NCBI RefSeq assembly: GCF_944324525.1
Contig: NZ_CALUWS010000022.1
Span: forward strand, 1 to 48,574
DNA: 48,574 nt
Source: an uncultured Desulfovibrio sp.
GTDB taxonomy: Bacteria; Desulfobacterota; Desulfovibrionia; Desulfovibrionales; Desulfovibrionaceae
Reading direction: 5' to 3'
The translations under genes were made by a program, and so were the position numbers. Under the pieces are notes generated by a model. That model saw nothing but the letters and a program-made list of their open reading frames with translations. It did no database searches and was not told the origin of the DNA. This document shows positions 1 to 48,574 of this stretch, one piece after another. Each line of letters starts with the position of its first letter. Position 1 is the first letter of the stretch.

Positions 1-71
1 GGAAAGGAGAGGGGGAGCGCGAGGGGGAGAGGGAGAACCGTTTTCCAAAACGGTTTCCCTCTCCCTCTCGC
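1..71. repeat. Long purine/pyrimidine hairpin (family D), copy 1
   Basis: A G/A-rich left arm (19-44) pairs with a C/T-rich right arm (47-71) around a 2-base centre. The inner part AACCGTTTT/AAAACGGTT is perfect, and the outer part has one bulged G and one G-T pair. The same arm sequence and the same flank (GGGAAGGGAGAGGGGGAGCG) recur inverted at 34232-34316, 34 kb away. It lies downstream of the last visible phage gene and could act as a terminator, although it has no T-run. Confidence 0.7.
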
Positions 72-169
72 ATAAGGTTCATCTCGGACCTTCCCGTCAG
101 GCATGCCTTTTTCATGCCGCCGGGGGACGGGGCAGGCGGGCGACGCCTTGCCGGGATACGCTGTCCGGC

Positions 170-215
170 ATGTCCCCTGACAAAAGTTTTGGGAAAGGAG
201 AGGGGGAGCACGCGC
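170..215. repeat. Partial family D flank
   Basis: The segment carries AAAAGTTTTGGGAAAGGAGA followed by GGGGGAGC, the same flank that precedes the hairpin of family D at 34284-34316 (reverse orientation), but without the hairpin itself. It ends within a few bases of the stop codon of the phage nozzle gene (221). Confidence 0.55.
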
Positions 216-220
216 CTCTG

Positions 221-2302
221 TCAGACTTCGCCAAAATCCACATCCAGCACCACGGCTGCCAGATGGAAGGGCAGAGGGCGGTCCTGCACGAGCCAGAGGC
301 TCGCGCGGGCTTCCTGCGTGCCTCCGGGCAGGCAGTCCACATCTCCGGTATAGGGTTCGCAGGCCTTGCCCCAGACTTCGGGCAGCACCGGCAGATCATA
401 CAGCTCCTCGCGGTGCGGTCCGTACTTGCCGCCCACGCTGCGGTGCATGCGCAGGGTACAGCGCCCGTAAGACCGGCGCTTGCCGAGGGTCGAACCGTAC
501 TGTCCGTCGCTTTCCAGCGGCAGCAGGCCCAGCACGGAGGCCCAGGGCAGGCCCACCTGCACGGTCCGCGCGGCATAGGGCAGCTCGATGCCGCCGTTCT
601 TCACCACGCAGCCTTCCACGGGGCTGCCGTCCGCCAGCACCGAGACGGTGCAGCCCTCCAAGTGCCCCAGGCCGGACAGTTGCCGCGCCGGGGCGGAGAG
701 GGAGAGGGTCTTGCCGCAATCCACGAAGAACGCCTGCTGGATGGCGTCGTTATCGCCCCATTGTCGGGCCAGCACTTCCAGGAAGTAGCGCTGCTTGCCG
801 TTGACGTTGCGCCGCGTCACCAGCCAGAGGTCATCCCCGTTTTCGCCGGAAAGGCTGCAGACCGAGCGGACGGCCCCGGCCGTGGGGTGGCGGCTCCAGC
901 CCCAGATGTCATGCTCCTTCATGTAGGTGAAGCCCAGCAGCAGGCCGTCGTCCCGCACGATCCAGACCACGGAGCCCGGCGTCTGCTGGTAGGCCCATTG
1001 CCGCAGGGTGTGCCCTTCAAAGAGATGCGGCGCGAGGATGGAGAGGTCGTTGCCGGCGTAGCCGTCCTTTTCCAGCGAATAGAAGAGGTCGCGCACATGG
1101 GCGCCGTGCCGCTGCACATGGAGGATGGAGTTGCCGATGATGATGGGGGCAAGGCCCGCGCTCCCCCAGGAGGATTGCACCGTGATGCCGATGCTTGAGG
1201 GGGTGAGCGGCCCGCCGTCGCCGCTGGCGGCCTTGTATTCGCTGCCGGACGTGCCGATGAGCAGATCCCCGAAGCTGGCCGCCCAGGCGATGGCGTCGAT
1301 GGAGCCGGAGGCGATGAGGTATTCCAGCGGGTCGTCGTCCTGCAGCGGGCGCGACTTGCGGAAATTTTCAAAGTCGCCGCTGCGGGAGAGGTAGAAGGCC
1401 TGGGGCTGCTTGCGCGTCCCGGCCAGCACCATGCGCTGCTGGTGGAAGGCCACCACGCCGGGATGGTTGTTCCCGGCGAAGGGGTCCCAGTCTTCCCGCG
1501 GCGTATCGGACGTATCGGCCTGATAGTTGTTGTCGATGAAGCTCGTCCCCCGCGCGATGCCGATAAAGCCGTAATATCCGGCCTCCTCCCGGTAGACGTT
1601 GTATTCCACCGCGCCGGATACCGCCTGCCAGCTGAGCGTGGCGCAATTGCCCTGCACCCAGTCCGAAGGATGGCGGGCATTGACGCACTCGCCCGTGGCG
1701 GAAGCCAGCGAGATATTGCCGGAAGAATCCACGGCCGCCACCCGGTAACGCAGGGTGAAGCTGCCTCCTTCGCCGGAGAAGGTGACGGTGGGGCGTGCCG
1801 GTGCGGCCAGCGAGGTATTGAGGGCCACCTTTTCCAGCGTCCAGACATAGCCATGACAGCGGATGCCGCTCATGCCCGCCGGCAGGCTGTCCCGCCGGAT
1901 GAGCTTGTGCAGGGGATGGGCGTTGTGGGCCAGATAGACCGTATCGCCCACCTGGGCGCTGGAAAGATGCAGCAGTTCCCCGCCGGTATAGGGCGTCGAA
2001 AGCACGGCATCCCCGGCGGAAGCGTCAAAACCGTTGCTGCCGGCCACGCGCAGGGTGCCGTTGCCGAAGACCAGCACGAAGTTCTGCCCCGCTTCGGCGC
2101 TGAAGCTGAAGGGCAGCAGGACGCTGTCGCCGTCAAGCGCGGCCACGAAGCGCATGCCGGGCCGCCGCCGGACGTCCCCGTGCAGGCCGGGCAGCATGTT
2201 CTCCATGCAGGCCACGGAGTTGCGGTAACGGGCCAGATCATAACGCGCGGAGAGGATGGGGGATATCTCGCCGCCGGTAAAGTTCTGTATGGCTACGCGC
2301 AT
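221..2302 (-). CDS. Podovirus tail hub/nozzle-like protein
   Basis: A 693-residue protein beginning MRVAIQNFTGGEISP, a start typical of the large podoviral tail proteins (BPP-1 Bbp13-like, nozzle or stabilisation proteins). Features include an N-terminal region rich in beta strands, a probable fibronectin-like segment near residues 165-250 (RPTVTFSGEGG to VEYNVYREE) and then a long beta-rich body. By family analogy it forms the distal tail tube below the tail tubular A protein and is part of the DNA ejection path. The start is supported by AGGAG upstream, and the gene starts 3 nt after the preceding gene stops. It is the last gene of the visible late operon. The structural role is confident; the exact position in the virion is inferred from gene order. 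Confidence 0.75.
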   Translation of the reverse strand: MRVAIQNFTGGEISPILSARYDLARYRNSVACMENMLPGLHGDVRRRPGMRFVAALDGDSVLLPFSFSAEAGQNFVLVFGNGTLRVAGSNGFDASAGDAVLSTPYTGGELLHLSSAQVGDTVYLAHNAHPLHKLIRRDSLPAGMSGIRCHGYVWTLEKVALNTSLAAPARPTVTFSGEGGSFTLRYRVAAVDSSGNISLASATGECVNARHPSDWVQGNCATLSWQAVSGAVEYNVYREEAGYYGFIGIARGTSFIDNNYQADTSDTPREDWDPFAGNNHPGVVAFHQQRMVLAGTRKQPQAFYLSRSGDFENFRKSRPLQDDDPLEYLIASGSIDAIAWAASFGDLLIGTSGSEYKAASGDGGPLTPSSIGITVQSSWGSAGLAPIIIGNSILHVQRHGAHVRDLFYSLEKDGYAGNDLSILAPHLFEGHTLRQWAYQQTPGSVVWIVRDDGLLLGFTYMKEHDIWGWSRHPTAGAVRSVCSLSGENGDDLWLVTRRNVNGKQRYFLEVLARQWGDNDAIQQAFFVDCGKTLSLSAPARQLSGLGHLEGCTVSVLADGSPVEGCVVKNGGIELPYAARTVQVGLPWASVLGLLPLESDGQYGSTLGKRRSYGRCTLRMHRSVGGKYGPHREELYDLPVLPEVWGKACEPYTGDVDCLPGGTQEARASLWLVQDRPLPFHLAAVVLDVDFGEV

Positions 2303-2305
2303 GGC

Positions 2306-2584
2306 TCAGCTCCTGCCTGTTCCCGTCACCGGCCGCAGCTCCGGCGGCTGCTGCCGTCCCTGCCGCTCGCTCTCGTAGCTCAGCTGGCAGTGCCGCGCGA
2401 CGCGCCCGCCGCGCTCCTCCGTATCCCAGAAAAAGAGTCCGTCGATGAGCCGGCAGGGCCACGAGCCACGGCCCGCCACATGACGCCGCCAGGCCCGGCT
2501 GGACAGGGTCTCGTCCGGCCAGCCGCCGCACGCGGCGTTGATGAGCTGATCCAGAGCCACCAGAAGATGCTTGCCGTATCCCAT
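2306..2584 (-). CDS. Small conserved phage protein, function unknown
   Basis: A 92-residue soluble protein (MGYGKHLLVALDQLINA) with a Trp-rich centre (GGWPDETLSSRAWRRH) and a basic, polar C-terminus. From memory, proteins of this shape are common in late operons of temperate phages, usually near tail genes; I do not know a function. An in-frame GTG lies one codon upstream of the ATG. The ATG is preferred because it forms a TGATG overlap with the stop of the upstream DUF4376 gene and has GGGAG six bases upstream. It sits between the fibre-associated gene and the nozzle gene, so a role in tail assembly or lysis is possible but unproven. Confidence 0.65.
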   Translation of the reverse strand: MGYGKHLLVALDQLINAACGGWPDETLSSRAWRRHVAGRGSWPCRLIDGLFFWDTEERGGRVARHCQLSYESERQGRQQPPELRPVTGTGRS

Positions 2585-3069
2585 CACGCTCCCACTCCTT
2601 CAAAGCTGATGTCCACGGCCTGCACCTCCGCCACGCTCCCGGCACTTTCAATGGCCGTCCGCACTTCCCATTTGCGGGCATAGAGGGCCTGCCCGTAGGC
2701 AATGACTTCCAGCCGCATGGCGCGAAGCTGTTCCAGCGTCACGGTATGGAAGCTGTTGTCCGCCGCGCAGAAGGCCGCTTCCGGCGCACCCGTGGCCTCC
2801 ATGCTGGTGATGAGGCCCTCGATGTCGCGGTTGCTGCGCTCCGTGGCGTCGATGACGAAACCCGCCGAGGACATGAGCCTGCCTGCCGCCTCGGCGGCCA
2901 GGAACGCCGCAGCGAGCCGGGCAAGAGCCTCGGTGCGGGCTTCGTCCAGCGTGGGGGGCTCGGGCTCAGGGGCCGGATGGGCGGCGGCCCATTCTTCCGG
3001 CGAAAGATACCCGTCCGGGCATTCGTCCCAGATCTCGGGGTTCCCGTCCGGGCTGAAAAACGTGGGCAT
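2584..3069 (-). CDS. DUF4376 protein, probable tail-fibre-associated
   Basis: A 161-residue protein. The N-terminal part (to about residue 45) is Pro/Glu-rich (PAPEPEPPTLDEAR). The remainder fits the DUF4376 pattern: a helical start, then AGFVIDATERSNRDIEGLITSM, the signature CAADNSFHTVTLEQL and a C-terminal helix. Proteins of this family usually follow tail-fibre genes and are thought to be fibre chaperones or fibre-tip components. Here it starts 2 nt after the fibre gene stops, with AAGGAG in front, which supports coupling to the fibre. No enzymatic motif is visible. Confidence 0.7.
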   Translation of the reverse strand: MPTFFSPDGNPEIWDECPDGYLSPEEWAAAHPAPEPEPPTLDEARTEALARLAAAFLAAEAAGRLMSSAGFVIDATERSNRDIEGLITSMEATGAPEAAFCAADNSFHTVTLEQLRAMRLEVIAYGQALYARKWEVRTAIESAGSVAEVQAVDISFEGVGA

Positions 3070-3071
3070 GA

Positions 3072-4547
3072 TCAGGCTCCTTTGCTGGGGTTGTAGTATT
3101 CGATGATGACGGCTCCCGCCGCTCCCTTGCTCGCGTTGTTGGCCGAGCCGCTGTTTTTGTAGCAGTTCGCGCCGTTCCCCCCGCGGCCGTAGCCGAAGCC
3201 GCCGCCGGTGCCGCCGGAAGAAAGGGCTTCATAGGGACTTGAAAAGGAATTGTAGCCGCCGCGAGTGCCGGGAAAGGAATAGGTCGTGCCGGCCCCGCCT
3301 TCGGAACCGAGGGCGGGCTTTCCGCCGCCGGCCGTAATGCCGTTGAAGGCGGAAGCCCCCCCGGCGGTCCCTCCGGCGCTATATTCGCCGATGGCCCCGC
3401 CCGCGCCGACGGTGACAGGATATTTGGTGCCTTTCTGCAGATAGCGGAAATCAATGCGGCACTCGCCGGAAGCGCCGCCCCCGCCGCCCATGACGCTTGT
3501 CCCGTCGCTGTGTCCCTTGCAGCCTCCGCCGCCCCCGCCGATGACGGTTATGCGGGCCCAACCGCTCACGGGGGAAGCCCATGACGCATTGGACGCGGCC
3601 AGCACCAGACGGGTGTTGCAGATCACGGAGGGCAGGCTCGGGACAGGCAGCTTGCCCCCCGCGCCATAGACCGGGATCTTTCCCGCCTGCGCCGTGAGGG
3701 AAAGGGCGTTGCCGGGCAGGGCGACGGTGGCCGGGGCGGTCGCGGCGGCAATCTCCGCCGCCGTGGCAAGGCGGCAGATGCCGTTTTGCTGGGCAGTGGC
3801 CCCCCGTATGCCCACAGCGCCGTTCTGTCCGATGGTGAACGGCGCCGGGAAGCAGGCCTTGCCCGGCAGGCTGGCCGTGGCCAGCGGCACCGTGTCGGAA
3901 GCGATGCGTGCCCATTCCTTCGCCGACTTGCTCGCGGGATCGTCCGGGTCGGGCGGCGTGGGGGATTCGGCCCAGGCCCGGGCCAGCAGGGCGGAATCAG
4001 CGGCAGCGTCGGCCTGCCGCGTCGCTTCATCGGCTTCCGCTTCGGCCCGTCCCGCCTGTTCCGTCGCCGTATCCGCTTCCGTTTCGGCCTTCTGGGCGGC
4101 ATTGACGGCATTTTTCTCGGCTTCCAGCAATCTGTTGACCATTTCCAGCGGGCTCTTGTCGCTGGTGGGCGGCAGGATGACCGAACGGGAAAGCTGTTCC
4201 CGCAACTGCTGCCGCTCCGCCGTGGCCATGTCCAGGCCGTCCTCCATGACGGCCGGGTCAAAGCGGGTGGCGCTCACAAGGTCGATCTCCTGCGTGAAAG
4301 GCATGTCGCGGGTGATGGCCAGCAGCCAGCCCTCAGGCAGAGGCGAGCCTTCATGCAGATAGGTGACGGTGCCGCCATCCTCGTCCAGGCTGGCCGTCCA
4401 GCCTTCGGCGGCACTGCTTATGCCGTCCGGCCGGGTAAGGGTGACGCTGAGCTGGGATGTCTCCCAGACCTTGAAAGAAAAGGGAAATCGCGTCGCCGTG
4501 CCGTTGCCTTCATAACGGGCACGGCTGACGCTGGAGGGCATGGTCAT
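3072..4547 (-). CDS. Tail fibre protein, T7-type N-terminus and glycine-rich tip
   Basis: A 491-residue receptor-binding fibre. Residues 1 to about 110 resemble the T7 gp17 N-terminal anchor (YEGNGTATRFPFSFKVW, then TLTRPDG). Residues about 140-200 are Ala/Glu/Arg-rich with heptad character (EAEKNAVNAAQKAETEADTA) and should form a trimeric coiled coil. Residues about 330-487 form a glycine-rich domain (VIGGGGGGCKG, VTVGAGGAIGEY, GGTGGGFGYGRGGNGAN), like the Gly-rich or polyglycine-II tips of phage adhesins, ending AGAVIIEYY. It probably binds the host surface. It is preceded by a 486-bp non-coding stretch with repeats, unlike the tight spacing elsewhere in the operon, so the fibre module may have been exchanged. 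Confidence 0.85.
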   Translation of the reverse strand: MTMPSSVSRARYEGNGTATRFPFSFKVWETSQLSVTLTRPDGISSAAEGWTASLDEDGGTVTYLHEGSPLPEGWLLAITRDMPFTQEIDLVSATRFDPAVMEDGLDMATAERQQLREQLSRSVILPPTSDKSPLEMVNRLLEAEKNAVNAAQKAETEADTATEQAGRAEAEADEATRQADAAADSALLARAWAESPTPPDPDDPASKSAKEWARIASDTVPLATASLPGKACFPAPFTIGQNGAVGIRGATAQQNGICRLATAAEIAAATAPATVALPGNALSLTAQAGKIPVYGAGGKLPVPSLPSVICNTRLVLAASNASWASPVSGWARITVIGGGGGGCKGHSDGTSVMGGGGGASGECRIDFRYLQKGTKYPVTVGAGGAIGEYSAGGTAGGASAFNGITAGGGKPALGSEGGAGTTYSFPGTRGGYNSFSSPYEALSSGGTGGGFGYGRGGNGANCYKNSGSANNASKGAAGAVIIEYYNPSKGA

Positions 4548-4634
4548 AGGGGCTGCTCCTTGGTATCCCGGTAAGGTCGTCTGTTCATGACTATGGTCCT
4601 TCGCGCTGCGGCAGGCACTGGCAGGACGGGTTGC

Positions 4635-4690
4635 GGGAGAGTTTTTCCCGAGGGGGTAAGGGGGCCCCCAACCCCTCCCCCGCGCGCTTT
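4635..4690. repeat. G-run/C-run hairpin, family D-like
   Basis: AGGGGGTAAGGGGG pairs imperfectly with CCCCCAACCCCTC (AA/AA internal loop), with AGTTTTTCCCG on one side and GCGCGCTTTAC on the other. The layout is the same as in the other long hairpins of the window, though the sequence is more diverged. Confidence 0.5.
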
Positions 4691-4762
4691 ACATGGGGGA
4701 TGATGCGGCGTCGCGGCATGGCGGCCTTCCCTTGCCGTTGCCAGCCGTGAAAGGAAAAGAGA

Positions 4763-4865
4763 GGCCGCCATTCGGTCGCGCTTTGCTGTCGATGCCTGTA
4801 AGGCTCCTGCGTCGCCCAACAGGCACGGCCTTTCAGGCCGCCATTCGGTCGCGCGCTGCTGTCCT
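4763..4865. repeat. 73-bp dispersed unit, 1.4 tandem copies
   Basis: GGCCGCCATTCGGTCGCG occurs at 4763 and again at 4836, and TGCTGTC at 4784 and 4857, giving a 73-bp period. Inside is a stem GCCTGT...ACAGGC separated by AAGGCTCCTGCGTCGCCCA. Other copies are at 12709-12780 (inverted) and 48466-48574. Confidence 0.75.
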
Positions 4866-4970
4866 GTCTTCCTGTTCATGGAACGAAGATCGTCGGTGAG
4901 GTCGGGCCTGCGCGTCACGATGCTGTTTCATTTTTTTGGTAAAAGCGCGCTGGGGAAAGGATGGGGGGCG

Positions 4971-5024
4971 TGGGGGGAAGGGAAATCCCCTCCCGCGCCG
5001 GCGGAGGGGTTTCCCTTCCCCCCA
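4971..5024. terminator. Strong hairpin downstream of tail tubular gene (family C)
   Basis: TGGGGGGAAGGGAAA (4971-4985) pairs with TTTCCCTTCCCCCCA (5010-5024), then CCCCTCC with GGAGGGG, leaving a 9-nt loop. It lies 9 nt past the stop of the 5034-5627 gene and may stop or process late transcripts. A related hairpin with an enlarged loop is at 12674-12800. Confidence 0.6.
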
Positions 5025-5033
5025 CTACTCCGA

Positions 5034-5627
5034 CTAGCGGGCGTCCAGCCAGCTGTCCCGCAGGGGCGGCTCCCGTCCTTCGCTCATGGCGGCCTGCCGG
5101 GCCTGGGGCAGGCTGGCCGCGTAGAGTTGTTCCAGCTCGTTGATCTTGCTGGTGTTGTTTTTGAGCAGCGAGACGGCGACCTGTGCCGCCAGCTTGCGCG
5201 AGAGCATATACGCGAACAGGTCGTCGAAAAGCTGGCAGTTGCGTACGTCCTCCGTGTAGAGGAGCAGGGCGCGGGCCGCATCGGTCAGCAGCATGGGGCG
5301 TTCGCTTTCGGTGTGCCGGGCCAGGGCGAAGGGGCGTTTGTGGCGTCCCTTGTGCCGGACTTCGTGCGCCTTGAGGCAGTTTTCCGGCAAGGCATAGGCG
5401 TAGCGGAATTCCAGCTCATAGCCGTCCGGCAGGGGCAGGCGGGCCAGCCAGCCGCGCCGCTGGGCGAAGGGCCAGGGGAAATCCCGCAGCACCTGCCGCC
5501 GGGCGCTGTCCCAGTAAAGGCGGCACTGGATGGCCTCCGGGGTATTTTCCCGTTCCGAGGCCACGCTGCGCGTGCCCAGAAAGCCGAGGGCACGGTTCCA
5601 GATGGCCATTTGACTGAGGGTGTTCAT
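5034..5627 (-). CDS. Tail tubular protein A-like (podovirus gp11-like)
   Basis: A 197-residue protein beginning MNTLSQMAIWNRALGFLG, the typical opening of T7 gp11-like tail tubular proteins. It continues with the conserved ARRQVLRDFPWPFAQRR segment, then LPDGYELEFRYAYALPENCL and LFDDLFAYMLSRKLAAQVAVSL. In T7-like virions this protein forms the upper tail ring that joins the portal to the nozzle. The start was chosen at 5627 because the family motif begins there; the reading frame stays open upstream but runs into a dispersed repeat. A 147-bp gap with repeat A separates it from the cement protein gene upstream. Function follows from family and gene order. Confidence 0.8.
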   Translation of the reverse strand: MNTLSQMAIWNRALGFLGTRSVASERENTPEAIQCRLYWDSARRQVLRDFPWPFAQRRGWLARLPLPDGYELEFRYAYALPENCLKAHEVRHKGRHKRPFALARHTESERPMLLTDAARALLLYTEDVRNCQLFDDLFAYMLSRKLAAQVAVSLLKNNTSKINELEQLYAASLPQARQAAMSEGREPPLRDSWLDAR

Positions 5628-5662
5628 ACGTCGTCTCGCAGTGAGGGGAGAGGGCGGGGATG

Positions 5663-5777
5663 GGCCGGACGGCACAGCGCCGCCCGGCCGAAAGTGAGCG
5701 GAAAAAGCGCGCTTTTTCCGCGAAACGCCAGGCCGTATGCTTTGAAACGCAACGCGTTTCAAACGGGAAATGCTCTA
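5663..5777 (-). repeat. Family A structured repeat, copy 1
   Basis: The block has three nested hairpins: GGCGGC/GCCGCC-type, the palindrome GCGGAAAAAGC/GCTTTTTCCGC, and TTTGAAACGC/GCGTTTCAAA. It ends GAAATGCTCTAG. The terminal CTA (5775-5777) is read on the minus strand as the TAG stop of the cement protein gene. Other copies: 12455-12535, 14722-14835, 29701-29810 and 40619-40758. Confidence 0.8.
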
Positions 5778-6206
5778 GCGGACCTGCAGGGCCGGCTCGT
5801 AGGGCAGATCCTCCTCACGGGTGAGGGCGGCAAAAAGGCTCCCCTTGCTGACGGTCTGCGAGGACTGCGGCGTGGGCACGAGGTGCAGGCGCAGCCAGCC
5901 CTTGCGCACGCCCTGCGGCACATGCCGCCAGCCCACGCGCGCGCCGGCGGTAAGGGCCGTGCCGGCAATGGTCAGGCTGGCGTCGGGGACGTCCGTCCAC
6001 GAGCCGTCGCTGCTGTCGGCCTCCTGCAGAGTGATGGCCAGCGTGTCCAGCTCGGCGGGATCGAAGGCTTCGGGCACGCTGATGCGGAAGGGGATGGGCT
6101 CCATGCGGCCGGGCAGGCGCAGGGCCGTGAGCGGCACGGCGCGGCTGTCGGTCTCGGCGGTGAGGGGGCCTTCATGGAAGACGGACGTGCTGTCGATAAT
6201 GGCCAT
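5775..6206 (-). CDS. Bbp16-like capsid cement protein
   Basis: A 143-residue protein beginning MAIIDSTSVFHEGPLTA. The beta-rich sequence and its place directly after the major capsid gene match the Bbp16 family of capsid decoration (cement) proteins of BPP-1-like podoviruses, which stabilise the expanded head. A hydrophobic/aromatic C-terminal half carries GWRHVPQGVRKGWLRLHLV. The stop codon TAG is the terminus of a family A repeat, so the natural C-terminus may have been set by that insertion. Confidence comes from gene order plus overall resemblance rather than a catalytic motif. Confidence 0.75.
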   Translation of the reverse strand: MAIIDSTSVFHEGPLTAETDSRAVPLTALRLPGRMEPIPFRISVPEAFDPAELDTLAITLQEADSSDGSWTDVPDASLTIAGTALTAGARVGWRHVPQGVRKGWLRLHLVPTPQSSQTVSKGSLFAALTREEDLPYEPALQVR

Positions 6207-6308
6207 GATGCTGTCCTTTGTGGTTGGAAGGTGGCGGGAAACGGCCCGTCGGCGGCGTGACGGCCCGAGGGCTGAGTCTCGGAAAGAAATGCCCCTTGGT
6301 GGAACAGT

Positions 6309-7301
6309 CTAAACGGGCTGTTCGGTGGAAAGGATGGCGTCGCACTGGCGCACGGGGCGGCCGTGCAGGACGGGGACGGCCTGGGCGGCGAAGAATTCGC
6401 CGTACTGGAGCTGCACCTGTCCGGCGTCGGAGTTCTGGAGTTCCAGCGCGGTCAGCGCGTCGGCATTGCCGTACCAGATGGCTTTCTGGCGCAGGTGCTG
6501 GGGCATCTTGTTCTTGGCCTCGATGGTCAGCTTCTGCAGATCGATGAAGCCCTCCTCGCCCTTGCGCTTGCCGAGCGCGGCCACCGGCAGGTTGGCGATG
6601 CGCACCACGGCCCGCCAGTCGCGGACGGCAAGACCGCAGCGCCAGTTGTATTTGTCGCCCGTGACCTGATATTTGCGGCCGTTGTCGTCCTGCGCCATGT
6701 AGGTATGGAGGTCTTCGTGCGAGAGGCCGCCGGTGCTGTCCTTGGGATAGATGCCGTGTACGGCCTGCGCGCCCCAGGAGACCAGCCAGAGGGAGGTGCA
6801 GCCGCCTTCGTCCGTGCCGCCCGCATCCAGCACATTTTCGGCGTCCTTGGCCGGATAGCGCATGGCCAGCCCGTTGAAGGCGTCGGGATTGAGGTTGCTG
6901 TCCCCGTAGAAGAGGGTGGAGGCCACCTTCTGGCGCATGGCTTCGGCAAAGGCGATGCCCTCGCTCATGCGGAACGCCTTGTCGCGGCTGCCGTAGAGGC
7001 GCAGCTCTTCCACGTCCAGCTCCATGATGGCTTCCAGGATGCCGCAGCTCTCCTTGACCTGCGACCACTGGGACTTGGCGGGCGGCGTGCCCTGATAGAG
7101 CCTGCGCCAGTAGATCTCCGGCAGGCCGGTGCGGATGCGGGTCAGGTGGCCGTCGGACTGGTTGGCCTCCATCCACGGCACGTCATCCATGATGTCGTTG
7201 GTGCGGTTCATGAGTTCGATGATCTGGCCGGCCTTCTCGCCGCGGTAGAACTGTTCCATTTCCGCCAGCGTGACGACGAAACCAAGAGACGAATTGGCCA
7301 T
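6309..7301 (-). CDS. Major capsid protein (BPP-1 Bbp17-like)
   Basis: A 330-residue head protein (MANSSLGFVVTLAEMEQFYRG). It carries sections typical of this podoviral capsid family: LMNRTNDIMDDVPWMEAN, ILEAIMELDVEELRLYGSRDKAFRMSEG and KAIWYGNADALTALELQ. There is no N-terminal protease or scaffold extension. An AGGAGG ribosome site precedes the ATG, as expected for the most abundant virion protein. A hairpin at 7372-7390 separates it from the scaffold gene and a 102-nt gap separates it from the cement gene, so its dosage may be tuned independently. The assignment is firm by gene order and family resemblance. Confidence 0.88.
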   Translation of the reverse strand: MANSSLGFVVTLAEMEQFYRGEKAGQIIELMNRTNDIMDDVPWMEANQSDGHLTRIRTGLPEIYWRRLYQGTPPAKSQWSQVKESCGILEAIMELDVEELRLYGSRDKAFRMSEGIAFAEAMRQKVASTLFYGDSNLNPDAFNGLAMRYPAKDAENVLDAGGTDEGGCTSLWLVSWGAQAVHGIYPKDSTGGLSHEDLHTYMAQDDNGRKYQVTGDKYNWRCGLAVRDWRAVVRIANLPVAALGKRKGEEGFIDLQKLTIEAKNKMPQHLRQKAIWYGNADALTALELQNSDAGQVQLQYGEFFAAQAVPVLHGRPVRQCDAILSTEQPV

Positions 7302-7371
7302 GAGAAAACCTCCTGAAAGGAAAAGGGTACGAAAAGTGAGGGGTGCCGGAGGGCGGGCAGGGGAGTTGACG

Positions 7372-7390
7372 GGCAGGGCCGTTCCCTGCC
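7372..7390 (-). terminator. Hairpin between scaffold and capsid genes
   Basis: GGCAGGG (7372-7378) and CCCTGCC (7384-7390) form a 7-bp stem with a 5-nt loop, 8 nt downstream of the scaffold gene stop. There is no clear T-run, so it may be partial attenuation or an RNA-processing or stability element ahead of the capsid gene. Confidence 0.45.
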
Positions 7391-7397
7391 GCGGGGC

Positions 7398-7931
7398 TTA
7401 CGGACGCGAGCTCCAGCCCGCGTACATGCGTTCTTCCAGCGGCTGCAGGGGCAGGTCGGGCCGGGATTGCGGCAGGCTGTCCTCCATGAGTCCGTCGGCC
7501 ATGCGGTTGAAGAAACGGATCACGGCCGGATGGTTGCCGTAGCCGCTTTCCTCCAGCAGACGGCCGATGCTGCCGTCCGTGTCGAAGCGTTCCAGGGCGA
7601 GCTGGGCGCGGGCCACCGTCCCGGCCAGCCTGTCGCCGCCCATTTCCGGGTCGGCGGCCACATCCCGCCGCCACTGTTCCACCTGCTCCCGCCACTGCTG
7701 GCGGCGGCTGTTGTCCTGCGCTTCCAGACGCTGGCGGAAAAGGGCTTCCTGCGCCTCCGCCGGAGACTGTCCGGCATCGGCAGTCTGCGCTTCCGGCGCG
7801 ACGGGGGCGGCATCGTCCACGCCCGGCAGGAAGGGCGGCAGGGGCAGCGCGCCGCCGGGCGCGGCAGCGGTCTCCGGGGTCGGGCTTGTCGGGATCGAGG
7901 TTTCCGGGACGGTGAACGGGGCATCAGACAT
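7398..7931 (-). CDS. Scaffold-like head assembly protein
   Basis: A 177-residue protein. The N-terminal 70 residues are disordered (Pro/Ala/Thr-rich, MSDAPFTVPETSIPTSPTPE). The middle part is charged and helical (QEALFRQRLEAQDNSRRQQWREQVEQWRRDV), and the C-terminal helical part contains GYGNHPAVIRFFNRMADGLMEDSL, a pattern common in podoviral head-assembly (scaffold) proteins. Its position between the portal side and the capsid gene agrees. The start at 7931 has GGAGG nine bases upstream and overlaps the end of the Bbp19-like gene by 8 nt. Upstream in-frame extension is not needed. The scaffold role is inferred. Confidence 0.7.
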   Translation of the reverse strand: MSDAPFTVPETSIPTSPTPETAAAPGGALPLPPFLPGVDDAAPVAPEAQTADAGQSPAEAQEALFRQRLEAQDNSRRQQWREQVEQWRRDVAADPEMGGDRLAGTVARAQLALERFDTDGSIGRLLEESGYGNHPAVIRFFNRMADGLMEDSLPQSRPDLPLQPLEERMYAGWSSRP

Positions 7932-8247
7932 CGTGTTCCTCCGGGGTAAGAAGTTGGGCCACACGGGCCGGACAAGCCTCCTGCACCAGCCGCAGGAGGC
8001 GCAGCCCCAGCACGCGGCGTCCTTCGCGGGCGTACAGGCTGCCGGGGGCATCCTGCGGGCCGGGGTCGCTGGCTTCGAAGCAGTGACAAGAGGTCAGCAG
8101 CCAGCGCAGCAGGGAGCGGCCCTGACGGTTTTCCGCCAGCAGGGCGGCGGCCTGCCGCAGGTTCTCCTCCCAGCGCCGCAGCCCGTCGGGGGGGACGGTC
8201 ACGGCGGCGTCCTCGTTCTGGGGGAACAGGCCGGTCGGGCTGTTCAT
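7924..8247 (-). CDS. Bbp19-like small phage protein
   Basis: A 107-residue protein with the Bbp19 family pattern: a helix ENRQGRSLLRWLLTSCHCF, a linker, then AREGRRVLGLRLLRLVQEACPARVAQLL. This family sits between portal and scaffold genes in BPP-1-like podoviruses, as here. Its function is not established, and the short length suggests a head-assembly or packaging accessory. It is coupled to the portal gene by an ATGA overlap (8244-8247) and overlaps the scaffold start by 8 nt. Confidence 0.75.
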   Translation of the reverse strand: MNSPTGLFPQNEDAAVTVPPDGLRRWEENLRQAAALLAENRQGRSLLRWLLTSCHCFEASDPGPQDAPGSLYAREGRRVLGLRLLRLVQEACPARVAQLLTPEEHDV

Positions 8248-10133
8248 GCGCGGCCTCCCGCGGTTTCCGCCGCAGGTGCGGGCGCGGCGTTTGCCGTCGT
8301 TCCCGGCGCGGGTCCCGTCTCGGCCGCCGGGCCAGACGGACGGTCAGGCGTGGGGGCTGGCGCGACGGAGGGCGTTCCGGGCAGGGCGGACGGCAGCAGG
8401 GCCTGCAGGCCCAGGGCGATGCCGTCCAGCAGGTTCCGTTTTTCCCCGCTCAGCGTGATCTCGCTCTGGGAGAGGGTCTTGCCCAGCTCCGCGGCCTGTT
8501 CGAGCTGCTTGAGCAGGCTTTGCTGTTGCTGGGCTTCCGCGCGGGCCTGCCGGAGCTGTTCGCGCTCCTGCCGGGAGCGGGTGATGCTCACGGGCAGGCC
8601 CAGATTCCGGGCATAGGTATCCAGCATGTTGTCCACGTCCAGACTGTCCAGCGCTTCCGGCCAGGCGGCCGCGGCCCGCAGGGTCAGGCTGAGGTACTGA
8701 TCCGTGGCGCCGCTGCCCACGAGCTTCTGGGCCTGGGCCAGCAGGGAGACGAATTCCACCTTGAGCCGCCGTCCGACGAGTTCCGGCGGGCAGGGCGGCA
8801 GCATGTCCAGCCGCTGCATGAGGCTGAAGGTCCTGTCGATGAGCGGGATGAACAGTTCATCGTGCAGGCGTTCCAGCACCGGGCCGATGAGCACCATCTT
8901 TTCCTCTTCGCGGGCGGCGATCTCGCTGGCCGTGACCTTGGAGCGTCCTTCGAGGATGAGGCGGAACAGATCGTTGTAGAGCCCGGCGCGGATCTGTTCC
9001 TGCACGGCCTGCATGGCCTGCCGGGACTGGGCCAGCTCCGGCTTGAGCTGGAGCAGGGGCGTGGCGGCCTGCGGGTTCTGACCGGGCAGGCTGTCCACAT
9101 AGTTGATGCCCCCCGGCGTGAGGTCGAGCCCCACGGAGCGCAGGCCGGCGGACACGCTCATGGGCGGGTCCACCGCCTTGTGGATGGCCTTGAGGGTGGT
9201 GATGCCCATCTGTTGCAGCATGCGGCAGTCGGGCAGGGCGTCCATGGCCGGGGAGCGGCCGTAGACTTCGTTTCCCGCCACGTCCCAGCGCGGCCCGAAA
9301 CCGGGGAAGTCGCAGAAGCCCGACACGCGCAACGGGGTGGCATTGCCCTCCCTGCCTTCCAGCCAGTAGACCGAGGCCACGGGCATGGCCGCCGCCGTGA
9401 GCAGGCCGGGCCGCCGTCCCCGCCGGGGGAAGACGGCATGGATGACCGTCTGCCGCTGATCCGGCGTGCGCCGCGCCGCCTGCCGCAGGCTGTCCGGCAG
9501 GACATGCGGGCCGAAGGCTTCCTCGATCTGCCGCAGGCTCATGGACGAGCGGCGGAACACCGTATCCACCCGGCGGGCGGCATCGGTATCCAGCGCATAT
9601 TCCCCGGCGCAGAGCGGCAGGAAGCGGAAGCCGTGGCGCGGGTCGGCCAGCTCGAAGACGAAGGCCGTGCCGAAGGTCCCCAGCTCGGCATAGAGCGTGT
9701 GCATGGCGTTGTAGAAGTTGGAACGCTGGAACACCACACGCATGCGCCGCTCCACTTCATCCAGATAGAGCTGGCCGGCGCGACTGTCGGCAAGATCGGC
9801 ATCATCGAGGGAGAGACGGAACCACTGCCGGGCCGGACTGGTCATGCCGCCGTGCAGGCCCGCCGCCAGGGTGCGCATGGCCAGGATGCCGGTGGCGTCC
9901 ACCAGTCGCTTGTTGAGCAGGGGGCGGTTCTCGTCTTCCGGGCCGAGGCGGCAGCGCGTGGGCAGGAAGTGTTCCGCCAGACTCTGCCAGGCGCTGTCCC
10001 AGGGCGAGCGGCGATCCAGCAGAGCGCGCCAGCGCCGGGCCAGAGCGGGCACGTCGGCCCGCGCCGCCAGTCCTTCATGGTCGGGAGGCGGCCCAGCGAG
10101 GGCGCGCGGGCGGTTTTCGGGGGAAAGGGCCAT
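8244..10133 (-). CDS. Head-to-tail connecting (portal) protein
   Basis: A 629-residue protein matching the Head-tail_con portal family of short-tailed phages. Recognisable blocks include LLDRRSPWDSAWQSLAEHFLP near the start, GLHGGMTSPARQWF (about residues 92-105), QRSNFYNAMHTLYAELGTFG, and ITTLKAIHKAVDPPMSV with LEGRSKVTASEIAAREEEK in the clip/stem region. The last 80 residues are Ala/Pro/Thr-rich and probably disordered. The protein forms the dodecameric ring at the packaging vertex, through which TerL drives DNA and to which the tail attaches. It overlaps the Bbp19-like gene by 4 nt. Confidence 0.92.
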   Translation of the reverse strand: MALSPENRPRALAGPPPDHEGLAARADVPALARRWRALLDRRSPWDSAWQSLAEHFLPTRCRLGPEDENRPLLNKRLVDATGILAMRTLAAGLHGGMTSPARQWFRLSLDDADLADSRAGQLYLDEVERRMRVVFQRSNFYNAMHTLYAELGTFGTAFVFELADPRHGFRFLPLCAGEYALDTDAARRVDTVFRRSSMSLRQIEEAFGPHVLPDSLRQAARRTPDQRQTVIHAVFPRRGRRPGLLTAAAMPVASVYWLEGREGNATPLRVSGFCDFPGFGPRWDVAGNEVYGRSPAMDALPDCRMLQQMGITTLKAIHKAVDPPMSVSAGLRSVGLDLTPGGINYVDSLPGQNPQAATPLLQLKPELAQSRQAMQAVQEQIRAGLYNDLFRLILEGRSKVTASEIAAREEEKMVLIGPVLERLHDELFIPLIDRTFSLMQRLDMLPPCPPELVGRRLKVEFVSLLAQAQKLVGSGATDQYLSLTLRAAAAWPEALDSLDVDNMLDTYARNLGLPVSITRSRQEREQLRQARAEAQQQQSLLKQLEQAAELGKTLSQSEITLSGEKRNLLDGIALGLQALLPSALPGTPSVAPAPTPDRPSGPAAETGPAPGTTANAAPAPAAETAGGRA

Positions 10134-10145
10134 GTGACCGTTCTC

Positions 10146-10358
10146 CTACTGACCCAGCAGGGTCTTGCCGCTCGCCCCTTCGGAACGCAGCGGATTGGTG
10201 TAAATGGCGCCGCTGATGCCGGCGGCCTTGCTGGCCTTGTCCTTCTGGCTCTGGCGGGCGGCCGTGGCGGCTTCGGTGACGGGTTTCTGCACTTCCTGCT
10301 TGGGCGCAGGGGTGACGGCGGGGACGCTGGGCGTGCTGGGGCCTCCTCCAAATCCCAT
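10146..10358 (-). CDS. Small portal-linked phage protein
   Basis: A 70-residue protein (MGFGGGPSTPSVPAVTPAPK) with a Gly/Pro-rich start, a charged helix, then GISGAIYTNPLRSEGASGKTLLGQ. From memory, short proteins ending in a TLLG-type tail are found just upstream of portal genes in many podoviruses, with no known function; possibly a portal- or terminase-associated peptide. The start is chosen because AAGGAGG lies 7 bases upstream; a longer open frame exists but reads in a shadow frame of the neighbouring gene. Confidence 0.65.
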   Translation of the reverse strand: MGFGGGPSTPSVPAVTPAPKQEVQKPVTEAATAARQSQKDKASKAAGISGAIYTNPLRSEGASGKTLLGQ

Positions 10359-10404
10359 AAGAACCTCCTTGGGCGTATGATGGTGAAGGGAAGACAGGGC
10401 CGCC

Positions 10405-11016
10405 TCAGGCGGCCGGAGGATCGTCCTGTCCGGCGGCGGCCAGACTGTCCGGCGTGCAGCAGACCAGCACGCCGTCCACATGGCGGCGGCGACGGGCCAG
10501 CCAGCAGGCGCGCGGCAGGCGGGCCAGCTCGCGGAAGCCGCAGGCCGTGGCCAGCCGCCAGGCGTGGGCATTGCTCACCGGACAAAGACCCATGATGGCG
10601 GAGACGTCCGTCTGGGCGAACATCCACTGGAAAGCGCCCCGGGCGATGGGCACGGCCTGGGAAAAGTGCCGCCGGAAGACCGTGAAGTCGAATTCCGCCA
10701 CCTGTCCGCGCCAGCCGCTGAACAGGCCTACGGCCAGGATGCCGTCGGTATCCGGCAGGGGCGGCGCGGTGCTGTCCGACGGCCTGAGGACAGGGGCGGC
10801 AGGGGCGGAGACCGCCGCGGATGGCGTGGCGGCCGCCTGTTCGCAGACCAGGAGCAGGCCGTGGCGGGGCCGGGTGATGTGCCGCCAGCGGCGCAGGCTG
10901 GGCCGCTGACAGGCGTACATGGCGCAGGGGGTGAGCCCTTCCTCCCGCATGCGGAAGAACAGGGCGTCGCGTTCCGCCTGTTGCAGGACGGGGCGATAGC
11001 GGTAGGGCGTATCCAT
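10405..11016 (-). CDS. GNAT-like phage protein in packaging cluster
   Basis: A 203-residue protein starting MDTPYRYRPVLQQAERDALFF. It has the outline of a GCN5-like acetyltransferase fold: LAVGLFSGWRGQVAEFDFTVFRR as the central strands, RGAFQWMFAQ, then VSNAHAWRLATACGFRELARLPRACWL, where a short helix precedes a Cys-Gly-Phe turn as in GNAT C-termini (xxA...xGFxxxg). A classical R/Q-x-x-G-x-A acetyl-CoA loop is not clear, so catalysis is uncertain. Residues 80-115 form a low-complexity Ala/Pro insertion. The gene starts 1 nt after terL stops, so it is translationally coupled to packaging. GNAT-like genes between terminase and portal are known in podoviruses; their role is unknown. Confidence 0.6.
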   Translation of the reverse strand: MDTPYRYRPVLQQAERDALFFRMREEGLTPCAMYACQRPSLRRWRHITRPRHGLLLVCEQAAATPSAAVSAPAAPVLRPSDSTAPPLPDTDGILAVGLFSGWRGQVAEFDFTVFRRHFSQAVPIARGAFQWMFAQTDVSAIMGLCPVSNAHAWRLATACGFRELARLPRACWLARRRRHVDGVLVCCTPDSLAAAGQDDPPAA

Positions 11017-11017
11017 A

Positions 11018-12433
11018 TCAGGCTCCAAAGATGTCGTAATGGGTGCGGGCCCGGCGCGGCCCGGCGGAAAGATCCGTTTCCGTTCTCCAGCCCACGGCCG
11101 CGTAGCGCAGGGCATCGGCGGCGTGGCTCGTCCAGTCGTGCAGGGGGCCGGAGGCGGCCTGCTCCTGCCGGGCGTTCCAGCGGCGGCGATAGGCGCGCAG
11201 GGCCCGCAGTCCCGTGGCGCAGCGGCTGCTGTCGAAGCGGCAGCGCCCCAGCAGGCGGCGCACGGCGTCGATGCCGTCGGCCACGGGCAGGGCCGGGGCC
11301 GTGACAAAGCGGATGCCCAGAGCGGCGGCGGACTCCAGACGACTCTTGCCCGTGCCCAGCTCGCGCACGCGGATGTCGTGGGGAGCGATGTGCAGGCCGT
11401 AGCGGAAGCCGCGTCCGCGGAGGGCGTCGTCCAGGCTGCCCGACGGCTCGGGTCCCAGTCCGGCCGCCAGTCCGGCCGCCAGTCCGGCCGTCAGTCCGGA
11501 TGACAATCCGGATGACAGCCCGGGCGAGTGCCCGGCAGGCCGGGACTTGCTCTCCAGCACATGGGCATAGTGGGCCAGCCCCTCGCCGCTGGCCTCGTAA
11601 TAATCCAGCACCCGCCAGACGCCCCCCGGCTCCACCTGAAAGAACCAGATGGCCGTGGCGTCATCCATGCCGAGGTCCCAGGCCGTGTGCACGGGCAGTT
11701 CCGGCGCATGGGGCACGTCGCCAAGGCGGCCCTCGCGCTCGGCCTGTTCCAGCAGGGGCGCATAATAGGCCCCGCGTACGGCCGCCGCGAAGGAGCATTC
11801 GAATTCCTGCCGGTATTCGGCCTCGTCCATGCTGCGGCGGGCGGCCTCCAGTTCGGCGGCGGGCAGGTAGCCCGTCTGCGAGGCCGGGAAGCGGAAGCGG
11901 CTCCAGCCGCCGGCCGCGCCTTCCCGTCCGGCCTGCTCCCAGACATCGTGCAGCAGGTTGTCCGTCCCGTGCGGGGTGCCGCAGAAGAGCGCGCGCCCCT
12001 GCCGGTCGGCCAGCATGGGCCGGATGACCTGCGACCAGACGCTGCGGGGCATGTCCGCCGGTTCGTCCAGCACGATGTCGTCAAGGTAGAGGCCGCGCAG
12101 GGCGTGCGGATTGTCCAGCCCGTACAGGCGGATGCGCGCCCCGGTGGGCAGATCGCAGCGCAGTTCGCTTTCATGGAAGCGTGTCCCCGGCACGGCCCCG
12201 GCAAAACGGCGGAGGTAATCCCAGGCCACGGCCTTGGCCTGCCCCAGGAAGGGCGCGGCATAGGCCGCCCGCCAGTCGCTCCGGCCGGAACGCAGGGCCG
12301 CCCGCAGCAGATCGTTGATGGCGGCCACGGTCTTGCCGAAACGGCGATGGCAGAGCAGCACGCAGAAGCGGGTACGCCGGCTATGGAACTGCCATTGCAA
12401 CGGGCGCGGACAGTAGGGGATGACGTGGGACAT
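11018..12433 (-). CDS. terL: Terminase large subunit
   Basis: A 471-residue packaging motor. The N-terminal ATPase has a Walker A motif, CHRRFGKT (residues 28-35), and Walker B YLDDIVLDE with D123/E124, followed by a coupling motif FCGTPHGTDN. The C-terminal nuclease part contains TAWDLGMDDATAIW (first Asp of the RNase H-like centre) and ends with DWTSHAADALRYAAVG, a typical terminase terminus. An in-frame tandem repeat encodes GL-x-x tetrapeptides at about residues 303-326, within the nuclease domain between its conserved blocks. It cuts concatemers and pumps DNA into the prohead through the portal. A 378-bp gap with repeats precedes it. Confidence 0.93.
   Translation of the reverse strand: MSHVIPYCPRPLQWQFHSRRTRFCVLLCHRRFGKTVAAINDLLRAALRSGRSDWRAAYAAPFLGQAKAVAWDYLRRFAGAVPGTRFHESELRCDLPTGARIRLYGLDNPHALRGLYLDDIVLDEPADMPRSVWSQVIRPMLADRQGRALFCGTPHGTDNLLHDVWEQAGREGAAGGWSRFRFPASQTGYLPAAELEAARRSMDEAEYRQEFECSFAAAVRGAYYAPLLEQAEREGRLGDVPHAPELPVHTAWDLGMDDATAIWFFQVEPGGVWRVLDYYEASGEGLAHYAHVLESKSRPAGHSPGLSSGLSSGLTAGLAAGLAAGLGPEPSGSLDDALRGRGFRYGLHIAPHDIRVRELGTGKSRLESAAALGIRFVTAPALPVADGIDAVRRLLGRCRFDSSRCATGLRALRAYRRRWNARQEQAASGPLHDWTSHAADALRYAAVGWRTETDLSAGPRRARTHYDIFGA
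11456..11527. repeat. Six-unit 12-bp minisatellite inside terL
   Basis: Consecutive 12-mers of the form CAGTCCGGCCGC (two identical), CAGTCCGGCCGT, CAGTCCGGATGA, CAATCCGGATGA, CAGCCCGGGCGA. The 12-bp length keeps the terL frame and encodes tandem GL-plus-two-residue repeats (GLSS, GLTA, GLAA). Confidence 0.85.
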
Positions 12434-12454
12434 GCGTTTTTCCGGGCTGAGGTT

Positions 12455-12535
12455 GGAACGTTTTGCCTTTTTTCAAAGGCAAAACGCGAGGCCGTATGGT
12501 TTGAAGCGCGGAGCGTTTCAAACGGGAAATGTTCC
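12455..12535. repeat. Family A short repeat, copy 2
   Basis: Begins GGAACGTTTTGCC, includes AAAGGCAAAACGCGAGGCCGTATGG and the stem TTTGAAGCGC/GCGTTTCAAA, and ends GGGAAATGTTCC. The termini GGAAC and GTTCC pair, replacing the AGAGC/GCTCT pair of other copies (compensatory). It lies directly upstream of the terL start. I have not tied it to a stop codon. Confidence 0.75.
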
Positions 12536-12673
12536 ACGGCCGGTTTTCACAAATTTTACAAATTATTTAGGTATATTAGATAAGTCATGTATACAAACTA
12601 TGCTTACCCTTAGGGGAAACCTCGTCCACCGTATCCTCCCCTGATAAAAGCGCGCTGGGGAAGGGATGGGGGC

Positions 12674-12800
12674 TTGGGGGGAAGGGGAACCCGCTCCCGC
12701 GCCGGCGGCGACCGAAAGGCGGCCGCAGGCCGTGCCCGTTAGGCGACGAAGGAGCCTTACGGGCATCGACAGCAGAGCGAGGGGTTCCCCTTCCCCCCAA
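12674..12800. repeat. Family C hairpin with 73-bp unit in the loop
   Basis: Outer arms TTGGGGGGAAGGGGAACCC (12674-12692) and GGGGTTCCCCTTCCCCCCAA (12781-12800) are complementary. The loop holds an inverted copy of the 73-bp unit with its own stem GCCCGT/ACGGGC. The upstream flank AAAAGCGCGCTGGGGAAGGG matches that of the 4971-5024 hairpin. Confidence 0.75.
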
Positions 12801-12811
12801 ACAGGCGACTA

Positions 12812-13105
12812 TCAGGTCTCGGGCGGCGCGGCGGTGGGTGCGGGGGCGGCATCCGGGGGCGGCTGCTCCAGCCAGCGCACTTCCAGCGGCGGCGGAGGGG
12901 CCGCGTCGTCCGCGGTGTCGTGCAAGGCCCGCAACAGGGCGTGCAGCTCACGGATCTCCTTCACCACGTCGATGCCCTTTTCCGCCACGTCGGCGCTGTC
13001 CAGGCCGCTGGTCAGGGTGAGCAGGCGACGCTCCAGACTGCGGACCACGGCATCCGGGCGTTTGCGTCCGGTCGCGGGGGCGGCGGCGCTCTTTCTGGCG
13101 GCCAT
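12812..13105 (-). CDS. Hypothetical protein at small-terminase position
   Basis: A 97-residue protein starting MAARKSAAAPATGRKR. It has a basic N-terminal tail, a helical centre (VVRSLERRLLTLTSGLDSADVAEKGIDVVKEIRELHALLRALHDT) and a Pro/Ala-rich acidic tail. No HTH is obvious. Its position just before terL and the coupled ATGA overlap with the DUF2730 gene (13103-13107) suggest a terminase small subunit or packaging accessory. It is shorter than most small terminases, so this is only a positional guess. Confidence 0.55.
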   Translation of the reverse strand: MAARKSAAAPATGRKRPDAVVRSLERRLLTLTSGLDSADVAEKGIDVVKEIRELHALLRALHDTADDAAPPPPLEVRWLEQPPPDAAPAPTAAPPET

Positions 13106-13485
13106 CAGATGGCCTCCCGGGCGTTGCGGGCCGGGAGCGGGCGCAGCCGTTCCTCCTGCCGCTCCAGACTGCGTTCCAGCCGGCTCAGCAGATGATCCAG
13201 CCCGGAGATGCGGGCATTGAGGGCCATGATGTCCCCGCGCAGACCGGCCAGTTCGCTGTGGAGCTGGTTCAGGCGCTTTTCGCCGGGCACCTGCCGCACC
13301 TGCTGTTCCAGAGTGAGCAGACGGCGGCTGACGGCGTTCTCGTAACGGCTCTGTCGCTGGAGCTGCTCCTGGAATTCCTCCTGCCGCACGAAGGCCCGGC
13401 GCAGGCTCCAGAATGCCCAGACGACGGCGGCCTGCACGGCGAGGATGAGCAGCGAGGCCGCCGAGGAATGCAGTATGCTTTCCAT
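13105..13485 (-). CDS. DUF2730-like membrane-anchored phage protein
   Basis: A 126-residue protein. An N-terminal membrane segment (about residues 9-30, ASLLILAVQAAVVWAFWSL) is followed by a long coiled coil (QEEFQEQLQRQSRYENAVSRRLLTLEQQVRQ to LDHLLSRLERSLERQEERL). This is the shape of the DUF2730 family found next to lysis and terminase genes in Mu-like phages. Its topology (one TM, periplasmic or cytoplasmic coil) would also suit a spanin- or holin-accessory role. It lies 17 nt after the holin gene and overlaps the next gene. The family assignment is moderate; function is unknown. Confidence 0.65.
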   Translation of the reverse strand: MESILHSSAASLLILAVQAAVVWAFWSLRRAFVRQEEFQEQLQRQSRYENAVSRRLLTLEQQVRQVPGEKRLNQLHSELAGLRGDIMALNARISGLDHLLSRLERSLERQEERLRPLPARNAREAI

Positions 13486-13502
13486 GAAAAGATCCTCACG
13501 GG

Positions 13503-13814
13503 TCAGAATCCCAGACCGAGCATGCCGAGCAGCAGGCTCATGATCTGGTCAAGGGTGGAGGGCGGGAGCCGCTCGCCCCATTGTGGGGCCAGCAGCGGCA
13601 CGAGGACGAGCCGTCCCGCCACTTCCCAGACGAAGAGCAGGCTCAGCACCCAGCCGAGGAAGGAGCGCCAGAGGCGCAGGCGGCTGGCGGGCGCGCCTTC
13701 CACTTCGCGTTCGTTGAGGCGGCTCTGCGCCTCGGCGCGTTTGGCGTCGTCGCCCAGGAGGCCGCGCAGGCCCTTGCCCAGTCCGGCGGCCAGTCCGGCC
13801 AGTACGCTCCACAT
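13503..13814 (-). CDS. 3-TM holin-like protein (GTA_holin_3TM type)
   Basis: A 103-residue protein. An amphipathic N-terminus (MWSVLAGLAAGLGKGLRGLLGDDAKRAEAQ) leads to RLWRSFLGWVLSLLFVWEVAGRLVLVPLL, a long hydrophobic stretch with the family RPxxGWV-like block. The C-terminal hydrophobic segment is DQIMSLLLGMLGLGF. This matches the three-TM holin family first described for gene transfer agents, which permeabilises the inner membrane so the endolysin reaches the wall. It starts 2 nt after the endolysin stop, with GGGAGG upstream. Confidence 0.75.
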   Translation of the reverse strand: MWSVLAGLAAGLGKGLRGLLGDDAKRAEAQSRLNEREVEGAPASRLRLWRSFLGWVLSLLFVWEVAGRLVLVPLLAPQWGERLPPSTLDQIMSLLLGMLGLGF

Positions 13815-13816
13815 GG

Positions 13817-14497
13817 CTAGACCTCCCGTTCCAGTTCGGCCAGATAGTCCCCGAGGGCCTTCACCCGGTTGCGCCAGCCGTTCAGAAAGGCCTGCATGGA
13901 CGGCCTGCGTGCCGCCAGCTGTCGGTAAAAGGCGTCGCGCTGGCGCAGGCTCTGGCGGGCCGTGTAGAAATGGGCGTCGATGTGGGCGATGGCCTGGGCC
14001 ATTTCCCGGGTCTTGGGACCCATGATGCCGTCCTCGGCCAGCGGCTCAAAGATGTCGAGGCGGTTTTCTCCCACCAGATTGAGCGCGGCCTGCAGCTGGC
14101 GCACGGCCCTGCCCGGCCCCATGTTCACGGCTCCGTCGTACAGGGTGACGGCCAGCGGCAGAGGCAGGGCGTCGCAGGCGAGCTTGTCCCAGAAATGCTG
14201 CCGGAAGAGGGCGGCGGCCTGCTCTTTCGTGCAGGCGCGGATGTCGTCGGCGTCCACGTCGCCGTCCATATCCATATCCAGCGCCTGCATGCCGCAGCGG
14301 GGACCGCCCCGCCGGGCGCAACCGTCGCAGTGGCGGTCTTCCTGCCGGCAGCGGCGGCGGGCCTCCTCGGCCAGATCCTTCACCCAGCGGAAGGATACGC
14401 CGTGGTTGGTGATGCCGCCCGGATCGTCGGGATGGTCCACAAGGCCGCCCTCCCAGCGGGCGGTAAAGGCATGGGCACGTTCAAAGGCTGTGGGCAT
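13817..14497 (-). CDS. GH108 endolysin with Cys-cluster and EF-hand insertion
   Basis: A 226-residue muramidase. The N-terminal catalytic signature is FTARWEGGLVDHPDDPGGITNHGVS, with E16 the expected catalytic Glu of glycoside hydrolase 108. Between this and the C-terminal half (FWDKLACDALPLPLAVTLYDGAVNMGPGRAV, then the substrate-binding helices) lies an insert of about 45 residues. It has four cysteines (C50, C57, C60, C68) and then a canonical EF-hand loop with D74, D76, D78, G79, D80, V81, D82 and D85. GH108 enzymes are typically shorter (about 160-180 residues). There is no signal peptide or N-terminal TM, so it depends on the holin. The start at 14497 has AGGAG and begins the conserved domain. 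Confidence 0.88.
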   Translation of the reverse strand: MPTAFERAHAFTARWEGGLVDHPDDPGGITNHGVSFRWVKDLAEEARRRCRQEDRHCDGCARRGGPRCGMQALDMDMDGDVDADDIRACTKEQAAALFRQHFWDKLACDALPLPLAVTLYDGAVNMGPGRAVRQLQAALNLVGENRLDIFEPLAEDGIMGPKTREMAQAIAHIDAHFYTARQSLRQRDAFYRQLAARRPSMQAFLNGWRNRVKALGDYLAELEREV

Positions 14498-14983
14498 GGC
14501 TGCTCTCCTGGTTGCGGTGGGCGGGAGGATCCCGCGGACAGGTGCACCATGCCCGAAAGGGCGTCCGGCGTAAGACTGAAAGACTTCTGTAGCGTCGGGA
14601 CGTGGCGGGGCGCGGTTTTGCGGACGGCGGGAAAAGGCGGAGGATGAAGGGATGGCGGCCGGGACCGCCCCGGCGGCAAACTGCCCGCCGGAGCGGGCAG
14701 GGATGGAGGAGGGCTCGTGTCCCACACCATACGGCATGTCGTTTCGCGGAAGAAACGCGGTCTCTCCGTTTGGTCCGGGCCGGACGGCGCTGTGCCGCCG
14801 CTTCGCGATTGCCGTTTTCAAAGGCAAAACGCTCCAGGGCAATTCTCCATTGAAAATGGGGATTGCTCTGGTCGTCGCGCGAGCGACTACCTGCAACCGA
14901 ACATACGGAAAAACCACGCTTTTTCCGTAGTGTGAGGGCAGCCTCAGCAGGGAAATCGGACACGATTTCCCTGCGAATCCGTT
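14498..14983. other. 486-bp gene-free stretch between regulator and lysis genes
   Basis: No credible gene. Positions 14500-14720 are plain GC-rich DNA that could hold a late promoter for the endolysin-to-tail operon, the expected target of the Mor-like activator encoded upstream. The rest (14722-14987) consists of family A and family B repeats back to back. Confidence 0.6.
14722..14835 (+). repeat. Family A repeat, copy 3 (inverted relative to dnaJ copy)
   Basis: Read on the minus strand it gives GGAGCGTTTTGCC, GCGGCGGCACAGCGCCG, a GCGTTTCTTCCGCGAAAC block and GCCGTATGGTGTG, in the same order as the copy at 40619-40758. The far end is truncated or diverged. Confidence 0.7.
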
Positions 14984-14988
14984 CTAAG
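14833..14988. repeat. Family B structured repeat, copy 1
   Basis: An element of about 150 bp with stems CCATT/AATGG, TACGGAAAAA/TTTTTCCGTA and GGGAAATCG/CGATTTCCC, ending GAATCCGTTCTAAG. The terminal CTA (14984-14986) is the TAG stop of the Mor-like gene on the minus strand. The second copy is at 29807-29960. Confidence 0.8.
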
Positions 14989-15676
14989 TTTCCGGCGTTT
15001 CGTCCGGGAGCAGGTCAGGGAGGGCGGCAGCGGCTTCGGGCAGGGCGTCGCTGGTCTTGAGTATCTGCCAGATGCGCCGCTCGCTGAGGCCCTCCTGCCG
15101 GGCCAGATGGCGCACGGCGGCGCAGCCGGAAGCGCCGGCGGCGGTATGGCGGCTGAACTGCCGGACAAGATGGATGCGGCGCACGGCGGCCAGCAGGAAG
15201 CGGCAGCGCGGGACATAGATGACCGTTCCGCCGAAGGTGTCCATCAGGCGGCGCAGGCAGTCCGTGCCCAGCGTCTGCCGCAGGGGATGGTCCTCCGGCG
15301 GCAGGCGGCGGGGGATGCGCAGGGACTGGCCGCCGTAGTGACGCAGCAGCCGGGTAAAGGCCGTGCCGTCCTCGTCAAGGACGCGCAGGATGAGTCGGGC
15401 ATTGGGGCTGAGGTGTCGCCGCAGGGCCTGCCATATCCCGGTGGCCGCGGTGTCGGTATAGGGAGGGGGGATGGGGGATGTCGCGGCGGGTCGCGTGGCG
15501 GCGGGACGAGCGGGCGGGGGCGGGACGGCGGCCGCCGCTGCAGGACGTTCCCGACGGCGGATGCCGGCACTGTGCGCAAGGACAGGCCGTTGCGCTCTTG
15601 CGGGAAGGCGATTAAGCGGCGAACCGCCGTCAGGCTGACGGGGATCCGCCGGATGGTCGCACCTACTGGACGACAT
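14984..15676 (-). CDS. Mor-like late transcription activator
   Basis: A 230-residue protein. The N-terminal 90 residues are low-complexity (Pro/Ala/Arg-rich). The C-terminal half resembles the Mor/C activator family of Mu-like phages: RLMDTFGGTVIYVPRCRFLLAAVRRIHLVRQF, then an HTH AVRHLARQEGLSERRIWQILKTSD. The GGTxxYxP strand and the HTH are the family hallmarks. Such proteins recruit RNA polymerase to late promoters. Start: ATG at 15676 with GGGAGG upstream, overlapping the previous ORF by 14 nt; the longer open frame upstream reads in a shadow frame. The stop TAG is the end of repeat B, so the C-terminus could be altered by that insertion. Confidence 0.7.
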   Translation of the reverse strand: MSSSRCDHPADPRQPDGGSPLNRLPARAQRPVLAHSAGIRRRERPAAAAAVPPPPARPAATRPAATSPIPPPYTDTAATGIWQALRRHLSPNARLILRVLDEDGTAFTRLLRHYGGQSLRIPRRLPPEDHPLRQTLGTDCLRRLMDTFGGTVIYVPRCRFLLAAVRRIHLVRQFSRHTAAGASGCAAVRHLARQEGLSERRIWQILKTSDALPEAAAALPDLLPDETPET

Positions 15677-15893
15677 GTCCGGCCTCCCACGCGGGACGCG
15701 GCGTCCCGGCAGCGGACGGAACGGCGGCGCAGGCCGGGGGCTGCGGCAGAGCGTTGCCGGACATGGCCAGACTGGCCAGCAGACGCAGGTGGCAGGCGGC
15801 CAGGGCCAGCAGGGGACGTTCGGCCGCGTGGCCACGGGCCAGGGCATCGAGGACATCGCTGACGGTTTCGAGGTGGTAGGGTAACTGGTGCAT
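15663..15893 (-). CDS. Small hypothetical phage protein
   Basis: A 76-residue protein (MHQLPYHLETVSDVLDALARG) with two predicted helices and a Pro/Ala-rich tail. It has an excellent ribosome site (GGGAGG) and overlaps the Mor-like start by 14 nt, so it is probably translated as its leader gene. I do not recognise a family. It is the first gene of the leftward phage transcript. Confidence 0.55.
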   Translation of the reverse strand: MHQLPYHLETVSDVLDALARGHAAERPLLALAACHLRLLASLAMSGNALPQPPACAAVPSAAGTPRPAWEAGHVVQ

Positions 15894-16006
15894 GGTGCCT
15901 CCCTGAAAGACCCGGAAAGCGGTCTGGTTGAAAAGTTTTCCTGTAACCGTAAAGGGCTCCGTTGCCGTGGGTGGGGGGATGTTGTCGCGCCCGAGGCAGG
16001 CAAGCC

Positions 16007-16035
16007 TTGCGCTACATGGCTTTCTTGGCTAGCAT
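16007..16035 (+). promoter_or_regulatory. Promoter of phage repressor gene
   Basis: TTGCGC (16007-16012), a 17-base spacer and TAGCAT (16030-16035) form a sigma70-like pair. The predicted start near 16042 falls on the candidate operator and gives a leader of about 110 nt before the repressor ATG. Confidence 0.5.
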
Positions 16036-16040
16036 TTTCC

Positions 16041-16057
16041 AACAACAGATATTTGTT
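16041..16057. promoter_or_regulatory. Candidate repressor operator
   Basis: AACAACAGATATTTGTT is an inverted repeat (AACAA/TTGTT) in an AT-rich patch at the predicted repressor start site, between the repressor gene and the leftward phage operon. Autoregulation is inferred. Confidence 0.35.
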
Positions 16058-16150
16058 TATATGTTTTTCGAGAAAAGTTCAAAAGAAAAATTTATAACTT
16101 TTCTTTTGGATCTGAGCCAACGTGGCGTTCTTTCAGGCAAAGGAGGGGAT

Positions 16151-16831
16151 ATGACGATGCCATGCGCTACGCCGCCCGGACTGGGGGCCGCGTTTGCCGG
16201 GAGGCTGCGCCGCCGGCGCGAGGAACAGGGCCTGCGCAAGCAGGAGCTGGCCGCCCGTATCGGCGTGAGCCTGACGACCATACAGCAGTACGAGAACGGG
16301 CAGCTCCCCAAGGGGGAATTCGCCGTCCGTCTGGCGGCCGTCCTGCGTTGTTCGCTGGACTGGCTGCTGGCGGGGCGCGGCGGTCCCGACAGCGTGGCGG
16401 GCGGGGAAGAAGAGGATCTGGTCATGGTGCCGCTGGTGGAGGCGCGCCTTTCGGCGGGCAGCGGCAGTCTGGAGACCGGGAGCGAGGTGCTGCGGCATTA
16501 TGCCTTCCGGCATGATTTCCTGCGCCGCAAGGGCAACCCGGCGCGTATGGTGCTGCTGCGGGTCTCGGGCGACAGCATGCAGCCGGACATCCGCCATAAT
16601 GATGTGGTGCTCATCGACCAGAGCCAGCAGGAGCCCCGGCCGGGGCGCATCTATGCCGTGAGCGTGGAGGACATGATCTACCTGAAGATCGTCAATGCCA
16701 TGCCGGGCAGGCTGATCCTGAGCAGCGCCAATCCGGCGTATGCGCCCATCGAGGCGGATACGCGCGACCAGCTCGGCGATCTGGTGCACATCATCGGGCG
16801 GGCCGTCTGGGTCGGCCGGGAGCTGGAATGA
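16151..16831 (+). CDS. Phage repressor, XRE HTH plus S24 peptidase (CI/C2-like)
   Basis: A 226-residue protein. The HTH of XRE type is at residues 14-74 (LRRRREEQGLRKQELAARIGVSLTTIQQYENG). The S24/LexA-like autoprotease domain is at about 90-226, with nucleophile S142 in VSGDSMQPD and general base K179 in IYLKIV. A likely self-cleavage Ala-Gly at 102/103 lies 40 residues before the Ser. It should keep the prophage silent and be inactivated through RecA after DNA damage. Start: ATG at 16151, directly behind AGGAGG; an upstream in-frame extension lacks a site. It is transcribed away from the lytic operon, the normal layout for a lysogeny switch. Confidence 0.9.
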   Translation: MTMPCATPPGLGAAFAGRLRRRREEQGLRKQELAARIGVSLTTIQQYENGQLPKGEFAVRLAAVLRCSLDWLLAGRGGPDSVAGGEEEDLVMVPLVEARLSAGSGSLETGSEVLRHYAFRHDFLRRKGNPARMVLLRVSGDSMQPDIRHNDVVLIDQSQQEPRPGRIYAVSVEDMIYLKIVNAMPGRLILSSANPAYAPIEADTRDQLGDLVHIIGRAVWVGRELE

Positions 16832-16835
16832 CGAA

Positions 16836-16859
16836 GGGCGCTCCCTGACGGAAGCGCCC
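16836..16859. terminator. Hairpin after the repressor gene
   Basis: GGGCGCT (16836-16842) pairs with AGCGCCC (16853-16859) 5 nt after the repressor stop. The following bases are A-rich rather than T-rich on the plus strand, so it is a weak terminator or serves the minus-strand gene from 17113. Confidence 0.35.
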
Positions 16860-16882
16860 CGTAAAAAAGCAAAGCGATGTTT

Positions 16883-17113
16883 TCAGCGGCGGCTTGCCGT
16901 GCCGCCGTCGCAATGTTCGCTGCCGAGATTGCGGTTCCAGGCGCGTATGGCCGCTCCCTGGGAGACGGACCACTGCTGGGAGGTCTGCCCGCAGGAGCAG
17001 ACGACGCGCCATACGTCATCCCGCCGTCCCGGCGGACGCATGGATTCCAGGTGGACATCGACACCGCCGCAGGCAAGGCAGGGACGTATGGTATGGGGAT
17101 CCAGTTCTTTCAT
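16883..17113 (-). CDS. Lar-like small zinc-ribbon protein
   Basis: A 76-residue protein with a zinc ribbon of the form PCLACGG (C12, C15) and CSCGQ (C39, C41), ending in GAAIRAWNRN, the C-terminal motif of the Lar (restriction alleviation) family and related phage zinc-ribbon proteins. Lar-type proteins help phage DNA escape type I restriction, but most small homologues are untested. No clear ribosome site precedes ATG 17113; a TTG at 17149 would add 12 residues and also lacks one. It lies beside the repressor and is probably the last phage gene on this side. Confidence 0.6.
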   Translation of the reverse strand: MKELDPHTIRPCLACGGVDVHLESMRPPGRRDDVWRVVCSCGQTSQQWSVSQGAAIRAWNRNLGSEHCDGGTASRR

Positions 17114-17297
17114 GCAGGGGACTGTATCAGCCGGGCGCGGGAGGGGCAAGCAAGAAATACCTTAATCAGCCGGAAATTTTTTATCTTTTTGCGTGCAAGA
17201 AAATTTCTTCGTCCTGACGCCTCGCTGACGGCGGTTGCGCTAGCTTGCCTGCATGAACACAAGGCGATACCGCCACAAAACAACATGGAGGCTTGAT

Positions 17298-17681
17298 ATG
17301 CGTCGTTTCCTTCCCGCTCTCGCTCTTGTTCTTGGTCTTTCCTCTCCCGCCTTTGCCGCGTATGATGGTCCGAGCAGCGGCTATGGCGGCTTCCAGGGGC
17401 CGACGTCCTCGGTGGGGGTCACCACCGTGGCCAAGGCGCTCAAGGCCTGGGACGATGCCCCGGTGGTGCTGACCGGCAACATCGTGCAGCGCATGGCCGG
17501 CAGCGACGACAAGTACGTGTTCCGGGACGGCACCGGTCAGATCGTCGTGGACATCGACCATGAGCTTTTCTGGGGCAAGACGGTGACGCCCGCCAATACC
17601 GTGCGCATTTCCGGCGATGTGGACAAGGACATGTTCGATCCCACCAAGATCGACGTCAAGTTCCTTGAAGTTCTGAAGTAG
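17298..17681 (+). CDS. Secreted BOF/YgiW-family OB-fold protein 1
   Basis: A 127-residue protein with a signal peptide (MRRFLPALALVLGLSSPAFA, cleavage after AFA). The mature start has YGGFQGP, as in E. coli YgiW. The OB-fold follows: TVAKALKAWDDAPVVLTGNIVQRM, SDDKYVFRDGTGQIVVDID, TVTPANTVRISGDVDKD, KIDVKFLEVLK. The family is periplasmic. YgiW/VisP is linked to stress and virulence signalling and lies beside qseBC in E. coli, and here too a two-component pair follows. Start: ATG 17298 with GGAGG upstream; an upstream ATG at 17253 would mask the signal peptide. It is the first of four paralogues on one strand. Confidence 0.85.
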   Translation: MRRFLPALALVLGLSSPAFAAYDGPSSGYGGFQGPTSSVGVTTVAKALKAWDDAPVVLTGNIVQRMAGSDDKYVFRDGTGQIVVDIDHELFWGKTVTPANTVRISGDVDKDMFDPTKIDVKFLEVLK

Positions 17682-17710
17682 GATCCCAAACCAAGAAAGA
17701 GGTGGCCTGT

Positions 17711-18133
17711 ATGAAATTCTTCCCCCTTCTCCTGCTGGCGATGTCGCTGAGCGTTCCCGCCTTTGCCGCGCAAGCGGACGGCACTCCGCCGAATCCGGCG
17801 GCCGCTCCGGGCTATCAGGGCCCGTCGGCTTCATACGGCGGTTTCCAGGGGCCCACCGGCGGAACGGACAATGATACCGTGGCCAAGGCGCTCAAGGCCT
17901 GGGACGAGTCCCCCGTGGTGCTGACCGGCAATATCGTGGAACGCCTGGCCGGCAGCGACGACAAATACATGTTCCGCGACGCCACCGGCCAGATCATCGT
18001 GGACATCGACCATGAGCTTTTCTGGGGCAAGACCGTGACGCCGGCCAATACCGTGCGCATCGCCGGAGAGGTGGACAAGGAGATGTTCGAGGCCACCAAG
18101 ATTGACGTCAAGTTCCTGGAAGTCATAAAGTGA
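17711..18133 (+). CDS. Secreted BOF/YgiW-family OB-fold protein 2
   Basis: A 140-residue protein with signal peptide MKFFPLLLLAMSLSVPAFA. A longer linker (QADGTPPNPAAAPGY) precedes the YGGFQGPTGG motif. The OB-fold core is almost identical to paralogue 1 (VTPANTVRI, SDDKYMFRDATGQIIVDIDHELFWGK). Start at ATG 17711; a GTG at 17702 is in frame but the signal peptide fits the ATG, with AGAGG upstream. The gene lies 29 nt after paralogue 1, so they are co-transcribed. Strong core identity with different N-termini points to recent duplication with divergence of the surface-exposed N-terminus. Confidence 0.85.
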   Translation: MKFFPLLLLAMSLSVPAFAAQADGTPPNPAAAPGYQGPSASYGGFQGPTGGTDNDTVAKALKAWDESPVVLTGNIVERLAGSDDKYMFRDATGQIIVDIDHELFWGKTVTPANTVRIAGEVDKEMFEATKIDVKFLEVIK

Positions 18134-18167
18134 CGCCCTCGGAAACCAGATCAAAAAGGAGTTTGTC

Positions 18168-18560
18168 ATGAAGATTCTGCTTTCTTCCCTGCTGGTGCTG
18201 GCGCTGGCCGCTCCCGCCCTTGCTCAACCGGGCTTCCAGGGGCCGGGGGCCGGACAGGGGGGCGGTTTTCAGGGACCGACGGCGGGCATACAGGCCGATA
18301 CCGTGGCCAAGGCGCTCAAATGCTGGGATGATGCGCCGGTCATCCTCACGGGCAACATCATGCAGCGCTATGCCGGCAGCGACGACAAGTATCTTTTCAG
18401 GGACGCCACCGGCGAGATCATCGTGGAGATCGACTTCGGCGTCTTTGCCGGCCGCACGGTCACCCCGGAGACCCGGGTGCGCCTTTCCGGCAAGATGGAC
18501 AAGGACGGCATGATGGAGCCGGCCAAGGTGGACGTGAAGGTGCTGGAAATCCTCAAGTGA
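18168..18560 (+). CDS. Secreted BOF/YgiW-family OB-fold protein 3
   Basis: A 130-residue protein with signal peptide MKILLSSLLVLALAAPALA. The mature start carries two GFQGP motifs (GFQGPGAGQGGGFQGPTAG). The OB-fold contains TVAKALKCWDDAPVILTGNIMQRY, SDDKYLFRDATGEIIVEIDFGVFAGRTVTPETRVRL and ends VDVKVLEILK. It differs from paralogues 1 and 2 at the strand after VEID and has an unpaired Cys (CWDD). It follows paralogue 2 by 34 nt, with AAGGAG in front. Confidence 0.85.
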   Translation: MKILLSSLLVLALAAPALAQPGFQGPGAGQGGGFQGPTAGIQADTVAKALKCWDDAPVILTGNIMQRYAGSDDKYLFRDATGEIIVEIDFGVFAGRTVTPETRVRLSGKMDKDGMMEPAKVDVKVLEILK

Positions 18561-18571
18561 CCTCCTGACGG

Positions 18572-18590
18572 CGGCAGGCCCGGCCTGCCG
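18572..18590 (+). terminator. Terminator-like palindrome after BOF 3
   Basis: CGGCAGGCC-C-GGCCTGCCG is a perfect 9-bp inverted repeat 12 nt past the stop of BOF 3, followed by TTTCCCCC. It could reduce read-through into BOF 4, which lies 220 nt further on. Confidence 0.5.
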
Positions 18591-18780
18591 TTTCCCCCTG
18601 CCGCCGGCCGTCCGGCATGTGACGGCCGGCGGCTTCCCGCACGGGGAGGCCCCTCCGTCAGGGAGGCCTCCCGGCCGGTCCTGGCGGAACAGGGCCGGGA
18701 TGATGCGGCGGGATAAGGTGGTTCCCGGCCCCGGGCCGTGGAGCGCCGAAGACCTTTCCAGCTTTTTACAGGAGCCCCCC

Positions 18781-19161
18781 ATGCGAATCGCCATCTTCCT
18801 GCTTTTTCTCTGCCTGTGCGGGGCGACAAGCGTCATGTCCGCGGGTTTTGAGGGGCCGGGCGCGGGCCCGGCCGCCGGCGTGGTGACCCGGGCGGCCGAT
18901 GTGGCCGACGCCTATGACGACGTGCCGTGCGTCCTCGAAGGTCACCTTGTGGAAAAACTGCCGCAGCGCAAGAACCGTTACGTCTTTCGGGACGAAAGCG
19001 GCAGCGTGGTGGTGGAGATAGAGGACGAGACCTTCGGGCATCTCACGGTGACGCCGCAGACGCGCATCCGCATCGTGGGACAGGTGGAATGGAGTTCCAA
19101 GCGCCCCAACGAGGTGGAGGTGGAAGGGCTGGCCATCCTGGACGAGGAGCCCCGGCCCTGA
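18781..19161 (+). CDS. Secreted BOF/YgiW-family protein 4 (divergent)
   Basis: A 126-residue protein with signal peptide MRIAIFLLFLCLCGATSVMSA and mature start GFEGPGAGP. The OB-fold is VPCVLEGHLVEKLPQRKNRYVFRDESGSVVVEIEDETFGHLTVTPQTRIRIVGQVEW, then VEVEGLAIL. It lacks the SDDKY of the other three, and the QRKNRY loop replaces it. The 220-nt gap and the terminator-like palindrome before it suggest separate expression. The C-terminal tail is DEEPRP. Being nearest the response regulator gene, it corresponds in position to E. coli ygiW beside qseB. Confidence 0.8.
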   Translation: MRIAIFLLFLCLCGATSVMSAGFEGPGAGPAAGVVTRAADVADAYDDVPCVLEGHLVEKLPQRKNRYVFRDESGSVVVEIEDETFGHLTVTPQTRIRIVGQVEWSSKRPNEVEVEGLAILDEEPRP

Positions 19162-19269
19162 CCGGGGGAGCGGCCGCCGCGCCGTCTTCCCCCGTTCCCG
19201 CGGACGCTGGCTGTTCGGCATGGCCCTCCTCTGGGGCAATGGCCGGCCGTCCGCCGGAAAAGATCTTTC

Positions 19270-19283
19270 CCTGTCATGACAGG
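19270..19283. promoter_or_regulatory. Perfect palindrome upstream of response regulator
   Basis: CCTGTCATGACAGG is a perfect 14-base palindrome 61 nt before the regulator ATG. It could be an operator. The same half-sites CCTGTC/GACAGG with a 3-base spacer occur inside a predicted promoter at 40943-40957. Confidence 0.35.
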
Positions 19284-19344
19284 ACGGCGCCGCTGCCCTC
19301 TTCCCGCAAGGGGAAGGGGGGCGGTCATGCCGTGGGAGGCCCGC

Positions 19345-20049
19345 ATGCCCGCACTGCTTCTGGTGGAAGATAACGAAGATATCCTTGCCATGCTCTATGC
19401 CTTCTTCGAGCCGCTGGGCTACGAGCTGGACTGCGCCCGCAACGGCCGGGCCGGTCTGGAACAGGCGCTGGCCGGCCGTTTCGACTGTCTGGTGCTGGAT
19501 GTGATGCTGCCCGGCATGGACGGCATCACCCTGTGCCGAACCCTGCGGGAAAAGCACGACTGCCGCACGCCCATCATCATGCTGACGGCCCGGGACACCG
19601 TGCCTGACCGCGTGCTGGGACTGGAGTCCGGCGCGGACGACTACCTGATCAAACCCTTTGCGCTCAAGGAACTGGAAGCCCGCATCCGGGCGCTCATCCG
19701 CGCGCAGGGGCGCGGCATGCAGGGGGCGGGCGGCGGCAGCGGCGGCGAACTGCGCTACGCGGACGTGGTGGTGGACGTGGCCGGGCATCGCGTCACCCGG
19801 CAGGGGCGCGAACTGCGGGTCAGTCCCACGGGCTTTCGCATCCTCTGCGAACTCCTGCGGGTGGCCCCGGCGCTCCTGCCCCGCGAAGAGCTGGAGCAGA
19901 CCCTCTGGGGAGACGACCCGCCGGGCGGCAGCGCCCTGCGCACCCACATTCACGAGCTCCGGCAGGTGCTGGACAAACCCTTTGATCGGCCCCTGCTCCA
20001 GACGGTGACCCATGTGGGCTACCGGCTGGGCGGCGGGGAGGACGCGTGA
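19345..20049 (+). CDS. OmpR/PhoB-family response regulator
   Basis: A 234-residue protein. The receiver domain (residues 1-118) has the acidic pair E8/D9, phospho-acceptor D52 (LVLDVMLPGMDG), T81 and K103 (YLIKPF). The C-terminal winged-helix DNA-binding domain (about 135-232) has RVSPTGFRILCELL and RTHIHELRQVLD, then VTHVGYRL. It should bind promoters as a phosphorylated dimer. Start: ATG 19345 behind GGGAGG, where the receiver begins; the longer frame adds non-homologous residues. The stop overlaps the sensor GTG (GTGA), so they are coupled. Context with YgiW-like genes resembles QseB, and the RND genes downstream are probable targets. Confidence 0.92.
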   Translation: MPALLLVEDNEDILAMLYAFFEPLGYELDCARNGRAGLEQALAGRFDCLVLDVMLPGMDGITLCRTLREKHDCRTPIIMLTARDTVPDRVLGLESGADDYLIKPFALKELEARIRALIRAQGRGMQGAGGGSGGELRYADVVVDVAGHRVTRQGRELRVSPTGFRILCELLRVAPALLPREELEQTLWGDDPPGGSALRTHIHELRQVLDKPFDRPLLQTVTHVGYRLGGGEDA

Positions 20050-21347
20050 GGCCGCCGTCCTCCCGGCGGTTCGGCATCCGGCGGCGGCTGCTGCTCTCCT
20101 TCATCCTGCTCACCGTGGGCATGGGGAGCGTGATGATCGCCGTGGGGCTCTTCGCCTATGAACGGCTGGGTCGGCATATGCTGGAAGTCAATGCCCGCCC
20201 GGTCATGCGCTTGCTCATGGAGGCGGAGGAGCGTGCCTTCTACGCCGAGGACCACGGCCGGCGCGTGCTCTATTGGGGTTCCGATCTGGCCGAGAGCATG
20301 GATCTGGACTTCCTGGTGGGCAAGCAGGTGCCGCCGGCCTGGCAGGCGCTGACGGACGGCCTGCACCTGCTGGATAACGGAGCCGGTTTCGTCCTGCTGG
20401 CCACGCGGGAGAACCTGCGCTATTCGCTCAGCGGCAGCACGGGGGCCTTCCGTTCCCTGCGGGCCGAGACCATCCGCATCTTCCTGCTGTGCGTGGGGGT
20501 GAGCCTTGTGGCGGCCTCCCTGCTGGGCATCGTGCTCTCCCGCCGTCTCTCCGGCTCGCTGACGGAGCTGACGCATGCCGTGGAGCAGGGCGAACAGCCC
20601 GGCAGCCTGCCCGTCCTGCCGCAGGAGGCTCTCAATGACGAAGTGGGGGTGCTGGCCCGCGCCATCGCCGCCCGTGAGCGCGACCTCGTGCGCTACATGC
20701 AGCGCGAAAGCTTTTTTACCGGCGACGTGAGCCATGAGCTGCGCACGCCGCTCACCGTCCTGCAGGGCGGGCTGGAAGTGCTGGAGCTGCGCCTCGACAG
20801 GCTGGAGGGCGGCGAGGCGCTGATGCCGGTGCTGCAGCGTCTGCAGCGTACCGTGCTGGACATGAGCGACATGGTGCGCAGCCTGCTCATGCTGGCCCGC
20901 CGGCCGGAAGACATCGTGCCCGAGAGCCTCGACGTGGCGGCGCTGGTGCGCGAGCTGTGCGGCGGGGACGAGAACATCCGGCGGGAGGGCGCCGCGTCGG
21001 TCATGACCGTGGGGGATGAGGGGCTTGCCCGCATCATCTTCAAGAATTTGCTGGACAACGCGCGAAAATACGCCGAAGATGGCAAGGTTCTGGTGAGTGT
21101 GGAGGATGGCCTTTTCCGCATCCGCAACAAGGGCCATATCCCGGAACATCTGGACGTCTTCGCGAGAGGCGTCCGCGCACCGCATCCCGTCGGTGCGCCG
21201 ACACCCGTGGGGAGCGGGCTGGGTCTGTCGCTGGCATTGCGCGCCTGCGAGCAGATGGGCTGGATTATCCGACAGGAAAACGTCGCTGACAGGGAAGCCG
21301 TCTTTACGGTGCGCTTTCCCAGTGAGCAGCCGGAGCACGCCATATGA
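20046..21347 (+). CDS. Sensor histidine kinase (QseC-like context)
   Basis: A 433-residue inner-membrane kinase. TM1 is at about 14-36 and TM2 at about 143-165, flanking a short periplasmic sensor of about 105 residues (RLLMEAEERAFYAEDHGRRVLYWG). A HAMP-like segment follows, then the H-box SHELRTPL with H230, N-box NLLDNARKYA and G-box VGSGLGLSLA. An F-box is not obvious. Starts with GTG in a GTGA overlap with the regulator gene and ends in an ATGA overlap with the adaptor gene, so regulator, sensor and pump form one translationally coupled unit. The stimulus is unknown. Confidence 0.9.
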   Translation: MRPPSSRRFGIRRRLLLSFILLTVGMGSVMIAVGLFAYERLGRHMLEVNARPVMRLLMEAEERAFYAEDHGRRVLYWGSDLAESMDLDFLVGKQVPPAWQALTDGLHLLDNGAGFVLLATRENLRYSLSGSTGAFRSLRAETIRIFLLCVGVSLVAASLLGIVLSRRLSGSLTELTHAVEQGEQPGSLPVLPQEALNDEVGVLARAIAARERDLVRYMQRESFFTGDVSHELRTPLTVLQGGLEVLELRLDRLEGGEALMPVLQRLQRTVLDMSDMVRSLLMLARRPEDIVPESLDVAALVRELCGGDENIRREGAASVMTVGDEGLARIIFKNLLDNARKYAEDGKVLVSVEDGLFRIRNKGHIPEHLDVFARGVRAPHPVGAPTPVGSGLGLSLALRACEQMGWIIRQENVADREAVFTVRFPSEQPEHAI

Positions 21348-22513
21348 AACTTCCCGCACGGGGCAGACTGATCCGCCTTGTCCTCATTTGCGCCGTCCTG
21401 CTGGCGGTGTATCGTCTCTTCTTCGCCTCCGGGCCGGGCGGCCCCCGCATGGCGGCCGATACGCCGCCCGTGCGCGTGGCCACGGCGCTGGCGCAGGACA
21501 TGCCCTATTTCCTCAATGGTCTCGGCACGGTGGAGCCGTCCAGCGACGTGCTGGTCACCAGCCGGGTGGACGGGCAGCTCGTCAAACTGCATTTCACGGA
21601 AGGCCGCCGCGTGGCCGCGGGCGACCTGCTGGCCGAGATCGACCCCCGCCCCTTTGAAGCCGAACTGGCGCAGGCCAAGGGCAACCTGCTGCGCGATCAG
21701 GCCCAGCTCGCCAATGCGCGCAGCGACCTTGAACGCTACGCCAAGCTGGTGAAGAACGACTATGTGTCGGCCCAGCAGTACGAGACCCAGCGTGCGCTGG
21801 TGCGGCAGTACGAGGGCGTGGTGGCGGCGGACAAGGCCGCCGTGGAAGCCGCGGCCCTCCAGCTGACCTACAGCCGCATCACCGCGCCGGTGGGCGGCAT
21901 CCTCGGCCTGAAAAAGGTGGACGAGGGCAATATGATCAAGAGCTCGGACAGCGAGGGCATCGTGCGCATCACCGAGACGCGGCCCTGTCATGTGCTGTTC
22001 ACCCTGCCGGAGAACCGCGTGCCGCTGGTGCGCGAGGCCCTGCGCGCCGCGCGCAAGGGGGAGGCGGGTCGTCCCCTGGTGCAGGCCTGGGACCGGGAGC
22101 AAAAGGGGCTCATCGCCGTGGGCGAGCTGCTCTCCATGGACAATCAGATCGATTCCGCCACCGGCACGGTCAGGCTCAAGGCGCTCTTCCCCAATGACGG
22201 CGGCCTGCTGTACGCCCAGCAGTTCGTCAATGCCCGGGTCATGGTCAAGCTGCTCAAGGACGCCGTCACCGTGCCGGCTTCCGCCGTGCAGCTGGGCAGC
22301 CGCGGCTCCTACGTCTATGTGGTGGACGCGGACAACGTGGCCCGCGTGCGCGACGTGACGCCGGGCGTGAGCACCAATCAGCTCGCGGTCATCGACAAGG
22401 GGCTTGCGGCCGGTGAAGTGGTGGTGGTGGACGGGCTGGACCGTCTGCGTGACGGGACCACCGTCAACGTGGCCGCCCGTATGGAGACCCCCCGCGCCGA
22501 GCCGCTGCAGTAA
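21344..22513 (+). CDS. mdtA: RND efflux periplasmic adaptor (MdtA-like)
   Basis: A 389-residue membrane-fusion protein. The N-terminal membrane anchor (LIRLVLICAVLLAVYRLFF) is not a lipoprotein signal. The barrel-sandwich half-motifs are GTVEPSSDVLVTSRVDGQLVKLHF and ITAPVGGILGLKKVDEGNM. Between them lies an alpha hairpin (AQAKGNLLRDQAQLANARSDLERYAKLV). The beta-barrel (PCHVLFTLPENRVPLV) and membrane-proximal domain (PASAVQLGSRGSYVYVVDADN) follow. It bridges the RND pump and an outer-membrane channel. It overlaps the kinase gene by 4 nt. Resemblance is to MdtA of the MdtABC system, in which two different RND proteins work together. Confidence 0.87.
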   Translation: MKLPARGRLIRLVLICAVLLAVYRLFFASGPGGPRMAADTPPVRVATALAQDMPYFLNGLGTVEPSSDVLVTSRVDGQLVKLHFTEGRRVAAGDLLAEIDPRPFEAELAQAKGNLLRDQAQLANARSDLERYAKLVKNDYVSAQQYETQRALVRQYEGVVAADKAAVEAAALQLTYSRITAPVGGILGLKKVDEGNMIKSSDSEGIVRITETRPCHVLFTLPENRVPLVREALRAARKGEAGRPLVQAWDREQKGLIAVGELLSMDNQIDSATGTVRLKALFPNDGGLLYAQQFVNARVMVKLLKDAVTVPASAVQLGSRGSYVYVVDADNVARVRDVTPGVSTNQLAVIDKGLAAGEVVVVDGLDRLRDGTTVNVAARMETPRAEPLQ

Positions 22514-22659
22514 GGGCGGGCGCATCCCGCTTCCTGCGTCTTTCCGCCGTTTCCCGTCCGCCCCCCCGTCCGCCGCGCCCGCCAGCGCGGCGCGGCGTCC
22601 GCGCAGGCGTCCTTCACTTCCCCGGACGGGACGCACCGACCCGAACCCCGTGATCAGCC

Positions 22660-25600
22660 ATGAATCTTTCCCGTATTTTCATCCTCCGGCCCATAGCGAC
22701 CTCGCTGCTCATGGCGGCGCTCCTGCTGTCGGGCCTGCTGGCCTACAGCTACCTGCCCATTTCGGCCCTGCCGCAGATCGACTATCCCACCATCCAGGTG
22801 CAGACCCTGTACCCCGGCGCGTCGCCGGACGTGACCTCCGCCGTGGTCACCGCCCCGCTGGAACGGCAGTTCGGCAGCATGTCGGGCCTTGTGCAGATGA
22901 CGTCCCTCTCCTCGGCCGGCTCGTCGGTCATCACCTTGCAGTTCGACCTCTCCGTGCCGCTGGACGTGGCGGAGCAGGAAGTGCAGGCGGCCATCAATTC
23001 GGCGGACAACCTCCTGCCCTCGGACCTGCCCAATCCGCCGGTCTACAACAAGGTCAACCCTGCCGACCCGGCCATCATCACCCTGGCGGTCATGAGCGAC
23101 GCCATGCCCATGACCCGGCTGGAAGACCTGGTGGACACCCGTCTGGCGCAGAAGATCTCCCAGGTCTCGGGCGTGGGACTGGTGACGCTCTCCGGCGGCG
23201 AACGGCCCGCCGTGCGCGTGCAGGTCAATCCCAAGGCGCTGGCCGCGGCGGGGATGACCCTTGCCGACATCCGCTCGGCCATCAATACGGCCAACGTCAA
23301 CGGCGCCAAGGGCAGCTTTGACGGGCCGGAGCGCGCCAGCACCATCGACGCCAACGACCAGCTGGCCTCGGCGGAGGAGTACGCGCAGACCATCATCGGG
23401 TACAAGGACGGCGCGCCCCTGCGCCTCAAGGACGTGGCCGAGGTGGTGGAAGGCGCGGAGAACGCCCGGCTCTCGGCCTATGCCGCGGGCGACGGCCAGA
23501 CCTTCCGGCAGGCCATCGTGCTCTCGGTGCAGCGGCAGCCCGGGGCCAACGTCATCAAGGTGGCGGACAGCGTGATCGAGCTGCTGCCGGAACTGCAGAA
23601 GACCCTGCCCGGCAATGTGGAAGTTCGTGTGGTGACCGACCGCACCACCACCATCCGCGCCACGGTGCATGACGTGCAGCTGGAGCTTTTGCTCTCCATC
23701 GCGCTGGTCATCTGGGTGATCTGGCTGTTCCTGCGCAACGCCTCGGCCACCATCATCCCGGCGCTGGCCGTGCCGCTCTCGCTGGTGGGTTCGCTGGGGG
23801 TCATGTACCTTGCGGGCTACTCCCTCAACAACCTGACCCTCATGGCGTTGGTCATCGCCACGGGCTTCGTGGTGGATGACGCCATCGTGGTCATCGAGAA
23901 CATCTCCCGTTATCTGGAAATGGGCATGAAGCCCGTCCCGGCGGCCCTGCGCGGCGCGGGGCAGATCGGCTTCACCATCATCTCCCTGACGCTCTCGCTG
24001 GTGGCGGTGCTCATCCCTCTGCTCTTCATGGGCGATGTGGCCGGGCGGCTGTTCCGGGAATTCGCGGTCACGCTGGCCGTGACCATCCTCATCTCGGCGG
24101 GCATCTCCCTGAGCCTCACGCCCATGCTCTGCGCCACCATGCTGCATCCCCAGGCCATGCGGCACGAGAAGCAGCAGACGGAGAGCGGCTTCTTTGCCCG
24201 GCTGTTGCGCTGGTACGCCGGCAAACTGGACTGGGTGCTGGCCCATCAGGGCCTGACCCTGCTGGTGGCGCTGGGCACGCTGGTGCTGACGGTCTTCCTC
24301 TATATCGTGGTGCCCAAGGGTTTCTTCCCCACGCAGGACACGGGCGTCATCCAGGGCATAGCCGAAGCGCCGCAGGATTCGTCCTTCGCGGCCATGACCC
24401 GCCGCCAGAAGGAGCTTTCCGACCTCATCCTGGCCGATCCGGCCGTGGACAGCGTGGTTTTTCTGGTGGGGGTGGACGGCGTCAATCCCAGTCTGGGCAC
24501 TTCCCGGCTGACGGTGAACCTCAAGCCGCTGTCCGACCGCGACGCCCGCGCGCCGGAGATCGCCCGCCGCATCATGGCCCGGGCCGACGCCCGGCCGGGC
24601 CTGAAGCTCTACATGCAGCCCGTGCAGGACCTGACCATCGAGGACAGGGTGTCCCGCACCCAGTACCAGTTCACGGTGGAAGCCCTGGACCGGGAGCAGC
24701 TCCAGGAATGGACGCCGAAGATCGTGGACGCTCTGGCCAAACTGCCGGAGCTCGACCATGTGACCAGCGATCTGCAGGGCTACGGCCGCGTGCTCTGGCT
24801 GGACATCGACCGGGACAGCGCGGGCCGCTACGGGCTCACCATGAGCGATATCGACAACGCCCTGTACGATGCGCTGGGCCAGCGGCTCATCTCCACCATC
24901 TTCACCCAGACCAATCAGTACAAGGTGGTGCTGGAGACGGCCCCGCGCTTCCGCAACGGGCCGGGCGCGCTGGAGAACATCTATGTGAAGAGTTCGGACG
25001 GGCAGCCTGTGCCGCTGAGCACGCTGGTCAGGATGGAGGAGCGCGCCGTGCGGCTCTCCATCGCCCGTCAGGGGCAGTTCCCCGTGGCCACCATTTCCTT
25101 CAACGTGGCCGAAGGCTCGTCCCTGAGCGCGGCGGTGGACGCCGTGCTGGCCGCCGAACGGGAGCTGGGCCTGCCCGCCTCCCTGCGTTGCCAGTTCCAG
25201 GGGGCGGCGCTGGCCTTCCAGTCCTCCACCACCAATCAGGTCTGGCTGGTGCTGGCGGCCATCATCACCATGTACATCGTGCTGGGCGTGCTCTATGAAA
25301 GCTATGTCCACCCGGTCACCATCCTTTCCACCCTGCCTTCGGCCGGGGTGGGCGCGCTGCTGGCGCTCATGCTGGGCGGCATGGAGCTGGGCGTGGTGGG
25401 CATCATCGGCATCATCCTGCTCATCGGCATCGTCAAGAAAAACGCCATCATGATGATCGACTTCGCGCTGGACGCCGAGCGCGGCGAGGGCAAGAGCCCG
25501 GAGGAAGCCATCCGGCAGGCCTGCCTGCTGCGCCTGCGGCCCATCCTCATGACCACCTTGGCGGCCCTGCTGGGCGCGCTGCCGCTCATGATCGGCTGGG

Positions 25601-25785
25601 GCATGGGCGCGGAGCTGCGGCGGCCCCTGGGGGTGACCATGGTGGGCGGCCTCATCTTCAGTCAGGTGCTGACTCTCTTCACCACGCCGATCATCTATCT
25701 CTGGTTCGACCGGCTGGCCATCCGTTTCCGCCGACGCCGTTCCGTCATGTTCGCTGAAGGAAGGGATGCGGAGGAACGGCCATGA
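22660..25785 (+). CDS. mdtB: RND efflux pump subunit (MdtB-like)
   Basis: A 1041-residue, 12-TM proton-driven exporter. It starts [25 protein letters not shown] and has [24 protein letters not shown], the usual first periplasmic strand. The proton-relay pair D406/D407 is in TM4 ([16 protein letters not shown]), and the later TM10 block is [16 protein letters not shown]. Length is typical. Together with the downstream pump it should form a heterotrimer for bile salts, novobiocin-like drugs or metals (MdtABC substrates are known from E. coli; here inferred). The gene lies 146 nt after the adaptor, with no strong ribosome site visible, in contrast with the overlaps around it. Confidence 0.88.
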
Positions 25786-28700
25786 AGCAGCCGGACTTCG
25801 ACAGCGAAGGGGCGGCCCGGCGGCATCGTTTCGGGCCGGAGTTCCTGCCGGTCAATTTTTCCGCGCCCGTCATCCGGCGACCGGCGGCCACTGCGCTGCT
25901 GTCCCTGGCCATCGCGCTGGCGGGGATCATCGCCTTTCGCCTGCTGCCCGTGGCCCCGCTGCCGGAAGTGGACCTGCCCGTGGTGGTGGTGCGGGCCTCC
26001 ATGCCCGGCGCGAGCCCGGAGACCATGGCCGCCACCGTGGCCACCCCGCTGGAGCGCGCCCTCGGCCGCATAGCCGGGGTGACGGAGATGACCTCCAGCA
26101 GCAGCCTCGGCTCCACCAGCGTCATCCTGCAATTCGATCTGGAGCGCGACGTCAACGGCGCGGCCCGCGACGTGCAGGCGGCCATCAACGCCGCGCGCTC
26201 GACCCTGCCGACCATGCCGTCCAATCCCACCTACCGCAAGGTGAACCCGTCGGGCGCGCCCATCATGATCCTTTCCGTGACCTCGGAGGTGCTGACCAGT
26301 TCCCAGCTCTACGACGCGGCTTCCACGGTGCTGGCCCAGAAGATCGCCCAGATCCCCGGCGTGGGGGAAGTGACGCTGGGCGGCGGCGCGTTGCCGGCCG
26401 TGCGCGTGCGCCTCATCCCCGATGCCCTGAGCCGGGCGGGCGTCAGCAGCGAGGACGTGCGGCGGGCCATCAGCGGGGCCAATGCCTACCTGCCCAAGGG
26501 CATGGTGGAGAGCGACGAGGCGTTCTGGCTGGTGGACGCCGCGGACCAGCTCTCCGATGTGGCCGATTACCGGCGGCTCATCGTGGCCCGCAAGGGGGAT
26601 GCCGTCATTCGCCTCGGCGACGTGGCCACGGTGGAGATGAGCTCGCAGGACGTGCGCAACATGGCCCTTTCCAACGGCAGGCAGGCCATCCTGCTCATGG
26701 TCTTCCGTTCCACCGGGGCCAACATCATCGAGACCGTGGACAGGGTGAAGTCCATGCTGCCGCAACTGCGGGCCTGGCTGCCGGAAAGCGCGGACCTGAC
26801 CGTGCGCATGGACCGCTCCATCACCATCCGCGCCTCGCTGGCCGAGGTGGAGAAGAGCCTGCTGCTCTCCGTGGCCCTGGTGGTGCTGGTGGTCTTCCTC
26901 TTCCTGCGCAACGGCCGGGCCACGGCCATCCCCGCGGTGGCGGCCCCGGTGTCGCTCATCGGCACCTTCGGGGTCATGTACCTTTGCGGCTACACGCTGG
27001 ACAATCTTTCGCTCATGGCGCTCACCGTGGCCACGGGCTTCGTGGTGGACGACGCCATCGTGGTGCTGGAGAACATCGTCCGCCGCATGGAGCTGGGAGA
27101 GACGCCGCTCCGGGCCGCGCTGCGCGGCGCGCGGGAGGTGGGCTTCACGGTCATCTCCATCTCGCTCTCGCTGGTGGCGGTCTTCATCCCCATCCTCTTC
27201 ATGGGCGGCATCGTGGGGCGGCTGTTCCGGGAATTCTCCGTGGTGCTGGCCACGGCGGTGCTCGTTTCCATGGTGGTCTCCCTGACCACCACGCCCATGA
27301 TGTGCGCCCGCTATCTGCGTCCCTACGAGGAAGAGCTTTCCCGCCGCAGCGGACGGCTTGGCGGGCGGCCGGGCGGCATCGTCTCCCGCCTGTTCACGCG
27401 TCTCGGGCTGTGGTGGGGCGGCCTGCTGGGCGGCATGCAGCGCGGCTACGAACGCAGCCTGGCCGTGGTGCTGCGGCATCCGCGCCTGACCATGCTGTCG
27501 CTCCTGCTGGTCATGGCGGGCAACGTCTGGCTGTACATGGTCGTGCCCAAGGGCTTTTTCCCCACGCAGGACACGGGCGTGATCATGGGCGGCATGCGCG
27601 CCGACCAGAGCGCGTCCTTCCAGAGCCTGCAGGAGAAGATGCCGCGCCTCATGCGGATCATCCAGGAAGACCCGGCCGTGGAGCAGGTCTCCGGGCATAT
27701 GTCCGGCTCGCGCGGGGGCGGGGGCGTGTTCATCGCCCTGAAGCCGCTGGAGGAGCGGGGCATCTCCGCCATGCAGGTCATCGGCCGCCTGCGGGGCAAG
27801 CTTTCCTCCGAGCCGGGCATGCAGATCTTTCTCCAGCCCGCGCAGGACCTGCGCATGGGCGGCCGCAGTTCGCGCTCGCAATATCAGTACACCCTGCAGG
27901 CCGACGACCTGGACGCCCTGCGGTCCTGGGGACGGAAGCTGCAGGAGGCCTTCGCGACCATCCCCATCCTCAAGGATGTGGACAGCGACATCGAGGAGCG
28001 GGGCCTGCAGACCCTGCTCAGCGTGGATCGCGACATGCTGGCGCGCCTGGGCCTGAGCATGGATGACGTGGACAACGCCCTGAACAACGCCTTCGGCCAG
28101 CGGCAGGTCTCCACCATCTACAAGGACAAGAACCAGTACCGCGTGGTGCTGGAGTTCCTGCCCGACTGGCTGGAAGGGCAGGAGGCCCTGCAAAAGGTCT
28201 ACCTGCCGGGACGGGACGGCCTTGTGCCGCTCTTGAGCGTGGCCGAGGTGGGGCCGGGTTTCGCGCCGCTCTCGGTGGCGCATCAGGGGCAGTTCGCGGC
28301 GGTGACGCTCTCCTTCAACCTGGCCGAAGGCGCGTCGCTCTCGCAGGCGCAGGAGGCCATCGACCGCGTGCGGGTGAGCATCGGCATGCCCTCCACCATC
28401 GTGGGCAGCTTCCAGGGCACGGCCAAGCTCTTCAAGGAGACCATACGCAATCAGATCGTGCTGATCTTCGCGGCGCTGGTGGCCCTCTACATCGTGCTGG
28501 GCGTGCTGTACGAAAGCCTCATCCATCCCATCACCATCCTCTCCACCCTGCCGTCGGCCGGCGGCGGCGCGCTGCTGGCGCTCATGGCCGTGGGCATGGA
28601 GTTCAGCGTCATCGCGCTCATCGGCGTGCTGCTGCTCTGCGGCATCGTCAAGAAAAACGCCATCATGATGATCGACTTTGCGCTGGATGCCGCGCGCACC

Positions 28701-29018
28701 CGCAAGCTGCCGCCGCAGGAGGCCATTTACGAGGCCTGCCGTCTGCGTTTCCGGCCCATCATGATGACGACCATGGCCGCGGCCCTGGGGGCCGTGCCGC
28801 TGGCGCTGGGGCAGGGCGACGGGGCGGAGATCCGCCAGCCGCTGGGCATCACCATCGTGGGCGGGCTCATGGTGAGTCAGGTGCTGACGCTCTATACGAC
28901 GCCGGTGGTCTACCTTTGTCTGGACAGGCTGCGCCTGCGCCTGCGGCGGCGCTGGTGGCGGCTGCGCTACGGCTCGGCCCGGGCGGCCCGGCTGGCCGTC
29001 CTGTCCCGGCGCGCCTGA
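25782..29018 (+). CDS. mdtC: RND efflux pump subunit (MdtC-like)
   Basis: A 1078-residue second RND pump. It has a 25-residue cytosolic N-terminal extension before [24 protein letters not shown], then the first strand [24 protein letters not shown]. The proton-relay Asp pair is D423/D424 ([17 protein letters not shown]), and the TM10 block is [16 protein letters not shown]. It overlaps mdtB by 4 nt (ATGA), so the two subunits are coupled. Two non-identical pumps in tandem are the hallmark of MdtBC. There is no outer-membrane factor gene after it; the next 900 bases hold no gene. Confidence 0.88.
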
Positions 29019-29700
29019 CGCCCCCGGACGGATCGGCTTGTCTTGCGGGAAAAAATGGCTAATACTGCAAATTTAACGTAGAGGTCGTGCTGGGCGGCGA
29101 GATGTCACCGCAAACGCGCAGGTTGCCGGCAGCGCCTTTGCGCGACCGCCCTCGGTCGGCGGGCTTGGAAGGCTGGCCGGCGGGGCACGGCTGGACGATG
29201 ACGCGATGTTCCCGGAATGCGGGAGAGGAGAGCATGTCTCCTTACCCGATGAGTATTGCAGGTGTCCCCGTTGGATGAAATCCGTTAGGTTAGTCGCGCG
29301 CGAGATGAAGCGTTTTTGATCAGCCGGCATCCCCGGAACCGGTCGCTTTTTTGTCACTGGCGCCTCAGCCCGTACGGACGGGGAGTGCCGCCGCGCAGCC
29401 GTGATGCGGGCGTTCCCCGGCGCACGCGACGTCGCTGTCCGTTCGCCGCACATCCTTCACTTGCCGCTTGTCAGAAGATAGGGGATCCGGCGGACGTTCT
29501 TCGGTGGGATCCGAAGAGAAAAGCGCGGCCGGCCGCTGCCGGGAAGATCTCCGTCCCCGGCTCGCTGGAGAGGGACGGGGAGGCGTACGACCTTGACACC
29601 GGCGTACGGTCTGAAACGTTTCCGCCGTTCACCGGCAGGCTGGGCCCGACAAGGCCGCGCACGCGGATACGCGGTCGGCGCGGAAAGCATCCGCGTCGGA
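29019..29700. other. Gene-free stretch after the RND operon
   Basis: I see no supportable gene here. Short frames (for example 29087-29278) lack ribosome sites and family resemblance. The composition is irregular, with a short AT-rich run GGGAAAAAATGGCTAATACT near 29050 and several CGTCGG-type short repeats. It could be a decayed gene or a regulatory region. Confidence 0.5.
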
Positions 29701-29810
29701 GTCGGCACTAACGCCGTCCGGCTCGAAGTGAGCGGAAAAACGCGTTTTTTCGCGAGACGACGGGTGATATGGTTTGAAACCCAAAGCGTTTCAAACTGAA
29801 AATGCGCTAG
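29701..29810 (+). repeat. Family A repeat, copy 4
   Basis: GTCGGCACTAACGCCGTCCG, AGTGAGCGGAAAAACGCG and the stem TTTGAAACCC/GCGTTTCAAA appear in family order, ending GAAAATGCGCTAG. The terminal CTAG is shared with the start of the following family B copy. Confidence 0.75.
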
Positions 29811-29960
29811 AGCAATTCCACATTGAAAATGTGGCTTGATCGAGTAGTCGCAAGTGCGACTGCTCGCAACCGAACACACGGAAAAACCCCGCTTTTCCCG
29901 TAGTGTGAGGCAGCGTCAGCAGGGAAATTGGACACAATTTCCCTGCGAATCCGCTCTAAG
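29807..29960 (+). repeat. Family B structured repeat, copy 2
   Basis: Begins CTAGAGCAATTCC and ends GAATCCGCTCTAAG, with stems ACATT/AATGT, AGTCGC/GCGACT and GGGAAATTG/CAATTTCCC. Relative to copy 1 (14833-14988), both arms of the last stem changed together (C-G to T-A), and the first stem also covaries. It ends 52 nt before the glycosyltransferase ATG. Confidence 0.8.
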
Positions 29961-30011
29961 ATAAAGCAGGCAAAAAAGCGAGCCCCGGCACGGGCAGCCC
30001 CGAATACCGAT

Positions 30012-31448
30012 ATGCAAGAGCGTCTTCGAGTCCTGATCTTCATTCTGGCCTACAATGCGGAAAAAACCATCGCCAGCGTGCTTGACCGCATCCCGCGCGA
30101 GCTGGAGCAGCGGTATGATGTGCGGGTGCTGGTCATCGACGACTGCAGCCGCGACGCCACCTGGCAGCGCGCCCGGGAGCATCTGCAATCCTTCTGGTGC
30201 CCGGGGGAAGCCCTGCGCAATCCCGTGAACCAGGGCTACGGCGGCAATCAGAAAGTCGGTTACCGCTACGCGGCGGAACATGGTTTTGACGTGGTGGCCA
30301 TGGTGCACGGCGACGGGCAGTACGCGCCGGAATGCCTGCCGCAGCTGCTGGAGCCCTTTACCCGCCGGAACGAGCGGGTGGACGCGGTCTTTGGTTCGCG
30401 CATGCTGCACAAGCGGGATGCGCTCAAGGGGGGCATGCCCTACTACAAGTTCGTGGGCAACATGGTGCTGACCAGCCTGCAGAACCGTCTGCTCGGCACG
30501 CACCTCTCGGAATTCCACACAGGATACCGCGTCTATCGGGTGAGCATGCTGGCGGGCCTGCCTCTGGAGCTGGATACCAACGACTTCGATTTCGATACGG
30601 AGATCATCATGCAGGTGGTCTTTTCCGGCGGCAACATCGTGGAGCTGCCCATCCCCACCCATTACGGGGACGAAGTCTGCCATGTGAACGGCCTGCGTTA
30701 CGCCTGGGACGTCATGCTGACCAGCCTCAAGGGACGGCTCATCCGCATGGGCCTGTTCTATGACCCCAAGTTCTTCTTTCCCCAGACGGAAGTGGCCCGC
30801 AAGGTGAGCACCTTCTCCTTCCCGTCCACCGGCAGGGCCGTGGCCGAAAGCATCCGGCCCGGCAGCCTCGTGCTCGATTTGGGCTGCTCGGACATGGAAC
30901 TGGCGGCGCATCTGCGCGAGCGCAAGGGGTGCACCGTCATCAGCTGTCCGGATTCCGTGGATCTGGACAAGGAACTGCCCGACGTGCCGTGGGAGAAGCT
31001 GGACTATGTGGTGGCGCTGGACGTGCTGGAACAGCGCGACTCCGCCGAAGATTTTCTGGCCAGGCTGCGCGAGCGCCTGACGGACAACACCGGGGCCATC
31101 CTCATTGCGGGCAGCGCCAACGTGGGTTTCTTCATCACGCGGCTCATGCTGCTCTTCGGCCAATTCAACTACGGGCGGCGGGGCATCCTGGCCCTGTCCC
31201 ACAAGCGTCTGTTCACCATCGCCTCGCTGGCCCGGCTCATGCGCTATGCCGGATTCCGCGTCGTCCGCAAGCGGATCATGGCGGCGCCGTATCCGCGAGC
31301 CATAGGCAATAACCTGCTCTCCCGGGGGCTCATGTCCGTAAACCGTCTGCTGGCCAGGCTCATGCCGGGCCTGTTCGCCTATCAGGTGCTGCTGGAAGCG
31401 CGGCATACGCCCAGTACGGAAAGCGTGCTGCGCCGGGCGCAGCGCTGA
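30012..31448 (+). CDS. GT2 glycosyltransferase fused to methyltransferase-like domain
   Basis: A 478-residue bifunctional-looking protein. The N-terminal GT-A domain (residues 1 to about 250) has VLIFILAYNAEKTI, VIDDCSRDAT with D43/D44 and the sugar-nucleotide site MVHGDGQY (D101), most like dolichyl- or undecaprenyl-phosphate sugar synthases. The C-terminal domain starts near residue 285 with SLVLDLGCSDMELAAHL, the motif I of class I SAM methyltransferases, and continues with YVVALDVLEQ (motif II region). Start: ATG 30012, where the GT motif begins; no clear ribosome site is seen, and upstream frame lies in repeat B. It is followed by two membrane proteins, probably one lipid-linked sugar pathway. 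The substrate is unknown. Confidence 0.75.
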   Translation: MQERLRVLIFILAYNAEKTIASVLDRIPRELEQRYDVRVLVIDDCSRDATWQRAREHLQSFWCPGEALRNPVNQGYGGNQKVGYRYAAEHGFDVVAMVHGDGQYAPECLPQLLEPFTRRNERVDAVFGSRMLHKRDALKGGMPYYKFVGNMVLTSLQNRLLGTHLSEFHTGYRVYRVSMLAGLPLELDTNDFDFDTEIIMQVVFSGGNIVELPIPTHYGDEVCHVNGLRYAWDVMLTSLKGRLIRMGLFYDPKFFFPQTEVARKVSTFSFPSTGRAVAESIRPGSLVLDLGCSDMELAAHLRERKGCTVISCPDSVDLDKELPDVPWEKLDYVVALDVLEQRDSAEDFLARLRERLTDNTGAILIAGSANVGFFITRLMLLFGQFNYGRRGILALSHKRLFTIASLARLMRYAGFRVVRKRIMAAPYPRAIGNNLLSRGLMSVNRLLARLMPGLFAYQVLLEARHTPSTESVLRRAQR

Positions 31449-31574
31449 CGGAGCGGACAGTGCGAAACGTGCGACTGCCCCGGCTGCCACGAACGGCCCG
31501 TCTCCGCGTTGCTTCCCCGCCCGTCCCCGCCGCTTCGGCGGCAACGTCCGCAAAGGCGGACAGGGGGCGAGCGC

Positions 31575-32579
31575 ATGGCTAGCCCCGGCATGCCGGCGGC
31601 GCTTTTTTCCCGCCGCGGCCTCTTCTTTCTCCTGCAGGCGGCCATCAGTCTGGGCGCGCTGGCCTACGCCCTGGCGGGGGTGGATCTGCCGCTGCTCTGG
31701 CAGGCGTTGCGCGGCTACGCGCCCTGGGCCGTGGGGCTTTCCCTGGGCGCGTTGGCGCTGGATTATGCCTGCATGGGGCTGCGTCTGCACACGCTGCTGT
31801 CCGCGGGCACGCGCTATGCCCTGAGCCTCAAGGCCGTGCTGCTCTGCGTGGGCTATAACAACATCCTGCCCGCCAAGGCCGGCGACGCCATGAAGGTCGT
31901 CTTCCTGACCCGCAAGACCGGGATGTCCCTGCTCGACGTCAGTTCCATCATCCTCTGGGAACGGCTGCTGGATGTCCTGTCCCTGCTGTGCGTGGCCCTG
32001 CTGGCCTATACGCTGCTCGGCACAGGGCAGCGTCTGCTGCTGCCGGTGCTGCTCGTGCTGGGGGGCGGCGGCCTGTTCTTCTGCCTCCGCTGCTGGTCGG
32101 CCTGGTTCCATGCCGCCTATGCCCGCTTCTTCCCGGGCCGCATGGCGACGCTCTGCAGCCGCCTGCATGAACAGATCATCGACAAGATATCGCTTCCCCG
32201 GGTGCTGCGAGGCTTTGTCCTCTCGCTGGGCACCTGGAGCTGCTACTTTGCCAGTTTCGTCATTTCGCTTCGTCTGGTGGCCGGATTGCCTCTCGACGGG
32301 GTACAGATGCTCACGGTCTTTGCCGTGACCTGTCTGGGCATGGCCATCCCTTCCTCACCGGGCGGCCTGGGCGTTTTCGAGGGCGCCATGGTGCTCAGTC
32401 TTTCCTGGTTCGGCGTGGAGCAAAGCGCCGCCCTGGGCATCGCGCTGTATACCCATGCCCTGCATTTTCTCCCCGCCGCGCTGGCCGCGCTCCTGCTCAA
32501 CGGCAGCCGTGGTTTCTGGAAGGCGGCGGATCAGCCGGAAAGTTCCCGGAGGATAGATGGACAAGGCGACACGATTTGA
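31575..32579 (+). CDS. UPF0104/LPG-synthase-TM-like integral membrane protein
   Basis: A 334-residue protein with about 8 TM helices (FLLQAAISLGALAYALAG, WAVGLSLGALALDYACMGLRL, later LRGFVLSLGTWSCYFASFVISL). Family-like segments are GYNNILPAKAGDAMKVVFLTRKTGM, LWERLLDVLSLL and the C-terminal AIPSSPGGLGVFEGAMVLSL. This membrane domain is shared by lysylphosphatidylglycerol synthase transmembrane proteins and lipid flippase-like UPF0104 proteins. No aminoacyl-transferase domain is attached, so flipping or transfer of a lipid-linked product is a better guess than lysine transfer. Start at ATG 31575. It overlaps the next gene by 23 nt. Confidence 0.75.
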   Translation: MASPGMPAALFSRRGLFFLLQAAISLGALAYALAGVDLPLLWQALRGYAPWAVGLSLGALALDYACMGLRLHTLLSAGTRYALSLKAVLLCVGYNNILPAKAGDAMKVVFLTRKTGMSLLDVSSIILWERLLDVLSLLCVALLAYTLLGTGQRLLLPVLLVLGGGGLFFCLRCWSAWFHAAYARFFPGRMATLCSRLHEQIIDKISLPRVLRGFVLSLGTWSCYFASFVISLRLVAGLPLDGVQMLTVFAVTCLGMAIPSSPGGLGVFEGAMVLSLSWFGVEQSAALGIALYTHALHFLPAALAALLLNGSRGFWKAADQPESSRRIDGQGDTI

Positions 32580-34200
32580 TCTGGCGGCGGTGCTGGGCAT
32601 GCTGCTCTTTGCCGTGCTCCTGCACTACGGCAGGATGGGCGCTTCCGTCGACGGCGTATGGCTCTCCACCGATTCGGCCATGTACGCTTCCATCGCCGCC
32701 GCCTACGGGCATCCAGAAAAATTCGCGCAGGATTTCGTCTACGGCGTGGAAAGCCAGTACCTTACCCATGTGACGCCGCTGGTGCAGCTCGTGGACTGGC
32801 TGGCGTCGGATGACGGAAATTACGGCATCGCCTACCTGCAAGTGACCGGCCTGAGCGTCTTTCTGCACTATTTCGCCTTCTATCTGCTGGGCATCCTCTT
32901 TTTCCGGGACCGCTGGAAAGCACTCATCTTCACCATCCTCATGGGACTGTGCTACTGGACGCCCTGGGGCACCTACTGGGGAGCGGGCTACGTCGATTAT
33001 ACGCCGCGCAGCCTGTTCAATGCCCTGTATGCCTTCTTTCTCTGCGTCTACTTCGCGCTCCTGGACAAGCCGCGCTGGTGGCCGCTCTTCATGGCCGCGC
33101 TGGGCGGGCTCGTCTATGTACACTCCATCAGCGCGCTGCCGGTGGCGGCGGGCCTGTGGCTGGGCTTTGCCTTCAGCCGTCCGCAGGGGACGCCCCTGTC
33201 CCGCCATCTGCTGCGGCTGCTGGCGACGGGCTGCTGCTTCCTCGCCGTCATGACGCCCTATGCCCTGACCTATACGCACGCCTCGGGCGTCAGGCTCGGC
33301 CCGGAAGACGTGGCTTTCATGGATCACATTCTGCGCACGCGTTTCGATATCGAATACGCCGAATATCTTTACGGCATGGGCAAGTTCCTGCGGCAGTATA
33401 CCCTGCTGCCGGTCATCCCGCTCGCTCTGTGGGGCACCTGGATGATCTTTCGTCATGGCACGCCGCGTGAACGGCTGTTCGGCAAGCATATCTGGCTCTG
33501 GATCGCGGGCGTCTATGTGGTCATCCTGCTTTTCGTGCTGGATCAGGAGATCAGCCGGGCCCTGGGCCGCATGCACATGGAGTTCGACCTTGTGCGTGTG
33601 CACCGTTTCCTGCCGTTTTTTGCCATCTGCCTCATTTTTCTGGGTGCCAACATCCTGCTGCGCCGGGTGGGCATGCAGCGGGAGCGCCCGCTCTGGCAGC
33701 GGACGGCGGCCTGCCTCGTCTGCCTGGGGCTGGTCATCGGCTTTTTCTGCGGCGGCCAGCAGGATATGGCGCGCAGCGCCCTGGCCTGGTACTGGAACCG
33801 GCTTGATGCGGATCGCTACGAAGCGGCATACGGGCCGCTGCTTCGGCGGGCGGAAATGATCAGCGCCCTCGGCACGCATACCCGGCCCGGAGAAAGCATC
33901 TTCTTCCCCGGTGAGGATCAGGCCATCCGCTACAATGCCCTGCGCCCCCTCACCTACGGCTGGAAAGACGCCTGTCTGCTGTATTACGCCAAGGGGCTTG
34001 GCCCGCTGCATCAGTGGGAACGCATCGAAGCCGGACTCAAGAGCTCGCCGTCAGCCTACATCGAGGAAGGACTTTCCACGAACCCGGATTATCTGCTGAG
34101 CGAACGCCCGCAGGACCGCGCACGTCTGGAAGCGGAGGTGGGCCCCGTCGTCTGGGAGAATGCCCGCTACCTGCTCGTCAGGAACGCCCACAAAAAATGA
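32557..34200 (+). CDS. Polytopic GT-C-like membrane protein
   Basis: A 547-residue protein with about 10-11 TM helices. The first loop carries GVWLSTDSAMYASIAAAYGHP, with an Asp placed as in GT-C glycosyltransferases (first periplasmic loop acidic residue). Repeated aromatic motifs follow (CYWTPWGTYWGAGYVDYTPRSLF). The C-terminal soluble part (from about residue 420, YWNRLDADRYEAAYGP to YLLVRNAHKK) is periplasmic in this fold. It probably uses a polyprenyl-phosphate sugar made by the GT2 upstream. It starts inside the previous gene with GGAGG in front. I do not recognise a precise family or substrate. Confidence 0.65.
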   Translation: MDKATRFDLAAVLGMLLFAVLLHYGRMGASVDGVWLSTDSAMYASIAAAYGHPEKFAQDFVYGVESQYLTHVTPLVQLVDWLASDDGNYGIAYLQVTGLSVFLHYFAFYLLGILFFRDRWKALIFTILMGLCYWTPWGTYWGAGYVDYTPRSLFNALYAFFLCVYFALLDKPRWWPLFMAALGGLVYVHSISALPVAAGLWLGFAFSRPQGTPLSRHLLRLLATGCCFLAVMTPYALTYTHASGVRLGPEDVAFMDHILRTRFDIEYAEYLYGMGKFLRQYTLLPVIPLALWGTWMIFRHGTPRERLFGKHIWLWIAGVYVVILLFVLDQEISRALGRMHMEFDLVRVHRFLPFFAICLIFLGANILLRRVGMQRERPLWQRTAACLVCLGLVIGFFCGGQQDMARSALAWYWNRLDADRYEAAYGPLLRRAEMISALGTHTRPGESIFFPGEDQAIRYNALRPLTYGWKDACLLYYAKGLGPLHQWERIEAGLKSSPSAYIEEGLSTNPDYLLSERPQDRARLEAEVGPVVWENARYLLVRNAHKK

Positions 34201-34231
34201 TGATGTGATTATTGGGGATATAGAGGTTGTT

Positions 34232-34283
34232 GCGAGGGGGAGAGGGGAACCGTTTTGAAAAACGGTTCCCCTCTCCCCCTCGC
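34232..34283. repeat. Perfect 25-bp hairpin (family D), copy 2
   Basis: GCGAGGGGGAGAGGGGAACC-GTTTT pairs perfectly with its complement (34259-34283) around a GA. The flank GCTCCCCCTCTCCCTTCCCC follows. It is the inverted partner of the element at 1-71. Confidence 0.8.
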
Positions 34284-34380
34284 GCTCCCCCTCTCCCTTC
34301 CCCAAACTTTTACCGGGGTCCATGACGGACGACGTGACTCGCCAAGCTGACGCGTGGCCGACACGTCCCCCGGCGATACG

Positions 34381-34430
34381 AAAAAGCACAAACCGGACAG
34401 AGAAAAACCGTCCGGCCTGTGTTTTTGTAC
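34381..34430. terminator. Bidirectional terminator-like hairpin
   Basis: AAAAAGCACA.ACCGGAC and GTCCGG..TGTGTTTTTG form a stem with A-rich bases before and a T-run after, so it could end transcripts from both the membrane-protein gene and the desulfidase gene. Confidence 0.6.
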
Positions 34431-34520
34431 AGAGTTTGGCTGGCTTGCGGTCAGGCGACGCCTTCCCATGCCGTGACGTCCGACGTCTGGACAAATAAAG
34501 TTTTTTGGAGGGGAGGGGTT

Positions 34521-34562
34521 CGGGGAGGGGGACCTTTTGTCCACAAAAGGTCCCCCTCCCCG
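34521..34562. repeat. Perfect 20-bp G/C-armed hairpin (family D-like)
   Basis: CGGGGAGGGGGACCTTTTGT-CC-ACAAAAGGTCC..., a perfect 20-bp stem 20 nt past the desulfidase stop, flanked by AAAGTTTTTTGGAGGGGAGG as in the other members. Confidence 0.75.
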
Positions 34563-34582
34563 AAAAGAGACTCAACGAAACA

Positions 34583-35872
34583 TCATGCCTTGTGGAGCAT
34601 GATATCGAGGATGACCTTGTCGGCTTCTTTCATGCCGGTGGAGCCGAGGCGGCCGAGGTTGGCGATGCAGGATTCGATGTCGTCGTCCACGATGCCTTCG
34701 TTGCCGGGGACGACGGTACCGTCGAGGGCGAGCAGCACGGCCTGGATACCGGCGCTGACGGCGGTGGCGACCTTGAGGGCGCAACTGCTTTTGGCGCCGT
34801 CGCAGATCATGCCGGCCACGTTGCCGACCATGTTGCGGATGGTGCGTTCCATGTCCGGCAGGCCGCCGCCCATGAGCAGGGCCATGCCGCAGGCGGCGGC
34901 GGTGGCGGCCACCATGGCCCCGCAGTGGGCGGAGAGGCGGCCGAGGTGGTGCTTGATGTGGATGGAGGTCAGGTGACTGACGATGAGGGCGCGGGTCAGC
35001 TGTTCGTCGTCGCAGCCCTGGCGGATGGCGCAGGCCACCACCGGCATGGTGCAGGTGATGCCCTGATTGCCGCTGCCGGAATTGCTCATGACCGGCATCA
35101 TGACGCCGGCCATGCGGGCGTCGGCCGCGGCGGCGGTGAGCTTGATGGCGAAGGTGGGCAGATCGTCGGCCAGCACATGCCGGCGGATCTGGGCATCCAC
35201 CATCTTGCCCACGCCGAGGCCGTATTGGGTGCGCAGGCCTTCCTCGGCCACCTGACGGTTCATGCGGGCGGCGTCCAGGATGAAGCTGATCTCCTCGAGC
35301 GGCGCGGTACGGGCAAACTCGTCGATGCGGGCCATGCTCAGGGGCCAGACGGTCGTCCCTTCTTCCTGCCGGGCGGGCGTGGCCGCCGTGTCGCTGACGA
35401 GCACGCCGTCCTGCCAGACACGGGTGATGTTGTCGTGGCTGTCGCGCAGTTCGGCGGCGGCGGTGCGGCCATCGGCCGAGGCGGTCACGAGACAGTAGAG
35501 CAGATCCTCATTGTCCGGCAGATGGAGGACGACGGCCTCGCCGGCGGCCATGTCGCGGGCGGCGGCCGCGGTAGCGGCGTCCAGATCGCGCAGGCATTCC
35601 AGCCCGAGGGCGCTTTTGCCGCCCAGCGCCCCGGCGGCGGCGGCCACGGCAAGGCCCATCTCTCCGGTAGCGGGCACCATAACGCCCATGCCGTTCTTGA
35701 GCAGATTGGCGCTCACCGCCACATCCAGCGACTGGGGACGGCAGCCGAGGGCTTCGGCGGCGCGGGCCGCGCAGAGCGCCACGGCAATGGGCTCCGTGCA
35801 GCCCAGCGCGGGCACCACTTCCTTGTGCAGCAGGCCGATGATGGCCTTGCGATCTTCAGGGGCCAGACTCAT
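34583..35872 (-). CDS. cyuA: CyuA-type L-cysteine desulfidase (UPF0597)
   Basis: A 429-residue iron-sulphur enzyme of the serine/cysteine lyase alpha fold. It has VVPALGCTEPIAVAL with C25, MPVMSNSGSGNQGITCTMPVV and NVAGMICDGAKSSCALKVATA, the three cysteine regions expected to ligate a [4Fe-4S] cluster. By family it cleaves L-cysteine to pyruvate, ammonia and sulphide, with L-serine as the alternative substrate. It overlaps the DAACS transporter gene by 4 nt, so uptake and degradation are coupled. Pyruvate can feed the por-pta-ackA route in the same window, and H2S joins the sulphide metabolism of a sulphate reducer. A full-length protein; no damage is visible. Confidence 0.85.
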   Translation of the reverse strand: MSLAPEDRKAIIGLLHKEVVPALGCTEPIAVALCAARAAEALGCRPQSLDVAVSANLLKNGMGVMVPATGEMGLAVAAAAGALGGKSALGLECLRDLDAATAAAARDMAAGEAVVLHLPDNEDLLYCLVTASADGRTAAAELRDSHDNITRVWQDGVLVSDTAATPARQEEGTTVWPLSMARIDEFARTAPLEEISFILDAARMNRQVAEEGLRTQYGLGVGKMVDAQIRRHVLADDLPTFAIKLTAAAADARMAGVMMPVMSNSGSGNQGITCTMPVVACAIRQGCDDEQLTRALIVSHLTSIHIKHHLGRLSAHCGAMVAATAAACGMALLMGGGLPDMERTIRNMVGNVAGMICDGAKSSCALKVATAVSAGIQAVLLALDGTVVPGNEGIVDDDIESCIANLGRLGSTGMKEADKVILDIMLHKA

Positions 35873-37095
35873 GCCTGCTCCGATGCGCCGTTTTGCAACG
35901 GGCCGAGCTCGCCGTTACGATTGAACATGCCTTCCAGCATGAGGGTCAGCGCGCCGTCGCCGGTGACGTTGCAGGCGGTGCCGAAGCTGTCCTGCAGGGC
36001 GAAGATGGCGATGAGCAGGGCCACGCCGTTCTGGTCAAAGCCCAGCACGCCGGTCACGATGCCCAGCGAGGCCACCACCGTACCGCCGGGCACGCCGGGC
36101 GCGCCCACGGCAAAGATGCCCAGCAGCACGCAGAACAGCAGCATCACGCCCACGCTGGGCAGGCTGCCGTAGAGCATGAGATGCAGGGTCATGCAGAAGA
36201 AGGTCTCCGTGAGCACGGAACCGCAGAGATGGACGGTCGCGCCCAGCGGGACCATGAATTCCACCATGTTGCGGCTCAGCACGCGGGACTTGCGGGCGCA
36301 TTCCAGAGCCACGGGCAGAGTGGCCGCGCTGGACATGGTGCCCACGGCGGTGAGGTAGGCGGGCGTATAGTGGCGGCAGACCTCAAAGGGATTGCGGCCG
36401 GAGAGGATGCCGCCGATGCCGTAGAGCAGGGCCAGCCAGATGAAGTGCCCCACGATGACGATGAGCACCATGGAGACGAAGACCGGCAGATGCAGGCTGA
36501 GGGAACCTTCATAGGCGAGGCCGAGGAAGGAGAGGCCCACGAAGAAGGGCAGGATGGGGATCATGATGCGCACCACCAGCGCGCTCATGACGCGTTCCAG
36601 CTCGCTGAAAAGACGGCTCAGGGTCTCGGACCTGGTCCAGGCGATGGCCACGCCGAACAGCAACGCCAGCACCAGCGCGCTCATGACGCTGAACAGCGGC
36701 GGGATGTCCAGACGGAAGACCATTTCCGGCAGCTTGCGCAGGGTTTCCGTCTCCTTGGCCACGGAAAGATGCGGGATGATGGCGTAGCCGGAGATGGTGG
36801 AAAAGAGCGCCGCCCCCAGCGACGAGGCATAGGCCAGCGCCACGGCGGTGAAGAGGATCTTGCTGGCGTTCTGGCCGAGGCGCACGATGGCCGGCGTGAT
36901 GAAGCCGACGATGACCAGCGGCACGAGGAAGAAGATGATCTGTCCGAAAATGTGCCGCAACGACACGACCACGTCCATGACATGGTTGAGCGAACTGTCG
37001 GCATTATTGCCGATGTACGTGCCGACGAGCGCACCGATGACGATGCCGGCCAGCAGTTTGAGGATCAGGGAGAAGTCCCCCGCCTTGGCAGCCAT
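35869..37095 (-). CDS. DAACS-family amino-acid:cation symporter
   Basis: A 408-residue transporter of the dicarboxylate/amino-acid:cation symporter family. Re-entrant loop 1 holds TMSSAATLPVAL and re-entrant loop 2 GAPGVPGGTVV. The TM8 ligand motif is LQDSFGTACNVTGDGA, with the conserved Asp and the NVTGD block. Length and about 8 TM helices are normal. Start: ATG 37095 with GGGAGG in front; the longer frame upstream has no function. It overlaps the desulfidase start (ATGA), which suggests that it imports cysteine, cystine or serine. The substrate is inferred from context only. Confidence 0.87.
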   Translation of the reverse strand: MAAKAGDFSLILKLLAGIVIGALVGTYIGNNADSSLNHVMDVVVSLRHIFGQIIFFLVPLVIVGFITPAIVRLGQNASKILFTAVALAYASSLGAALFSTISGYAIIPHLSVAKETETLRKLPEMVFRLDIPPLFSVMSALVLALLFGVAIAWTRSETLSRLFSELERVMSALVVRIMIPILPFFVGLSFLGLAYEGSLSLHLPVFVSMVLIVIVGHFIWLALLYGIGGILSGRNPFEVCRHYTPAYLTAVGTMSSAATLPVALECARKSRVLSRNMVEFMVPLGATVHLCGSVLTETFFCMTLHLMLYGSLPSVGVMLLFCVLLGIFAVGAPGVPGGTVVASLGIVTGVLGFDQNGVALLIAIFALQDSFGTACNVTGDGALTLMLEGMFNRNGELGPLQNGASEQA

Positions 37096-37115
37096 ACTGC
37101 ACCTCCCAAAATAAA

Positions 37116-37145
37116 GTTCCGGCCCGCGAGAGTACGAGCCGGAAC
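37116..37145 (-). terminator. Hairpin before the symporter gene
   Basis: GTTCCGGC (37116-37123) pairs with GCCGGAAC (37138-37145). On the minus strand it is followed by TTTATTTT and then the GGGAGG ribosome site. It may terminate the peptidase transcript or attenuate the symporter operon. Confidence 0.5.
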
Positions 37146-37203
37146 CTGTATAGCGCACAGCGCCGGGGCACGCAACGCGGCGGCCCCCCTGGAGCATTAC
37201 GCT

Positions 37204-38100
37204 CTATTCGAGGATATAGCGCATGGGATTGACCGGTACGCCGTTGAGGATGACCTCATAGTGCAGGTGCGGGCCGGTGGTGCGGCCGGTCATGCCGATG
37301 TAGCCGATGACCTCGCCGCGCTTGACGTACTGGCCGGGCTGCACGACGAAGCGCTGCATGTGGGCGTACTTGGTGACGATGCCGCCGCCGTGGTTGATCT
37401 CCACACAGAGGCCATAGGCCCCGTCATGTCCGGCCTTGAGCACGGTCCCCTGCGCGGTGGCCATGATGGGCGTGCCCGTGCGGTTGGAGATGTCCAGCCC
37501 CTTGTGGAATTGCCGCCTGCCGCCGCCGAAGGGGGCGGAGCGCGCGCCGAAACCCGAGGTCACGAAGCCCACCACCGGCCAGATGGTCGGCATGGTGGAG
37601 AGGGCGTCGCGGTTGTCGCGCAGGGCATGGAGCAGATCCTGCTGGCGCACCTCTTCCAGCCGCACGGCGTCGGAGAGGGAATCGAGAAAGTCCTGCATCT
37701 TGCGGGCCGCCAGTTCCTGCCGGTGCATGGGCAGGTAGGAATGGGCGAAACTGCCCACCTGATCGTCCCCCACCTCGGCGGGGTCCTGCTCCATGTTCAT
37801 CATGATGCGCAGCTTGCTGTCGAAATTGCGTACCCGCTGCAGATCCTGCGTCACCTCGCCCAGCTTGCCGCCAAGCAGGGAAAGCTGCCGGCGCTGATCC
37901 TCCAGACGCCGTTCGGTATTGGTGAGGGATTCCTCAAGATGCCGGTTCTGCAGCCATTCCCGCCACAACCACACGTTGCAGCCCACCAGCGCCAGCACGA
38001 TGATGCAGGAGACGAAGCCGAACCAGCCCCGCAGCCGCACATTGCGGCTGCCGCTGCGCCCTTCGCGGAAGATGACGATATGGTACTTGCCGAGGAGCAT
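37204..38100 (-). CDS. M23 (LytM-type) zinc endopeptidase, membrane-anchored
   Basis: A 298-residue protein. One TM is at about 26-47, then a coiled coil (residues 52-95, ERRLEDQRRQLSLLGGKLGE) and a C-terminal M23 domain with zinc ligands H199, D203 (QFHKGLDIS) and H280 (GPHLHYE, H278 in the same motif), plus H247 in KYAHM. It should cut peptide crosslinks in the periplasmic peptidoglycan or act as a divisome-type activator. The intact metal site suggests real activity. It starts 34 nt after ttcA ends, with AGAAGG in front, and is likely co-transcribed with ttcA. Confidence 0.87.
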   Translation of the reverse strand: MLLGKYHIVIFREGRSGSRNVRLRGWFGFVSCIIVLALVGCNVWLWREWLQNRHLEESLTNTERRLEDQRRQLSLLGGKLGEVTQDLQRVRNFDSKLRIMMNMEQDPAEVGDDQVGSFAHSYLPMHRQELAARKMQDFLDSLSDAVRLEEVRQQDLLHALRDNRDALSTMPTIWPVVGFVTSGFGARSAPFGGGRRQFHKGLDISNRTGTPIMATAQGTVLKAGHDGAYGLCVEINHGGGIVTKYAHMQRFVVQPGQYVKRGEVIGYIGMTGRTTGPHLHYEVILNGVPVNPMRYILE

Positions 38101-38134
38101 ACCTTCTGCTTCTAAGCCGCCATGCGGGCCGCTG

Positions 38135-38944
38135 TCAACGCACGCTTCCGCCGCGGGCCCTGTCGCCGGGAGCGGAAGCGTCCTGCGCCGCGTCGCGCGT
38201 CAGGGCATCGTTGCGGTGCTTGTCCAGCTGCCAGCGGGTGAGCGCGTTGCCGATGCAGCGGCGCGAATCCTTGGCCACGGCGTAGAGATGCTCCAGCGTG
38301 GCGCTCATGTCGCTGCGGGCCGAATGCCCCGCCGAGGGGCAGACGTTGGCCCAGATGGGCAGTTCCCATTGCTGGGCGGCCTTGCGGATGTACTTCTTTT
38401 CCACGAGCAGCAGCGGACGGATGAGCCGCAGCTTGCCGCCGAAAAAGGGTTCGTTCATGCTCATGCCGTCCACACGGCCGTTGCGGCAGAGGTTGAGGAA
38501 GAAGGTCTCCACGAGATCGTCGGCATTGTGGCCCAGCGCCAGATGGGTCAGGCGGTAGCGGGCGCAGAGCTCGAACAGCCGCTTGCGGCGCAGCCAGGCG
38601 CAACGGAAGCAGGGAGAACGGCGCTGGTTCTCCTCCGAATGCGCGTGCGGGCCGTAGTCCGTCACTTCCAGATGGGAGGCGATGCCGTGCCGTGCGAGCC
38701 AGGGCAGGAGCGCGGCGTGGCTTTGCGGATCGAAGCCCGGATTGAGATGTATGGCCATGAGCTCGAAGCGGAAGGGGACGATGCCCTGCCGGATGTGCAG
38801 GCTCTTCAGCAGCACGAAGCTGTCCACGCCGCCGGAGACGGCCACTCCCACCCGGCAGCCCGGCCAGAGCATGCCCGCCTGTTGCATGGCCTTGCCCGCG
38901 CCCTTGACGCAGACCTCCTGGGCATAGGATCGTTTTTCGCGCAT
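38135..38944 (-). CDS. ttcA: TtcA-type tRNA 2-thiocytidine synthetase
   Basis: A 269-residue PP-loop ATPase. The PP-loop VAVSGGVDSF spans residues 37-42, and a CxxC pair SPCFRCAW (C112, C115) with ALGHNADDLVETFFLN follows. A further Cys in ANVCPSAG (about residue 210) could complete the Fe-S site of TtcA. The enzyme 2-thiolates cytidine 32 of some tRNAs. Start: ATG 38944 with AAGGGG upstream; longer frames lack function. Gene order ttcA then M23 is tight. A general PP-loop sulphurtransferase remains possible, but the CxxC spacing supports TtcA. Confidence 0.82.
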   Translation of the reverse strand: MREKRSYAQEVCVKGAGKAMQQAGMLWPGCRVGVAVSGGVDSFVLLKSLHIRQGIVPFRFELMAIHLNPGFDPQSHAALLPWLARHGIASHLEVTDYGPHAHSEENQRRSPCFRCAWLRRKRLFELCARYRLTHLALGHNADDLVETFFLNLCRNGRVDGMSMNEPFFGGKLRLIRPLLLVEKKYIRKAAQQWELPIWANVCPSAGHSARSDMSATLEHLYAVAKDSRRCIGNALTRWQLDKHRNDALTRDAAQDASAPGDRARGGSVR

Positions 38945-39080
38945 GGTTCCCCTTGCCTGCGGGCGGTTCCCGCAGGGCGGCATGTCGCATGAAGGCCCGC
39001 CCCGCGTCAAGAGGCGAAGCGCCTGCCGCAAGGAGCGGATCGCCCGGCGCGCCGCCACACGGCGGGAAGGCCATCTTCCC

Positions 39081-39109
39081 TTGACAGAAGAGGGGGAGAC
39101 ACATAAGAT
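39081..39109 (+). promoter_or_regulatory. Sigma70-type promoter of rpoZ-dnaJ
   Basis: A perfect TTGACA (39081-39086), a 17-base spacer and TAAGAT (39104-39109) point to rpoZ. The predicted leader is about 148 nt. This is the clearest promoter in the window. Confidence 0.75.
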
Positions 39110-39263
39110 TGTGCGTTACAACAAATTTGAGCCTTGCCGCCGCGTCCGTTCCCGGGCACGGCTCTTTTCGTCCCTGCCCCGGACGGGAACGGCCCGGCAA
39201 GGCGGGTGAGGCCCTGTCGGAGCCGTCCTGCGACAGCCCCGCGCCAACCAAGAAGGAGGACGC

Positions 39264-39503
39264 ATGGCCCGTATTACTGTGGAAGATTGTCAGGAACGCG
39301 TGGACAACCGCTTTCTGCTGGTGCAGATGGCCATCAAGCGCGTGCGCCAGTACCGCGAAGGTTACGAGGCGCTGGTGGACAGCCGCAACAAGGAAGTGGT
39401 GACCGCCCTGCGCGAGATCGCCGCCGGCAAGGTCATGCCCGAGGACATGAGCCTGTACACGCCGCTGCCTGAAGGTCAAGAGGCCCCCAACAGCGAAGGC
39501 TAG
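39264..39503 (+). CDS. rpoZ: RNA polymerase omega subunit
   Basis: A 79-residue protein beginning [29 protein letters not shown], the typical omega opening. The region [21 protein letters not shown] is also characteristic. It binds the beta' subunit and helps assemble the polymerase. AAGGAGG lies seven bases upstream. It is followed after 2 nt by dnaJ, so both are on one transcript from the promoter at 39081. Confidence 0.93.
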
Positions 39504-39505
39504 TC

Positions 39506-40621
39506 ATGGCGCAACGCGATTATTACGAAGTGCTGGGCGTGGCCCGCGACGCTTCGGAAGACGAGATAAAAAAGGCCTACCGCAAGCTCGCCATGCAGTA
39601 TCACCCGGACCGCAACCCCGGGGATGCCGAAGCCGAACGCAAGTTCAAGGAAGCCGCGGAAGCCTACGACGTGCTGCGCGATGCCGACAGGCGCGCCCGC
39701 TATGACCGCTTCGGCCATGCCGGCCTCCAGGGCGGCGCGGGCGGTTTTGGCAGTACGGACGACATCTTCGCCCATTTCAGCGATATTTTCGGCGATCTGT
39801 TCGGCTTTGGCGGCGGCACGGGCCGCAGCGGCCCCCGGGCCATGGCCGGGGCCGACCTGCGCTACAATCTGGAGATCAGCTTCGAGCAGGCGGCCACCGG
39901 CGCGGAGATCCCCCTCAAGCTGCCCCGTCATGAGCCATGTCCCGAATGCCAGGGCAGCGGCGCCGCGCCCGGCACCAAACCGGAGACCTGCCGCCAGTGC
40001 AACGGTACGGGGCAGGTCCGCCGCACGCAGGGCTTTTTCCAACTGGCCATGCCCTGCCCCGCCTGCCACGGCACGGGCCAGGTCATCGCCACGCCCTGCC
40101 CCCGCTGCAAGGGAGACGGCGTGGTGGAGAACGTGCGGGAGATCGTGGTGCGCATCCCGGCCGGGGTGGACACGGGCACGCGCCTGCGCGTGCGCGGCGA
40201 AGGGGAAGCCGGCGTGCACGGCGGCCCGCCCGGCGACCTCTATGTGGTGCTGCATGTGGCCCCGAGCAAGCATTATGACCGTCAGGGGCAGGATCTCATC
40301 TATGAGTGCTCCATCAGCTTCGTGCAGGCCGCGCTGGGCCATCGCGTCGAAGTGCCGGGCCTCAACGGCCCCTTGCCGCTGGAGATCCCCAAGGGCATCC
40401 AGAGCGGCACGCCCCTGCGCCTCAAGGGCGAAGGCATGCCCTATCCCGGCCGCAGCCAGCGCGGGGATCTGCTGGTGGTGGTCAAGGTGCTGACGCCCAC
40501 CAAGCTTTCCGAACGGCAGGAGGAACTGCTGCGCGAGTTCGAATCCCTGGGCGAGGAAAGCCTGCTCGACAAGGCCAAGAAAGTCGGCAAGAAGATCGGC
40601 AAGAAGATCGGGCTCGACTAG
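39506..40621 (+). CDS. dnaJ: Chaperone DnaJ (type A, with zinc finger)
   Basis: A 371-residue full-length DnaJ. The J domain is residues 1-72 with the HPD motif ([10 protein letters not shown]), then a Gly/Phe-rich linker ([29 protein letters not shown]). The four zinc-ribbon repeats are [24 protein letters not shown] and CPRCKGDG. The substrate-binding beta domains contain [20 protein letters not shown], and the tail is lysine-rich ([14 protein letters not shown]). It delivers substrates to DnaK and stimulates its ATPase; the DnaK gene is not in the window. The stop TAG is the first three bases of the family A repeat, so the lysine-rich tail may have been reshaped by that insertion. Confidence 0.94.
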
Positions 40622-40758
40622 AGCGTTTTATCAAAAACAAACGCGAGGCGGCGGCACAGCGCCGCCCGGCCCAAAGTGAGCGGAAAAACCGCGTTTTTTC
40701 CGCGAAACGCCAGGCCGTATGGTGTGAAACGCAACGCGCTTCACATTGGAAATGCTCT
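40619..40758 (+). repeat. Family A repeat, full-length copy 5
   Basis: Begins TAGAGCGTTTT and ends GGAAATGCTCT. It contains GCGGCGGCACAGCGCCGC, GCGGAAAAACCGCG with TTTTTTCCGC, and TGTGAAACGC/GCGCTTCACA. In the last stem T-A of other copies became G-C in both arms. The opening TAG is the dnaJ stop codon. Confidence 0.85.
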
Positions 40759-40788
40759 CGGACACGTACGATACATGATCGCAGACGA

Positions 40789-40819
40789 CAGGGGGGACGC
40801 ACAGCGTCCCCCTGTTTTT
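40789..40819 (+). terminator. Intrinsic terminator of rpoZ-dnaJ
   Basis: CAGGGGGGACGC-ACA-GCGTCCCCCTG followed by TTTTTG; a classic stem with T-run about 170 nt after dnaJ. Confidence 0.8.
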
Positions 40820-40935
40820 GTCCTGCCGCGCAAGGCCGCCTCCGCCAGGACGCACCCCCTCCCCACGCTTCCCTGCCCCCGCGTCCGCCGTGCGACGGCC
40901 TTTCGTCCCCTGACCCGGAGAATGTTCCGCAGTGC

Positions 40936-40964
40936 TTGCACCCCTGTCCAAGACAGGCTAGGGT
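40936..40964 (+). promoter_or_regulatory. Predicted promoter with operator-like spacer
   Basis: TTGCAC (40936-40941), a 17-base spacer and TAGGGT (40959-40964). The spacer contains CCTGTC-CAA-GACAGG, a perfect inverted repeat. It points towards por, with a predicted start near 40971, far upstream of the por ATG. Confidence 0.5.
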
Positions 40965-41027
40965 GAGGCAGGACAGCAGATCAGCTCCGCCACGACCGGT
41001 CTTCCGCCGCAGCCACGCGGCGGACAC

Positions 41028-41050
41028 GTTGTCAAAGAAAAAATGACAAC
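41028..41050. promoter_or_regulatory. Inverted repeat operator candidate upstream of por
   Basis: GTTGTCA (41028-41034) and TGACAAC (41044-41050) are a perfect 7-bp inverted repeat around an A-rich 9-base spacer. It resembles CRP/FNR/Rex-like dyads in size, but the sequence does not match a site I know. Confidence 0.4.
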
Positions 41051-41066
41051 ATGCTGATTTTCCTGC

Positions 41067-41093
41067 CTTTCTGCAAGGAGCGCAGAAAGTTTT
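41067..41093 (+). terminator. Stem-loop with T-tract inside por leader
   Basis: CTTTCTGC (41067-41074) and GCAGAAAG (41082-41089) form an 8-bp stem followed by TTTT. It is a likely intrinsic terminator or attenuator 240 nt before por. Confidence 0.5.
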
Positions 41094-41295
41094 CAGAAAA
41101 TGCGTCAAAATAGACTGTTCAATCAATCAATTTCTTGCTAGGCTCTGGACATGTCGAGGAAGCATCCCCGACGCCCTGCCTCCTGCCGCATCGAAGCCGC
41201 GGGAGACAACACCCTGACCATGCCAGCAGCGCATTTTCTCCCGCTTTGCCGCACCCTGCCGGAGAACGGGACGCCATGCCTCTGGCCTGCTTTAG

Positions 41296-44865
<3,570 letters not shown>

Positions 44866-44882
44866 CGCCTCACGCATACCAC

Positions 44883-44911
44883 GGGGGTACGGCGGGCTGC
44901 GCCGTACCCCC
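44883..44911 (+). terminator. Perfect 12-bp hairpin between por and pta
   Basis: GGGGGTACGGCG and CGCCGTACCCCC pair perfectly around GGCTG. There is no T-run, so it is more likely a partial terminator or an RNA-stability element between the two genes. Confidence 0.55.
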
Positions 44912-44966
44912 CTTGCGCAGCCCGGGCTTTGAGTATGGCAGCCCCGCTGCCGCCTTTGGAGGAAAC

Positions 44967-47066
44967 ATGAACGCCCTGTATCTCACCGCCACAGGCCCTC
45001 TGTCCGGCAAGACCGCCGCGGCTCTGGGCATCATGCACATGCTCAATCTCAGTATGCGCGACGTGGCCATTTTCCGGCCCATCATCAACACCCCCCAGAT
45101 GACCGACCGCGACCCGGACATCCACCTCATGATGGAGCAGTTCAAACTGCGGCAGGACTATGCGGAGACCTTCGTCTACACCCACGAGGAGGCCCGCAAG
45201 GTCATCAACCGCGGCGACCATGATCTGGTCATCGAGACCATCATGAAGCAGTTCAAGAAACTGCAGGCCGAACACGAATTCGTCTTTGTGGAAGGCACGG
45301 ACTTCCTGGGCAAGGACGCGGTCTACGAATTCGAGCTCAACGCGGAGATCGCCTCCAACCTCGGTTGCCCGGTCATGCTGGTGGTCAACGGCGACCATCC
45401 GGCCGACGACCTGCGCCAGAGCCTCCAGAACGTCATGGCCACCATGAACGAAAACTCGCTGGAGGTCATCGCCACCATCATCAACCGCGGCCATCTCTCC
45501 CAGATGGAACTGGACGAGATCCGCGACGCGCTGAGCACCGAGGCGCACCGCGCCCTCGTCTACGCCATCCCCGACGACGCCACCATCGCCAAGGCCACCA
45601 TGTACGACGTGAAGAAGAGCCTCGGCGCGGAAGTGCTCTACGGGGAAAACCGCCTCGACACCATGGTCGGCTCCTACCTCATCGCGGCCATGCACATCGA
45701 CAATTTCCTCAAATATGTGGAGAAGGACCAGCTCATCATCACGCCCGGCGACCGTACGGACATCCTGCTGGCCGCCATCGGCACCCGTATGTCCTCCTCC
45801 AAGCCGGACATCGCCGGCGTGCTGCTCACCGGCGGCATGAAGCCGCCCGTCGAGGTCTGCGAGCTCATCGAGGGCTGGACCAATTCGCCCCTGCCCATTC
45901 TCATGACCAATACGCTCACCTACCAGAGCGTCATGGCCCTGCACGAAGTGTCCGGCTACATCGAGCCCACGGACACCCGCAAGATCAATACCGTCCTCGG
46001 CCTGTTCACCCACCATGTGAACTCCAAGGAGATCAGCAAGCGTCTGCAGTTCAGCTCCAACAGCTCGCGCATGACGCCCATGATGTTCGAGTTCAACCTC
46101 ATCGAGCGCGCCAAGACCAAAAAGATGCGCATCGTGCTGGCCGAAGGCGAGGAAGAGCGCATCCTCCAGGCCACGGACGTGCTGCTGCGCCGTGACGTGG
46201 CGGACATCATCCTGCTGGGCAACCCGGACGTCATCCATCAGAAGGCCCGCGACCTCAATCTGGACATCTCCGGCGCCACCGTCGAGAACCCCGCCACCTC
46301 GCCGCGCTTCGACGATTACGCCAATACCTACTACGAACTGCGCAAGGCCAAGGGCATCACGCCCGAGACCGCCCGCGACATCATGAACGACGCCACCTAC
46401 TTCGCCACCATGATGGTCAAGAAGGACGACGCCGACGGCATGGTCTCCGGCGCGGTGAACACCACCGCCCACACCATCCGTCCGGCCTTCGAGTTCATCA
46501 AGACCAAGCCCGGCTTCTCGGTGGTGTCCTCGGTCTTCCTCATGTGCCTCAAGGACCGCGTGCTGGCCTTCGGCGACTGCGCGGTCAACCCCAATCCCAC
46601 GGCCCAGCAGCTGGCCGAAATCGCCATCGCCTCGGCCCATACGGCGCGGGTGTTCGGCATCGAGCCGCGCGTGGCCATGCTGTCCTACTCCACCGGCACC
46701 TCCGGCAAGGGCGTGGATGTGGACAAGGTCAAGGAAGCCACGGCCATCGCCAAGGAAATGGCCCCCGACCTCCTGCTGGAAGGCCCCATCCAGTACGACG
46801 CGGCCATCGATCCCTCCGTGGCCAAGACCAAGCTCCCCGACAGCAAGGTGGCCGGCCGCGCCACGGTCTTCATCTTCCCCGACCTCAACACGGGCAACAA
46901 CACCTACAAGGCCGTGCAGCGCGCCGCCGAGGCCGTGGCCATCGGCCCGGTGCTCCAGGGCCTCAACAAGCCGGTCAACGACCTCTCGCGCGGCTGCACC
47001 GTGCCGGACATCGTGAACACCGTGGCCATCACCGCCGTGCAGGCCGCCGCCGAAAAGCACAAGTAG
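44967..47066 (+). CDS. pta: Phosphate acetyltransferase (long form)
   Basis: A 699-residue enzyme that makes acetyl phosphate from acetyl-CoA and phosphate. The N-terminal P-loop/BioD-like domain has TATGPLSGKTAAALG (residues 7-21), the central DRTGG domain lies at about 210-320, and the catalytic PTA_PTB domain from about 385 (KMRIVLAEGEEERIL) contains DADGMVSGAVNTTAHTIRPAF and MLSYSTGTSGKG. Long Pta forms are often allosterically controlled by pyruvate, PEP or NADH. Start: ATG 44967 behind GGAGG; an upstream in-frame start is in the hairpin region. It is followed by ackA after 80 nt. Confidence 0.94.
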   Translation: MNALYLTATGPLSGKTAAALGIMHMLNLSMRDVAIFRPIINTPQMTDRDPDIHLMMEQFKLRQDYAETFVYTHEEARKVINRGDHDLVIETIMKQFKKLQAEHEFVFVEGTDFLGKDAVYEFELNAEIASNLGCPVMLVVNGDHPADDLRQSLQNVMATMNENSLEVIATIINRGHLSQMELDEIRDALSTEAHRALVYAIPDDATIAKATMYDVKKSLGAEVLYGENRLDTMVGSYLIAAMHIDNFLKYVEKDQLIITPGDRTDILLAAIGTRMSSSKPDIAGVLLTGGMKPPVEVCELIEGWTNSPLPILMTNTLTYQSVMALHEVSGYIEPTDTRKINTVLGLFTHHVNSKEISKRLQFSSNSSRMTPMMFEFNLIERAKTKKMRIVLAEGEEERILQATDVLLRRDVADIILLGNPDVIHQKARDLNLDISGATVENPATSPRFDDYANTYYELRKAKGITPETARDIMNDATYFATMMVKKDDADGMVSGAVNTTAHTIRPAFEFIKTKPGFSVVSSVFLMCLKDRVLAFGDCAVNPNPTAQQLAEIAIASAHTARVFGIEPRVAMLSYSTGTSGKGVDVDKVKEATAIAKEMAPDLLLEGPIQYDAAIDPSVAKTKLPDSKVAGRATVFIFPDLNTGNNTYKAVQRAAEAVAIGPVLQGLNKPVNDLSRGCTVPDIVNTVAITAVQAAAEKHK

Positions 47067-47087
47067 ATCTGATCATCGCACACCATC

Positions 47088-47123
47088 GCCGCCCGGACGC
47101 ACCAGCCGTCGTGTCCGGGCGGC
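47088..47123 (+). terminator. Perfect 11-bp hairpin between pta and ackA
   Basis: GCCGCCCGGAC (47088-47098) and GTCCGGGCGGC (47113-47123) form a perfect stem without a T-run. It may lower or stabilise expression of ackA relative to pta. Confidence 0.5.
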
Positions 47124-47146
47124 ATCAACCATAAGGAAGTCTTGCC

Positions 47147-48358
47147 ATGAAAGTTCTTGTGATCAATGCCGGTTCCTCTTCCTGCAAATATCAGCTGCTG
47201 GAAATGGAGACCGAGACCGTCCTTTGTTCCGGCGTGGCCGAACGCATCGGCCAGGACATGGGCCGTCTGTCCCACAAAATCGCTCCTGATACCGACCAGG
47301 AAGAAAAGATCGTCAAGGAAGCTCCCTTCCCCACCCACGTGGAAGCCATGGAACTGGTCATCGCCCTGCTGACCGATACGGAAAAGGGCGTCATCAAGGA
47401 CAAGAGCGAGATCCACGCCATCGGCCACCGCGTGCTGCACGGCGGCGAATCCATCACCGACCCGGTGAAGGTGGACGACCACGTCAAGAAGATCATCCGC
47501 GACTGCTTCCTGCTTGGCCCCCTGCACAATCCGGCCAACCTCATGGGTATCGAAGTCTGTGAGAAGCTCTTCCCCGGCGTGCCCAACGTGGCCGTGTTCG
47601 ACACCGAATTCGGCATGGGCATGGAGCAGGAAGCCTACATGTACGGCCTGCCTTACGAGCTTTATGAAGAGCTGCACATCCGCCGCTATGGCTTCCACGG
47701 CACCTCTCACAAGTACATCGCCAAGAAGACCGCCGAATATCTGGGCAAGCCGCTGAAGGATCTGCGCTCCATCACCATGCACCTCGGCAACGGCTCCTCC
47801 ATGAGCTGCGTGCGCGACGGCAAGTGCCTGGACACCAGCATGGGCCTCACGCCTCTGGAAGGCCTCATCATGGGCACCCGCTGCGGCTCCATCGACCCGG
47901 CCATCGTGCCCTTCGTCATGGAGAAGAAAAAGCTCAGCCCCGCCGAGATGGACACGCTCATGAACAAGAAGTCCGGCCTGCTGGGCCTGTGCGGCTTCAC
48001 CGACATGCGCGACGTGCACAAGGAAGTGGAAAACGGCAACAAGCGCGCCGAACTGGCCCTGAACATGCTCGTGCGCAGCATCAAGAAGACCCTCGGCAGC
48101 TACTTCTTCCTGCTGGAAGGCAAGGTGGATTCCATCGTCTTCACCGCCGGCATCGGCGAAAATGACGACATCGTGCGTGAAGCCGTCTGCAAGGGTCTGG
48201 AAGAATTCGGCATCCACCTCAACCTTGCCGAAAACAGCACCCGCCGTCCCGGCGCCCGCACCATCTCCACCCCGGACAGCCGGGTGAAGGTGCTGGTCAT
48301 CCCCACCAACGAGGAACTGCAGATCGCCCAGGCCACCCTGGAGATCGTGGGCCGCTAG
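47147..48358 (+). CDS. ackA: Acetate kinase
   Basis: A 403-residue ASKHA-fold kinase. It forms ATP from acetyl phosphate, the last step of pyruvate oxidation to acetate. Motifs: NAGSSSCKYQ at residues 5-14, AIGHRVLHGGE, VFDTEFG, FHGTSHKYI, ITMHLGNGSSM and FTAGIGEND. Length is normal. AAGGAAG precedes the ATG by 9 bases. With por and pta it completes a three-gene energy-conserving pathway. Confidence 0.96.
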   Translation: MKVLVINAGSSSCKYQLLEMETETVLCSGVAERIGQDMGRLSHKIAPDTDQEEKIVKEAPFPTHVEAMELVIALLTDTEKGVIKDKSEIHAIGHRVLHGGESITDPVKVDDHVKKIIRDCFLLGPLHNPANLMGIEVCEKLFPGVPNVAVFDTEFGMGMEQEAYMYGLPYELYEELHIRRYGFHGTSHKYIAKKTAEYLGKPLKDLRSITMHLGNGSSMSCVRDGKCLDTSMGLTPLEGLIMGTRCGSIDPAIVPFVMEKKKLSPAEMDTLMNKKSGLLGLCGFTDMRDVHKEVENGNKRAELALNMLVRSIKKTLGSYFFLLEGKVDSIVFTAGIGENDDIVREAVCKGLEEFGIHLNLAENSTRRPGARTISTPDSRVKVLVIPTNEELQIAQATLEIVGR

Positions 48359-48382
48359 CCCCAGCCTCTTTCTCCGTCCCGC

Positions 48383-48406
48383 AAGGCCCTGCTCCGGCAG
48401 GGCCTT
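48383..48406 (+). terminator. Terminator of the por-pta-ackA genes
   Basis: AAGGCCCTGC-TCCG-GCAGGGCCTT is a perfect 10-bp stem with a 4-nt loop, 24 nt past the ackA stop, followed by CTTGCGTT. Confidence 0.65.
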
Positions 48407-48448
48407 CTTGCGTTAGGGCCTGTTGACACTATTCGCTGTTTATTTGGG

Positions 48449-48574
48449 GGGAAGGGGAACCCCTCGCTCTGCTGTCGATGTCCGTAAGGCTCCTTCGTCG
48501 CCTAACGGACACGGCCCCTCGGGCCGCCTTTCGGTCGCGCTCTGCTGTCGATGTCCGTAAGGCTCCTGCCTCGC
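48449..48574. repeat. Family C arm with tandem 73-bp unit (truncated by window end)
   Basis: TTTGGGGGGAAGGGGAACCC (left arm as at 12674) is followed by TCTGCTGTCGATG at 48468 and again at 48541 (73-bp period). The inner stem is GTCCGT/ACGGAC. The right arm would lie beyond the window. Confidence 0.75.

Follow-up and report, generated by a model that had tools for sequence, protein, structure and literature searches.

We identified seven copies of two small dispersed elements, five of family A and two of family B, in a 48,574-nt stretch of DNA from an uncultured Desulfovibrio (hereafter the window; Table 1), as a sequence-only reading of the window had reported. Also as reported there, the terminal TAG of a copy is the stop codon of the adjacent gene in three cases, one of which is dnaJ. 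The gene at 14984-15676 (minus strand) matches the Mor family (41.8 bits, cut-off 24.9), in agreement with its earlier name. The name cement protein for gene 5775-6206 is only suggested by its sequence: a Bbp16 match scores 23.8 bits, under the Pfam cut-off of 27.1. The TA at 29808-29809, to the right of one family A copy, is common to the neighbouring family B copy. The length of 80-140 bp first given for family A mixes states of decay; the element proper measures 144 nt between its flanking TAs, and in the window four copies out of five lack part of it, at 69 to 118 nt.

Table 1. Family A and B copies in the window and the genes whose stop codons they adjoin (hyphens within motifs mark element edges).
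Feature	Position	Strand	Remarks
Family A copy	5669..5775	+	Element positions 38-144, left part missing; right end GCTC-TA adjoins stop of minus-strand gene 5775-6206
TAG stop of gene 5775-6206	5775..5777	-	Made of TA and the element's G
Family A fragment	12466..12534	+	Right part only, element positions 79-144; right end without TA
Family A copy	14717..14834	-	Left part, element positions 1-119; adjoins family B copy
Family B copy	14839..14986	+	Right end gives TAG stop 14984-14986 (minus strand) of gene 14984-15676
Family A copy	29701..29805	+	Right part, element positions 37-142
Family B copy	29810..29958	+	TA on both sides (CTA-GAGC...GCTC-TAA)
dnaJ	39506..40621	+	C-terminus ...GKKIGLD; TAG stop 40619-40621 at element junction
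Family A copy	40621..40757	+	Both ends present, directly 3′ of dnaJ; right end TC instead of TA

A 22-nt core of family A, allowing up to three mismatches, occurs at 165 places in the 2.9-Mb genome that contains the window (the own genome), and the reversed pattern occurs at none. Family B has 42 matches in this genome. Profile matches to family A were drawn from DNA around 95 of the 100 listed among the 165 core places, giving 135 matches, or 128 after removal of repeats of one place. This set still counted the B copy at window position 14839, as well as a handful of matches that overlapped on opposite strands; merging strands, dropping one match below 20 bits and removing that B copy left a stricter set of 123. 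As a replicate, we collected 249 A copies from 113 loci of other Desulfovibrionaceae genomes. These are the part of 268 non-overlapping matches that remained once those that had too little flanking sequence, lacked an intact end or had identical flanks were dropped, and they count an insertion inherited by several species more than once. The bare heptamer YTAGAGC is at chance level in the window (4 vs. 4.56 in shuffles); the evidence for the elements lies in their long matches. CTAGAGC occurs 95 times in the own genome, fewer than its reversed control (703). Family A had no match among public phages and plasmids. Separately, one viral contig carries the family A 22-mer.

Intact copies of both families read YTA-GAGC...GCTC-TAR. 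In keeping with MITEs, family A is short, non-coding, multi-copy and dispersed between genes: none of its 128 matches lies wholly inside a called gene in the own genome, and 1 of 249 does so in the other Desulfovibrionaceae genomes. Also MITE-like are the terminal inverted repeats, which are short in the A consensus (GAGCGTTTT vs. GAGCATTTT at its two ends) and extend little beyond GAGC in B.

Family A contains four hairpins. The predicted folding energy is -73.6 kcal/mol (z -7.8) for one A copy and -64.7 kcal/mol (z -6.9) for a B copy. Across 61 copies, hairpin 1 of family A carries many two-sided changes (one pair is U-A in 32, C-G in 21 and U-G in 5), and 9 of the 33 predicted pairs show any such change. 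These folds and paired changes would fit selection that retains copies at stops, where strong hairpins after the stop codon could act as a portable 3′ end through mRNA protection or RNase cleavage. However, the majority of copies lie away from stops, and transposon ends and arm-to-arm correction would likewise give conserved palindromes, in copies that are moreover related; we consider this explanation unlikely.

A TA flanks both sides in 33 of the 75 A copies that have both ends. The remaining 42 lack it on one or both sides, which we read as decay. Three of the copies without flanking TA have AA/AA and one has AT/AT, so the target of family A may be looser than TA. Matching non-TA pairs number 4, vs. 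a shuffle mean of 1.9 (p 0.12), and we claim no 2-bp duplication other than TA. The base before the TA in 20 non-stop insertions (sides pooled) is T in 18, C in 15, A in 4 and G in 3, against background frequencies of A.34, G.28, T.24 and C.15. Element-free relatives in which both flanks are recognisable by eye have a single TA in place in five genes, as expected of a target-site duplication. The gene then ends as follows: L033, TAG in G068 and TAA in G067; L013, TAA in G067 and TGA in G070; L012, TAG in G068 and TAA in G067 and G070; a rubredoxin-like gene, TAG in G067; and L017:42466, TAG in G068. Together with the many dispersed copies and the TAs on both sides, close relatives that share the gene end and lack the element bear out the earlier proposal that the repeats are mobile.

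That reading had also proposed that the elements may create stop codons. The ortholog comparison covered dnaJ and a further 16 genes, a set apart from the window's two phage genes. In the 57 gene ends read by eye, of 64 possible (16 genes × 4 genomes), the position of the protein end is the same with or without the element in all 57, whether on TAG, TAA or, once, TGA. The dnaJ orthologs carry family A in two genomes and the ends of other elements in four; where no element adjoins the stop, dnaJ ends in TAA (G067 and G070) or TGA (G011). Past the element, where both TAs are intact, the codon is TAA or TAG in 13 of 13 own-genome cases and 17 of 18 in relatives (30 of 31 together), the single exception being a TAT in one replicate copy. 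The creation of new stops that truncate genes could point to the TAG at the element edge and to this TAT, but the unchanged C-termini refute it as a general rule, and we regard it as close to impossible. Where chance and creation had been set out as the alternatives, the orthologs support a third, insertion into existing stops.

We then asked how often copies sit on stop codons. In the own genome, 33 of 128 A matches have their junction TAG as the exact stop of a called gene (32 of 123 after stricter cleaning; 24 of 75 copies with both ends), and so do 54 of 249 replicate copies. For family B this holds in 9 of 26 copies, one on a weak gene call; these are 26 of the 42 matches, since 30 had loci and 4 truncated copies were left out. 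Genes were called with our own codon model and no published caller, and of the 32 stop genes, 3 have scores no higher than 25. By comparison, 147 of 1743 noncoding-plus-stop TA steps (8.4%) in the own genome are at stops, and 6.7% in the replicate. Tabulated by distance, 33 A ends lie at 0 nt from a stop and 13 at 1-50 nt, where 142 and 179 TAs are available (odds ratio 3.2, p 0.0005, with no YTAR weighting).

The preference for stops suggested by the first reading thus stands statistically, yet most of it follows from the target. With exclusion from genes, a YTAR target derived solely from insertions outside stops predicts 21% (own genome) and 17% (replicate) at stops; 22-26% of all copies are observed there, rising to 30-39% where both TAs are intact. 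The excess that remains is small, at p 0.12, 0.065, 0.019 and 0.013 by denominator (0.11 for 32/123) in the own genome, and p 0.042 and 0.011 in the replicate. It is possible that a small stop preference exists beyond YTAR and that target choice is perhaps an incomplete account. This residue in both data sets, and the unweighted distance contrast, would be expected if the transposition machinery were actively attracted to gene 3′ ends, for example by terminator structure, supercoiling or emerging RNA. That YTAR weighting removes most of the excess argues against such attraction, as does the position of only 3 of 18 IS5-type insertions at called stops, one on a weak call, and we think it quite improbable.

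We conclude, with considerable confidence, that A and B are non-autonomous MITEs that insert at YTAR-type TA sites and rebuild existing stops, with an IS5/IS427-type DDE enzyme as the likely mover. As copy ends and element-free relatives show, the elements insert at TA, with YTAR favoured, and duplicate it. Both ends start with G, and a TAA or TAG target therefore becomes an in-frame TA + G = TAG; the stop is rebuilt with the protein unaltered and the old codon left past the element, as seen in the orthologs and in the codons beyond the copies. TGA stops without TA presumably cannot be hit. TAs within genes are closed to insertion, presumably by selection, and TAA and TAG stops suit YTAR, which by our weighting explains most of the over-representation at stops.

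Several observations implicate a TA-specific DDE enzyme of IS5/IS427 type as the most likely mover. First, such elements are present in these genomes. Second, the IS5-type insertions of the genus (18 with both ends) lie in YTAR between two TAs and begin with G, and A and B share the YTAR target with G first. At stops, IS5-type insertions and one further repeat found in this genus behave as A and B do. We take the IS5-type elements to belong to the IS427 group, given the link of PF13340 and PF01609 to that group, their size and their two-part reading frame. Script scans of the ends of transposase loci recovered only other IS5-type ends (GGGGCTGTTTC, GATAGTGTC, GGCTCAGGACTC, GGACCTGTTAACACTA and similar). 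None of the loci examined for PF13340 (61 genomes, 30 loci) and PF01609 (12 genomes, 24 matches, with 3 matches in the own genome) yielded a transposon bounded by GAGC, and so we only infer the mobilising enzyme. No IS5/IS427 member at these loci had the A/B terminal repeat; because the IS ends of the genus differ, we do not file A and B as IS5/IS427-derived.

Mobilisation of the IS630/Tc1-mariner type is compatible with TA duplication and has a precedent in pneumococcal RUP and IS630-Spn1 (PMC2229807). The own genome, the only one searched for it, has no match to the IS630 DDE_3 transposase (PF13358), although a partner could be extinct; we give this route a low probability. The earlier description of the repeats as REP-like would, in the sense of REP/BIME units mobilised by a tyrosine transposase (RAYT), draw on the palindromic, high-copy and intergenic nature of A and B and on GTAG REPs, whose termini reportedly often provide TAG stops (PMC3733652). 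Against this, the element is 144 nt long, relatives without it have a single TA, and G precedes TAG in only 3 of 40 non-stop insertion sides, where it is the rarest base; A and B do not carry a GTAG tag on a short stem-loop. Among 12 genomes searched for Y1_Tnp transposases, we read five Y1 loci and found no RAYT gene flanked by A/B repeats. The sole own-genome Y1_Tnp match, which we take to be IS200-like, has no A match nearby, and the gene of G009 (L190) has one. A RAYT origin is very unlikely.

Families A and B did not appear in the literature that we searched for high-copy Desulfovibrio repeats. They are new families within a known type of MITE, and repeats that supply stops are already published. 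BOX repeats of Streptococcus pneumoniae provide the stop codons of 36 CDSs, one of them dnaJ as with family A, and strong evidence of truncation is absent from their orthologs as far as the relevant section goes (PMC3049150). Unlike A and B, BOX is modular and of other sequence, and that section does not tie the stop effect to a TA target; for A and B the data show the target itself, the duplicated TA and the codon present before insertion. GTAG REPs are likewise palindromic and of high copy number, but are short stem-loops with a GTAG tag, tied to RAYT (PMC3733652), neither of which we found for A and B. RUP, Correia and ERIC/RU-1 MITEs resemble A and B in being small and structured with terminal TA and TA duplication, but are other elements; RU-1 after an Erwinia amidase gene apparently eliminated the usual stop and extended the protein, the reverse of the A/B outcome (PMC2229807, PMC2759123). 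The IS427 group of the IS5 family mostly makes 2-bp direct repeats, a duplication length shared with A and B, and measures 832-865 bp among the rows examined (PMC3281130); it differs in being autonomous, and GAGC ends occur in none of the members found.

This describes two repeat families present at high copy number in gut Desulfovibrio. More tentatively, several unrelated families of these bacteria (IS5-type, A, B, a GGYCTGTYAACAC repeat and hairpin-only units) might share a TA target and a terminal G, which would make TAA and TAG stops safe sites and recurrent hot spots, shift TAA to TAG over time and supply a fresh CTAG with each insertion. A TA-targeting element that starts with G would be neutral in TAA and TAG stops, with TGA offering no target. 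This provides a simple, testable reason for the ends of BOX and REP elements serving as stops, described without one in the sections of those reports on stop codons (PMC3049150, PMC3733652). In such genomes, mobile elements may partly shape TAG usage and the 3′ ends of genes.

We identified 165 places in the genome holding the window (a 2.9-Mb draft in 93 contigs, the window being contig 22) that match a 22-nt core of family A with at most three mismatches; the reversed pattern occurs nowhere. In short-pattern counts, YTAGAGC and CTAGAGC alone showed no enrichment. Family A is 144 nt long, counted between its flanking TA steps, and comprises four successive hairpins. The five A and two B copies of the sequence-only reading are present in the window, with the qualification that four of the five A copies are incomplete. 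An A match was detected in 23 of 79 genomes at the genus level. The exact core has at least 113 matches in named genomes; the 80 listed are all Desulfovibrionaceae metagenome-assembled genomes and, among these, nearly all are labelled Desulfovibrio and one Mailhella. At other loci we also observed hairpin-only units of about 24-33 nt with TA-GAGC ends, which may be A in its most reduced mobile or remnant form. These units and further repeats within the window are collected in the table.

Coordinates of repeat features in the window and at other loci
Feature	Location	Coordinates (nt)	Remark
B adjoining A	window	14834/14839	
B adjoining A	window	29805/29810	one TA common to A and B at 29808-29809
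Third, longer repeat (pieces)	window	4779-4815, 12728-12801, 48443-48574	at other loci adjoins end TAGGGCCTGTTAACAC, which resembles IS5-type element ends (locus L124, genome G007)
Three-unit repeat	window	17424-18555	unit starts spaced by 452 and 424 nt; similarity 89% and 65%; lies within consecutive called genes 17412-18560
Purine-rich 49-nt repeat	window	1-49, 34253-34301	inverted copies, 86% complementary
Hairpin-only unit	locus L124	about 1412-1437	
Hairpin-only unit	locus L128	about 759-785	
Hairpin-only unit	locus L228		
Hairpin-only unit	locus L235		

DNA was fetched around 95 of 100 listed A-core places (165 in total), and a profile built from 19 seeds gave 128 non-redundant A matches. 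We called genes with a codon model of our own, for which this DNA also served as the training set. The junction TAG, formed by the TA target and the first base of the element, is the exact stop of a called gene in 33 of the 128 matches (22 at the left end, 11 at the right), in 33/121 with at least one intact end and in 24/75 with both ends. Merging strands and removing a single match below 20 bits leaves 32/123. Stops hold 147 of 1743 TA steps (8.4%) that lie outside coding sequence or in stops, and against this background the counts of 33/128 and 32/123 have binomial p values of 5e-9 and 6e-9. Family B copies have a stop at their end in 9 of 26 examined cases (one via a weak gene call), with TA at the left of 18 and at the right of 16. 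Called stops in the DNA fetched around A copies, a sample chosen near A and not genome-wide, are TAG in 131 of 320, followed by AGC in 33 and by GGC in 12.

Gene ends in relatives show how these stops arise. We took 16 genes whose stop coincides with an A end and compared them with four close relatives, in which 57 of the 64 possible gene ends were read. It had been suggested that the repeat might create stops; against this, the position of the protein end, judged by eye, is unchanged in each of the 57 ortholog ends. The ortholog stops are TAG (47), TAA (9) and TGA (1); an A match lies no more than 5 nt from 17 of the TAG stops and from one TAA, and several relatives keep both flanks and lack the element. 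At locus L033, the gene without the element ends GAC TAG CTGTCGGGG in relative G068 and GAC TAA CTGTCGGGG in relative G067; in the window's genome it reads GAC TA, element, TAG CTGTCGGGG. For stop copies whose two flanking TAs are both intact, the codon past the element is TAR in 13/13 cases in this genome and 17/18 in relatives (one TAT); the same measure at non-stop copies gives 33/40 and 67/84. Preserved protein ends and the TAR beyond thus indicate that the element inserts in an existing TAA or TAG, and that TA and its first base G make a new TAG.

TA lies on both sides of 33 of the 75 A copies with both ends. The outer bases of the two sides are unlike (for example TTA...TAG or ATA...TAA), which rules out a 4-bp target duplication and leaves TA as the repeated unit. 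At 20 non-stop insertions, the base preceding TA is T or C in 33/40 cases (sides pooled) versus a 39% background, which defines the target as YTAR. When the TAs available in this genome are weighted by this preference, the expectation at stops rises to 21%, against which 33/128, 33/121, 24/75 and 13/33 (26 to 39%) give p values of 0.12, 0.065, 0.019 and 0.013, and the cleaned 32/123 gives 0.11. A replicate set comprised 113 loci in other genomes, found by exact 22-mer, in which an insertion inherited by several species counts more than once. Here 54/249 A copies sit on stops, where 6.7% is expected unweighted and 17.3% YTAR-weighted (p = 0.042 versus weighted), as do 18/60 copies with both TAs (p = 0.011). 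Judged against the weighted expectations in both data sets, the bias to stops comes down mainly to target choice together with exclusion from genes, and there may be a slight additional excess.

Several elements can occupy one stop. In a survey of 30 dnaJ loci (dnaJ matches occur in 77/79 genomes), what sits at the stop junction varies: G000 and G009 have A there, G068 and G007 have ends of a GGYCTGTYAACAC repeat, G022 has an IS5-type end and G064 an A-like hairpin end. The dnaJ of G025 has TAA followed directly by an AGCG...CGCTC hairpin, and that of G011 ends in TGA. In the close relatives G067 and G070 the gene ends on TAA with no element there, although G070 has A-like sequence farther along. 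Another stop gene, whose end we take to be TypA-like, has a complete A copy in G000; in G009 and G070 it carries hairpin-only units instead. At other stop genes the species differ, some having a GGYCTG repeat and some A.

In the genus, IS5-type insertion sequences act in the same way as A. We identified 18 insertions with both ends, all TA-bounded (TA being a search criterion); 3/18 fall on called stops, one via a weak call, and 4/18 adjoin an A- or B-type end. The insertions at loci L092 and L181 look like a single insertion in two genomes. The IS5-type copy on contig 19 of the window's genome lies inside the TAG stop of the preceding gene. IS5-type insertions also lie within the TA that ends an A- or B-type element at loci L108 (the same insertion as L168), L167, L173 and L178, a pattern that would fit if every insertion provided a further CTAG to target.

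Of the proposed mechanism, TA-bounded insertion, YTAR preference, preserved C-termini and a TAG rebuilt from TA and G are shown by the data. We infer that A and B are mobilised by a DDE transposase, more likely of the IS5/IS427 type than IS630. Members of the IS427 group in Paracoccus are reported to produce mostly 2-bp repeats (PMC3281130). No insertion sequence with GAGC ends was found among the loci examined, and no IS630 gene in this genome. Single copies fold into strong hairpins, and hairpin 1 has two-sided changes across 61 related copies. These changes may reflect RNA function, transposase binding or arm-to-arm correction; given these several possible causes and the relatedness of the copies, we claim no function from them.

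Bacterial miniature elements with terminal TA and TA duplication are described as a standard class (PMC2229807), and GTAG REPs are reported often to supply TAG to flanking genes (PMC3733652). Pneumococcal BOX repeats are reported to encode the stop of 36 coding sequences, one of them dnaJ, with no strong sign that the genes are truncated (PMC3049150); family A resembles them in supplying stops, that of dnaJ included, and in leaving the protein ends in place in the orthologs read. RU-1 is described as apparently removing the normal stop and lengthening the protein (PMC2759123). The main text of a 2024 review of prokaryotic MITEs contains neither 'stop codon' nor 'Desulfovibrio' (PMC10969869). 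Listings of the open-access literature yielded no description of Desulfovibrio repeats of the A/B type, and no open-access paper was found that connects IS427 with stop codons and CTAG or YTAR. A and B are thus new families, and repeats that supply stops are already known from other bacteria. Families A and B give a clear account of why stops get hit and survive.
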